Under the pieces are notes generated by a model. The model did no database searches and was not told the origin of the DNA. It was given only the letters and a program-made list of their open reading frames with translations. Positions 1 to 64,000 of a DNA stretch of 64,000 nt are shown here, one piece after another; the stretch's first letter is position 1, and every line of letters starts with the position of its first letter. Location: contig JASXTE010000002.1 in NCBI GenBank assembly GCA_030280995.1, positions 35,297,183 through 35,361,182 on the forward strand. The letters are read 5' to 3'. Position numbers and translations under genes: made by a program. The DNA comes from Hemileia vastatrix (taxonomy: Eukaryota > Basidiomycota > Pucciniomycetes > Pucciniales > Zaghouaniaceae).

Positions 1-879
1 CGTTTATGGATGGAACAATCTACAGCAGGTGAGTTTCTGGTACAAAATATCAAAAGAAAGATAAAAAGTACAATATGTAAGCAATAAAAGAGATATATGA
101 TTGAATTTTAAAGATAAAAGAATAACAATAAAAAAAAAAGGAAACAAGAATATACTCATTATCAAAACCTTTGCTTTTTTTTTGAGATTTATTATTTGAT
201 ACATCAGAAAATTCATTAGCAGAAGCCGGTTTAATACGTCGAACAAAAGAGGAGCCTTGGGATAATCTCTTTTTCTTGGAGCGGATAACAGGTGTTTCAA
301 GATTTTCCTTAGAAGTTGAAGCATGAGTTGAAGCTGATGGTTCATCTGTCTCATCATCATCCCTAATGACAATGACTTCATCAGGAGGAATCATACCCTC
401 CTCATAAGCTACAAATATATATGAAGAAAAAAAAATATTAATAATCTTATCTACTAATTTAAAAGGAGACAAAAAAGGTGATCAACATACATTTTTCAAG
501 GCTTTTCACATATTGGAGTAATTCATTACAAGGGTTAGATAAATATGAAGGAGAAGGATTATTGTTAAGGATCTTGACAAGCTCTTCTGTTTTATCTCTA
601 GCCAATTCAAGTAAATTGCGATACTGAACTCTCGTTATTTCCTGCCTCTCATTGCTAAGTACAGGAGGGTTAGGTGCCATGCCATGTGGCAGACATGGTG
701 CAAGCTCAAAAGCTTCAAAGCGAGTATCAATCAGAGAGTGGGATGAAACACATTTGGGTGCTGGAAAATCAAATTTTTGAAAAAAAAAAGATATAGAACA
801 TAAGTGAAATATATAAATTAAGAGAGAGGAACATGATATACATACAAAGTGGAGGTGTAGGATTTTGTATACTAGACAT
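1..879 (-). CDS. Acidic/Ser-rich transposon protein of unknown function, N-terminal part (copy A)
   Basis: Gene model by comparison with copy B: exons 879-846, 760-491, 408-156 and 36 to the window edge, with GT-AG introns and consistent phases (1, 1, 2). The start ATG is at 879-877. The visible N-terminal third holds a short SSIQNPTPP leader, a basic/acidic low-complexity stretch with Asp runs (DDDETDEP), Ser/Thr-rich sequence and a KKKR basic cluster compatible with nuclear localisation. I do not recognise the family. The rest of the gene lies beyond the window. One residue differs from copy B in the DDDE stretch (IRDDD here, IKDDD in B), and intron 1 differs by one A/T in a homopolymer. 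Confidence 0.7.
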
Positions 880-1889
880 ATTGATTAATGAATATTAAAA
901 AAAAGTATTCGATATCAAAAAATTATGATGTAATATGATGAATAATTATAAGAAACTCTATTCTAGAAAATTGAAGTTGATATTTTAATAGGATAAAAAA
1001 TTGAATAAGATTAAAATTAAAGTGAGGATGAAAGAAACAGAAAACATAAAGAGGGGGATTTTATATTATTTGAGCTTTTTTTAACATGTATTATTCATAG
1101 TGGGGTAAACTGAGTAACATGCTAAATCACAATCTGTTTATATTGAAGCGAAATTTGATGTAGCTAACAGAAAATACTAGTAATTCTTTGGGGACTTTTA
1201 GTGTGAAAAACAAATAATAACAAATTTATATCCCATATTCAAATTGCCACGGGTAAATACAAAATTTTTTAAATTAGAATTTACTCCTAAACAATGGAGA
1301 TACACTTAATTAGTATATTATATGAAAAAAAAGGATAATCCTTTATGAATATTTGTTAAATTTAATTTCAGATGACAATGCGAGATTCACATATATACTG
1401 ATATGCCTCATCAAACAAGAAATGAATTATAAATATAAAATTGGTAACATTAGAATTTAAGATAAGAATTTGTTTTTTAAGTGACAGGAGGAGTGTCAGG
1501 CTAGGGTGTGGGCACCGTGACCAAACCTTTGATAAACTTGGATACAACTAAGGGAAAAAAAAAAATTGAATAGTTTTATTTTGCAATATATCTTAGTCTG
1601 CACAAGATATTGCATTGTTGTCCCTAACTATACCAAAATTGTTACTTTTCAAAAGTTATAGGACTACTAAGTTGATAAAATATTATTATGAATCACCCAA
1701 TGAAATACCTTAAGCAACATTCAAAATTATTAAAATATTAATATTCAATTTGAGATTTGGATTAGCTAATTTTTCACAACTTACCACAGTTTTGATTAAT
1801 ATAATAAAACTTGAAAAAAATTGTTGAGATAACCTAGAAATGGGTGCAAGAAAATGATGAAACATATGACTTGAAACTTAACTCATACA
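880..1889. other. Non-coding AT-rich interval upstream of the acidic-protein gene (copy A)
   Basis: No reading frame of note. It lies between the start of the acidic-protein gene (transcribed leftward) and the palindrome array, so it probably holds that gene's promoter. It is the counterpart of 44881-45888 in copy B. Confidence 0.6.
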
Positions 1890-3870
1890 CTATTGATAAA
1901 CTTCATGGATCCTGATTAATTTCTATCGAAATTAATTTTGAGACTAGCATATTGAATTTTAGCTATGACCAAGTACTGTAAGTGCCATGGTTTGTATTCA
2001 ATATATTGGTGTTGAAATTAATTTTGATAGGAATCAACAAGTATCAGATGGCACCATGCATGAAACACTGACAGAAACCATCAAATTTATGAGGCAATGA
2101 ACCTCATAATTTCGATCGAAATTAATATAGACCCCTGCATATTGAATACAAGCCATTTCACATGGACTACACAGACATAGATAAAATTCAACATGCATGG
2201 CTTAATATTAATTTTGATCGAAATTAACCAAGGCATTAAAACATCAATTTTTATATGGTGTACTTGATCAAACCAGTTTATCTAACTGCTTAGCTTACCT
2301 ATACTTATAGGAATTTTATGCATAGTCCATGTCAATATTAATTTCGATCGAAATTAATGTTGACTAATACATAATGAATACATGCTATGCCACTTACACT
2401 TTCCAGGCATAGCTACCATTAAATATGCCAGTATCAAAAATTAATTTCGATCGAAATTAATGAGCATGATAATCATGAATTTCTGGAGTCAACTGCTTAT
2501 TTTTATGCATGGTGCCTTGCCAACATTAATTTCGATCGAAATTACTTTTGATACTGGCATATTGCATGTATATATGCCTGGAAAGTGTAAGTGGCATAGT
2601 GTGTATTCATTATGTATTGGTCAACATTAATTTCAATAGAATTTAATATTGACATTTTCATATTGAACCCAAACCAGCAAACGACCCAAAAAATTCTTCA
2701 TAAAACTGCTCATTAATTTCGATCGAAATTAGTGAGCACCATATACATATTGAATGGTAGTTATATCTGGTGTGTGTAAGTTGTAAAGCTTGTGTTCAAT
2801 GTTTATTGGTCAACATTAATTTTGATCAAAATTAATGAGCATTTTGATCATGAACTTTTTCAGTCAGTTAGTTGTTTCAATGCATAATGGCATTCCAACA
2901 TTAACTTTGATCAAAATTAATGTTGAAATGATATAATGCTTTTTTGCATGACATGTAAAGGACGGCAAGTATTTTTAAGTATTGAAATTTACTATACATG
3001 TTGAGGGTAAATATAAAATTTACATATCCATATTAATTTCTATAAAAATTAATGTTGACCAATACATAATAAATAGTAAATATGCCTGGCTAGTGTAAGT
3101 GGCATAGCTTTTTTTCAATCTGCACTTGGCAACATTAATTTCGATCGAAATTAAGGTTCATGATTATCATCAATTTATTCAGTCAGTTGCTTACTGTTAT
3201 GCATGGTAACATGTCAACATTAATTTTAATAAAAATTGAATTTGACATGCTACCAAGCATTTTTATGTAAGATGAAAAGTAGGGCACTCTATTGTTAAGT
3301 AAACACATTACAATGCATATTGAGCATGTAAATATCATTTACACATTAATATTAATTTCAATCAAAATTAATTTTGACCAATAAACATTGAACACAAGCT
3401 TTACAACTTACACACACCAGATATAACTACCATTCAATATGTATATGGTGCTCACTAATTTCGATCGAAATTAATGAGCAGTTTTATGAAGAATTTTTTG
3501 GGTCGTTTGCTGGTTTGGGTTCAATATGAAAATGTCAATATTAAATTCTATTGAAATTAATGTTGACCAATACGTAATGAATACACACTATGCCACTTAC
3601 ACTTTCCAGGAATAGACACCATGCAATATGCCAGTATCAAAAGTAATTTCGATCGAAATTAATGTTGGCAAGGCACCATGCATAAAAATAAGCAGTTGAC
3701 TCCAGAAATTCATGATTATCATGCTCATTAATTTCGATCGAAATTAATTTTTGATACTGGCATATTTAATGGTAGCAATGCCTGGCAAGTATAAGTGGCA
3801 TAGCGTGTATTCACTATGTATTGGTCAACATTAAATTCGATTGAAATTAATATGGATACATAAATGTGAC
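1890..3870. repeat. Palindrome array centred on TTTCGATCGAAA (copy A)
   Basis: Inverted counterpart of the copy B array at 42890-44880. Roughly every 90-110 bp there is a palindrome whose best form is TAATTTCGATCGAAATTA; nine copies contain the perfect 12-bp core TTTCGATCGAAA (for example near 2108, 2345, 2443, 2530, 2715, 3140, 3460, 3648 and 3735) and others are degenerate (TTTTGATCAAAA, TTTCAATAGAAT). The unique spacers between palindromes also recur in inverted order, so the whole block is itself a large imperfect inverted repeat. No protein coding capacity. Confidence 0.93.
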
Positions 3871-4066
3871 ATAAAGAGGTATGGACCATCAATTTGTTGA
3901 AAATACATTTTTATATCTCATACATTATTTGTTTTTCTTAAATAAAATGTTACTCTCTCTCAATATCACTTTATAACATTTACCAAGCTGCTTTGAAAAA
4001 AAACAGAATACATAAAATTCAATATAAGATAGCTATATTACACAGAAGATCACCGTTATACCTAAG

Positions 4067-5744
4067 TTATGATGATGTTGATGCTCTATTAATTGATTCC
4101 CGAATCTTTACCAGATCAATATCAGCTCCAACCCCAAGTGACTCACGTTCATTCACAGATAATCCTTGCAAAAATGTTGCTGAATAGCAATTCTTGGGGA
4201 GGTATTTGGGAACATTGAATATACCATTTTGTGCAACTGTCCTTTCTGATGACCGTGAATATGTTTTTAATGTTGATTTTTTTTGAGCTGGTGTATGGGC
4301 TAAGTCCTTTGTCATCTTATCCATTTTTTTAAACAAATCATTGAGTTCAGGATTTTGCCATCCAGGAATAGCTCGGATAGGTGCAGTTGGGGCTGGTGCT
4401 GGGCCTTCCTCGATATCAGAGATGCACCTAGTATCATGAAAAAGCACAACAAAACCTGGCACATCACTGCAGAGATCTCTTGCTAACTTGTAGCGTGCAC
4501 TAGCAATCTGAATTCCAACTAAATCAGCTTCATAATAACAAAAAGCAAAGTAAAATTAAAAACTTACCTTGGTCCGATAACGTTTTACTTGTGCCCTTGC
4601 CCTCTTTTCAATCTTTTCTCTTGCTACCCTTTCCTCTTCTTGCCCAAACAACCTTATCATCTCCTTCCCCTTATTAACTACCCATTTCTCAATAACACAT
4701 TGAGTGAACTGAAGCTTTGACTGATCGATTGTATTCAAGGTGGTGAGCCATCTGGTACAGTGGTCGCATACTATGCTTCCCATGACTTGATTCCAAGTTG
4801 ATTCTGAAAAATCACGGCAAGTCCAATCAAACGTGAATTTCCGAAAACCTTTTTCTTGCAATTCACGCTCTAAGTTTCTTTTGACAGAAAGTGGGATCGG
4901 TGCTCCTCCTTTTAGTCCTCGAGGCTCAGGTGCTGGAAAAAATTCGGGTAGTCTAATTTTGGATCGCAAGAAGGCTATAGAATTGGTTATCAGAAATTGT
5001 CGATCAGCTGCAGAATTGGCACGGTTAGAAGATTGGACTTGGGTTAGGACAGTTTGAATGGTTTTTAGTTTGAATTGGCTCCAATCTTTCCATTTTTCAA
5101 TCTCCAAAGGTGTTGGGCTCGCAGGATATTTTGATATTTGTGTTGGTCCCCCAAGACAATACTTCAGAAAGTGGTAAATATTTCTATTTAGACTGTCCGA
5201 GCTCCTGGGAACATCATTCCTTCTAACTAAGCCTCTTACAGCCCTTAACCCCCGTTCTCGCTCATGAGACTCTGCTGAATTGAGTCTGTGGTAATCACTG
5301 ATACCCATAATGATTGAGGGATTCACTAACAATTCAAATAAGTTAATTAAATTGGTTATTTTTCAATAAAAGAATACACTACAAATTTTACTTACCTGCT
5401 CCACTTGTGCTTGCTCCTTGGTTAGGCTGAGCAGATGATGATTGGTCTCCGAAAAATTCCCTCAATACTTCACTAGCCCAATCTCTTCCTAGCTGATCAG
5501 CTTGCTGATCAGCACTTTCAGAAGCAGAAGGATGATTGGGATTAAAATTTCTCGGTTCTGAATGAGACTCTTGGCCTGGATTGGGATTAGGTGGTGGGTT
5601 AGGATTAGGTGGTACAGATTGAGATGCATCTGGAGGTGGATCAGCAGAGGGTGGTGGAGGAGTATTTCCAGTATTAGTATGTTGAGGCGGAAAACAATCA
5701 GAATCGGTTGGGTCAACAGACATCCCTTCAAAATTATCATCCAT
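4067..5744 (-). CDS. Transposon accessory protein 2 (paralogue of accessory protein 1), intact, copy A
   Basis: Three exons: 5744-5396, 5325-4568 and 4507-4067, GT-AG introns, 515 residues. The N-terminal ~110 residues are Pro/Ser/Asn-rich and probably disordered. The middle holds a conserved region with GFRKFTFDW and WNQVMGSIV and a basic, helix-prone stretch ending RAQVKRYRTK. The C-terminal third has VPKYLPKNCYSATFLQGL. The last two regions align with accessory protein 1 of the same element (10625-11746), so the two are paralogues. Function is unknown; a DNA-binding or transpososome role analogous to TnpA is only an inference. In this copy codon 4471-4469 is TGC; the same codon is TGA in copy B. 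Confidence 0.78.
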
Positions 5745-6161
5745 AATGAACTGTAATAAAATAAAATAAAATAAAAATAATCAGTTGTTAAAATTTATAC
5801 CTATCAAAGCTAAAGTAAAAAAAGATACTATGTATATAGTCTTGTAAACGTGTATGTTCTCTTGTCGAAAAATAAAGTGAATAATATATAGCTATCAGCT
5901 AAAGTTGGAAGGTCAAACTATTTATAGTAGATGAATGAGCAAGAAGATCATTCATTAAGTAAAAATTTTATCATATTTCTCATTATCATGATTTTATTTC
6001 TTTCATTCTTACATTTAAGATAAAAATGACTCATTGAAAGCATGGGTTCTCTCGCAATAAAAGCAACCAAAGTAATTGTTCACTGGTTTATGATAAGGTA
6101 AGTTGGATGCATTGCATTTTTTAATCGAACATTGAATTATTTCTTTCACCATTTACAAATA
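5745..6161. promoter_or_regulatory. Upstream region of accessory protein 2 gene (copy A)
   Basis: Intergenic stretch between accessory protein 2 and the transposase 3' end. It contains a CTATAAATAG-type TATA element (revcomp around 5918-5927) about 175 bp before the start codon, conserved in copies B and C. Confidence 0.45.
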
Positions 6162-9100
6162 TCACCAATCCTACAAATTTCCCGAATCCCAAATTAACAC
6201 AAAGATGTTAGTCAACAGAAAATAAATTTGATTAATTTTTTCACTCACTACTGTCTGCAGTCCAATGGCAGTGACAACCTCGTCTTTGATTCCAAACATT
6301 CCTTTTTTGTGCTCGACAGTAGCTGCATTTCCAATTATTGCATCTTTCTTAATCACAATTTGAGTTGCTTTGGCTACTCTTACTAACCGACAATGCACTT
6401 GTGGGAAAAGCTCATAGGGATCCTTTGATGTTTCTTCTGGACGGAGCTCTTTGAAAGGACTTACTATTAAATATATTTGATCAATCTCTTCCTTTGATCT
6501 GAAAAGATCATCAATTTGCCCAAACTGGCTATCTTTTCCATAGTAGAATTCAATTGTTGAATTAGCAATGTGTCGATGGTAACTAGTAAACCTCTTTCCA
6601 TGTATCAATATGCTTGCTACATTTTCAACTACCCGATCCCCACTTTTCTCCGATGGTGTCAAAGCCCGTCTTGAAGTTTCTTTTCCCATTCGTGCCCTTA
6701 CCCATTTAGTAAATAATGCCATACTTAGATGGATCCATTTGTTTTGTTTATCAAGATCAATATGGATTTTTTTAGTCTCACATTGATCATTATCTTCAGC
6801 TTCACCAAGATCTAATACCCTAGACTTCCGATACCAATGTTTGAGCATTGTTAGCGGTATCTCTCCTGTGGTAAATATTAATAAATTAGCACAGCTGAGT
6901 TTTTAAATCATTTCTTACAAACATTACATACGTGGATGGTGATTGTTTGGAATTTCAGATAATATATGATTCACCCGCTCTCCAGACCAAGTAGCTGTAC
7001 CTGATGGTGGACCAAGACGCTTTATCATTTCAGGATAATGTTGAGTGATATGCAGATTTGGCTTTGCATTAATATTCTTCCAACCCTCTTCAAGGCACTC
7101 ACGATACTCTAACAGAAATTGATCTAGATCTTTAAGCTCATTAGTCTGTATATTTTTTAATGTCAAAAAATTGGTGATCGAGCATAATGTTACAAGTGAC
7201 TTGAGAAGATAATATTCTCTTGGTTTATCAGCTGAGGAAGCTGAAGATTCAGATTCTTTAAATTTTTCAAACCAAAGGGGTATAAGTGACAAAGGGAAGT
7301 AGAGAGTATACAGCATGTGCCATTCTGCTGCCTTGAGGGATCCTGCCTTTTTAGATCCTACTGATTTTGGAACTCGTGTTAGCCAGGAAGGTCTTCTTAC
7401 TTGATCAATCATCTTCCATAAAACCTGTAGCTCTGCTGCTGTGATTCGTGGATTACTACTACCTTCATTTTCTTTCTCCTTACCTTTCCTTTTATTTTCT
7501 TCATCTCTAGCTGTCTCATTTGATGAGTGAGATCCTTCACTCTGTGATATGCTAATGCTTCTTTGCCTTAAGTTATACAATGAATTCCTACTGTCACTGC
7601 TTTGAGACTGTACTGAGGCCACATCGCTATATGGAGGAATAAATTTGGAGCTGGATGACCTACTCTGGCTTCTTGATCGATTTGTTCCCAATCCTTCATT
7701 ATCTAGTCCATGATGACTTGATGACTGTCTTGAACTCGTACGTCTTTGCCGCTTGTGCTGTCTCGTGTGTCCTGTATCATCATCATCATTATTCGTGGTG
7801 CTTAAGCTACTTCTACGTTTTTTCGAATGTTTGTGCAGTGAAGTATCAGAAAAGAAATCATCATCTTCTTCTCTTACATGCCAATTTTTATCCTTTTCCA
7901 GCTTTCTTTCTAGATCTTTTGCTGCATTTTGGATTTGAAAATAGCTTAGACTGTGATCTTTTAGGTTGCCAAGCATATGTGAATGCATAACATCAATTGA
8001 GCAATATTCAGTTGGACGCCAATATTCAAGGTTATTCAGCTCACTCCATCGTACCCCATGATTTTGAACAATTGATACACGCTCCCAATGTGACTTAGAA
8101 TTTTTCCACTTTGTTGCCCAGCACATATGATCCTCATGATTCCGTAATGAAAAATTTCCCACATTCTTTTCACTAATTTCATCTTTAGAGATATTACAGA
8201 AAGAGCAGAACATTTTTGCAGAGTGACTCGAAAAGCCAGCCAATTTTCGTATTGCAGGAATGTCACCTATCAAAGAGAACAATGCAACTCTTAATTTCCG
8301 GCCTTGTGGATAAAGATGTGTCTTTTCAATCAATATACCATCCCATAGAGTTTGTAGATCATTAACCAGTGGTTTTAGAAGGTGATTAAGCTGTTCACTT
8401 GTGGGTTCTGTTGGTCCGGGTATAATAGAATACAAAAAAAGATTTTCCATTTTGTATCTATCTTCTTGAGGTAGGTTCATACACACCATCATAATATTGC
8501 CTACAGACTTCTGATGACCTCCAATCCTATTGCCACCAGGCCTAAACCAGTCGACATATAAAGTAAACATTAAGTTGCCTGAAGTTATCGTATATTCATC
8601 ATCATTGCTATCCAGAGCTGGAGTGGTTATGGGAAAGTTTTTCCAAATTGAACCATCACAAACATCCTTCATCAAATCACACTCTACACGTTCTGCCACA
8701 GGGGTTTTCTTCTCAATCAGAAGCTCAAATTTGAACAGTTTGATCTTTTCCTTAAGCCAGTCGATAAAAGAATGGTGATGAAATGTTTTAAGAGATAAGT
8801 ATTTTACATGTTCTTGATGTTCCTCCATCAAATACAGCCTTTCATCACATTTAACTGCAATTTGTCCTGCTCCAAACATTTTTAAATAGCGCTTTGATGA
8901 TGAAAGAAACGGTTGATTGCAACATAGTATAGATGGTTGAGATTCAGAGTTATACTCATAAAGAGCAAAGCATTTAGGACAGCATGTTTTAGTGAAAAAT
9001 GATTGATTGAGCTTTAATCGACTAAAAACTGTATCTATCGAGCGTGGGACCAGGCGGACAATGCTATCAGAATCCAGTATTCCACTATCACCTAGAAGTT

Positions 9101-9549
9101 TGAGCTTCTTAATTTCTTCATTCAAAAATTGAGTACAACCTTCTTTGCTCAAATGATGAATCAGAGAAAGCTTTGCTGCCTGCCACATAATTATTTGGCT
9201 ATACCGTTCCCCGAGATTTGAGTTTCTAGAGACTGTTGAAGATACTTCTGCCCCCAATAGCAACTGCCCCTATGTAATAAATCATTGAAACATCATAAAG
9301 ACTTTAATTCTCACATTGAACTATAGATATACAGCTTACTGTTTCTGTGGAGCGGGAACTTCCAATGTTAAGTGGATTGTTGGAAGAAATAACCATCTGG
9401 GCCTTCCTATTTCTTTCCTCTTGATGTTTTGCATAAGAATTAGAGCTTTTGAAAGCCATACCAACTTCAAAGGACCCAGAAGAAGTTTGATACTTTCTAT
9501 TGACACATCCAAGATCTTGACATTGACATACATGAAAAAATGGAGGCAT
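6162..9549 (-). CDS. Tnp2-family (En/Spm, CACTA) transposase, intact, copy A
   Basis: Exons 9549-9340, 9269-6932, 6865-6249 and probably a tiny last exon 6170-6162, about 1057 residues. It cuts and rejoins transposon ends in the nucleus. The N terminus has a short Cys motif (CQCQDLGC), then a Cys cluster (CCPKC...CC). The Tnp2 core follows: FTLYVDWFRPGG (Asp ~310), IIPGPTEP, LIGDIPAIRKLAGF (Asp ~406), FCSFC and SIDVMHSHMLGNLKDH (Asp ~496), in the order seen in fungal Tnp2 proteins. A ~150-residue Ser/Arg/Asp-rich insert separates these from the SWLTRVPKSVGSKKAG block. Compared with B and C it has two private changes (Leu for Val in the QVVWK stretch; Asn for His in IIGHAAT). The last exon and the exact stop are the least certain part of the model. 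Confidence 0.92.
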
Positions 9550-10624
9550 TGTAATTGTGATAATTGTAGGAATAAGTTAGCTATTCGAAGTTACCGATTG
9601 AAGGTATTCCTTTTTTTGAAAGGCACTAGCTAATATAAGCTACATTTTTTTATCAAAAGAATATGATGGAATATGTGTTGAAATTATTTAAGTTTAAATG
9701 TTTAATTTTTAATCGGATAAATTATATATTAATTTAAAGTTATGCAGTCTACTTTATTTGTATTCTGTATACTCTCTGCATTTGTACAACAATGCATGCA
9801 TGTTTATCAGAATATTTTCTATCATAGAAAAAATTCTGTTGTACGCACAAGCATCTTAATTATTTTTCTATCAAATGCCTTCTGAGTTATATCTAACTAC
9901 CCTATAATTATTTGATTTTGATAAAAATTCTTAGTTATGGACTATAAGAAAAGTAATCCATATTTTTAACATAATTATTTAAAAAATTACCCCAAAAATC
10001 AAAGTTAAACCCAAAAATAAGTTTAATATTTTGTAAAAAACAATCACAAACATATTTCTTTCAACTTGAAAATTGGTCTGTACTAGGTAGAATTTTCTAT
10101 AAAGAAAAAATCAAAAATACTCAAATAATAGATGCTACAAAAGTGTAAACCTTAAAGAATTACATAAAAGCTGAAACCTTGTATAACTTTTCATACATAA
10201 ATGCGATGAAGTGACACTCTAGTCTATTTATTCAGGTTGAAAAAAATTACTCAAAAGAATATGTATTACTATCATATTGGACCAAAAATAATTTTTTGGT
10301 AATCAAAAAATGAACATAGCCTCACATTTAACAAATTATTTTTGTGGAAGAATTTTTTGAAAAGAAAAAAAAATCCGTTTCTTAAATGAGTCTGCTTTTA
10401 TCACATAATCATTCTCTTTATTTTATACCATTCCTTTTGAGTTCAAGTTGCATATAAAAATATAATTTATGCATATTATAATTCCATAAAGTCGAAATAT
10501 TTCTTATTCTTAATTTTTGTGATATTTCTCCTTAAATCAACTTTGATCATAAAGTTTTGGAGCTCAACAATTTATCCTTCCTCTTTGTTTAATTTAATTG
10601 AACACTTTCTTAATCTTATTATTT
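9550..10624. other. Divergent intergenic region between transposase and accessory protein 1 (copy A)
   Basis: About 1.1 kb of AT-rich sequence with no ORF of note. The two flanking genes diverge from it, so it should contain both promoters. It is conserved in copies B (36144-37218) and C (26382-27457). Confidence 0.6.
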
Positions 10625-11746
10625 ATGAACCCTAGTAGCTCTTACTTTCCTCATGGAAACCTGCCCACAAACACAAGAACACTTAATAGAATTTTTAATG
10701 AGACTTTGCCTCCATTCAATTCTCACTTTTGTAGATCTATACACAATTTTTGTCGTTCACTTTTGGATATGTCACCAGAATCAAATGGATGGAAACAAAA
10801 CCCTACTGAAGAGCAATTAGACAGATTTTCATCATTCGACATGAATTCTTGCAACATTGCCTTTGAACTACCTCATCCAGAATCAAATTCAGCGGTTTCA
10901 GAAAAGTTTCCACCAATTTTCCGTGAATCTTTTATTGAGCACCTTCGCATGTGTGGTTTCCCAGGATCAACTTTCGCTTGGAACCTAGATTGGTTTGACA
11001 AATGGAACCAGGTCTTGGCAAATATTCTCATTAAACACTGGGACAATGCCTTAAAAACCAATAATTTGATTGCATATCCAATTGACTCAACTCAAATTAG
11101 CTTCTCAAATCAAATAGGAGTTCTTCACCGTTGGTTTTTAGGTCATGCTGATAGATTAAGACTTGGGAAGGATTCTCATAGCTCTCAAGAAATAATCAAA
11201 GTGAGAAAGCATAAATATAGAATAAAAAAAAAAGTATGAAAATCCCTTTTTTTTCAACCGTTTTTATTTATGACCTTTATTTCAAATAACAAAGATTCTT
11301 AGAATTCAGTTAACCGAACTAAACTTCTTAAACAACTTCCACATTGTGAAACTTATCACAACCTTTTCACAAACATCAAATGTTGTTCAGACACCGAAAT
11401 TGATAATGATGGATCGTTAAGACGTATCTTAATGCAATGGAGGTCTGAAGATTTTTCTAAAGTTGCACAATATCTTGACCAACAACACTTTGATATTCGA
11501 GATAATTCAACCTACTCTGGCAGTGTGCTAAAGGACTTGGCCTTGTACAAAAGAATCAGTTTGGTTTCAACATTATCCCCTAACCTTAATCCTTCTCATG
11601 TCCCCCGGGGTTTGCCGAATGACTGTTATTCTCCCTTATATCTTGCATCTCTAAATCCTCAACAACTCAGACTTTTAAATCCTCAAAATCCCATAAATTT
11701 ACCTGCTCTCCTTGAAATTCTTTGTTCCTCTAATGTGAGTGATTGA
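10625..11746 (+). CDS. Transposon accessory protein 1 (paralogue of accessory protein 2), copy A
   Basis: Two exons, 10625-11233 and 11303-11746, joined in phase 0 across a GT-AG intron, giving 350 residues. The open frame extends 27 bases further upstream, but the first ATG is at 10625 (MNPSSSYFPHG). Key blocks are GFPGSTFAWNLDWFDKWNQV, a basic tail of exon 1 (KVRKHKYRIKKK) and, in exon 2, VPRGLPNDCYSPLYLASL. Each block has a counterpart in accessory protein 2, in the same order. I do not know the family's function. Its 3' end overlaps the convergent SNF2 gene by 17 bp. It might help recognise transposon DNA, given the basic stretch, but nothing catalytic is visible. Confidence 0.75.
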
Positions 11747-14158
11747 CAAACTCCCTTAATAATAGGTTTGCACACTCATACTCCTCATTTCCACTGTTTG
11801 GGACACTTAGCCTTGAAAACAAAAACATAATTTTAATGATTACTATTATCATTAAAATTTATAGAAATGAAATTTGGCTTACATTGTTAGCTCCATTTTT
11901 TTCCTTTGAATCTTATACATGCTGAATTCTATACTTCCTTGTACAAAATAATTCAAAACATTTACTTCATTTTGCTGCCCCATTCTATACAGCCGATCAA
12001 CAGCCTGTTGCTCAACTGCTGGATTCCAATTTGGCTCCTATTTCAACATTGAACATATAAAAAATTTAATATTTTTGTTCTTAATATGAAATAAAAGACA
12101 TTGAGCTCACCATTATATATACATTTTGAGCACACCTGAGATCTATACCCACTCCTGCAGCCTGAATCGTTCCAACCAAAACTTGGCAATTTTTATTAAA
12201 ATGGAATTCATGCATATTTTTGTCTCGCTTTGTCCGGCTGAGTTCACCCGTAAGCTGGGTATACCTAATATTGTGGTCATCTAAAGCCATTTTTATTCTA
12301 TTTTGAAATACTAGAAAATTGTTTTTAATAAGCCAACACAATTTTGTAAAACAATTCATTATAGAATCACTTACATCTGCAAAAAGTCTGCAAAGTTGGA
12401 GAATATAACAGCTTTTGGAAAATTTATATCCCTTTCACCAGACAAAAAGTTTTTTAAGTGGCCTATAAGATGACAAATCTTTGCGGAATGCTGCCAGGTG
12501 AAATCAAAAGTTGGAGTTTCATCCAGATTTTCGTAGATTGGATGGTTGCAGAATTTTCTTAAAATCATCAGCTCTCTTAGAAACTCAGATGAGTCCCAAG
12601 GGAAGTCAGTGCTTCTGGAGGGCCCATATCGCTCAGTGAATCCTTCTTGAAGCACATCAAGTTTAGACCTCCATGGATCTGCTAATTGAACCGATATCCC
12701 CCTTTGAATCTTTTTTGGAAGAGACAAAATTGCATCCTTTGTTCTACGTAGGCTTATGACTTTCATTAAGTGATTGATTGATTTAATAGAATTAGCCTTT
12801 CCTTTTTGCAAACCTGGAAAAAGGAAATTCTTCCATAACCAGTCTTCTTGCCACTTTTCGATTCTAAGAAAAAATATGAGACTTTGAAGGTCAGTGGGCC
12901 TGTTCTGAAGTGGAGTTCCAGTCAAGCATAGTCGGTGTTGGGATTCCAAGTCAAATATTGTTTGAGCCCTCTGCGAGTAAGGATTTTTAATGTAACTAAA
13001 AGAATATTTATAAAAATTGATAATAAAAATTAAGTTTTAAGTTTTAGATATAGAAATGGGCACTAACTGAGCTTCATCTAAAACAACTCTATACCAAAAG
13101 AGCATTTGAGTCACCGGTATCTTTTTTTGGCTTTGATTTTTTGACATCGTTGGGCTAGCTATTTCATAGGTCGTTAAAACAATAGCAGTGTCCTGTAGCT
13201 CATTGACATTAGTATTTTGACAATCCTTCCCATAAAGAACCTTGAAAGGAAGTGCATTATCTTCAAAGTGCACACTTATTTCATTGATCCAATTCGATAG
13301 TGTTGCCAGGGGGCATATAATCAGTGTGGCTGAACTCCGATTAATACCTTCTTGATTTTCTGATACCTGGAATTGTCTTGCTTCACCTTGAGTTGCACTT
13401 ATAAGAGAAAGAGTTGAAAGTGTCTTTCCCAAACCCATATCATCAGCAAGTATTGACCCGTTTCCTTCAGGCGGCAATTGATTGTTAGGAAACTGATCTT
13501 TATAGTCATCGAATCCAGTTCTAAGCCAATGGTTGTCCTGGTGCCTCCACATGATATCCAACTTTTCCTTTAACATTCGTTCATTGTCAATCATAAAATT
13601 TATTGCTTGAAGTTGATGTGTTTTGAGAACTGTTTTGATTCCTCGGATAAGTTGATCAGCTTTCCAATCTTGAGTACTCTGAGATATTTGGAAAGAGCCT
13701 TCAAAAATTACATGCGGGATATTAAAAAAGATAGTGGAGTCGTAGTTCAGGATTGGACATAAATCGATTTGTGCAGAAGAAAATGCTTCTTTAGCAAGAC
13801 TGATTAGTGTACTTGAAGAAAAGAGGCATCCCCAAAGTTGATACTGATTACCAAAAACTGGAACCAAGTAAGCATGAAAATAGAAAGGCTTCATAGGATT
13901 CAAGGCACTTCTTTGGTTTAAATGGTGAGATCCAGAGCCAATGTCACCCAATAGTGGTCCAATGTGCTGACTCTGCACTTGAGAAAGATTACCAACAAGG
14001 GTTGGTTTTCTTTCTTCAAATAGTCCAAAAATATGAACATTCGAATGGCCTCGCTGTAAAATTGTGGGGGTCGGTGAGTTTTGAAATCTTGAAATTACAT
14101 TCATATAAATTTGATCGATTGTTATTGAGAACTGTCCAACACATCTGAGACTTGACAT
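11730..14158 (-). CDS. SNF2-family ATPase/helicase (Rad5/Rad16/HLTF-like, no RING), intact, copy A
   Basis: Five exons: 14158-13068, 12995-12375, 12297-12111, 12037-11883 and 11811-11730; 711 residues. It is a DNA-dependent ATPase that would remodel chromatin or protein-DNA complexes. Motifs in order: ILADDMGLGKT (Walker A Lys ~245), LIICPLATLSNW, DEAH at 361-364 formed across intron 1 (the genomic read-through gives DEAQ), LCLTGTPLQN (386-395), SLRRTK, then the C-terminal lobe with TQLTGELSR, GTIQAAGVGIDL, NWNPAVEQQAVDRLYRMGQ (Arg 648 and 651). The motif spacing and LRRTK fit the Rad5/16 group, but the RING finger usual there is absent. The first ~200 residues resemble no domain I can name. 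Copy B carries a frameshift in this gene; copy A does not. Confidence 0.9.
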
Positions 14159-15012
14159 ATTAAGTAAGAATAGTATCTGAAGATAGTGGTTGTTAAAAGA
14201 TGAATTGAAGCAAAAAATGAAGAATCAGTTTTGAATAAAACGACAAAATAACTTTTTAGCATATGCTATGCTAAGCTCATAATTCTTTCACATGTATTAT
14301 TATTATCTTTTTAATAAATATTGGAAGTAAATCAATGATAACTGAAATGAATAATATGTCTTAAAAATAAATCTTGAGCCTATAGAGTAAATTTTGGTTT
14401 GTGGAGGAAGAAAAATTTTCTCAATAAAAATGTGCATTATTGTTACATTATAATCACAAAATAGAATAATTTCACTCTTATTACACTTATTTATGTTTCT
14501 GTCTAATAGTAAAATGCTTTAGATGTCAGTTCAAAATCCAAATTGAAGCTACTACCTAGAACGATATCTTGATACTAACATACTTTTTGTAAGTCTTTGG
14601 AAAGACACTTATGGTGATCTCAATAATATTAAAATTGATTTGAATTGTATGTTTTATCAAATATCTATGTAGTCTAGTGTAATAATTGAGATACTACAGT
14701 TTAACCTTCTGTTACCAACTTGGCAAGAAAATATATGTAGATATTCTTAGAACGAATATCAAATTTTGCTTTCCACAAGATGGGAAAGTGAATATTATGA
14801 TATGTTAAATGATATGTTCAAGCTTTGCTCAATCTGTGCTCAGCTCAAAATCAAAGTAATCACCAAGCTCCAAGAAACCTGTGATTGAGTTTGGTTGAAC
14901 CTAGGTCTAACTGATTACCAAATCTTTGTCCAATTAATTTAAATCTGGTTTCACAATGAACTCCCAACAGCCTTCCAACAGCTTTCCAACCACTTCCCAA
15001 CATTTTTAAATG
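14159..15012. other. Subterminal non-coding region, copy A
   Basis: AT-rich leader between the SNF2 start codon and the terminus. It contains short repeated motifs close to the end (for example TTCCAAC repeated near 14970-15000 and GCTCAA/GCTCAG near 14820-14850), as is usual for transposase-binding subterminal repeats of CACTA elements. Confidence 0.55.
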
Positions 15013-15053
15013 AGGGGTATTGCTAGCAATACCCCCCCAAATTTTCTGTGGTG
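15013..15053 (-). repeat. Terminal inverted repeat of copy A
   Basis: Reading inward from 15053 the end is CACCACAGAAAATTTGGGGG, then the perfect 20-bp palindrome GGGTATTGCTAGCAATACCC. It is identical to the left terminus of copy B (31716-31756) and is followed outside by ATT at 15054-15056, consistent with a 3-bp target duplication whose partner lies off the window. Confidence 0.92.
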
Positions 15054-15056
15054 ATT

Positions 15057-15409
15057 ACTATTTTTTCCCCTTATAAAATATATATATATTTTTTCTCCTA
15101 CATTAAATTTTTTGAATATTGTCTTATACTTTTTTATTCCAAGGAACAATGAGAAATTTCTATTGATAGGGGCTCAATATCAACTTTTGTCTAGAAAATT
15201 TAAAATTATGTGCAAATATTTTTACAGAGTTATATTTTTATTAATAAAGTTTTTAAAAAGGACTTAAATAGTATTCTTTTTTATATATTTGCAGAAATAA
15301 AATTGATAATTGAAATAATATTCCAGACATAGTATACTATGTGTCATTTAAGATATTTCTACTTATATCAAACCTGACCTCCCAACATTAAATGGATCTA
15401 TATATAAAA
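15057..15409. other. AT-rich spacer, nothing recognised
   Basis: Flank of copy A. It is very AT-rich with a short TA run near 15080-15090. I see no gene or repeat. Confidence 0.5.
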
Positions 15410-15683
15410 TTGAATATTATGGTATGTTAAGTTTTGTGGCTCAACCATTGCTTAAATTTGTTCCAACTGATGCTCAACTTAAATCCAAAGCTCTGCTCAA
15501 GAAGGGATAAATCAAGGCTCAATTTAGGGCCAACTTTTTTTTCAAAATTTTTTCATATAATTTAAAAACAGTTTCCTAATTCTTTCAAAACATTTCCCCA
15601 ACGATTTCCCAACCTCCTCCTGAAAGTTTCAAAAAGAGGGAACTTCTAGCAGTTCACCCCCTGATTTCCCGTGGTGTATGATC
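15410..15683. mobile_element. Right-end terminus of a related CACTA-like element (relic)
   Basis: This stretch parallels the subterminal region of copy A at 14790-15053: GGTATGTTAA near the start, GCTCAA repeats, TTTCCCAAC runs, then an imperfect palindrome GAACTTCTAGCAGTTC, a C-run and the end CTGATTTCCCGTGGTG at 15683. The terminal GTGGTG is the complement of CACCAC. No matching left end was found in the window. Confidence 0.55.
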
Positions 15684-18600
15684 TTTCTGTGTCATTCATA
15701 TTTATCATTTGATTCATTGTTTTTCACCATTATACTATTAATTTTATTAGTATTGAAAAAACTTGTAAGCCAAATGCATACTGGGAGATGCTTCCTCTTT
15801 AATAATCTTATTAAATAAAAGTAAAAAAAAATATAAAAAGTATTAGTTTTAAAATAAATAAATTGATATTTGAAAGCAAAAAGAGGAATAAAAAAGTAAA
15901 ATAAAAGTGATTAATTATGAAATTAAACATTCAAATAAAATTTCTGCCATCAAAGATAATTTGAGTTTTCAGACCAAATTTGCACCACCAGTTCTAGATT
16001 TGGAATATATTTTAATTTTTTTAAAATTAATAAAAGTGTCCACCTCAGGTTTTCCAAAAAATCAGGAGGATAGTATAGCAGTATAAAACTACTTCTGATT
16101 GAGCAAAAATTCATTTTAACTTCCATTGAATAAATTTATCCCATCTGACTGCATGCAACCAAAAGTGTCCAGCACAAGCTCAGCTGAACTTGCGCTGGAC
16201 ACTTTTATGATGGAGAGTAGCTAGGGTGTAAGTCTTCTTCAGTTAATCTTGTGTTCCTTTTAAAAATGTCTATGGGTATTTGATCTTTCTGTGTCATCCA
16301 TATTTATTATTTTATTAATTTTTAGTCACCATTATATTATTAATGTTTTTAGTATAGCAAAAACATGTGTACTGAATGTACACTGGGTGATTTTACAACT
16401 TTAATAATATATAATAATTGTAAAAAAATGTGAAAATTATCAGCTTTACCAAAATAAAATTGATATTTAAAAGCTAAAGGATAAAATTAAAATTAAAGAG
16501 ATCAAACATGAAATAAAGACATTAAGTATAATTTCTGCTATCATGATCCAGTAGAGGCTTCAGAAAAAATGGGCACCATCATAGATTAACATGGATTAAA
16601 TTTACTTTTTACCAAGGTAAAAATTTGTCTACCTTAGGTTTGGACAAACTTCAGGCGACAATTTGTCCATATAAAACTACTTTCAGTGCAATTATGGAGT
16701 GATAATCCAGTCTCATTTCCATAAAAAGAATTGATTGCATCTGACGGCATGCAACCAAAATTGTCCAGCACAAGTTTGGCCAAACTTGTGCTGGACACTT
16801 TTATCATGGAGAGTAGCCAGGGTGCAAGTCATTTTAAATCATCTGGAATTTCTTATAAACATGTCCACTGTTATTAAATTTTTGTGCCTCACTCATATTT
16901 ATCAATTGATTAATTTTTTGTTACCATTATATTATTAATATTAACGGTATAGCAAAAACTTTTGTGCCAAATGAATACTGGGTGATGTTACAACTTTTAT
17001 AATATTATTAAATAAAGGTAAAAAAATATGAAAATGGTTTATTTTAAAAAACATAAACTTCTATCCAAAAGCAATATGAGGGGAATAAAGTAAAATAAAA
17101 GAAATCAAAGATGAAAATTAAAATCCAAGTTAAATTACTGCCATAAACAGAAAAAGAAGATGTTTAATCAAATTAGCACAATCAGGGCTAAACTTGCACT
17201 AAATTTTCTTTTTTGTAAAAATAAAAAAAAAATCCACGTGAGATTTACCAAAACTTCAGGATGACAATTTTGCCATATAAAACTACTTCTAGTGAAATTT
17301 TTTATCAAAAATTTATCTTCATTTCCATAGAGAGAATTGCTCCCATCTTACTGCACCTGACCAAAAAGTGTCCAGCACAAGTTGGGCTGAACTTGTGCTG
17401 GACACTTTTATGATGGAGAGTAGCTAGGGTAGAATTTTTTATCAGTTCATCTAGTATTTCTTACAAAAATGTCTACTGGTATTTTATCTTTGTGCCTTAC
17501 TCATAAATATCATTTGATTAATTTTTGGTCACCATTATATTATTAATTCTATAAGTATAGAAAAAACTCATGCCCCAAATGCATACCAGGTGATGTTACT
17601 AAATTTATAATATTATTAAATAAATTTATAAAAATATGAAAATAATTTATTTTAAAAATTATTAATTGATATCCAAAAGCAATATGAGGAATAAAAAATT
17701 AAGTTAAAGGGATTAAATATGAAAAAATAAATACAAGTAATATTCCTACTATCAAAGGCCAGTAGAGGTGTTGAAGCAAATGAGAGCCATCAGGGATAAA
17801 TTGTACAAAATTTACTTTTTTTAAAGATAAAAAATTGTGCACCTCTGGTTTGGATTAACTCTAGGTAGAAAATTTGGCTGTATAAAACTACTTCTAGTGA
17901 AGTTTTTTATCAAATAATTTTTTTCATTGCCATAGAGAGAATTGATCTCATATGACTGCACCTGACCAAAAGTGTCCAGCACAAGTTCGTCCGAACTTGT
18001 GCTGGAAATTTTTTTGATGGTGATTATCTAGGGTGCAGGTCTTCTTCAGTGCAACTGGTATTTGTTTAAAACATATCCACTGGTATTTGATATTTCTGTT
18101 TTATTAATATTTTATCATTTGATCAAATTTTTTTCACCAGTATATTATTATTTTTATTAGTATAGCAAAAAAACATGTGCCAAATGCTTACAGGGTGATG
18201 TTAAACCTTTAATAATTTTATTAAATACAGGTAAAAAATTATGAAAATGATTTGTTTTACATAAAATTAATTGATATCTAAAAGAAAAAAAGGGATAAAA
18301 AGAAATAGGTTTAATAAAAGGGATTTTATATGAAATTAAAAATTCAAGCTAAATGCCTACTATCAAGGCTCAGAAGAGGTGTTGGATAAAATGGGCACCA
18401 TCAGGAATAAAATTGTACTTAATTTGATTTTTTGAAAAACTAAATGAAGTTTTCAACTGATTTTTTTCCAAGATTTAGTTGGACACTTTGTCTATATCAA
18501 ATTACTTCTAGTACCATGATTGACCAAATTACATCCTCATTTCCATATGCAGAATAGATCCCATATGGCCGGACCAGGCCAAAGGTGTCAACCACAAGTT

Positions 18601-19430
18601 TGAGAATTCTTCTGGTGGACACTTTTATGATGGACAGTAGTAGGGTGAAAGTCTTCTTTAGTTATTCTAGTATTCCTCATAAACATTTCCAACTTATTTT
18701 TGGCCAAAAATCAGGTGCAAAGTTTGTCCATATCAAATTACTTCTAATGCCATGATTGACTTAAAATTGATTCTCATTGCCATATAGAGAGTTGATCCCA
18801 TATGACTGGATCTGGAAAAAGTGTCACCACAATTTTTGAGTAAGTTAAGTTTGAAAATTTTATGATGGAAAGTAATTGAAAGTATTCTTCATTTCATCAA
18901 GTAATCCTCATAAATATTTCCACCTGTATTTTGGCCAAACTTCAGGTGGACACTTTGGCCATATTAAATTAATTCTAGTTCCATGTTGATAAAAAACTCA
19001 TACTTATTGCCATATATAGATATTAAACCCATCAGACTGTCCCTTTCTAATAGTGTCTTACTGAATTATGGCTATACCTCAGTTGGACACTTTTATGATG
19101 CAGAGTAGCTAGGAAAAAAGTATTCTTCAGTTAATTTGGAATTCATAATAAATTTATCCTCCTGAAGTTTAGCCTAACTTCAGGTGGACAATTTTGGAAA
19201 GCACCAGTTAGTCACTATCCATCAAAGAAGTGTTCACCAAAATTTTGGCTAAACTTGTGATGGACCCCTTTGATCAGCCACAGTCAGATGAGATCAACTC
19301 TTTAGATGGAAATGAGGATGTCATTTTGGTCAATCATGGAAATAGAAGTAGTTTGATGTGGCCAAATTATCCCCCTAAAGGTCAGACAAACCTCACAAGG
19401 ACACTTTTTAACAGGGAGTAACTGAGAAAA
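15684..19430. repeat. Tandem array, about 600-bp unit, each with a strong hairpin
   Basis: Five roughly 600-bp units start near 15686, 16280, 16882, 17485 and 18087 (TTGATCTTTCTGTG or close). Each contains a near-perfect inverted repeat of the form AGTGTCCAGCACAAGTT, a short loop, and its complement, followed by TTTTATGATGGAGAGTAGCT (hairpins near 16167, 16761, 17368, 17972 and 18577). From about 18640 the units shorten to ~250 bp and degrade, and the last one (about 19230-19410) is inverted. No coding capacity; the array resembles long subterminal repeats of a DNA transposon or a satellite. Confidence 0.85.
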
Positions 19431-19729
19431 ATCCATTTATCAGAAGGAAAATCCTTTATTGGATAGATGCCAAGGTTGCATATTTGTGTATTATGGTCAG
19501 TATTAATTTTGAAAGTGTCTGTCCAAGCAATTTTGTTGCCCATTATGACACATTTTGTTTTTAATGTTTCAAACTGTGTGATACAAGATTAAGGTGTCAC
19601 ATAGTATAATTAAGTTCTATTAAGTGCCCTCCTATTATTCCTAAATTTAAAATTTAATATCTTACATAATAATTATTTTTTATATAAATTCATCAATATT
19701 TTATTTTATTATCAAATTTAATAATGAAA
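19431..19729. other. AT-rich spacer, nothing recognised
   Basis: About 300 bp between the tandem array and the next element terminus. I see no gene or repeat. Confidence 0.45.
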
Positions 19730-20003
19730 GTATCCTGAATGATTATATATGCATAAGCTTAGGTTAGATCAATTTGTGCTCAATTTTTACTCAACAGAGG
19801 ACCAAAATCAAGTTTTGGAGGATCAACTTGTGCATAATTTGGAATCAGTTGATATTCTGTGTATAATCAATCTGAGAATAAATGTACTTCCAATACTATT
19901 TTGTATCTTGTTATAAAGTGAGAATAACCCTGGAATAGTAAGAGACACTCTGTAGTTCAAAGAGAGGGGATAGCTAGCAGTACAACCCCTGATTTTTTGT
20001 GGT
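19730..20003. mobile_element. Right-end terminus of another related CACTA-like element (relic)
   Basis: Subterminal-like sequence with GCTCAA, TTAGATCAA and ACTCAACAG motifs ends in GATAGCTAGCAGTACAACCC then CTGATTTTTTGTGGTG at 20003, followed by ATT. The core CTAGCAGTACAACCCCTGATTT parallels the terminus at 15683 (CTAGCAGTTCACCCCCTGATTT). It abuts, and seems inserted into, a copia-like reverse transcriptase relic. Confidence 0.55.
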
Positions 20004-20510
20004 GATTTGTGATATAAAGTTGATGTGAGAAGAATGCATTGTGAGGTAAACGTTTCAGTAAAATTAATACCATATTTTTGCAACAAACCTTTGGCCACAT
20101 AACATGCTTTATAGATTGGTGATCTTGAGAAAGAATCCTTGATGGTAAAAGCCTATTTTGCATTGGTTAGTTTGGTGCCAGGAGGATGTTTTTCTTCATA
20201 CCACTCATCCATATCTTTCATTTTTGACAGTTCCCTTTTGCATTCTTTATCCCATTTTCAACTGTCAGGTGAGAGCATAGCTTGCAAATGAGTTCTTCAG
20301 ATTATTGATGTTTGGTACAAACCTTTCTCTACTGTGTTATGCACATTTCTTTCTTGAGAAATAAGGGTTTCTTTATCTTTGAAATCACCAAGTTTCATGG
20401 CCTTGATGATATACTCAATGGGAGCCTTTTGAAGGTGGGGGTTGAAAAGCAGCTATGTGAGCAAGAAGATGATCACCAGGGAAAACATCCATAGCAGATT
20501 TAAAAAATGA
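20004..20510 (-). pseudogene. Ty1/copia-like reverse transcriptase fragment (degenerate)
   Basis: On the minus strand the translation contains WDKECKRELSKMKDMDEWYE, PPGTKLTNAK, then after a stop codon VAKGLLQKYGINFTETF. This matches the start of copia reverse transcriptases (typically KW..AM..E...M..N.TW, RYKARLVAKGF.Q..GIDY.ETFAP). The Arg-Tyr-Lys-Ala-Arg-Leu stretch has decayed and there is at least one in-frame stop, so it is dead. The catalytic domain (YVDD) is missing because the sequence is cut at 20003 by a DNA-transposon terminus. The 5' part (20230-20510 on the complement) is only weakly recognisable. Confidence 0.65.
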
Positions 20511-20518
20511 ATTTGATT

Positions 20519-20640
20519 CACCAATCAATATTTGGGGGTGGGGAACTTGCTAGCAAGTCCTCAACTTGAGTTCAGATGGAAATCATACTGAACTCATAAT
20601 GAACTAATACTGAGCTTTACTTTGAACTCATCTTGAGGTT
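20519..20640 (+). mobile_element. Left-end terminus of a CACTA-like element (second TIR family)
   Basis: Begins CACCAATCAATATTTGGGGG, then the near-palindrome AACTTGCTAGCAAGTCC and repeats of TGAACTCAT/TGAGTTCAG. It is the same design as the 261-bp element at 60064 (CACCACACAATATGGGGG, ACTTGCTAGCAAGTCC, GAGTTCAG repeats). I could not find the matching right end in the window. Confidence 0.55.
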
Positions 20641-23043
20641 TTTACCAAGGATGAATGATTCTTTACTGAAAGCATAGTGAGATTTTGATGAGAAATTAAC
20701 ATAAACGCAATAAAAAAAGCTTAATAATCTAATCAATTCACAGTATTTTCTAATGAAACATAATTTAATGAAAATTTTGAATTGATATTTATCAATAAAA
20801 AGACTATAAATTAAAAAGTTTATTTCAAATATTTCACTTTTTACTTTATTATTGTTACTGGAAAAAATATAGAAGAAAATCAAAGATTTTTTCTATTAAA
20901 AATTCCTTTTAACTCATAATTTGAATATTTAATTTTTAAGTATGATACATATCAACTGATCTTATCTTTGATTTGTACTTATAGTTTTTGATTATGCAAA
21001 AAAGTCATTTTCAATATGATTAATTTATCTTTGAAACCCATCCAACCATCAAAATTTTTCAAATTTAAATTCTAGAATACCATTGAAAACACACATAACT
21101 AAATAAATAAAAGATAGGAATGTATTTTTTCTAATTTCAGACTCCATGAAAGTCTCTCAGAGCTTTTTTACACTAAGAACTAATAATTGAGACATTATTT
21201 GATAACATTTCTTCAAATAAGTCTACTTATTATAATAGTATATTTTAATTCAGTTTTTGAGCTTTTCAACTGCAAAAAGATGATTAAAATTAAAAGAAAA
21301 CCAATTTCTACCTTTTTAAAATTCTAGTTATGTTCAAAATACTAAACATTTTCATAATATGACATTATTAAAAATCAATACATAGCTGTGATTATGGAAC
21401 TTTTTTTGATATATTTTATTACCATTCCATGGGAAATTATGAGTTAGTAGAGTTAGGTTATGCATTGAAAAAATTAATCACTAATCAGTGAGTTTTTAAT
21501 GTGACAAAAAGATAATTAAAATGAAATAAAAGTTTAAAGATAAAATAAATAAAAAACAATAAAAATTTCTTCAAAATTTAATCTGAATTATAAAGTAATC
21601 TTGAATGCTTTATTTTAGGATAATAGCAAGTTTTTCCTGGAAATAAAAATCATAAATTTAAAAATATAATCTTATGTGAAAACAGGTGTTTGAACTTTAA
21701 TTTTAAATTTTGTGATTGTTCAAGGACTCTCACAAATAGGTAGAAGTTATGTTTTTTTATTATTATATAAAATTCTCATTAGAGAAATAATATATGGTAT
21801 TTATTTTATAAAAAAGGTAAAATAGGTATTTTACTTATTCTTATGGGAAATTACCAGCATTTAAAATATTATACTTTGGCCAATACATCTATTTTTACAT
21901 ACTTTAAACAAAAAATTACTTCAATTTTAAGATGTTCAAATATAAATTAAATAAAATGGTTAAACTCAAAATTGAAAAATAATTTTAAATTTGAAATATA
22001 TGGTTTAAGGATTTATCTCTTCTTTCTTAACAATATGATATTCACACTTACATAGGACTTCTTTATTAGAATACAATATTTACACTTATGGCTGAAAATT
22101 AAATTATGCTTCTATTCATTGTAAAATTCTATGAAATAAAATTAATTTAATATTTTTTTAAAATAAAAGACCATATAAATCTTTATAATAATTTTCTGTA
22201 TCAAAAAGGTGTAATAGAATGAATTTATTTATATTAAAATGTATTTTAAAAGATAAACATTCACCTCTTCAGTAAATATTACTACAAAAAATTAGGGTTA
22301 TAATTTTAAATTTGTAAAATTATCAATTGAGAGAAAAGACATTTTTTCCCTTTTATAAAAATTACCCAGTTTATCCTGTAAGCCTTCTTCTAACTTACAT
22401 ATATAAATCCAAAAAAGCACTTTGATAATAAGAAGTATCTGGATAATTTTAATTTAAAACTTAAAATATCTTTCCTTAAATTATTTTTGATATAAACAGA
22501 GGATCTCATACCTTTTTTACATATTATTATTGTAGATAATTAAGTTTATTTATTTTCTTAATCTATCACACAGAAACGAGATCATGTCATAATCATAGAA
22601 AATAGACTTACAATAAATTTTAGTCAAATATTATATCAAAATATTCCATCAACCATATTTAGTTTTAGAACCTCATATTATTCAATATAAATCTTTTTGA
22701 GATATTTTTACATAATAAAATATTGTGTAAGACTTTAAATATGTTGAAAGTCTACTTATTGTTTTAACTTAGCTTGAAGCCTAATGATACACAAGATTTC
22801 ATTGGTGGATCAATCTAAGTTCCATCAAAGATAAGTTGCATATTAATTTAAAAATTTATATAGCTATTTGAATGAAAATATTGCAATATAAAGAAGGAGT
22901 CAAAGGGTTTCATTTATTTCTGAATATATAATAGTACATATATAAAGTGATTTAACTTATTTCAAGTTGTCAAAATTGTATATTACAGTTAGTTAATTAG
23001 GTATTCATATTAATAAAAGAAGAAATAATGAAAGCAAAAATAT
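20641..23043. other. AT-rich region without recognisable genes
   Basis: About 2.4 kb, very AT-rich, only short chance ORFs with no family signal. Possibly old decayed repeats. Confidence 0.5.
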
Positions 23044-23245
23044 CAGGGGGTATCAAAGTTAGAAATATTTCATTTCAAAATACGTCTTTTCTCCACCAAA
23101 TCAACCATGATTATTTTTTTAAATTTGCCATATTGTGCCCCAAAAATACCTTTTTACTGAGAATTAATTTTGAGTTTGTAGCTGTCTTTTGGTGTTGCCA
23201 AATACCTTTTAAAGAATTACAAATTTCTAACTTTGATACCCCCTA
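23044..23245. mobile_element. Short inverted-repeat element (MITE-like), 202 bp
   Basis: Terminal inverted repeats of about 20 bp: GGGGGTATCAAAGTTAGAAA at 23044 and its complement ending at 23245. A degenerate relative of the same motif (GGATATCAAAGTTGGGGTAT) follows at 23270-23289. No coding capacity. A target duplication is not clear. Confidence 0.6.
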
Positions 23246-23297
23246 TTAAATATATTAATATATTATGGGATATCAAAGTTGGGGTATCTGCAATTAG

Positions 23298-23444
23298 GGA
23301 TCAGGAATTTTTTTTCACAGGATCAGACATTATTAAGTGCAGAAGATTCTTATTAACTAGCTCAAGGGTTAGTGGATAAGGAATCCACAGTAATGCTTTA
23401 TCCAGCCTCTTATACCCTAATTTCTATTCCTAATTCCTGATCCC
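23298..23444. repeat. Inverted repeat with 13-bp arms
   Basis: GGGATCAGGAATT at 23298 and its exact complement ending at 23444 bracket about 120 bp. It may be the remnant of another small foldback element. No target duplication was identified. Confidence 0.5.
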
Positions 23445-23829
23445 AAACTCATCACATCCATGATAGATTTTTAAGAAATTCAGATAAATTATAATTGCTG
23501 ATGCCATCCTTAAGTCTTTCCTCACTCTATGCTACTTAATTTTGGTGTCAAAAACTTAAATTCTTTTTCTATCTACACACCTCAACTGCACATTCAAGGG
23601 TGAATTCCTACTTCCCTCATTACACAAGCCTTCCACCAACAACTTCAACATGAAATTGAATATTTTTTCAAAGTTTCTTTTTCTTCATTCATCACTCATA
23701 TCCTTTTCCTCCTCTCCTCAAACATCCCTCAAATATTTTGGTTGCATTTTTTTAACTCATCTCACCAGGTAAGTCATTTTTTTCATTTTTGTCAATTTTT
23801 TATTTTCTAATCATGAATTATTTTTTTTG

Positions 23830-23839
<10 letters not shown>

Positions 23840-23862
<23 letters not shown>
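23840..23862. repeat. Long poly-T tract
   Basis: An uninterrupted T run of more than 20 bases inside a pyrimidine-rich region; it could be the tail of a retroposed sequence on the minus strand. Confidence 0.7.
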
Positions 23863-23864
<2 letters not shown>

Positions 23865-23924
23865 TAAGTGCTTCATTGATTTTTTTTCAAGGTTAACCTA
23901 ATTTATTTATTTTTTCTCTCCTTC

Positions 23925-24060
23925 TTTACTCTCCCTCTTTTCTCTCCCTCTTTTCTCTCCCTCTTTTCTCTCCCTCTTTTCTCTCCCTCTTTTCTCTCCC
24001 TCTTTTCTCTCCCTCTTTTCTCTCCCTCTTTTCTCTCCCTTATTTCTCTCCGTCTTATCT
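23925..24060. repeat. 13-bp pyrimidine minisatellite
   Basis: About nine tandem copies of CTCTCCCTCTTTT, perfect in the middle and degenerate at the edges. The complement gives an artificial Glu/Arg/Lys-rich open frame that is not a gene. Confidence 0.9.
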
Positions 24061-24720
24061 CTCTTGTCCTTCTCTTTTTCTCTCCATTCCCCCCTTCTTG
24101 ACAGCCTCAATCCCCCTCCCTCATCATTCCTCACATTTCCTCATCATTCCCCCTTTTATTCCCTTTAGGACTTCTTTTTCCTCCTTAGAAGCACCCCTTT
24201 TTCCCCCTTTACTCCCCCTATACCCTCTTTTCCTCCCTTTAGGCCGCCTCACCTCTCTCCCCCCCCACTGATTCCCTCCACCGTCTCCCCCCCTCACCCC
24301 TTATCCCTTTCCACTCCCTCACCACCTCCCCCATCACCTTGCCTCCATACCCATTTTCCTAGCTAATGAATTTCTAAGAAGTTTGTTTAGTATTAAAAAA
24401 TTAGTTATTTTCAAATCATTTATTACTAAACAAATTGCTTAGCAATTTTTTAGCTACTAAAAGGGGGGTGGAGGGGGGAGAGGGGAGGGGAGAGGGGAGA
24501 GGAGAGGGGAGGGGAGAGGGGAGAGGGGTGTGGGGGGGATTGTATTGGGGCTTAAGTGGGGGAAAAAAGGTGCCTAAAGGGGGAAAAGGGGGGAGGACCT
24601 GGTGAAAAAGGGGGGGAAGGGGGTTTTGAGGAGATCAAGAAGGGGGAGGCATGAGAACACCAAAAAGAGGGAAATGATGAAGACAAGGAGGGGTAATATG
24701 GGAGTTTGTAAAAGATAATT

Positions 24721-25234
24721 TTTATTATTTTTATTAACATTATTTTGTAATTTTTTTTGTATTTTTTTACAGAATATTATAAAAAAATTTTTTTATGGTT
24801 CAAGCTGGTTCAAAAATATATTTGGTGTGTTTATAATTTTGATTTTTTTTGAGAATAATTTTTCTGATACAAATTTTTTTTTTTGGTTTAAATTTTTGAT
24901 TAAAATATTTTTTATCATTTTTTTTCAAGAAATTTAAGTGGTATATTCAACACCAAATACCTTAAAAATTCATTTTTTTGTCAAATAACTTTACAGATCT
25001 ATGTATTTATTTTTATTTTTTAGTAATGGCCCAAGGACCTTGAGTTTTATAAATGGGAATCATGACAACATTTATTTGTTTCATGAAGTTCCTCAGCCTA
25101 CACTTGTGGAAACTCCCAAAAATTTGTTTCCAGATGTATCCAAATTTTAGCTAGAGGAATTCTCATTACTTTAAAACTAGGGATATTAATATATATTAAT
25201 TGTTTATATATTAATTTATGTAATTATATTAAAT
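24721..25234. other. AT-rich spacer, nothing recognised
   Basis: T-rich sequence with no gene or clear repeat. Confidence 0.45.
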
Positions 25235-25640
25235 TTTGGTGATTCCCACCCCTTAATTCAATAAAAAGCAGGGGGTTTATTGCTAAATTTTCTAATCTAA
25301 CATGTAAAGGTTTTGGTGATACCATCCCTTTCTTCAATAAAATGCAGGGGGGGGGGGGGTATTGCCAAATTTTCATATCAGACTTGCAAAATTTTTGACT
25401 TGAAATTTTAATGATACCCATCCCTTACTTCAATAAAATGCAGGGGGTAGTATTGCCAAAATTACTTATAAGACTTGCAAAATTCTTGATTCAAAAGAGT
25501 TTTGGTGATACCCATAAAATGCAGGGGGTTTTAATGCCAAATTTTTTAATAAGACTTGAAAGAATTCTGGTGATACCCACCCCTTACTTCCAAAAAATAC
25601 AGAAGGGGGATTGGAAAATTTTCAAATGAGACTTGAAAAT
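25235..25640. repeat. Minisatellite, about five units of 70-95 bp
   Basis: Units begin near 25238, 25313, 25408, 25500 and 25568 with GGTGATACCCA(T/C)CCCTTACTT, continue AATAAAATGCAGGGGG, then ATTGCCAAATTTT and AGACTTGCAAAATT. Unit length varies by internal deletions and a long G-run near 25350. Short ORFs here are repeat artefacts. Confidence 0.85.
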
Positions 25641-25885
25641 TTGATTTAAAAAAGAATTTTTAACATTAAAATATGAAGATTCAACTAATGATGGATAGGG
25701 TAATGAAATACAGGAAATTATTGTAAAATTTTATGTAAAAATAATTTTGAAAAGTTGAAGTTTGAAAGAAATAAAACAAACTAGTCATCATAAAATTTCA
25801 AATTTCCTCATAAGAATTATTGGCTTTAACACATTATATTAAAAAAATTTTCTTTGAGATCATGCTTAAATTTCATCTTTTCCAA
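25641..25885. other. AT-rich spacer, nothing recognised
   Basis: Ends where homology to the giant element begins; the junction shows no terminal repeat, so copy C is truncated here. Confidence 0.45.
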
Positions 25886-26381
25886 ACTCCCATTTGATTT
25901 GAGAAGCTAATTTGAGTTGAGTCGATTGGATATGCAATCAAATTATTGGTTTTTAAGGCATTGTCCCAGTTTTTAATGAGAATATTTTCCAAGACCTGGT
26001 TCCATTTGTCAAACCAATCTAGGTTCCAAGAGAAAGTTGACCCTGGGAAACTGCAAATGCAAAGGTGCTCAATAAAAGATTCACGGAAAATTGGTGGAAA
26101 ATTTTCTGAAACAGCTGAATTTGATTCTGGATGAGGTAGTTCAAAGGAAATGTTGCAAGAATTCATGTTGAATGATAAAAATCTGTCTAATTGCTCTTCA
26201 GTAGGGTTTTTTTCCATCCATTTGATTCTGGTGACATATCCAAAAATGAATGGCAAAAGTTGTGTATAGATCTACAAAAGTGAGAATTGAATTGAAGCAA
26301 AGTCTCATTAAAAATTCAATTAAGTGTTTGTGTGTTTTTGGGCAGGTTTCCATGAGGAAAGTTAGAGCTACTAGGGTTCAT
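25886..26381 (-). pseudogene. Accessory protein 1, truncated pseudogene (copy C)
   Basis: Complement matches exon 1 of accessory protein 1 (MEKNPTEEQLDRF, FPGSTFSWNLDWFDKW). The ancestral start lies at about 26381-26379, but the frame is broken near 26256-26340, and the gene is cut at 25886 in the middle of exon 1, so exon 2 is absent. Not functional. Confidence 0.85.
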
Positions 26382-27457
26382 TAACAGTTAGATTAAGAAA
26401 GTTTTAAATAAAATTAAACAAAGAGAGAGGATAAATTGTGGAGCTTCAAAAATTTATGATCAAAGTTGATTTAAGGAGAAGTATCACAAAAATTAAGAAT
26501 AAGAAATATTTCAACTTTATGGCATTATAATATGCATAAATTATATTTTTATATGCAATTTGAACTCAAAAGGAGTGGTACAAAAGGAAGAGAATTATTA
26601 TGTGATAAAAGCGGACTCATTTGAGAAAAGGATTTTTTTTTCTTTCAAAAAATGTTTCCACAAAAATAATTTGATAAATGTGAGGCTATGTTCATTTTTT
26701 GATTACCAAAAAATTATTTTTTGGTCCAATATGATAGTAATACATATTCCATTGAGAACTTTTTTTTAAACCTGAATAAATAGACTAGAGTGTCACTTCA
26801 TCACATTTATGGATGAAAATTTATACAAAGTTTCAGATTTTTTGTAATGCTTTAAGGTTTACACTTTTGTAGCATCTATTACTTGAGTATTTTTGATTAT
26901 TTCTTTATGGAGAATTCTACCTAGTACAGACCAATTTTCAAAGGGAAGGAAATATGTTTGTGATTGTTTTTTACAAAATATTAACCTTATTTTTGGGTTT
27001 AACTTTGAATTTTGGGGTAATTTTTAAAATAATTATGTTAAAAATATGGATTACTTTTCTTATAGTCCATAGCTAAGAATTTTTACTAAAATAGAATAAT
27101 TATAGGGTAGTTGGATATAACTCAGAAGGCACTTGATAGAAAAATAATTAAGACGCTTGTGTGTACAATAGAATTTTTTCTATGAATGAAAATATTCTGA
27201 TAAACATGCATGCATTGTTGTACAAATGCAGAGAGTATACAGAATACAAATAAAGTAGACTGCATAGCTTTTAATTAATATATAATTTATCTGATTAAAA
27301 AGTAAACATTTAAACTTAAATAATTTCAACACATATTCCATCATATTCTTTTGATAAAAAAATATAGCTTATATTAGCTAGTGCCTTGCAAAAAAAGGAA
27401 TACCTTCAATCGGTAAATTACAACATCTAACTTATTCCTACATTTATCACAATTACA
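26382..27457. other. Divergent intergenic region, copy C
   Basis: Counterpart of 36144-37218 in copy B, diverged. No genes. Confidence 0.6.
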
Positions 27458-30400
27458 ATGCCTCCATTTTTTCATGTATGTCAATTTCAAGAACTTGGAT
27501 GTGTCAATAGAAAGTATCAAACTTCTTCTGGGTCCTTTGAAGTTGGTATGGCTTTCAAAAGCTGTCAGCCTGTATATCCCCAGGACTGAGTAAAAAGTGC
27601 TTTTAAGTTATGTTAAACACATGAACTATACATGGGAACAATAAATGAGAGTACACAAACAGTATACATAAGTAAAATTATGATAATACACAAAAAATGC
27701 CATTATAACACCTTATATACACACATATTTCCACCTTTTATAGGTCTTATGTACTTAATATTAAGTTGGAATATGTTAGGGTAATCTTAAGAGCCTTAAG
27801 TATAAGGCTACATAATTTTTAAGTACACTTAAAGCTGTTATATTCATTGTTTTACACAAAAAACAAGAAATGCGCTTTATTTCACTTAAAAGTTGACTAT
27901 ATGCGCTATAAAATTGAGAATATCAAAATTGCGCTTTGACAGATCAATTGGGCTCATTAAGGACTATTGATTTGGCTATTTAAATGTATAAAAATAACTT
28001 TTTTCAAAATTGGTGTTTTTTATGCCAGAAATGGCTTCTGTGTACTGGCCACATACTGCCTGCTTTTTTCCCGTGTGAATAGCTTCATTTTTAGCAAATT
28101 TAGCTTTTTCACACTATAATTACCCCACATTCTACGCCCACTGTGGGGAAACACACTAAAATAGGTGACAGGCGCTTATTTAGTGTCCTAGCTTAATTAA
28201 TAATGCATTGACCTTGTTTATATGCACTAATTTCATTAATAACCTCACTCTTGGCGTCTTATTTCATCACCACGCTTAAATTTGCCTAATTTTAGTCAAG
28301 GATTTACCCATGCAAGTGCCTGCCAAGGACTGCATGTAGTTACCCCACATCTCACACTCTTTTTTAAGTTTTTGGGTGGTTTCTCAGTCAATTTTGGTTA
28401 TTTTTGGATGGGAATTTCACGTAGTATAATGTCAAAATTAGCCCCTCCATTTCTACAGTAAATCCCCCTTATTATTAAGCTATTACTAACCTTAAAAAGT
28501 CTCCTTTAGTCTTTTATATTATTGTTTTATACGCATATACTCTCTTTTTGTCTTTTTCTTTAATTTTGATGGATTTCCCTTATTATTACAGGATTTTGAC
28601 GGTTGTTACTTGTCTAATTATGTCATGGGTCACTAGGGATGTTTATGGGCATGTCTATAAGTTGTTTTGAGGCGTCATTAACTGTATATTGGATGGTACA
28701 TCAAGGGATTTATGGGGGAACTCAGTTTGTATAAAAGGAGGAGGTTTTTGGGTCTTGTTTCTACATTCCTTATCATTTACAATTAACCAATATAACCAAA
28801 TAAATTACAATACATATCAATTAGTACTTTTATAAGACTTTTGAATAGTATCTGAATTATTGAAATCTTTTTTTCTACCAACTAAAAAGATTGTAAGCCA
28901 CATATAAAAATAGTGAGAATTATATTACTGAAACCCTTATTCTGAATTATATTTTACTGCTTGTTGGATTTATACTGCAGTATTCATATAGGACCATTTA
29001 AATCTTCTAGAAAAAGACTTTTCAAGCTAGTTCATGTCCTTTTAGTTGATCTTAGCCTGACAAAAGCTCTAATTCTTATGCAAAACATCAAGAGGAAAGA
29101 AATAAGAAGACCCAGATGGTTATGTCTTCCAACAATCCACTTAACATTGGAAGTTCCATCTCCACAGAAACTGTAATCTGTATATCTTTAGTTCAAAGTG
29201 AGAATAAAAGTCTTTATGATGTTTTGATGATTTATTATATAGGGACAGAAGTATCTTCAACAGTCTCTAGAAACTCAAATCTTGGGGAATGGCATAGCCA
29301 AATAATTATGTGGCAGGCAGAAAAGCTTTCTCTGATTCATCATATGAGCAAAGAAGGTTGTACTCAATTTTTGGATGAAGAAATTAAGAAGCTCAAACTT
29401 CTAGGTGATAGTGGAAGACTGGATTCTGATAGCATTGTCCACCAGATCCCATGCTCGATAGATACAGTTTTTAGTCAATTGAAGCTCAATCAATCATTTT
29501 TCACTAAAACATGCTGTACTAAATGCTTTGCTATCTTAACAATCTATACTATGTTGCAATCAACCGTTTTTTTCATCCTCAAAGCACTATTTAAAAATTT
29601 TTGGACCAGGAAAAATTGTAGTTAAATGTGATGAAAGGCTTTATTTGATGAAGAAACATCAAGAACATGTAAAATACTATTCTCTTAAAACATTTCATCA
29701 CCATTCTTTTATCAACTGGCTCAAGGAAAAGATCAAACTGTTCAAATTTGAGATTCTGATTGAGAAGAAAACCCCTGTGGCAGAAGATGTAGAGTGTGAC
29801 TTGATGAAAGATGTTTGTGATGGTTCAATTTGGAAAAACATTCCCATTACCACTCCAGCTCTGGGTGGCAATGATGATGAATATACAATAACTTCAGGAA
29901 ACTTAATGTTTACTTTATATGTCAACTGGTTTAGGCCTGGTGGTAATAGGATTGGAGGTCATCAGAAGTCTGTAGGCAATATTATGATGGTGTGTATGAA
30001 ACTACCTCAAGAAGATAGATACAAAATGGAAAATCTTTTTTGTATCCTATTATACCTGGACCAACAGAACCCACAAGTGAAAAGCTTAATAAACTTCTAA
30101 AACCGCTGGTTAATGATCTACCAACTCTATGGGATGGTATATTGATTGAAAAGACGCATCTTTATCCACTAGTCCAGAAATTAAGAGTTGTATTGTTCTC
30201 TTTGGTAGGTGACATTCCTGCAATACAAAAATTGGCTGGCTTTTCGAGTCACTCTGCAAGAATTTTCTGCTCTTTCTGTAATATCTCTAAAGATGAAATT
30301 AGTGAAGATAATGTGGGAAATTTTTCATTACCAAATCATGAGGATCATATGTGCTGGGAAACAAAGTAGAAAAATTCTAAGTCACATTGGGAGCGTGTGT

Positions 30401-31715
30401 CAATTGTTAAGAATCATGGGGTACAATAGAGTGAGCTGAATAACCTTGAATATTGGTGTCCAACTGAATATTTCTCAATTGATTTTATGCATTCACATAT
30501 GCTTGGCAACCTAAAAGATCACAGTCTAAGATATTTTCAAATAAAAAATGCAGCAAAAGATCTAGAAAGAAAGCTTGAAAATGGATAAAAATTGGCATGT
30601 AAGAGAAGAAGATGATGATTTATTTTCTGATACTTCACTGCACAAACATTCTAAAAAATGTAGAAGTAGCTTAAGCACCAAGAATAATGATGATGATACA
30701 GGACACAGAAGAGAGCACAAGCAGCAAAGACTTACAAGTTCAAGAATGTCATCAAGTCATCATAGACTAGATAGTGAAGGATTGGGAACAAATTGATCAA
30801 GAAGCCAGAGTAGCTCATCCAGCTCCAAATTTATTCCTCCATATAGCAATTTGGCCTAATTACAGTCTCACAGCAGTGGCAGTAGGAATTAATTGTATAA
30901 CTTAAGGCAACAAAGCAGTAGCATATCACAGAGTGAAGGATCTCACTCATCAAATGAGACAGCTAGAGATGAAGAAAATAAAAGGAAAGGTAAGGAGAAA
31001 GAAAATGAAGGTAGTAGTAATCCACAAATCACAGCAGCAGAGCTACAGGCTGTATGGAAGATGATTGATCAAGTAAGAAGGCCTTCCTGGCTAACACATG
31101 TTCTTAAATCAGTAGGATCTAAAAATTCAGGACCCCTCAAGGCAGCAGAATGGCACATGCTGTATACTCTCTACTTCCCTTTGTTGCTTATACCCCTTTG
31201 GTTTGAAAAATTTAAAGAATCTGAATCTTCAGCTTCCTCAGCTGAAAAACCAAGAGAATATTATCTTCTCAAGTCACTTGTAACATTATGCTCGATCACC
31301 AATTTTTTGACATTAAAAAATATACAGACTAATGAGCTTAAAGATCTAGATCAATTTCTGTTAGATTATTGTGAGTGCCTGGAAGAGGGTTGGAAGAGTA
31401 TTAACACAAATCCAAATCTGCATATCACTCAACATTATCCTGAAATGATAAAGCATCTTGGTCCACCATCAGGTACAGCTACTTGGTCTGGAGAGCGGGT
31501 GAATCATATATTATCTGAAATTCCAAACAATCACCATCCACATATGTAATGTTTGTAAGCAATGATTTTAAAAACTCAGCTGTGCTAATTTATTAATATT
31601 GACCACAGGAGAGATAGCACTAAAAATTCTCAAACATTGGTATCAGAAGTCTAGGGTGTTAGATCTTAGTGAAGCTGAAGATAAAGATCAATGTGAGACT
31701 AAAAAAATCCATATT
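27458..31715 (+). pseudogene. Tnp2 transposase pseudogene, 5' portion (copy C)
   Basis: Starts with the ancestral ATG at 27458 (PPFFHVCQ) and can be followed through the whole Tnp2 core to 31715. It is broken by a solo LTR in exon 1, by frameshifts (for example after KCFAILT near 29540 and after MENLFC near 30040), by stops (TAG at 30367, TAG at 30427) and by a CGA to TGA change at 30794. Copy B then interrupts it within exon 3; the 3' part continues at 58734. Confidence 0.92.
27563..29062 (+). mobile_element. Solo LTR of an LTR retrotransposon, 1,500 bp
   Basis: Begins TGTCAGCC and ends AGCCTGACA (TG...CA with inverted ends TGTCAG/CTGACA) and is flanked by a 5-bp target duplication AAAGC (27558-27562 and 29063-29067). 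Copy B at 37315-37325 preserves the empty site. A TATAAAAG box at 28730-28737 marks the likely promoter, so the LTR is in plus orientation. No internal region or second LTR is present, so it arose by LTR-LTR recombination. Most similar in layout to Ty3/gypsy-type LTRs, but class cannot be set from an LTR alone. Confidence 0.9.
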
Positions 31716-31756
31716 CACCACAGAAAATTTGGGGGGGTATTGCTAGCAATACCCCT
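31713..31756 (+). repeat. Left target duplication and terminal inverted repeat of copy B
   Basis: ATT at 31713-31715, then CACCACAGAAAATTTGGGGG followed by the 20-bp perfect palindrome GGGTATTGCTAGCAATACCC. The palindrome follows a G-run, so the end could fold into a hairpin just inside the cleavage site. Confidence 0.93.
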
Positions 31757-32610
31757 CATTTAAAAATGTTGGGAAGTGGTTGGAAAGCTGTTGGAAGGCT
31801 GTTGGGAGTTCATTGTGAAACCAGATTTAAATTAATTGGACAAAGATTTGGTAATCAGTTAGACCTAGGTTCAACCAAACTCAATCACAGGTTTCTTGGA
31901 GCTTGGTGATTACTTTGATTTTGAGCTGAGCACAGATTGAGCAAAGCTTGAACATATCATTTAACATATCATAATATTCACTTTCCCATCTTGTGGAAAG
32001 CAAAATTTGATATTCGTTCTAAGAATATCTACATATATTTTCTTGCCAAGTTGGTAACAGAAGGTTAAACTGTAGTATCTCAATTATTACACTAGACTAC
32101 ATAGATATTTGATAAAACATACAATTCAAATCAATTTTAATATTATTGAGATCACCATAAGTGTCTTTCCAAAGACTTACAAAAAGTATGTTAGTATCAA
32201 GATATCGTTCTAGGTAGTAGTTTCAATTTGGATTTTGAACTGACATCTAAAGCATTTTACTATTAGACAGAAACATAAATAAGTGTAATAAGAGTGAAAT
32301 TATTCTATTTTGTGATTATAATGTAACAATAATGCACATTTTTATTGAGAAAATTTTTCTTCCTCCACAAACCAAAATTTACTCTATAGGCTCAAGATTT
32401 ATTTTTAAGACATATTATTCATTTCAGTTATCATTGATTTACTTCCAATATTTATTAAAAAGATAATAATAATACATGTGAAAGAATTATGAGCTTAGCA
32501 TAGCATATGCTAAAAAGTTATTTTGTCGTTTTATTCAAAACTGATTCTTCATTTTTTGCTTCAATTCATCTTTTAACAACCACTATCTTCAGATACTATT
32601 CTTACTTAAT
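31757..32610. other. Left subterminal non-coding region, copy B
   Basis: Same as 14159-15012 in copy A, reversed. Contains short GGAAG/TTGGAA and TGAGC repeats and should include the SNF2 promoter. Confidence 0.55.
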
Positions 32611-35038
32611 ATGTCAAGTCTCAGATGTGTTGGACAGTTCTCAATAACAATCGATCAAATTTATATGAATGTAATTTCAAGATTTCAAAACTCACCGACC
32701 CCCACAATTTTACAGCGAGGCCATTCGAATGTTCATATTTTTGGACTATTTGAAGAAAGAAAACCAACCTTGTTGGTAATCTTTCTCAAGTGCAGAGTCA
32801 GCACATTGGACCACTATTGGGTGACATTGGCTCTGGATCTCACCATTTAAACCAAAGAAGTGCCTTGAATCCTATGAAGCCTTTCTATTTTCATGCTTAC
32901 TTGGTTCCAGTTTTTGGTAATCAGTATCAACTTTGGGGATGCCTCTTTTCTTCAAGTACACTAATCAGTCTTGCTAAAGAAGCATTTTCTTCTGCACAAA
33001 TCGATTTATGTCCAATCCTGAACTACGACTCCACTATCTTTTTTAATATCCCGCATGTAATTTTTGAAGGCTCTTTCCAAATATCTCAGAGTACTCAAGA
33101 TTGGAAAGCTGATCAACTTATCCGAGGAATCAAAACAGTTCTCAAAACACATCAACTTCAAGCAATAAATTTTATGATTGACAATGAACGAATGTTAAAG
33201 GAAAAGTTGGATATCATGTGGAGGCACCAGGACAACCATTGGCTTAGAACTGGATTCGATGACTATAAAGATCAGTTTCCTAACAATCAATTGCCGCCTG
33301 AAGGAAACGGGTCAATACTTGCTGATGATATGGGTTTGGGAAAGACACTTTCAACTCTTTCTCTTATAAGTGCAACTCAAGGTGAAGCAAGACAATTCCA
33401 GGTATCAGAAAATCAAGAAGGTATTAATCGGAGTTCAGCCACACTGATTATATGCCCCCTGGCAACACTATCGAATTGGATCAATGAAATAAGTGTGCAC
33501 TTTGAAGATAATGCACTTCCTTTCAAGGTTCTTTATGGGAAGGATTGTCAAAATACTAATGTCAATGAGCTACAGGACACTGCTATTGTTTTAACGACCT
33601 ATGAAATAGCTAGCCCAACGATGTCAAAAAATCAAAGCCAAAAAAAGATACCGGTGACTCAAATGCTCTTTTGGTATAGAGTTGTTTTAGATGAAGCTCA
33701 GTTAGTGCCCATTTCTATATCTAAAACTTAAAACTTAATTTTTATTATCAATTTTTATAAATATTCTTTTAGTTACATTAAAAATCCTTACTCGCAGAGG
33801 GCTCAAACAATATTTGACTTGGAATCCCAACACCGACTATGCTTGACTGGAACTCCACTTCAGAACAGGCCCACTGACCTTCAAAGTCTCATATTTTTTC
33901 TTAGAATCGAAAAGTGGCAAGAAGACTGGTTATGGAAGAATTTCCTTTTTCCAGGTTTGCAAAAAGGAAAGGCTAATTCTATTAAATCAATCAATCACTT
34001 AATGAAAGTCATAAGCCTACGTAGAACAAAGGATGCAATTTTGTCTCTTCCAAAAAAGATTCAAAGGGGGATATCGGTTCAATTAGCAGATCCATGGAGG
34101 TCTAAACTTGATGTGCTTCAAGAAGGATTCACTGAGCGATATGGGCCCTCCAGAAGCACTGACTTCCCTTGGGACTCATCTGAGTTTCTAAGAGAGCTGA
34201 TGATTTTAAGAAAATTCTGCAACCATCCAATCTACGAAAATCTGGATGAAACTCCAACTTTTGATTTCACCTGGCAGCATTCCGCAAAGATTTGTCATCT
34301 TATAGGCCACTTAAAAAACTTTTTGTCTGGTGAAAGGGATATAAATTTTCCAAAAGCTGTTATATTCTCCAACTTTGCAGACTTTTTGCAGATGTAAGTG
34401 ATTCTATAATGAATTGTTTTACAAAATTGTGTTGGCTTATTAAAAACAATTTTCTAGTATTTCAAAATAGAATAAAAATGGCTTTAGATGACCACAATAT
34501 TAGGTATACCCAGCTTACGGGTGAACTCAGCCGGACAAAGCGAGACAAAAATATGCATGAATTCCATTTTAATAAAAATTGCCAAGTTTTGGTTGGAACG
34601 ATTCAGGCTGCAGGAGTGGGTATAGATCTCAGGTGTGCTCAAAATGTATATATAATGGTGAGCTCAATGTCTTTTATTTCATATTAAGAACAAAAATATT
34701 AAATTTTTTATATGTTCAATGTTGAAATAGGAGCCAAATTGGAATCCAGCAGTTGAGCAACAGGCTGTTGATCGGCTGTATAGAATGGGGCAGCAAAATG
34801 AAGTAAATGTTTTGAATTATTTTGTACAAGGAAGTATAGAATTCAGCATGTATAAGATTCAAAGGAAAAAAATGGAGCTAACAATGTAAGCCAAATTTCA
34901 TTTCTATAAATTTTAATGATAATAGTAATCATTAAAATTATGTTTTTGTTTTCAAGGCTAAGTGTCCCAAACAGTGGAAATGAGGAGTATGAGTGTGCAA
35001 ACCTATTATTAAGGGAGTTTGTCAATCACTCACATTAG
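32611..35038 (+). pseudogene. SNF2-family ATPase/helicase, frameshifted copy B
   Basis: Exons 32611-33700, 33773-34393, 34471-34657, 34731-34885 and 34957-35038, matching the intact copy A gene. One C is missing from a CCC run at 32768-32769 (CCAACCTTG here, CCAACCCTTG in A). The shift falls at about codon 53 and leads to a stop at 32848-32850, before every helicase motif. Translation could in principle restart downstream (ATG at 32878 is in the correct frame), which would retain the whole ATPase core but lose the N-terminal ~90 residues. All motifs (ADDMGLGKT, DEAH across the intron, LTGTPLQN, AVDRLYRMGQ) are otherwise intact. A sequencing or assembly error in the C-run cannot be excluded. 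Confidence 0.85.
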
Positions 35039-36143
35039 AGGAACAAAGAATTTCAAGGAGAGCAGGTAAATTTATGGGATTTTGAGGATTTAAAAGTCTG
35101 AGTTGTTGAGGATTTAGAGATGCAAGATATAAGGGAGAATAACAGTCATTCGGCAAACCCCGGGGGACATGAGAAGGATTAAGGTTAGGGGATAATGTTG
35201 AAACCAAACTGATTCTTTTGTACAAGGCCAAGTCCTTTAGCACACTGCCAGAGTAGGTTGAATTATCTCGAATATCAAAGTGTTGTTGGTCAAGATATTG
35301 TGCAACTTTAGAAAAATCTTCAGACCTCCATTGCATTAAGATACGTCTTAACGATCCATCATTATCAATTTCGGTGTCTGAACAACATTTGATGTTTGTG
35401 AAAAGGTTGTGATAAGTTTCACAATGTGGAAGTTGTTTAAGAAGTTTAGTTCGGTTAACTGAATTCTAAGAATCTTTGTTATTTGAAATAAAGGTCATAA
35501 ATAAAAACGGTTGAAAAAAAAGGGATTTTCATACTTTTTTTTTTATTCTATATTTATGCTTTCTCACTTTGATTATTTCTTGAGAGCTATGAGAATCCTT
35601 CCCAAGTCTTAATCTATCAGCATGACCTAAAAACCAACGGTGAAGAACTCCTATTTGATTTGAGAAGCTAATTTGAGTTGAGTCAATTGGATATGCAATC
35701 AAATTATTGGTTTTTAAGGCATTGTCCCAGTGTTTAATGAGAATATTTGCCAAGACCTGGTTCCATTTGTCAAACCAATCTAGGTTCCAAGCGAAAGTTG
35801 ATCCTGGGAAACCACACATGCGAAGGTGCTCAATAAAAGATTCACGGAAAATTGGTGGAAACTTTTCTGAAACCGCTGAATTTGATTCTGGATGAGGTAG
35901 TTCAAAGGCAATGTTGCAAGAATTCATGTCGAATGATGAAAATCTGTCTAATTGCTCTTCAGTAGGGTTTTGTTTCCATCCATTTGATTCTGGTGACATA
36001 TCCAAAAGTGAACGACAAAAATTGTGTATAGATCTACAAAAGTGAGAATTGAATGGAGGCAAAGTCTCATTAAAAATTCTATTAAGTGTTCTTGTGTTTG
36101 TGGGCAGGTTTCCATGAGGAAAGTAAGAGCTACTAGGGTTCAT
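35022..36143 (-). CDS. Transposon accessory protein 1, copy B
   Basis: Exons 36143-35535 and 35465-35022, 350 residues, identical in predicted sequence to copy A. It is convergent with the SNF2 gene, and the two stop codons overlap by 17 bp (35022-35038), so their transcripts must overlap and could pair. Conserved blocks shared with accessory protein 2 are the W...WNQV region, the basic KYRIKKK run and the LPNDCYSPLYLASL block. The family is unknown to me; the paralogy is the only firm statement. Confidence 0.75.
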
Positions 36144-37218
36144 AAATAATAAGATTAAGAAAGTGTTCAATTAAATTAAACAAAGAGGAAGGATAAATTG
36201 TTGAGCTCCAAAACTTTATGATCAAAGTTGATTTAAGGAGAAATATCACAAAAATTAAGAATAAGAAATATTTCGACTTTATGGAATTATAATATGCATA
36301 AATTATATTTTTATATGCAACTTGAACTCAAAAGGAATGGTATAAAATAAAGAGAATGATTATGTGATAAAAGCAGACTCATTTAAGAAACGGATTTTTT
36401 TTTCTTTTCAAAAAATTCTTCCACAAAAATAATTTGTTAAATGTGAGGCTATGTTCATTTTTTGATTACCAAAAAATTATTTTTGGTCCAATATGATAGT
36501 AATACATATTCTTTTGAGTAATTTTTTTCAACCTGAATAAATAGACTAGAGTGTCACTTCATCGCATTTATGTATGAAAAGTTATACAAGGTTTCAGCTT
36601 TTATGTAATTCTTTAAGGTTTACACTTTTGTAGCATCTATTATTTGAGTATTTTTGATTTTTTCTTTATAGAAAATTCTACCTAGTACAGACCAATTTTC
36701 AAGTTGAAAGAAATATGTTTGTGATTGTTTTTTACAAAATATTAAACTTATTTTTGGGTTTAACTTTGATTTTTGGGGTAATTTTTTAAATAATTATGTT
36801 AAAAATATGGATTACTTTTCTTATAGTCCATAACTAAGAATTTTTATCAAAATCAAATAATTATAGGGTAGTTAGATATAACTCAGAAGGCATTTGATAG
36901 AAAAATAATTAAGATGCTTGTGCGTACAACAGAATTTTTTCTATGATAGAAAATATTCTGATAAACATGCATGCATTGTTGTACAAATGCAGAGAGTATA
37001 CAGAATACAAATAAAGTAGACTGCATAACTTTAAATTAATATATAATTTATCCGATTAAAAATTAAACATTTAAACTTAAATAATTTCAACACATATTCC
37101 ATCATATTCTTTTGATAAAAAAATGTAGCTTATATTAGCTAGTGCCTTTCAAAAAAAGGAATACCTTCAATCGGTAACTTCGAATAGCTAACTTATTCCT
37201 ACAATTATCACAATTACA
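36144..37218. other. Divergent promoter region between accessory protein 1 and transposase, copy B
   Basis: About 1.1 kb of AT-rich sequence, no ORF. Contains GCATGCATG-type palindromes near 36968 and a polyT/polyA-rich stretch. It should drive both flanking genes. Confidence 0.55.
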
Positions 37219-40200
37219 ATGCCTCCATTTTTTCATGTATGTCAATGTCAAGATCTTGGATGTGTCAATAGAAAGTATCAAACTTCTTCTGGGTCCTTTG
37301 AAGTTGGTATGGCTTTCAAAAGCTCTAATTCTTATGCAAAACATCAAGAGGAAAGAAATAGGAAGGCCCAGATGGTTATTTCTTCCAACAATCCACTTAA
37401 CATTGGAAGTTCCCGCTCCACAGAAACAGTAAGCTGTATATCTATAGTTCAATGTGAGAATTAAAGTCTTTATGATGTTTCAATGATTTATTACATAGGG
37501 GCAGTTGCTATTGGGGGCAGAAGTATCTTCAACAGTCTCTAGAAACTCAAATCTCGGGGAACGGTATAGCCAAATAATTATGTGGCAGGCAGCAAAGCTT
37601 TCTCTGATTCATCATTTGAGCAAAGAAGGTTGTACTCAATTTTTGAATGAAGAAATTAAGAAGCTCAAACTTCTAGGTGATAGTGGAATACTGGATTCTG
37701 ATAGCATTGTCCGCCTGGTCCCACGCTCGATAGATACAGTTTTTAGTCGATTAAAGCTCAATCAATCATTTTTCACTAAAACATGCTGTCCTAAATGCTT
37801 TGCTCTTTATGAGTATAACTCTGAATCTCAACCATCTATACTATGTTGCAATCAACCGTTTCTTTCATCATCAAAGCGCTATTTAAAAATGTTTGGAGCA
37901 GGACAAATTGCAGTTAAATGTGATGAAAGGCTGTATTTGATGGAGGAACATCAAGAACATGTAAAATACTTATCTCTTAAAACATTTCATCACCATTCTT
38001 TTATCGACTGGCTTAAGGAAAAGATCAAACTGTTCAAATTTGAGCTTCTGATTGAGAAGAAAACCCCTGTGGCAGAACGTGTAGAGTGTGATTTGATGAA
38101 GGATGTTTGTGATGGTTCAATTTGGAAAAACTTTCCCATAACCACTCCAGCTCTGGATAGCAATGATGATGAATATACGATAACTTCAGGCAACTTAATG
38201 TTTACTTTATATGTCGACTGGTTTAGGCCTGGTGGCAATAGGATTGGAGGTCATCAGAAGTCTGTAGGCAATATTATGATGGTGTGTATGAACCTACCTC
38301 AAGAAGATAGATACAAAATGGAAAATCTTTTTTTGTATTCTATTATACCCGGACCAACAGAACCCACAAGTGAACAGCTTAATCACCTTCTAAAACCACT
38401 GGTTAATGATCTACAAACTCTATGGGATGGTATATTGATTGAAAAGACACATCTTTATCCACAAGGCCGGAAATTAAGAGTTGCATTGTTCTCTTTGATA
38501 GGTGACATTCCTGCAATACGAAAATTGGCTGGCTTTTCGAGTCACTCTGCAAAAATGTTCTGCTCTTTCTGTAATATCTCTAAAGATGAAATTAGTGAAA
38601 AGAATGTGGGAAATTTTTCATTACGGAATCATGAGGATCATATGTGCTGGGCAACAAAGTGGAAAAATTCTAAGTCACATTGGGAGCGTGTATCAATTGT
38701 TCAAAATCATGGGGTACGATGGAGTGAGCTGAATAACCTTGAATATTGGCGTCCAACTGAATATTGCTCAATTGATGTTATGCATTCACATATGCTTGGC
38801 AACCTAAAAGATCACAGTCTAAGCTATTTTCAAATCCAAAATGCAGCAAAAGATCTAGAAAGAAAGCTGGAAAAGGATAAAAATTGGCATGTAAGAGAAG
38901 AAGATGATGATTTCTTTTCTGATACTTCACTGCACAAACATTCAAAAAAACGTAGAAGTAGCTTAAGCACCACGAATAATGATGATGATGATACAGGACA
39001 CACGAGACAGCACAAGCGGCAAAGACGTACGAGTTCAAGACAGTCATCAAGTCATCATGGACTAGATAATGAAGGATTGGGAACAAATCGATCAAGAAGC
39101 CAGAGTAGGTCATCCAGCTCCAAATTTATTCCTCCATATAGCGATGTGGCCTCAGTACAGTCTCAAAGCAGTGACAGTAGGAATTCATTGTATAACTTAA
39201 GGCAAAGAAGCATTAGCATATCACAGAGTGAAGGATCTCACTCATCAAATGAGACAGCTAGAGATGAAGAAAATAAAAGGAAAGGTAAGGAGAAAGAAAA
39301 TGAAGGTAGTAGTAATCCACGAATCACAGCAGCAGAGCTACAGGTTGTATGGAAGATGATTGATCAAGTAAGAAGACCTTCCTGGCTAACACGAGTTCCA
39401 AAATCAGTAGGATCTAAAAAGGCAGGATCCCTCAAGGCAGCAGAATGGCACATGCTGTATACTCTCTACTTCCCTTTGTCACTTATACCCCTTTGGTTTG
39501 AAAAATTTAAAGAATCTGAATCTTCAGCTTCCTCAGCTGATAAACCAAGAGAATATTATCTTCTCAAGTCACTTGTAACATTATGCTCGATCACCAATTT
39601 TTTGACATTAAAAAATATACAGACTAATGAGCTTAAAGATCTAGATCAATTTCTGTTAGAGTATCGTGAGTGCCTTGAAGAGGGTTGGAAGAATATTAAT
39701 GCAAAGCCAAATCTGCATATCACTCAACATTATCCTGAAATGATAAAGCGTCTTGGTCCACCATCAGGTACAGCTACTTGGTCTGGAGAGCGGGTGAATC
39801 ATATATTATCTGAAATTCCAAACAATCACCATCCACGTATGTAATGTTTGTAAGAAATGATTTAAAAACTCAGCTGTGCTAATTTATTAATATTTACCAC
39901 AGGAGAGATACCGCTAACAATGCTCAAACATTGGTATCGGAAGTCTAGGGTATTAGATCTTGGTGAAGCTGAAGATAATGATCAATGTGAGACTAAAAAA
40001 ATCCATATTGATCTCGATAAACAAAACAAATGGATCCATCTAAGTATGGCATTATTTACTAAATGGGTAAGGGCACGAATGGGAAAAGAAACTTCAAGAC
40101 GGGCTTTGACACCATCGGAGAAAAGTGGGGATCGGGTAGTTGAAAATGTAGCAAGCATATTGATACATGGAAAGAGGTTTACTAGTTACCATCGACACAT

Positions 40201-40606
40201 TGCTAATTCAACAATTGAATTCTACTATGGAAAAGATAGCCAGTTTGGGCAAATTGATGATCTTTTCAGATCAAAGGAAGAGATTGATCAAATATATTTA
40301 ATAGTAAGTCCTTTCAAAGAGCTCCGTCCAGAAGAAACATCAAAGGATCCCTATGAGCTTTTCCCACAAGTGCATTGTCGGTTAGTAAGAGTAGCCAAAG
40401 CAACTCAAATTGTGATTAAGAAAGATGCAATAATTGGACATGCAGCTACTGTCGAGCACAAAAAAGGAATGTTTGGAATCAAAGACGAGGTTGTCACTGC
40501 CATTGGACTGCAGACAGTAGTGAGTGAAAAAATTAATCAAATTTATTTTCTGTTGACTAACATCTTTGTGTTAATTTGGGATTCGGGAAATTTGTAGGAT
40601 TGGTGA
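37219..40606 (+). CDS. Tnp2-family (En/Spm, CACTA) transposase, intact, copy B
   Basis: Exons 37219-37428, 37499-39836, 39903-40519 and probably 40598-40606, about 1057 residues. Start chosen at the first ATG before CQCQDLGC. The Tnp2 core is complete: VDWFRPGG (Asp ~310, codon at 38216), IIPGPTEP, GDIPAIRKLAGF (Asp ~406, codon at 38504), FCSFC, DVMHSHMLGNLKDH (Asp ~496, codon at 38774), then SWLTRVPKSVGSKKAG, WSGERVNHILSE, and in exon 3 the LTMLKHWYR block equivalent to the ETMM..F.R of other fungal Tnp2 proteins. The ~150-residue insert before SWLT is rich in Ser, Arg and Asp and looks disordered. This gene is the likely source of mobility for all related elements here. The last, three-codon exon is a guess from splice sites. 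Confidence 0.93.
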
Positions 40607-41023
40607 TATTTGTAAATGGTGAAAGAAATAATTCAATGCTCGATTAAAAAATGCAATGCATCCAACTTACCTTATCATAAACCAGTGAACAATTACTTTG
40701 GTTGCTTTTATTGCGAGAGAACCCATGCTTTCAATGAGTCATTTTTATCTTAAATGTAAGAATGAAAGAAATAAAATCATGATAATGAGAAATATGATAA
40801 AATTTTTACTTAATGAATGATCTTCTTGCTCATTCATCTACTATAAATAGTTTGACCTTCCAACTTTAGCTGATAGCTATATATTATTCACTTTATTTTT
40901 CGACAAGAGAACATACACGTTTACAAGACTATATACATAGTATCTTTTTTTACTTTAGCTTTGATAGGTATAAATTTTAACAACTGATTATTTTTATTTT
41001 ATTTTATTTTATTACAGTTCATT
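40607..41023 (+). promoter_or_regulatory. Promoter region of accessory protein 2 gene, copy B
   Basis: A CTATAAATAG TATA element at 40841-40850 lies about 175 bp before the ATG and is kept in copy C (near 59570), despite that copy's decay. A pyrimidine-rich stretch and TTTTATTTTATT repeats precede the start codon. Confidence 0.5.
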
Positions 41024-42701
41024 ATGGATGATAATTTTGAAGGGATGTCTGTTGACCCAACCGATTCTGATTGTTTTCCGCCTCAACATACTAATACTGG
41101 AAATACTCCTCCACCACCCTCTGCTGATCCACCTCCAGATGCATCTCAATCTGTACCACCTAATCCTAACCCACCACCTAATCCCAATCCAGGCCAAGAG
41201 TCTCATTCAGAACCGAGAAATTTTAATCCCAATCATCCTTCTGCTTCTGAAAGTGCTGATCAGCAAGCTGATAAGCTAGGAAGAGATTGGGCTAGTGAAG
41301 TATTGAGGGAATTTTTCGGAGACCAATCATCATCTGCTCAGCCTAACCAAGGAGCAAGCACAAGTGGAGCAGGTAAGTAAAATTTGTAGTGTATTCTTTT
41401 ATTGAAAAATAACCAATTTAATTAACTTATTTGAATTGTTAGTGAATCCCTCAATCATTATGGGTATCAGTGATTACCACAGACTCAATTCAGCAGAGTC
41501 TCATGAGCGAGAACGGGGGTTAAGGGCTGTAAGAGGCTTAGTTAGAAGGAATGATGTTCCCAGGAGCTCGGACAGTCTAAATAGAAATATTTACCACTTT
41601 CTGAAGTATTGTCTTGGGGGACCAACACAAATATCAAAATATCCTGCGAGCCCAACACCTTTGGAGATTGAAAATTGGAAAGATTGGAGCCAATTCAAAC
41701 TAAAAACCATTCAAACTGTCCTAACCCAAGTCCAATCTTCTAACCGTGCCAATTCTGCAGCTGATCGACAATTTCTGATAACCAATTCTATAGCCTTCTT
41801 GCGATCCAAAATTCGACTACCCGAATTTTTTCCAGCACCTGAGCCTCGAGGACTAAAAGGAGGAGCACCGATCCCACTTTCTGTCAAAAGAAACTTAGAG
41901 CGTGAATTGCAAGAAAAAGGTTTTCGGAAATTCACATTTGATTGGACTTGCCGTGATTTTTCAGAATCAACTTGGAATCAAGTCATGGGAAGCATAGTAT
42001 GCGACCACTGTACCAGATGGCTCACCACCTTGAATACAATCGATCAGTCAAAGCTTCAGTTCACTCAATGTGTTATTGAGAAATGGGTAGTTAATAAGGG
42101 GAAGGAGATGATAAGGTTGTTTGGGCAAGAAGAGGAAAGGGTAGCAAGAGAAAAGATTGAAAAGAGGGCAAGGGCACAAGTAAAACGTTATCGGACCAAG
42201 GTAAGTTTTTAATTTTACTTTGCTTTTTGTTATTATGAAGCTGATTTAGTTGGAATTCAGATTGCTAGTGCACGCTACAAGTTAGCAAGAGATCTCTGAA
42301 GTGATGTGCCAGGTTTTGTTGTGCTTTTTCATGATACTAGGTGCATCTCTGATATCGAGGAAGGCCCAGCACCAGCCCCAACTGCACCTATCCGAGCTAT
42401 TCCTGGATGGCGAAATCCTGAACTCAATGATTTGTTTAAAAAAATGGATAAGATGACAAAGGACTTAGCCCATACACCAGCTCAAAAAAAATCAACATTA
42501 AAAACATATTCACGGTCATCAGAAAGGACAGTTGCACAAAATGGTATATTCAATGTTCCCAAATACCTCCCCAAGAATTGCTATTCAGCAACATTTTTGC
42601 AAGGATTATCTGTGAATGAACGTGAGTCACTTGGGGTTGGAGCTGATATTGATCTGGTAAAGATTCGGGAATCAATTAATAGAGCATCAACATCATCATA
42701 A
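41024..42701 (+). pseudogene. Transposon accessory protein 2, copy B, with premature stop
   Basis: Exons 41024-41372, 41443-42200 and 42261-42701; 515 residues in the intact copy A version. In copy B the 13th codon of exon 3 is TGA (42297-42299), where copies A and C have TGC, so the product would end after about 381 residues and lose the C-terminal region with LPKNCYSATF. The rest is intact: Pro-rich N terminus, GFRKFTFDW, WNQVMGSIV and the basic RAQVKRYRTK at the end of exon 2. Whether the truncated protein still works is unknown. Two other private changes (Lys for Gln in ADQLG; Arg for Gln in GWQNPEL) are seen against A and C. Confidence 0.8.
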
Positions 42702-42889
42702 CTTAGGTATAACGGTGATCTTCTGTGTAATATAGCTATCTTATATTGAATTTTATGTATTCTGTTTTTTTTCAAAGCAGCTTGGTAAATGTTATAAAGT
42801 GATATTGAGAGAGAGTAACATTTTATTTAAGAAAAACAAATAATGTATGAGATATAAAAATGTATTTTCAACAAATTGATGGTCCATAC
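42702..42889. other. 3' region of accessory protein 2 gene
   Basis: Short AT-rich spacer between the stop codon and the palindrome array; no specific signal identified. Confidence 0.4.
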
Positions 42890-44880
42890 CTCTTTATGTC
42901 ACATTTATGTATCCATATTAATTTCAATCGAATTTAATGTTGACCAATACATAGTGAATACACGCTATGCCACTTATACTTGCCAGGCATTGCTACCATT
43001 AAATATGCCAGTATCAAAAATTAATTTCGATCGAAATTAATGAGCATGATAATCATGAATTTCTGGAGTCAACTGCTTATTTTTATGCATGGTGCCTTGC
43101 CAACATTAATTTCGATCGAAATTACTTTTGATACTGGCATATTGCATGGTGTCTATTCCTGGAAAGTGTAAGTGGCATAGTGTGTATTCATTACGTATTG
43201 GTCAACATTAATTTCAATAGAATTTAATATTGACATTTTCATATTGAACCCAAACCAGCAAACGACCCAAAAAATTCTTCATAAAACTGCTCATTAATTT
43301 CGATCGAAATTAGTGAGCACCATATACATATTGAATGGTAGTTATATCTGGTGTGTGTAAGTTGTAAAGCTTGTGTTCAATGTTTATTGGTCAACATTAA
43401 TTTTGATTGAAATTAATATTAATGTGTAAATGATATTTACATGCTCAATATGCATTGTAATGTGTTTACTTAACAATAGAGTGCCCTACTTTTCATCTTA
43501 CATAAAAATGCTTGGTAGCATGTCAAATTCAATTTTTATTAAAATTAATGTTGACATGTTACCATGCATAACAGTAAGCAACTGACTGAATAAATTGATG
43601 ATAATCATGAACCTTAATTTCGATCGAAATTAATGTTGCCAAGTGCAGATTGAAAAAAAGCTATGCCACTTACACTAGCCAGGCATATTTACTATTTATT
43701 ATGTATTGGTCAACATTAATTTTTATAGAAATTAATATGGATATGTAAATTTTATATTTACCCTCAACATGTATAGTAAATTTCAATACTTAAAAATACT
43801 TGCCGTCCTTTACATGTCATGCAAAAAAGCATTATATCATTTCAACATTAATTTTGATCAAAATTAATGTTGGAATGCCATTATGCATTGAAACAACTAA
43901 CTGACTGAAAAAGTTCATGATCAAAATGCTCATTAATTTTGATCAAAATTAATGTTGACCAATAAACATTGAACACAAGCTTTACAACTTACACACACCA
44001 GATATAACTACCATTCAATATGTATATGGTGCTAACTAATTTCGATCGAAATTAATGAGCAGTTTTATGAAGAATTTTTTGGGTTGTTTGCTGGTTTGGG
44101 TTCAATATGAAAATGTCAATATTAAATTCTATTGAAATTAATGTTGACCAATACATAATGAATACACACTATGCCACTTACACTTTCCAGGCATATATAC
44201 ATGCAATATGCCAGTATCAAAAGTAATTTCGATCGAAATTAATGTTGGCAAGGCACCATGCATAAAAATAAGCAGTTGACTCCAGAAATTCATGATTATC
44301 ATGCTCATTAATTTCGATCGAAATTAATTTTTGATACTGGCATATTTAATGGTAGCTATGCCTGGAAAGTGTAAGTGGCATAGCATGTATTCATTATGTA
44401 TTAGTCAACATTAATTTCGATCGAAATTAATATGGACATGGACTATGCATAAAATTCCTATAAGTATAGGTAAGCTAAGCAGTTAGATAAACTGGTTTGA
44501 TCAAGTACACCATATAAAAATTGATGTTTTAATGCCTTGGTTAATTTCGATCAAAATTAATATTAAGCCATGCATGTTGAATTTTATCTATGTCTGTGTA
44601 GTCCATGTGAAATGGCTTGTATTCAATATGCAGGGGTCTATATTAATTTCGATCGAAATTATGAGGTTCATTGCCTCATAAATTTGATGGTTTCTGTCAG
44701 TGTTTCATGCATGGTGCCATCTGATACTTGTTGATTCCTATCAAAATTAATTTCAACACCAATATATTGAATACAAACCATGGCACTTACAGTACTTGGT
44801 CATAGCTAAAACTCAATATGCTAGTCTCAAAATTAATTTCGATAGAAATTAATCAGGATCCATGAAGTTTATCAATAGTG
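42890..44880. repeat. Palindrome array centred on TTTCGATCGAAA (copy B)
   Basis: About 18-20 palindromes spaced roughly 90-110 bp. Nine have the perfect core TTTCGATCGAAA (near 43026, 43112, 43298, 43618, 44040, 44228, 44313, 44413 and 44647), most extended to TAATTTCGATCGAAATTA; the others are variants such as TTTTGATCAAAA. Spacers recur as inverted copies: 42910-43400 is complementary to 43950-44435 about a centre near 43675, so the array is a palindrome made of palindromes. Each perfect core holds two CpG sites in an otherwise CpG-poor region. No coding capacity. It lies between accessory protein 2 and the acidic protein in all three copies. Confidence 0.94.
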
Positions 44881-45888
44881 TATGAGTTAAGTTTCAAGTC
44901 ATATGTTTCATCATTTTCTTGCACCCATTTCTAGGTTATCTCAACAATTTTTTTCAAGTTTTATTATATTAATCAAAACTGTGGTAAGTTGTGAAAAATT
45001 AGCTAATCCAAATCTCAAATTGAATATTAATATTTTAATAATTTTGAATGTTGCTTAAGGTATTTCATTGGGTGATTCATAATAATATTTTATCAACTTA
45101 GTAGTCCTATAACTTTTGAAAAGTAACAATTTTGGTATAGTTAGGGACAACAATGCAATATCTTGTGCAGACTAAGATATATTGCAAAATAAAACTATTC
45201 AATTTTTTTTTTTCCCTTAGTTGTATCCAAGTTTATCAAAGGTTTGGTCACGGTGCCCACACCCTAGCCTGACACTCCTCCTGTCACTTAAAAAACAAAT
45301 TCTTATCTTAAATTCTAATGTTACCAATTTTATATTTATAATTCATTTCTTGTTTGATGAGGCATATCAGTATATATGTGAATCTCGCATTGTCATCTGA
45401 AATTAAATTTAACAAATATTCATAAAGGATTATCCTTTTTTTTCATATAATATACTAATTAAGTGTATCTCCATTGTTTAGGAGTAAATTCTAATTTAAA
45501 AAATTTTGTATTTACCCGTGGCAATTTGAATATGGGATATAAATTTGTTATTATTTGTTTTTCACACTAAAAGTCCCCAAAGAATTACTAGTATTTTCTG
45601 TTAGCTACATCAAATTTCGCTTCAATATAAACAGATTGTGATTTAGCATGTTACTCAGTTTACCCCACTATGAATAATACATGTTAAAAAAAGCTCAAAT
45701 AATATAAAATCCCCCTCTTTATGTTTTCTGTTTCTTTCATCCTCACTTTAATTTTAATCTTATTCAATTTTTTATCCTATTAAAATATCAACTTCAATTT
45801 TCTAGAATAGAGTTTCTTATAATTATTCATCATATTACATCATAATTTTTTGATATCGAATACTTTTTTTTAATATTCATTAATCAAT
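44881..45888. other. Non-coding interval upstream of the acidic protein gene, copy B
   Basis: AT-rich, no ORF; probable promoter of the following gene. Nothing else recognised. Confidence 0.5.
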
Positions 45889-48321
45889 ATGTCTAGTATA
45901 CAAAATCCTACACCTCCACTTTGTATGTATATCATGTTCCTCTCTCTTAATTTATATATTTCACTTATGTTCTATATCTTTTTTTTTCAAAAATTTGATT
46001 TTCCAGCACCCAAATGTGTTTCATCCCACTCTCTGATTGATACTCGCTTTGAAGCTTTTGAGCTTGCACCATGTCTGCCACATGGCATGGCACCTAACCC
46101 TCCTGTACTTAGCAATGAGAGGCAGGAAATAACGAGAGTTCAGTATCGCAATTTACTTGAATTGGCTAGAGATAAAACAGAAGAGCTTGTCAAGATCCTT
46201 AACAATAATCCTTCTCCTTCATATTTATCTAACCCTTGTAATGAATTACTCCAATATGTGAAAAGCCTTGAAAAATGTATGTTCATCACCTTTTTTGTCT
46301 CCTTTTAAATTAGTAGATAAGATTATTAATATTTTTTTTTCTTCATATATATTTGTAGCTTATGAGGAGGGTATGATTCCTCCTGATGAAGTCATTGTCA
46401 TTAAGGATGATGATGAGACAGATGAACCATCAGCTTCAACTCATGCTTCAACTTCTAAGGAAAATCTTGAAACACCTGTTATCCGCTCCAAGAAAAAGAG
46501 ATTATCCCAAGGCTCCTCTTTTGTTCGACGTATTAAACCGGCTTCTGCTAATGAATTTTCTGATGTATCAAATAATAAATCTCAAAAAAAAAGCAAAGGT
46601 TTTGATAATGAGTATATTCTTGTTTCCTTTTTTTTTTATTGTTATTCTTTTATCTTTAAAATTCAATCATATATCTCTTTTATTGCTTACATATTGTACT
46701 TTTTATCTTTCTTTTGATATTTTGTACCAGAAACTCACCTGCTGTAGATTGTTCCATCCATAAACGCCCTCTCCCTGATGAAGATGATGAAAAGAGCAAT
46801 GAAAATAGCGATGATCAACTATCAGAATATGAAGCTATGCTTGTTCATCAAAAAAAGCAAAGTTTAAAATCTTCTTCAAGACATGTTGATATGTTTGATA
46901 AAGATGATGATTCAAACAGCTCATCACCGAATTCCTTCATTTCTAAGAAGCAATACCCATCACCTCCTAAATTACCTACTTTGACCTCTTTGAAAGCTTC
47001 TCTACCAATGAAATCAACTCCAATCAAGATATCGAAAAAACCTCTAACTTATTCACCCTCAGTTCTAAAAGAATCTGATTTGCAGGAGGAATTCTGTAAA
47101 ATTCATAATTTTTATAAAGGTAGAATCAGCACGGCAAAGGTCCTAAGGTCGTGGTTGGAAATTGTTACTCTCCTCGAATTACGCTCTTCTACTTATTCCC
47201 AAGAACCCATGTCAAATATTCCAATGTTTACTTTTCATTGGGAAAAATCTTGTGGAGAAGATTGGCTTTCAAAACTTACTGAGTTATGTAAGTTACCATA
47301 ATTTTTAGTCTTGACTTTTGTTCTTTTACTTATTTTTTTTTTCCTTTTGTAGCAAATATTTTTTTAGAGATTGATAGCTCACAGCTATGGGTACTCGATA
47401 ATATTGATTTCAAAAAAATGGAAGATTTATGTGATCCTGATGGTTTAAATACTGAAATTCTTTCCTCAACAAAGAAAACGGATCACCCTGAATCCAATCT
47501 TATCCGAATGCTCATGAGATTAATGATCCCAAGTGACCACTGCCGTTCTTCATGGGTATCTCTTATATCATCTTCACTTTATCTGACCGCACATGAATTC
47601 AGCCAGCTTCCATCACATCAAAACATTAACTCAGATTGTCCAATTGAACGTGGTATTCAGCTTCTAGCTCACCTTTCAAATCTGAAGAGTCCGATTTCTG
47701 ATGGCTTAGAAGTTGGTCCCACTGCACTTCAAACCCGTGATATATCAATGTCAACTCTTCTTCAAATCAGCAATATTATCATTGATATAATTATGTCAAT
47801 TATCATTCTTAAATCAAAATATTGTGCTGCAACAATATCAAGTGGCAAGACTAGTGAAGCTCAACAATCAAGTGAGAAAAACAAAAATACTGAACTGACT
47901 ATAAGGAGAGAGAAACAAAAGGCTGCACTAAACAAAATAAATTCTGAATACTCCCACCACCGATATCAATCTTTCACATTCTATATAATTGATGGTGTCC
48001 GTGGTTTATTTCTGAGCTCTCAAGATCATAGATTGGCTTCAGCAGCTGATTGCTTGGAGGTAATATCAGAAGTTAAGTTTCTTAATTTACATGAAAAAAA
48101 AAAATCATTTGATGGAAGAAATAATTTGGAAAAATTTAAATAACTATATTTTAACATTAATAAAACCTTTTATAGGCAAGTGTGATCCATTTCCTTTAAA
48201 ATTTGATACCCCAAGTCCTCCGGGAATTGCTAGGGCTATTTCTGCAGATTTTCTTAATCACTGGAGCTCCATTCAGCCAGTATCACCTTTTTTTGCTAAA
48301 CATAGCCTTTCAATAAATTAA
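45889..48321 (+). CDS. Acidic/Ser-rich transposon protein of unknown function, 653 residues (copy B)
   Basis: Six exons fit splice phases exactly: 45889-45922, 46007-46276, 46359-46611, 46731-47287, 47353-48059 and 48181-48321. The first exon is only 34 bp, so the true product starts SSIQNPTPPL and skips the hydrophobic stretch that a plain ORF would suggest. Residues ~100-260 are low-complexity and charged (DDDETDEP, SKKKRLSQG, DEDDEKSNENSDD), with basic clusters suited to a nuclear protein. The C-terminal half is better ordered, with helix-like blocks (RISTAKVLRSWLEIVTLLEL, FTFHWEKSCGEDWLSKL, STLLQISNIIIDIIMSIIIL) and an E/K-rich coiled-coil-like run (TIRREKQKAALNKINSEY). I recognise no known family. 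The final exon's acceptor (GCAAG at 48176-48180) is chosen to keep the frame open. Confidence 0.72.
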
Positions 48322-49120
48322 TATTCCAACATGTAAATAGATAAAGTTCTTTCTATATGATATATCTTGTATAATTCAAGTTATTTTCCTTCAAATACGT
48401 CAAAAATGTGACCATCTTTGAAATTTATTAAGTAACCTTTGACATGATTTTCTAAATTAATTATTAAAAAAAATTATTGTAAGTCCAGCAATAACAAAGA
48501 TTTTAAAATCTACTTATATGATTTCAAATACTTGTATTAAATTCTTAAATATTTTATTGTTTATATAAAAATATGATAACTGCTCTAGTTTTGTTACTTT
48601 ACCTTTAATATTATATAATCTATTATTTATTACAAATATTTTCGTTGATTGTAACATTTTTAATCAGAAGTAGAACAATTTAAATAATTAAATGATTACA
48701 TTCTTAAAAAAATACAATTTAATCTATCATTGATTCAAAATTCTTTCTTCAACTCTTTATTATTACCTTTTTTATTAATAAGCCTGTTTGACCTAAAATA
48801 CTATACAGTTAATTTGGTAGCATTAAAAGCACATTTTTATGGCTAATATATTTCAAATTCTTTATTATAGTTTTTTTTATTTTAGAACCTTTGCTACCAA
48901 TTTAATAAAAATGACATTTAAAGATTTCACAACTTATATATTTCCTCAAAAGTAAATCAAATTTTCTTATAATATTATGAAAAAAAATTATTTTATTTCA
49001 CAAATAAAAGAAATAGATAATACTATAATTATCAAAACTGAAAATGTTACAGCTACTCCCAGTATTTATCATGTTTAAATTTGCATTAAGTTGTGTATAT
49101 ATAATATAAATTTTTAATAT
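48322..49120. other. AT-rich spacer between convergent genes
   Basis: About 800 bp between the acidic protein (plus) and Tet-like gene (minus) stop codons; should hold both 3' ends. Nothing else recognised. Confidence 0.5.
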
Positions 49121-50331
49121 TTATATATCTAGATTTTTTAGATTTGTCTTAACATTAGATAAATAATACTTTGCTGATTCTATTTCTTCCTCTATTAAGT
49201 CATCTCTTTTCAAAAAAACTCTCAAAGCACTAATCAAATATTCTAACCTAAATTTTTCTGTTTTAATTTCTAAGTATTCTGAAATATCAATATCAAAAAC
49301 ATTAAGCTTTTCTATAGCATGAAAAAGTCTAGTGCTGATTTGAATAGAAGAACCTATCCTAGTGAAGCCAGGAATTTCATGACATCTTGAGGTAAAATGC
49401 CTTAGTTGATTGGCAGGCCATAATGTCACTGTTATTCCATTAGTTGCTTCAAAGTTGATTTTACTTCGAATTTCGGGAAACATAAGTTCTCCACCTATTT
49501 GTCGTGGTTGGGTCTTATCATACTTCATATGAATGGTGTTTTTTTCTGTATCTTTAGGAAAAAATATTCCTAAAGTATACTCACTTGCATCCTTATCGAG
49601 ATGAACCTCATTAGAGAACCCATTACCATTCCCTCCAGATGTCCAAGTTAAATTACTAGCAAACGGTACACCGTCTTCTTCACTAGAAACTTTTGAAAAT
49701 CCAGGAATACCAAGTTTTGCGCAAAGATTAGTTGCCTCATTGTACTTTACATATGATATTTTTTTAAAAAAATATTCAAAGTACATTGCAATCCTCTTCA
49801 TTCGTTTTTTATATTCATCCGTTTTTACAATATCATCAGTGTATTCATCTGCAAGGAAAAGCATTCAAAAATTCAGTATTTAAATTAAAAAAAGTGATAC
49901 TTACAAATATGTAAAGATTTCTTTCTATCTAAAATAAAGCCACTACCAAACATTTTTCCAAAACCACCAGCTCTTTGATGATAACCATTATTTTTAATTT
50001 CATGTTCGCAGTAAGAAAGATCCTTAATGCATCGCACCGTAGCTTCTAACATATCTAGTTCTTTGAGCTCATGAATTTCAAAAGTCTGCACAAGAACATT
50101 AGGTATTAAGACACCTTTTGGTTTATAAATACTACATCCAGGAAAAAAATTGTAATAATTATTGCAATCTGTCATATTATTTGCATAAGATCGTGCATAG
50201 AAATGTGGCTTCTTCCCGTTTGTATCCATTCCAAGAGCGTTTACAAGTTTCATTCCAGTAGCAATGTCTTTCGCCCACCTATTGTTAGAGTTCTTCCCTG
50301 GCCGTTTTTTTTTTTTCAAATCGTTACTCAT
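49121..50331 (-). CDS. Tet/JBP-like 2OG-Fe(II) dioxygenase
   Basis: Two exons, 50331-49905 and 49848-49121, joined in phase 1 across a 56-bp intron; 384 residues. The start is the ATG before SNDLKKKKRPGK rather than the longer open frame from 50385. Family members use Fe(II) and 2-oxoglutarate to oxidise 5-methylpyrimidines in DNA, in the nucleus. The double-stranded beta-helix signature is complete: HLD at 225-227 (iron-binding HxD, in NEVHLDKDASEYTLGIFFP), a GGELMFPE strand-turn at ~261, the distal His 293 (LRHFTS) and Arg 306 (FTRIGSSIQIS) for 2-oxoglutarate. This order and spacing match the Tet-like oxygenases abundant in rust fungi. The Lys-rich N terminus may aid DNA binding or nuclear import. 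Substrate is inferred; related oxygenases acting on RNA or protein cannot be excluded by sequence alone. Confidence 0.82.
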
Positions 50332-50533
50332 TGATGGTTCAATCCTAAGAGAATTCAATTTTGATTTAAAATAGAAAAAAATCAAAAATTAGAAAATAGT
50401 AACATAATTTCAATTATCAGTCAATGATACCTTTAACTTTATCATATCTTCAATATTAGAAATACAAAAGTTAGCATATCTACATATTAGTAAATTTATA
50501 TACTTTTTCTTTATTTCAAATATTAAGAAAGCG

Positions 50534-50930
50534 TTTCAAAGGTATACTTTATTAAATTATACATATAAAGAGTATAGCTTTATCCTGTATGCATTCAGCA
50601 AGTACGAGATTTGGCTCTACACTTAATATTAATAATATAATGAAAGTATAACTCCAATACACTAGTAATATTAAAAAATTTACGGAATTATGATATCCAC
50701 ATATATAAAATGAAAAATCTTGCTCTGATCAATATATTGACTTAGAAAGTTATACTTCAATAAATTATTAATTTTTAAATTGTAGCATTGTCCTGTATGC
50801 TTTCAGCAAGTACGAGACTTTGAAACAACTTAAAAATCAATAAATTAAAGGTAAAGTACAAACAATCTAATTATTATTATGAAAAGCAAAACATTATCCT
50901 GTATGCTTTCAGCAAGTACGAGATGATGTT
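50534..50930 (-). promoter_or_regulatory. Three-copy motif upstream of the Tet-like gene
   Basis: A ~30-bp element, whose core reads CTTTCAGCAAGTACGAGA and is preceded by T(A/G)TCCTGTATG, occurs at 50581-50609, 50789-50817 and 50895-50923 in the same orientation, spaced 208 and 106 bp (about 2:1). Weaker flanking similarity (TATACTTYAATAAATTATT) suggests decayed ~105-bp tandem units. The first copy lies 250 bp upstream of the Tet-like start codon. The conserved core in a fast-decaying AT-rich background suggests binding sites. Confidence 0.7.
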
Positions 50931-52077
50931 TTACTTTTCATATTAATAATATAATGGTTGAGAAAGTATTAAAGAAATATAGAAAAATGATAAGCAAAAC
51001 ATGAACTTACATGTCTATAAAATCTTCTTCCATTTGTAGCTGATTGATCAAAATTAATTATAAAGTTTATTTTATAATCACTGTTTTAAAAAATAAATGG
51101 TTAGATAAATAAATTGAACATTTTTGATAAGGAATAAAGAAAAGTAAATTGACAAACAAATAAAAAAACTTTAAGTTAACTGAAAAAGAATTTTTTTATA
51201 ATGAATCGAAAGGGTACAGTAAAAGATACCATAAAAATAAATTCAGAATTAGAATCATTAGATTAACTTGTCAAAAGTGTAAAAAAGTGTAACAAACCAA
51301 AATGCTATGAAATGCAATAGCAAGAAAAATTTGCTTACCGGTAATCAGATAAGGTCAAGAAAATAGTACCAATAATTCAAAATGATAAAGCAAAAATATG
51401 ATTGATAATTTTTGAAAAAGGTAAGTGAGAAAGAGAAAGGAAAAATAAATTGGGTGGCAAACAGATGTATATATCATGAATTTTCACTGATCACATTTTC
51501 AAAAAAATGCAGCTCTCCAAGTCATATGATAAACTTCATCTAAATTCCAAGAATAATGTTGCCAAGGCACTTTACACAGCATGATCATTTTTTCCTATGC
51601 ATATACTAATTCCAGCTAGAATTTACTTGGCTGCATGTTGTACAGATGCACATTTGTGGAACACTGAATTTCACATCTAAAAAAAATTGACGCCACATAA
51701 TTCTAGCTACCATGTTTCACGTAGCTAAAAAACATACACTCATCACATTTAAATTTACATTGCGCCAAAATTAATTCATTTTTGAATTTTTTTAAAGGAA
51801 ACTATAATGTGCACCACCTATTTCTAAAATATGAACCTCCGCACCATATTAAATTGGGAGACTTTTAATTATGCAATTTTTTTGCCGTGACCTTTTTCCT
51901 GATCTTACTTGGTTCAAAATATTGAAACATGGCCAATGTTGATGAAAGAAACATTTGATTTTGTTTCTATGTGTAACAATGGAAGGCTGTTTCTTACTGG
52001 CGAAAGAGTGTTGTATATTTTATTTGAACAATATTTTATTTTTTTATGTATTTTATTTAAAAAATTTACTTTTTATT
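50931..52077. other. AT-rich interval, nothing recognised
   Basis: Distal 5' flank of the Tet-like gene. Only short chance ORFs; no repeat or RNA gene recognised. Confidence 0.5.
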
Positions 52078-52854
52078 GCAGCCAGATTTATACTGGCTGC
52101 TTTTTAGAAACCTTAATTTATGACCCAAGCCTTTGAAATTGGCTTGGGTCCCTTACATTGCAATTTAGTACTTCCAGCCAGGTTTCCCCTGGCTGGAAGT
52201 GTCTCTTTCAAGCAATCGAAGTCGCTAAAAGCGACTTCGATTGCTTGCTGTAATGTTTGCCACCCTCCCAGCTAATTTACTAGGCTGGGAGGTGGCCAAA
52301 GCAGTGTGCAACGCGCGTTGCTGCTGCAAGTAACGCGCGTTGCACAATCGCTACCATATTTCATGCAGCTGATATCAAGTCAGCTGCATGAGATATGCGC
52401 AGCATGTGCAATGCGCGCTGCATGCAGCAGAAACGCGCGTTGCATGCAGCAGCAATGCAGGCTGCATTGCTGCTGCATGCAACGCGCATTTCTGCTGCAT
52501 GCAATGCGCATTACTTGCAGCAGCAATGCGTGTTGCATGTGCTGCATGCAGTGCATTGCACAGCCAGTTTTTTTCTGGCTGTGCAATGCACACAGAGAAA
52601 CCAAAGTCCCTGCAAGGGACTTTGGTCTCTAAAATGGAAGCGACTTTCCCTACCAGGTGCAATCTGGTGGGAAAGTGAGAGAAACGTTAGACCGAAGTTG
52701 TTTGAAAGCAACTTCGGTCTTAAAAACATTAAAAATCATAAAAAAAAAAATGAGAAATGTAGAAAAAAAAAAAATTAAAAATTAAAATGTGAGTAAAAGA
52801 AAAAAAATAAGTTCTAGTGATACCAAAAATCCAAGCCAATTTCATTTGGCTTGG
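52078..52854. repeat. Block of 13 strong hairpins with unrelated stems
   Basis: Successive stem-loops with short loops: GCAGCCAG (52078), GACCCAAGCC (52122), ACTTCCAGCCAG (52170), CAAGCAATCGAAGTCGCT (52209, 18 bp, 3-nt loop), CTCCCAGC within 52257-52299, GTGCAACGCGCGTT (52306), CATGCAGCTGA (52362), a large one with 48-bp arms centred on 52461 (52413-52509, about four mismatches), GTGCATTGCACAGCCAG (52551, 17 bp), ACCAAAGTCCC (52600), CTTTCCC...ACCAG (52643), AGACCGAAGTTG (52689) and CCAAGCCAA (52831). Each is followed after 3-12 nt by its complement. The stems are GC-rich in a surrounding that is about 80% AT. Overlapping short ORFs on both strands (Cys/His/Ala-rich) are artefacts of the GCA/TGC-rich palindrome. 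Confidence 0.93.
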
Positions 52855-55008
52855 TTATTTAATAATTAATTTTTAATACATTAAATTTAAAATTCAAACA
52901 CCATAATATATATGAATTTTTTTTATATGAATATTATAAATTTAATCTACCTCTTTCTCATAATTATATTTATAATTTTGTTTTTTTAATTTTTGACATT
53001 TAAGTTTATTTTTTGGAAATACAAAATTAAATTTTCAGCTAAATTTTTTAGTAAGGTAAAATAAATTATAAATTTGACATTTTGTAATTGAATAATGAAA
53101 AAAATTTTAAATTTATTTAAAAAATATTTTTGTTAGAAGAATACAAATATTTTAAGTGTAGAAATATGGTGCAAATTGTAAGTAAAAAAAATTATATTTT
53201 TTTTTGTGAGGGGTTATTTCTATTTTTAAAAATATTTTTCAAAAACATTCATTAAATACTGAATTAAATTACTTTGAAACTCAAATTTTTTGTAAAATAA
53301 TTAAAAATGAAATAATAATATTGTTGTATTTGATATAAAATTTGAATTGGTAATATTAATTTCTCTTTAAGTAAATTTGAAAATCATTTAAAAAGACCAT
53401 GTTGATAAGTACTTCATTTTTGATATAAAATGGTTATATATATATCTTATATATATTTCTTGAGTGTTATTTTTATATACATTCAATAAAATTTGTAATA
53501 TAAAATGCCATTTAATAATTAATTAATGTTCAACTTAGTTATAACAACTTCATATTTAATACCAGCCACTAGTATTTACTTTTTAATTTAAAACTCCAAT
53601 ATAATATGAGAGTATCCTTATTTTGTCTGTATGTAATGAACAACAATAACAGACCATAAATGAGTGGGTAGTTAATTACAATAAATAGTTGAAGAATAAC
53701 CTATAAGAAATGATAAGTTTATCAAAAAGAGTACATTAAAAAAATATACTTTTGAATTTTTTTTGATATAATTTGGGTAGTTAAATGAAAATTTAAATTA
53801 TCAGACATCAAAATGGATAAAATCTAAAAGTAGTGTTTATATAATAAGCCTCATAAAAAAAAAGGATAAAAAATCTACTATGTAACTAAATTATTAAATA
53901 TTAAGGTATTATTAAAATTATTGAAAAACTTATTTTACAGTTATAATGAAATCTAAATGTGAAAATAATGGTGGGATAATAGTAAGACTATGTGGAAACA
54001 CTTTAATTTATACATACTTTCAACTATGTTCAGATAAAAAAATTGTTAAAATTGTATAATAACATCTAGTTAATAGTGATGCAATTTTATTTAGATCAAG
54101 AATAAATTTTTCTGAGGAAAAACTAATTAAATTGAGATATGGCCATCTCCTTTCAAGAGATAGAATAATAATAAAAATTTAAAAAATTATAATAAGTATT
54201 CTTAATCACCATTTTTGAAAAGTCTCTAGTAAAATTCATTATAATATATCATTCATTGATTACATTATATGGAGTTTCATCTTGAAGTAGTGATGTGCAG
54301 CTTTGAACTTATGTTATGAAAAACAAAAAAGTTAAAAAATATATAGTTATACTAATGAAAAAGCCAAAAATAAAAATACTATTATAAATTAAAAAAATAA
54401 AACTACATAAATTTTATTCTGCTCTAATGATGGAAGGGTACTATGTATGAATTTCCACATGTTAAATCCAAACCTGCTTTAAGGCTAGTTTACAGGTAGA
54501 GCTATTAAGTTTCCTTAAATTCTAAAAATAACTTATGCATTTTACTAATTATTTTTTTCTTGTTTCTTTCCAAAGTTGTTAGAGTTGCTTAATTAATACT
54601 GTTATCTTGATTGTAAGATATATAATTTTTTTTGAATACATGATTTATTGTTTCAAAAATTATATTATAAATTTAAATCATTTATTTCATTTTCTAAAGC
54701 TTCATTGTCAAAGACACAACTCCATTTTCTATTACTTAACAAATATATAAAATGTGATAGTAAAATTTAAGGAATTTTCTTTTTTAGAGGGTCAAACTAT
54801 ATTGTGAAGATTTTTATCTAGAAATTCTTGTACTCTAAAACCAAATAATTTTCTCCCTTAAGTAAGCCATTTCAAAAATATGAGAATATAAACAAGAATA
54901 TTAACTTATCTTATTTTTATTTTCTTTACTGAAAGTTTTAGTTCAATCCCTTTTTTTATATGACATTAGTATAAAAACATGGTTAAATGCTACTATATAA
55001 TTAATTTT

Positions 55009-55049
<41 letters not shown>

Positions 55050-56757
55050 TTAGAACGTCATCCTTTTTTATTTACTTGAATAAATGGCTCAATTATAATA
55101 CCCAACACTTATTAATGTTTCCCAAACTCAATAACAAATTTCTCATATGAAATATTAGCTTCTAATATAAGAAGTTTATCTATAGATGATATTCAACATG
55201 TGATTTTACTTTTTAGATTCAGCTAAAATTAAACAAAAGGAGAAATCATGCATATGTGTATAAATGGTAACCATATGTTACTTAGAGGATTGTGAAATTC
55301 ACTCATCAGAATGGTTTAAGTATTAAAATAAATTGAGGTCATTATTTTCTAGTATTTGAAACTAATTAGGAAATTATTCTAAAAATATATTTTAATGTGT
55401 ATCATGTTTAAAAAGTTGGAAATATGATTTTTGAAAATTGTGAGTTTCTTATGAGATACCAAGCTTTAGTTTACATTGTTTCAAGTAGAATAGAATTTTA
55501 GTATTAGAAATTGAAAGCAATGTACCATTATCAGATTTTAACTGTGTTCTACTTATAGAATGATTACATAACATTAAACATTATTTAAATCAAAAAGGTT
55601 TAAAAGATATTTAGAGTTTTACCAAATTTCACCATTTATTAATCTTTGATTTGAAAACAAACTATGATGTACACTCACTAGAAATAAGCAATCCCAATTT
55701 TAACATAATTTATCAATCCAAAAATAATGAGTCAATTAACATGAAAATATATATTATTTCAAAACCAATTCTCTAGATTTAAAATATGATGCTTTAATGA
55801 AAAATTATTACAAAACTTTAATGCAATGAAGTCTCTTAAAAAATTCAAAAATAGAATATCAAAACAAGTAATTTCTGCAAAAAAAACTACTAACTATTGT
55901 AGATAAAGCATAAAAATAAGTCATATTTTTTAAAAAAATGATCTAACAATATTTATTTTTGTTAAAAAAATCAAAACATTGTTAAGTTTGCTTGTTATAA
56001 TAATGTTAAAATCCACTAAACATTATCTAAAGGTGGTAAAATATGTTAAAAATAAGTTGAATTTTATGAGATAAAAATCAACAATTTTGTATCATTTCCT
56101 GTTGTGCTATGACTTTATTCCACCCTTTTTATCTGATTCTTCCAGTATTACTTTGCTATGATCACTAGTTTTCAAGTTAAAATTTACAAATGTTCATTAT
56201 ACTTGATAATATGAAAAATAACTCAAACTTTTATAACTACAAAATAAGATTTTGTAACTCCTTCTTTCAATCAATATTTGAAGAAATTTTAGTTTATTTG
56301 AGTAATGATTTTAAGAATAACAAAAAAATTGAAATTCACAAGGAATTATTTCCAGAGACTATAATTATTTACTTGTGTAATGCATGAGCTACTTATCAAT
56401 GATGTAAAACATCAGAAAAGTAAGTTATAGTTATAAATCTACAGATTATACTGTTTCTGGTATATATATCTTCAATAAATCTTTTAAACTTATCTTAGCC
56501 TACATACCACACAATAGAAAATCATTATATTAAAAAAGGAAAAAATTCTATGATAATATCATAAAGAATGATAACCATGGATTAATATTCCATAAAAATG
56601 GTTAATAATATTTTAAGAGAACCTAAATCAGTATTCTTTCATCAAAATATATCCTTTTTGTCTTTGTAATTTATTCCAAACAAATTTTTTGAAAGTTGAA
56701 TCTATATATCTAATGCCAAAACCACTATTAAGTTCCCTCTTAGACTTTTTAAGAAAT

Positions 56758-56788
<31 letters not shown>

Positions 56789-58429
56789 TATTTATCAAAA
56801 ATTGAAATAAAGAATAAAAACATAATTTTATTTACCTTTAATTATTTAAATATAGAGTATTTTCAGAATGCATTGTGGTTACTTGTGAAGGTTAGAAGAT
56901 TTGAAGTTGGATTTATGAGTTTTTAGAAGGGCAAATATTGTAAAATTCTTTCATAAATATTTATTTCATAGTTTCAAATGTTGAAATCTACAAACTAATG
57001 GGATTTAAAATTATATTGAGATTTAAAATCTGTTTTCTACTCAAGTAAAATAAAATAAAATGATGATATCAAAATTGAAATTAAGTTTAAACTTTTGATA
57101 TGCTCTATCTTCAATTTTATTGATAGTGCATCAAAAATTTAATAATATTTTTTTCCTTCATCACTTTTTACATAAAAGATAGTTTTATCATTTTATGAAT
57201 TAAAGATTGCTTATATAAATTTAACATCTATGTCAACTGTTTATGACTATTAATCTATATAATAAATTTTTTAGAAGAAAAAATAACATCAGTATATACT
57301 GACTTTGAAATTATTCAATTTAAAATAGTTTACAGGTAGATAATGAAGGGTGATTTCATTTTTGAATATGAACTATAGAAGTCTTATTTTATCAATTTTA
57401 ATTCTTTTTGAGCTCAAATGTATCCACCGCAACTTAAGTAAGAATAAAAATTATTTTTATTGAAATTTACATGAGAAAGTATGCCTATTATTCAAAATCA
57501 AACTTGCTCTAATGGTGTTTTTCAATCATTATTTCCATTCATAACAATAAAAAACATTTCAATTTGCTGATGTTTTAGTTTTTGATATCCCCAAGTTTAT
57601 ATCTCAGGTGTACTATTCACAAAATTATTAAAAATATAATTTTCGAAATACATGATAAACTTGAAAGTGAGGGGGCATTAAATTTTTAAAAATGAATTCT
57701 AAATTCAGGATGGATAGTATTTTTTCTATTTTCACAAATGAACAATTTTTCGTTTCAATTAATCCAGAAAGAAAATTTTGTTGTAAGCATATTATATTAT
57801 ATTTATTATGATTTTAAATACTATATTTTCAAGATTTGTGTTTAATATTTCCTGTGAAAGTTAATGTTAATGTGAATTTAAAGTAAGCTTGAAGAAATTT
57901 AATCAATAGGCATATTGGATATTTAAAATAATATTTTGCTCCAATCTTGAATCATCCTGGGCTAAAAAATATCCCAAATAAGGTTTTTGTGGGTCAATTT
58001 GGATTTAAGTAGGATTAAGTGAGGTTTAATAAAGGACAGATAAAAGGCTAAATTCATTACTAGTGACTTTTTTCTCAAAATAGTTATAAAATATTTATCA
58101 TTCTGGACTCAAGCTTCAATAAAGTTGAATTGAAACAGAGATAATTTCTAGCAGCACAACACCATATTTACAAAGGTGTAAAATACCTCAAATATTACTC
58201 ATAATATAGGAAGGCAAGGAATCTACAAAATTCACATTTCAAACGAGGATTTATATTTTGAATTTGAAATTGAGAAATGGAATATTATTTTCCAATTTAA
58301 ATATCTATTAGTCATTTTAACAAAAGTTTTCAGTAATCAGATTGAATTTTGATGGTATTTTGTTGTAGATTAATCATTTTGATGAGACATTTACTCAAAA
58401 TTACTGGTTTCGTTTCTAATATTCCATGT
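52855..58429. other. Long AT-rich non-coding right arm of copy B
   Basis: About 5.6 kb, very AT-rich, without any convincing gene on either strand. It contains TA dinucleotide runs at 55013-55042 and 56757-56788. Near 58139-58178 there is a decayed terminus-like string (TTTCTAGCAGCACAACACC ... CAAAGGTG). Confidence 0.6.
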
Positions 58430-58692
58430 GAAATTCATTATGAATCTTTTTGAAAGTGAATAGTTGACATATTGGATATGCAAAAGCTTATGTTAGATCA
58501 AAGTGAGATCAAAGGGAGCTTAACTGATGATCAAATTAGGATTTTACAAGATCAAACGGTGATCAATGTAGGTTCATCTTGAGCTCAATCTGTGACAAAT
58601 CTCTGACTAAATGTAAGGCCAAACAATTTCCTACATGGTGATGATGTGTGCATAATTCAAGCATAGATTTGTGGCTCAACGGAGCTCAAGCA
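58430..58692. other. Right subterminal region, copy B
   Basis: Contains repeated GATCAAA/TTAGATCAAAG, GAGCTCAA and GGTGATGA motifs near the end, comparable to the left subterminal region and to the relic termini at 15410 and 19730. Confidence 0.55.
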
Positions 58693-58736
58693 AGGGGTAT
58701 TGCTAGCAATACCCCCCCATTTTTTCTGTGGTGATT
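58693..58736 (-). repeat. Right terminal inverted repeat and target duplication of copy B
   Basis: Complement of the left end: palindrome GGGTATTGCTAGCAATACCC, C-run, then CTGTGGTG ending at 58733; followed by ATT (58734-58736). It differs from the left repeat at two bases only. Confidence 0.93.
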
Positions 58737-59333
58737 GATCTTGATAAACAAAACAAATGGATCTATCTAAGTATGGCATTATTTACTAAATGGGTAAGGG
58801 CACAAATGGGAAAAGAAACTTCAAGACAGGCTTTGACACCATTGGAGAAAAGTGGGGATTGGGTAGTTGAAAAAATAGCAAGCATATTGATAAATGGAAT
58901 GAGGTTTACTAGTTACCATTGACGCATTGCTAATTCAAAAATTGAATTCCTCTATGGAAAAGATAGCCAGTTTGGGCAAATAGATGATCTTTTCAGGTCA
59001 TAGGAAGAGAATGATCAAATCTATTTAATAGTAAGTCCTTTCAAGGAGCTCTGTCCAGAAGAAACATCAAAGGATCCCTATGAGCTTTTCCCACAAGTGC
59101 ATTGTTGGTTAGTAAGAGTAGCCAAAGCAACTCAAATTGTGATTAAGAAAGATGCAATAATTGGACATGCAGCTACTTTCAAGCACAAAAAAGGAGTGTT
59201 TGGAATTAAAGACGAGGTTGTCACTTCCATTGGACTGCAGACAGTAGTGAGTGAAAAAATTAATCAAATTTATTTTCTGTTGACTAACATCTTTGTGTTA
59301 ATTTGGGATTGGGGAAATTTGTAGGATTGGTGA
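58734..59333 (+). pseudogene. Tnp2 transposase pseudogene, 3' portion (copy C)
   Basis: Matches exon 3 (DLDKQNKWIYLSMALFTKWV). A CGA to TGA change gives a stop at 58920-58922, and another stop (TAG) lies near 58999. The rest, down to the presumed last exon at about 59325, can still be aligned. Confidence 0.92.
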
Positions 59334-59752
59334 TGTTTTTTAATGGTAAAAGAAATATTTCAATGCTCAATTAAAAATGCAATGCATCCAACTTACCTTA
59401 TCATAAATCAGTGAACAATTACATTGGTTGCTTTTTATGCATGAAAACCCATGCTTTCAATGATTCATTTTTATCTTAAATGTAAGAATGAAAGAGAGAA
59501 AATCATGATAATGAGAAATATGATAAAATTTTTACTTAATGAATAATCTTCTTGCTCATTCATCTACTATAAATAGTTTGACCTTCCCACTTTAGCTTAT
59601 AGCTATAAATTATTCACATTATTTTTCCCCAAGAGAACATACATGTTTTTATAAAGACTATAAACATAGTATCTTTTTTTACTTTAACTTTGATAGGTAT
59701 AAATTTTAAAGACTGATTATTTTTCTTTTATTGAATTTTAATACAGTTCATG
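59334..59752. promoter_or_regulatory. Upstream region of accessory protein 2, copy C
   Basis: Counterpart of 40607-41023, including the CTATAAATAG element near 59566-59575. No gene. Confidence 0.45.
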
Positions 59753-61678
59753 ATGGATGATAATTTTGAAGGGATGTCTGTTGACCCAATTGATTCCAAT
59801 CTTTTTCCACCTCAAAATACTAATACTGGAAATACTCCACCACCACCCACTGCTGATCCACCTCAAGATGCATCTCAATCTGTACCGCCAAATCCTAACC
59901 CACCACCTAATCCCAATCCAGGCCGAGAGTCTCATGCAGAACCAAGAAATTTTAATCCCAATCATCCTTCTGCTCCTGAAAGTGCTGATCAGCATGCGGA
60001 TCAGCTAGGAGGAGATTGGGCTAGTGAAGTATTGAGGGAATTTTTCAGAGACTGATCATCATCCACCACACAATATGGGGGGCGGACTTGCTAGCAAGTC
60101 CGCAACCTTGGACCCAAACTCACCATAGATTGAACACACATTGAGCTATTGATAAAGGAACCATACAATCAGGGATGAACACCACTCAGCAGAACAGTTT
60201 TAGGTGGGTGTTCAAGTAGAGTTCAGTATGGGTTCAGTCTGAGTTCAGTCTGAGTTCCATCTGAGTTCCATCTGAGTTCAGGTTGAGGACTTGCTAGCAA
60301 GTCCACCCCCTATATTGCGTAGTGATCTGCTCAGCCAAACCAAGGAGCAAGCACAAGTGGAGCTGGTAAGTCAAATTTTTAGTGTATTCTTTTACTTAAA
60401 AATTGCCAATTTAATTAACTTATTTGAATAATTAGTGAATCCCTCAATAATTATGGGTATCAGTGATTACCACAGACTCAATTCAGCAGAGTCTCATGAA
60501 CGAGAATGGGGGTTAAGGGCTGTAAGAGGCTTAGTTAGAAGGAATGATGTTCCCAGGAGCTTGGACAGTCTAAATAAAAATATTTACCACTTTCTGAAGT
60601 ATTGTCTTGGGGGACCAACTCAAGTAGCAAAATATCCTGAAAGCCCAACACCTTTGGAGATTGAAAATTGGAAAACTTGGAACCAATTCAAACTGTCCTA
60701 ACCCAAGTCCAATCTTCTTACCATGCCAATTCTGCAGCTGATTGACAATTTCTGATAAACAATTCTATAGCCTTCTTGTGATCCAAAATTTGACTACCCA
60801 AATTTTTTCCAGCACCTGAGCCTCGAGGACTAAAAGAAGGAGCACCTATCCCAATTTCTGTCAAAATAAACTTAGAGTGTGAATTGCAAGAAAAAGGTTT
60901 TTGGAAATTTTCCTTTGATTGGACTTGCTGTGATTTTTCAGAATCAACTTGAAATCAAGTCATGGGAAGCATAGTATGTGACCACTGTACCAGCTGGCTC
61001 ACCACCTTGAATACAATTGATCAGTCAAAGCTTCAGTTCACTCAATGTGTTATTGAGAAGTGGGTAGTTAATAAGGGGAAGGATATGATAAGGTTCTTTG
61101 GGTAAGAAGAGGAAAGGGTGGAAAGAGAAAAGATGGAAAAGAGGGCAAGGGCACAAGTAAAACATTATCGGACCAAGGTAAGTTTTTTATTTTACTTTGC
61201 TTTTTGTTATTATGAAGCTTATTTAGTTGGAATTCAAATTGCTAGTGCATTCTACAAGTTAGCAAGAGATCTCTGCAGTGATGTGACAGGTTTTGTTGTG
61301 CTTTTTCATAATACTAGGTGCATCTCTGATATCAAGGAAGGCCCACCACCAGCCCCAACTGCACCCATTCAAGCTATTCCTGGATGGCAAAATCCTGAAC
61401 TCAATGATTTGTTTTAAAAAATGGATAAGATGACAAAGGACTTAGCCCATACACCAGCTCAAAGAAAATCGGCATCAAAAACATATTCACGGTCATCAGA
61501 AAGGAAAGTTGCACAAGATGGTATATTCAATGTTCCCAAATACCTCCCCAAGAATTTCTATTCAGCAACATTTTTGGCAGGATTATCTGTGAATGAACGT
61601 GAGTTACTTGGGGCTGGAGCTGATATTGATCTGGTAAAGAATTGGGAATCAATTAATACAGCATCAACATCATCATAA
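59753..61678 (+). pseudogene. Accessory protein 2 pseudogene with inserted element (copy C)
   Basis: All three exons align with copy B (start 59753, stop 61676-61678). It is broken by the 261-bp insertion at 60064-60324, TGA at 60054, a short deletion near 60695, CGA to TGA at 60743-60745, TGA near 60950, TAA at ~61105 and TAA near 61415. The codon that is TGA in copy B is TGC here, showing that the B change is recent. Confidence 0.9.
60064..60324. mobile_element. 261-bp non-autonomous CACTA-like element
   Basis: Ends CACCACACAATATGGGGGG and, on the complement, CACTACGCAATATAGGGGG, each followed by the palindrome GGACTTGCTAGCAAGTCC. Flanked by ATC (60061-60063 and 60325-60327); copy B has the uninterrupted site near 41328-41343. 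Internally it carries tandem GAGTTCAGTCT/GAGTTCCATCT repeats (about 60210-60288), typical of CACTA subterminal repeats. No coding capacity. The right end keeps the classical CACTA start. Confidence 0.92.
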
Positions 61679-61879
61679 CTTGGGTATAAAAGTGATCTTC
61701 TGTGTAATATAGCTATCTTATATTGAACTTTATGTATTCTGTTATTTTTCAAAGCAACTTGGTAAATTTTATAAGGTGATATTGAGAGAGATTAACATTT
61801 TATTTAAGAAAAACAAATATTTTATGAGATATAAAAATGTATTTTCAACAAATTGATGGTCCATAACTCTTTATGTCAC

Positions 61880-63830
61880 ATATCTATCCATATTAATTTT
61901 GATCAAAATTAATGTTGACCAATACATAGTGAATACAAACTATGCCACTTACACTTGCCAGGCATAGCTACCATTCAATATTCCAGTACCAAAATCAATG
62001 AGCATGTTAATCATGAATTTCTGGAGCAAAATGCTTATTTTTATGCATGGTGCCTTTCCAACATTAATTTCAATCAAAATTAATTTTGATACTGGCATAT
62101 TGAATGGTGGCTATTCCTGGAAACTTTAAGTGGCATAGTTTGTATTCATTATGTATTGGTCAACATTAATTTTGATCAAATTTAATATTGACATTTGCAT
62201 ATTGAATCCAAACCAGAAAACAACCCAAAAAATTCTTCATAAAACTGCTCATTAATTTCAATCAAAATTAGGGTTGACCATATTCATATTGAATGGTAGT
62301 TATATTTGGTGTGTGTAAGTTGTAAAGCTTGTGTTCAATGTGTATTGGTCAACATTAATTTTGATTGAAATTAATATTAATGTGTAAATGATATATACAT
62401 GCTCCATATGCATTGTAATGTGTTTTCTTAAGAATAGAGGGCCCTACTTTTCATCTTACAGAAAAATGCTTTGTGGCATGTCAAATTCAACTTTAATTAA
62501 AACTAATGTTGACATGTTACCATGCATAAAAGTAAGCAACTGACTGCATAAATTGATGAAAATCATGAACCTTAATTTTGAGAAAAATTAATGTTGCGAA
62601 ATTCAGATTGAATAAAAGCTATGCCACTTACACTAGCCAGGCATATTTAATATTTATTATGTATTGGTCAACATTAATTTTTATAGAAATTTATATGGAT
62701 ATGTAAATATTATACTTACCCTCAACATGTATAGTAAATTTCAATACTTAAGAATACTTGCTGTCCTTTATATGTCATGCAAAAAAGCATTATATCATTT
62801 CAACATTACTTTTGATCAAAATTAATGTTGGCATGCCATTATGCATTGAAACAACTAACTGACTGAAAAATTTTATGATCAAAATTCTCATTAATTTTGA
62901 TCAAAATTAATGTTGACCAATACATATTGAGTATAAGCTATCTCCATTTACTCAGACCAGATATAACTACCATTCAATATGTATATGGTCAGCCTTAATT
63001 TTGATCAAAATTAATGGGCAGTTTTATGAAGAATCTTTTGGGTCCTTTGCTGGCTTGGGTTTAATATGCAAATGTCAATATTAAATTCAATTGAAATTAA
63101 TGTTGACCAATACATAATGAATACACACTATGCCACTTAGACTTTTCAGGCATAGCTAAATGCAATATGACAGTATCAAAAGTAATTTCGATTGAAATTA
63201 ATGTTTGAAAGGCACCATGCATAAAAATAAGCAGTTGACTCCAGAAATTCATGATTATTGTGCTCATTAATTTCGATTGAAATTAATTTTTGATACTGGA
63301 ATATTTAATGGTAGCTATGCCTGGCAAGTGTAAGTGGCATAGCATGTATTCACTATGTATTGGTCAACATTAATTGAAATTGAAATTAATATGGACATGG
63401 ACTATGCATAAAATTCCAATAAGTATAGGTAATCTAAGCAGTTGGATTAATTGGTTTGATCAAGTACACCATATAAAAATTTATGTTTTAATGCCTTGGT
63501 TAATTTCAACTGAAATTAATTTTAAGCCATTCATGTTGAATTTTATCTATGTCTGTGTAGTCCATGTGAAATGGCTTGTATTCAATATGCAGGGGTCTAC
63601 ATTAATTTTGATTGAAATTATGAGGTTCATTTTCTCAAAAATTTTGTGGTTTCTGTCAGGGTTCCATGCATGGTGCCATATGAAACTTGTTAATTCCTAT
63701 CAAAATTAAATTCAACACCAATATATTGAATACAAACCATGGCACTTACAGTACTTGGTCATAGCTAAAATTCAATATGCCAGTCTCAAAATTAATTTCA
63801 ATAGAAATTAATCAGGGTCCATGAAGTTTA
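61880..63830. repeat. Decayed palindrome array (copy C)
   Basis: Same layout as the copy B array, but no palindrome keeps both CpGs of the TTTCGATCGAAA core. Typical forms are TTTTGATCAAAA, TTTCAATCAAAA and TTTTGATTGAAA; two units retain a single CpG (TTTCGATTGAAA near 63186 and 63269). The AT parts of the palindromes are largely preserved. Confidence 0.92.
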
Positions 63831-64000
63831 TCAATAGTGTATGAGTAAAGTTTCAAGTCATATGTTTCATCATTTTCTTGCACCCATTTCTAGGTTATCT
63901 CAAAATTTTTTTTCAAGTTTTATTATATTAATCAAAACTGTGGTAAGTTGTAAAAAATTAGCTAATCCAAATCTCAAATTGAATATTAATGTTTTAATAA
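63831..64000. other. Copy C region beyond the array, to window edge
   Basis: Aligns with copy B from about 44875; AT-rich, no gene in the window. Confidence 0.6.

What the first reader, a model, noticed from the sequence alone, without database searches (positions are those of the whole stretch)
31716..58733. A complete 27-kb CACTA-type DNA transposon carrying a Tet-like oxygenase, an SNF2 ATPase and three uncharacterised proteins
Seen: matching terminal repeats, a 3-bp target duplication, an empty site in a related copy, and six genes inside one unit, five of them also present in copy A. Known: En/Spm elements usually carry one or two genes and are mostly under 15 kb; fungal Tet/JBP genes have been linked to a different transposon class (Kyakuja-Dileera-Zisupton), from memory. 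Inference: this is a cargo-bearing transposon with its own chromatin and DNA-modification tools, linking a Tnp2 transposase to Tet-like and SNF2 activities.
Basis: partly seen in the sequence, partly recalled or inferred. Interest (0 to 1): 0.92.

Follow-up and report, generated by a model that had tools for sequence, protein, structure and literature searches.

The report
Methylated CACTA transposon carrying Tet and SNF2
A 27-kilobase jumping element, whose two ends are each repeated unchanged more than 700 times in what is likely a rust-fungus genome, carries a predicted DNA-demethylating (Tet-like) enzyme and a predicted chromatin-remodelling motor beside its own predicted transposase, a toolkit that would likely help it escape the DNA methylation that appears to be eroding its copies.

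Summary
Window 31716-58733 is one 27,018-bp unit with 40-bp inverted ends (CACCA...TGGTG) and a 3-bp duplication, inserted in an older relative. It encodes a Tnp2 transposase, a Tet-like oxygenase (PF20515), an SNF2 ATPase and three unknown proteins, two of them paralogues. It is no chance composite: the exact left end occurs 728 times, the right 798, a Tet 40-mer 832 (reversed controls 0). Of 91 left ends examined, 64 have a right end within 40 kb, and 54 of those 64 hold the exact Tet 40-mer; 13 of 13 copies checked have a perfect duplication. SNF2, transposase and one unknown gene show purifying selection against a distant relative (dN/dS 0.19-0.29). Young copies mutate about 42-fold faster at CpG, a likely footprint of CpG methylation, the expected Tet substrate. 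New as far as searched: SNF2 and Tet together in one 27-kb CACTA, with open copies, a methylation footprint and an extraordinary hairpin array. The window's own SNF2 is frameshifted. New variant of a known kind.

The parts
31713..31715 (.). Target site duplication ATT (left)
58734..58736 (.). Target site duplication ATT (right)
31716..31755 (+). Left terminal inverted repeat; contains a perfect 22-bp palindrome; 728 exact copies in the genome
58694..58733 (-). Right terminal inverted repeat; 798 exact copies in the genome
32611..35041 (+). SNF2 ATPase gene, 5 exons; 711 aa open in 18 of 22 copies; frameshifted near the N-terminus in this copy
   Evidence: Pfam PF00176/PF00271; rust group; copies; dN/dS 0.19 vs D
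35022..36143 (-). g2, 350 aa, 2 exons, no Pfam family above cut-off; paralogue of g4
   Evidence: dN/dS 0.21 vs D; open in 18 of 22 copies
37219..40597 (+). Tnp2-type transposase, 1080 aa, 3 exons
   Evidence: PF02992; dN/dS 0.285 vs D; open in 18 of 22 copies
41024..42701 (+). g4, 495 aa, 4 exons, no Pfam family; paralogue of g2
42900..44900 (.). AT-rich palindrome block (repeats around TTAATTTCGATCGAAATTAA); also in copies A and C
45889..48321 (+). g5, 653 aa, 6 exons, no Pfam family above cut-off
49121..50331 (-). Tet-like 2OG-Fe(II) oxygenase, 384 aa, 2 exons; HxD at 225-227, distal His and Arg316 by reading
   Evidence: PF20515 E=7e-24; motif positions; 832 exact copies of a 40-mer; open in 5 of 7 copies
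50538..50954 (.). Three 103-nt repeats on the 5' side of the Tet gene
52122..52720 (.). Hairpin array: 9 perfect hairpins with arms of 10-26 bp in 600 bp; length hotspot between copies
52800..58693 (.). Noncoding right part; no stop-to-stop frame over 70 aa
1..15053 (-). Copy A of the same element (part inside the window; about 27.08 kb between its ends)
25885..31715 (+). Left part of the older relative C (g2, transposase) that the element split; no SNF2 of C was seen
58734..64000 (+). Right part of C (transposase end, g4, palindrome block), continuing outside the window to g5, Tet and the hairpin array

Best explanation
This is a CACTA/EnSpm DNA transposon of 27 kb, amplified in what is likely a rust-fungus genome, whose predicted transposase would move it by its inverted ends while a predicted Tet-like oxygenase and a predicted SNF2 motor likely counter the CpG methylation that appears to silence its copies. 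Shown: the unit, its ends, 3-bp duplications, hundreds of copies of each end and of the Tet 40-mer, shared gene content in the copies sampled, purifying selection on SNF2, g2 and transposase, and a strong excess of CpG-to-TpG changes in young and old copies. Inferred: (1) the Tnp2 protein cuts and inserts at the CACCA ends; (2) the host methylates the copies at CpG; (3) the Tet protein oxidises that 5-methylcytosine, so that promoters and ends are freed; (4) the SNF2 protein opens or clears chromatin for the Tet or transposase; (5) g2 and g4 may be DNA-binding partners that give self-specificity. The pairing would be a two-gene counterpart of kinetoplastid JBP2, in which a Tet/JBP domain and an SNF2 domain sit in one protein.
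For: Domains. Unit and copies. Selection against relative D (dS 0.78-1.20): SNF2 0.19, g2 0.21, Tnp 0.285 (D itself has 2, 1 and 5 stops, so the values are if anything too high). CpG footprint: of 146 singleton changes in 22 copies over 9.6 kb, 66 are C:G>T:A and 50 of these fall on the 226 CpG bases; rate 0.221 per CpG base against 0.0052 per other C/G base, Fisher p about 1e-46; all four NCG contexts are raised (ACG 0.15, CCG 0.26, GCG 0.15, TCG 0.26). Old copy C: 142 of 202 CpG sites of the element read TG or CA there; the reverse, 23 of 57 CpG of C read TG or CA in the element. Rust precedent: CG is the methylated context and young TEs are preferred in Puccinia graminis (PMC8444563, passages). 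Precedent for the pair: mutating SNF2 residues of JBP2 inhibits its base-J synthesis (PMC10057400, passages). Precedent for transposon-borne anti-silencing: VANC (PMC10398659, passages). Tet on EnSpm in rusts: PMC12730594.
Against: No activity was measured. Selection on Tet could not be tested: the only Tet compared beyond the young copies is in the decayed copy C (dN/dS 0.58, 3 stops), and D's Tet was not found where expected, nor were its g5 and the rest of its g4. C's SNF2 was not seen either. The predicted fold of Tet exon 2 failed (pLDDT 36.5), so the triad rests on motif reading and Pfam. The copies look methylated in spite of carrying Tet. CpG decay has no non-transposon control from this genome, and some single-copy changes could be base-calling errors at methylated sites. 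Ten of 64 two-ended copies lack the exact Tet 40-mer, and 9 of 92 Tet 40-mers have neither exact end nearby.
Confidence: 0.68

Rival explanations
1. Tet (and perhaps g5 and the hairpin array) are passengers: a capture that happened to be in the founder of a recent burst and is retained only because the copies are young.
For: Copies form a star: 146 singletons against 14 shared variants, so gene content could be inherited without selection. Tet is broken in 2 of 7 copies. A 5.0-kb derivative shows that the interior can be lost.
Against: Copy C, 6-10% diverged and decayed, already has the same order Tnp-g4-palindromes-g5-Tet-array. Only 2 of the 66 left ends paired within 60 kb are shorter than 26.5 kb. 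SNF2 and g2 are selected over dS near 1. Tet genes recur in seven rust transposon lineages (PMC12730594).
Confidence: 0.15
2. The Tet protein makes a lasting modified base (5hmC or another) as an active mark or shield, or acts on the genome at large, rather than restoring cytosine on the element itself.
For: Copies still lose CpG quickly. Kojima 2025 lists this option, and reports oxidised cytosine on other transposons in Coprinopsis.
Against: Nothing here separates it; the six proteins include no glycosyltransferase or other modifier by Pfam.
Confidence: 0.13
3. The SNF2 protein serves transposition rather than anti-silencing: a Rad5/Rad8-like motor that helps repair or replicate the gap left by a 27-kb element.
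For: Best solved relative is RAD5 (E=2e-48); the group is known for DNA-damage tolerance (recalled).
Against: It lacks the RING insertion of RAD5/HLTF (alignment A2) and sits in a separate rust group.
Confidence: 0.12
4. The unit is an assembly artefact or a chance composite of nested insertions.
For: The region is densely nested: A, B, C and D all meet here.
Against: 13 of 13 perfect TSDs, and left and right ends pair at 26.5-28 kb in 43 of 91 cases with 0 same-strand controls.
Confidence: 0.02

Closest known systems
TET+ EnSpm families of rust fungi (Kojima 2025, PMC12730594)
   Same: CAC..GTG ends, 3-bp TSD, EnSpm-type transposase and a Tet/JBP gene, in rusts
   Different: A term search of the main text finds no SNF2 (0 occurrences); their lengths and other genes are in a supplement I could not read, so they may prove to be relatives of this one
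Classical CACTA/EnSpm (En/Spm, Tnp2 transposase)
   Same: Tnp2 domain PF02992, CAC.. ends, 3-bp TSD
   Different: Six genes in 27 kb instead of one or two; Tet and SNF2 (size of classical elements recalled)
KDZ (Kyakuja-Dileera-Zisupton) Tet elements
   Same: DNA transposons with a Tet/JBP gene
   Different: 7-8 bp TSDs (PMC12730594) and another transposase; here 3 bp and Tnp2
Plavaka
   Same: EnSpm-related transposase; some carry Tet
   Different: Ends TGT..ACA or CATCA..TGATG (PMC12730594); here CACCA..TGGTG; no Plavaka Pfam match
JBP2 of trypanosomatids
   Same: Joins a Tet/JBP oxygenase with an SNF2 motor
   Different: One host fusion protein acting on thymine; here two predicted proteins on a transposon
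VANDAL/VANC (Arabidopsis)
   Same: Transposon-borne anti-silencing
   Different: VANC is a sequence-specific binder, not an oxygenase; another class of element
Fungal DNMT5
   Same: Its SNF2 part is said to be related to Rad8 (PMC13297926, passages); this SNF2 is nearest to RAD5 in the PDB search
   Different: DNMT5 maintains CpG methylation; relation to this SNF2 not tested

Membership tests
CACTA/EnSpm | Terminal inverted repeats beginning CAC | tested here: met
   40-bp ends CACCA..TGGTG, 2 mismatches
CACTA/EnSpm | 3-bp target site duplication | tested here: met
   13 of 13 copies checked
CACTA/EnSpm | Tnp2-type transposase | tested here: met
   PF02992, 56.7 bits against a cut-off of 28.6; 4 of 5 protein hits bear PF02992
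CACTA/EnSpm | DDE triad with C(2)C and H(3-4)H motifs | tested here: inconclusive
   Candidate D310, D406, C425xxC428, histidines from 499, E834 found by string position only; not aligned to known elements
CACTA/EnSpm | Repeated subterminal motifs for a second binding protein | tested here: inconclusive
   Only weak 7-8-mer sharing between the ends
TET+ EnSpm of rusts | Tet/JBP gene inside a complete EnSpm unit in a rust | tested here: met
   PF20515, copies; rust host inferred from the SNF2 relatives, not named by a tool
TET+ EnSpm of rusts | Tet of the PU type | not testable with these tools
   Published sequences not held; protein search with the Tet gave no hit at E<=1e-3
KDZ | KDZ transposase and 7-8 bp TSD | tested here: not met
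   3-bp TSD; no KDZ family in the Pfam scan (that Pfam holds one is recalled)
Plavaka | Plavaka transposase; ends TGT..ACA or CATCA..TGATG | tested here: not met
   CACCA ends; no Plavaka family in the Pfam scan (that Pfam holds one is recalled)
Tet/JBP oxygenase | Tet-like domain with HxD...H...R | tested here: met
   PF20515 85.4 bits against a cut-off of 27; H225xD227, distal His, R316 by reading
Tet/JBP oxygenase | Oxidises 5-methylcytosine | not testable with these tools
   Needs an assay
SNF2 (Rad5/Rad16 group) | Two helicase lobes with intact Walker A, DEAH and arginine-finger-like motifs | tested here: met
   PF00176, PF00271; DMGLGKT, DEAH, DRLYRMGQ in A2
SNF2 (Rad5/HLTF proper) | RING finger between the lobes | tested here: not met
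   No insertion there in A2; rust group apart from HLTF/RAD5
Starship giant elements | Tyrosine recombinase captain | tested here: not met
   Pfam scan of six proteins shows Tnp2 and no recombinase

The most novel reading that the evidence does not exclude
The element is a self-contained anti-methylation machine: a transposon-borne split version of JBP2 in which a Tet oxygenase strips 5-methylcytosine while a RING-less Rad5/Rad8-type SNF2 motor, of the same broad ATPase group as the host's maintenance methyltransferase DNMT5, opens methylated chromatin or competes with DNMT5 for hemimethylated CpG; the pair has ridden rust CACTA elements long enough to drive repeated bursts that built up their giant genomes.
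Probability: 0.27. Interest if true: 0.86.

Novelty: new variant of a known kind. Interest (0 to 1): 0.64.

Why it matters
It gives a concrete, recently amplified system in which a predicted DNA demethylase and a chromatin motor ride on one transposon, while the sequence of its copies appears to record CpG methylation acting on them. That makes a long-standing question testable by comparing copies: do transposon-borne Tet enzymes really help elements escape silencing? It also offers one explanation of why some rust genomes grew so large, and links a group of unnamed rust SNF2 proteins to mobile DNA.

Tried and rejected
Rejected: chance composite (13 of 13 TSDs; end pairing with zero same-strand controls). 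Rejected: KDZ, Plavaka and Starship membership (table). Rejected: hypermutation confined to TCG as the sole source of the C-to-T changes: all NCG contexts are raised. Considered and left open: a known RNA in the window, the array included (Rfam, 0 matches at gathering score).

Led nowhere: protein search with the Tet (no hit); PDB search with the Tet (only a chance ribosomal match, E=0.5); single-sequence fold of Tet exon 2 (pLDDT 36.5; not used); D's Tet at the expected distance (not found); whole-genome PF20515 search (not completed); SNF2 40-mer count (not completed); host species (not named by any tool). Of nine answered literature searches, 19 and 48 gave 0 papers; others gave the works cited or unrelated ones, seen as listings unless said otherwise. 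That Tet and SNF2 have not been described on one transposon rests only.


Full report
What is there. Window 31716-58733 is bounded by 40-bp inverted repeats that match at 38 of 40 positions, start CACCA, and each hold a perfect 22-bp palindrome. The three bases ATT flank both ends. The sequence either side of the unit is one older relative, copy C, 92-94% identical inside the window and 90-91% in its last part outside it; the unit sits inside the last part of C's transposase gene, whose uninterrupted form is the unit's own gene. Copy A, on the minus strand at 1-15053 and 99.8% identical, runs out of the window to a right end in L053 with its own ATT pair, a span of about 27.08 kb; what lies between the window edge and its last 241 bp was not read.

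Genes. With introns read by eye (GT..AG), six genes appear: SNF2 ATPase (PF00176, PF00271), g2, Tnp2 transposase (PF02992), g4, g5 and, on the minus strand, a Tet-like 2OG-Fe(II) oxygenase (PF20515). g2 and g4 are paralogues on either side of the transposase (BLASTP 3e-11, 23% over 278 residues); g5 shows no real match to g4 or Tet and was not compared with g2. Motifs of the Tet (H225xD227, a distal His, R316) and of the transposase (candidate D310, D406, CxxC 425-428, E834) were located by string position only. In this window copy the SNF2 is frameshifted near its N-terminus. Read as they stand, 18 of 22 copies have an open 711-aa SNF2 (counted by hand from the printed stops, whose own tally line read 0 of 22 because I had set the last exon past the stop; 87 of 88 introns there have GT..AG ends, one has not), 18 of 22 an open transposase and 18 of 22 an open g2, and 5 of 7 an open Tet. 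The 22 are A, B and the first 20 of the 40 left-end hits.

How many, and do the genes travel together? In the 747.6-Mb genome that holds the window, the exact left 40-mer occurs 728 times, the right 798 and a CpG-free Tet 40-mer 832 times, with no match to the reversed control. Those listings name only the first 100 places each; of the 100 left ends I used the 91 that lie in the range the right-end listing covers and dropped 9, and of the 100 Tet places I used 92. Of the 91, 43 have a right end at 26.5-28 kb, 64 within 40 kb (62 of them longer than 26.5 kb) and 66 within 60 kb; 25 have none. One right end (C26, 45.30 Mb) serves two left ends. Same-strand controls at 26.5-28 kb: 0. Of the 64, 54 hold the exact Tet 40-mer on the right strand, 47 of them 17.8-18.8 kb from the left end; 9 others are 26.9-34.8 kb long without an exact match and 1 is a 5.0-kb derivative. 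Of the 27 left ends without a right end inside 40 kb, 13 still have the Tet 40-mer at about the right place; of 92 Tet 40-mers, 9 have neither exact end nearby. Scaling 64/91 to 728 would give roughly 500 two-ended copies, near 2% of the genome; this is an extrapolation. By sequence: 20 of 20 fetched left parts (9.6 kb; chosen among 40 scored hits that are identical over the first 600 bp, so biased to young copies) are 99.7-99.9% identical. Comparing by eye, 11 of the 40 left hits have a right hit at 26.94-27.10 kb (each list holds 40 of more than 1300 candidates), and 11 of 11 have perfect 3-bp duplications of differing sequence, 13 of 13 with A and B. Tet is present in 6 of 6 sampled (99.5-99.8%), the hairpin array in 6 of 6, pieces of g4 and g5 in 3 of 3.

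Age and selection. Over 22 copies, 146 changes are found once and 14 are shared: a star, as expected of a burst from one source. Copy C has stops in all five genes that could be compared (g2 in part; its SNF2 was not seen) and dN/dS 0.58-0.88: a dead copy, yet with the order Tnp-g4-palindromes-g5-Tet-array. A more distant relative, D, next to copy A (70-78% DNA identity in the pieces that align), keeps SNF2-g2-Tnp in the same order; against it dN/dS is 0.19, 0.21 and 0.285 at dS 1.20, 1.08 and 0.78, although D has a few stops of its own (Nei-Gojobori in my own script on BLAST alignments). So SNF2 and g2 are old, selected parts of this lineage. For Tet the same test could not be made.

Footprint of methylation. 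Of the 146 single-copy changes, 66 are C:G to T:A, and 50 of these fall on 226 CpG bases out of 3283 C/G bases: 0.221 against 0.0052 per base, about 42-fold (Fisher p about 1e-46). Transversions at CpG bases are 7 of 226 against 36 of 3057 elsewhere (counts, restated), so these rise too, but far less. All NCG contexts are raised, CCG and TCG somewhat more, so this is not confined to TCG, the hypermutation context that Kojima's text cites for Pucciniomycotina. In dead copy C, 142 of 202 CpG sites of the element have become TG or CA. The natural reading is 5-methylcytosine at CpG on silenced copies. Published rust data agree: CG is the methylated context and young elements are preferred in Puccinia graminis (PMC8444563, passages), and DNMT1 and DNMT5 are reported in the rusts studied, one lacking DNMT1 (PMC12210899, abstract and passages). 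Limits: no host-gene control; some changes may be base-calling errors linked to methylation, although the decay in C cannot be.

SNF2. The highest-scoring relatives in the protein search are unnamed proteins of Puccinia triticina, P. graminis and P. striiformis (best 47% over 97%, E=1e-169). In a tree of 26 sequences, the 25 relatives chosen from 120 listed, it groups with six Puccinia proteins (100/100) inside a rust-only set of 11, apart from HLTF/RAD5, and lacks their RING insertion. This is also the evidence that the host is a rust. The best solved relative is RAD5. A 2026 review says that the SNF2 part of the methyltransferase DNMT5 is related to Rad8 (PMC13297926, passages), which invites, but does not test, a link.

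Hairpin array. At 52122-52720 lie nine perfect hairpins with arms of 10-26 bp; five block-shuffled versions of the whole element give 1-4 such hairpins in 27 kb. As RNA the stretch folds to -405 kcal/mol, z=-38 against 20 shuffles, and the other strand does likewise. Copy C's array is shorter and weaker (-241 kcal/mol, z=-13.6), and five perfect hairpins of 9 bp or more remain there. In C the loops of three hairpins are the reverse complement of the element's (TTTCC/GGAAA, AAA/TTT, T7/A7) while the arms are largely kept, and all six sampled young copies differ from the window copy at the central hairpin. Both point to events at the DNA level, with hairpins flipping and resizing; whether the array is used (as RNA, boundary or decoy) is unknown. 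No Rfam family matches.

How it likely works. Tnp2 would bind the ends and move the element. Copies become CpG-methylated. Tet would oxidise 5mC on the element, and the SNF2 motor would give access, as in trypanosomatid JBP2, where mutating the SNF2 domain inhibits base-J synthesis by the same protein (PMC10057400, passages). Plant VANDAL elements show that a transposon can profit from its own anti-silencing protein (PMC10398659, passages).

What is known. Kojima 2025 (PMC12730594) describes Tet genes on many fungal transposons, among them EnSpm families of P. striiformis with CAC..GTG ends and 3-bp TSDs, and proposes escape from methylation (abstract, parts 1-5 of 7 and legends read, supplement not). 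The kind is therefore known. A term search finds no SNF2 in its main text, and the listings of searches show no paper joining the two on a transposon. Iyer et al. 2014 on KDZ is recalled; it is not held. Verdict: a new variant of a known kind, with an unusually complete and testable anatomy.

Noticed in passing
window 52122-52720; L054 2150-2700: Dense array of nine perfect hairpins (RNA fold z=-38); loops of three hairpins are inverted in copy C while arms are largely kept, and the central hairpin is a length hotspot among young copies.
   Followed up: partly
window 42900-44900 and 61887-63398: Block of repeated AT-rich palindromes around TTAATTTCGATCGAAATTAA, with large inverted repeats of about 500 bp, kept between the element and copy C.
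   Followed up: no
window 50538-50954: Three 103-nt repeats on the 5' side of the Tet gene, each with a CCTGTATGC..TTCAGCAAGTACGAG core.
   Followed up: no
G000, 91 left ends in C2, C18, C19 and C26: Nine two-ended copies form a sharp class at 28.5-28.7 kb, some with the Tet about 0.8 kb further in: perhaps a sister subfamily.
   Followed up: no
G000:C26:49863979: A left and right end only 5.0 kb apart: a probable internally deleted derivative, the only one under 25 kb among 66 pairs.
   Followed up: no
L053 (next to copy A): A relative (D) at 70-78% DNA identity with SNF2-g2-transposase in the same order, its nearest aligned piece about 240 bases from the end of copy A.
   Followed up: partly
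protein search: Many unnamed SNF2 proteins of Puccinia triticina and P. graminis score highest with the element's SNF2, and the six aligned closest ones lack a RING; they may be transposon genes that went unrecognised in annotations.
   Followed up: partly
window 15672-18691: Tandem units of about 600 bp, 72-75% alike, beside copy A.
   Followed up: no
window 67336-80455 equivalent (L051, L052): Copy C is interrupted by about 13 kb of other sequence between g5 and Tet.
   Followed up: no
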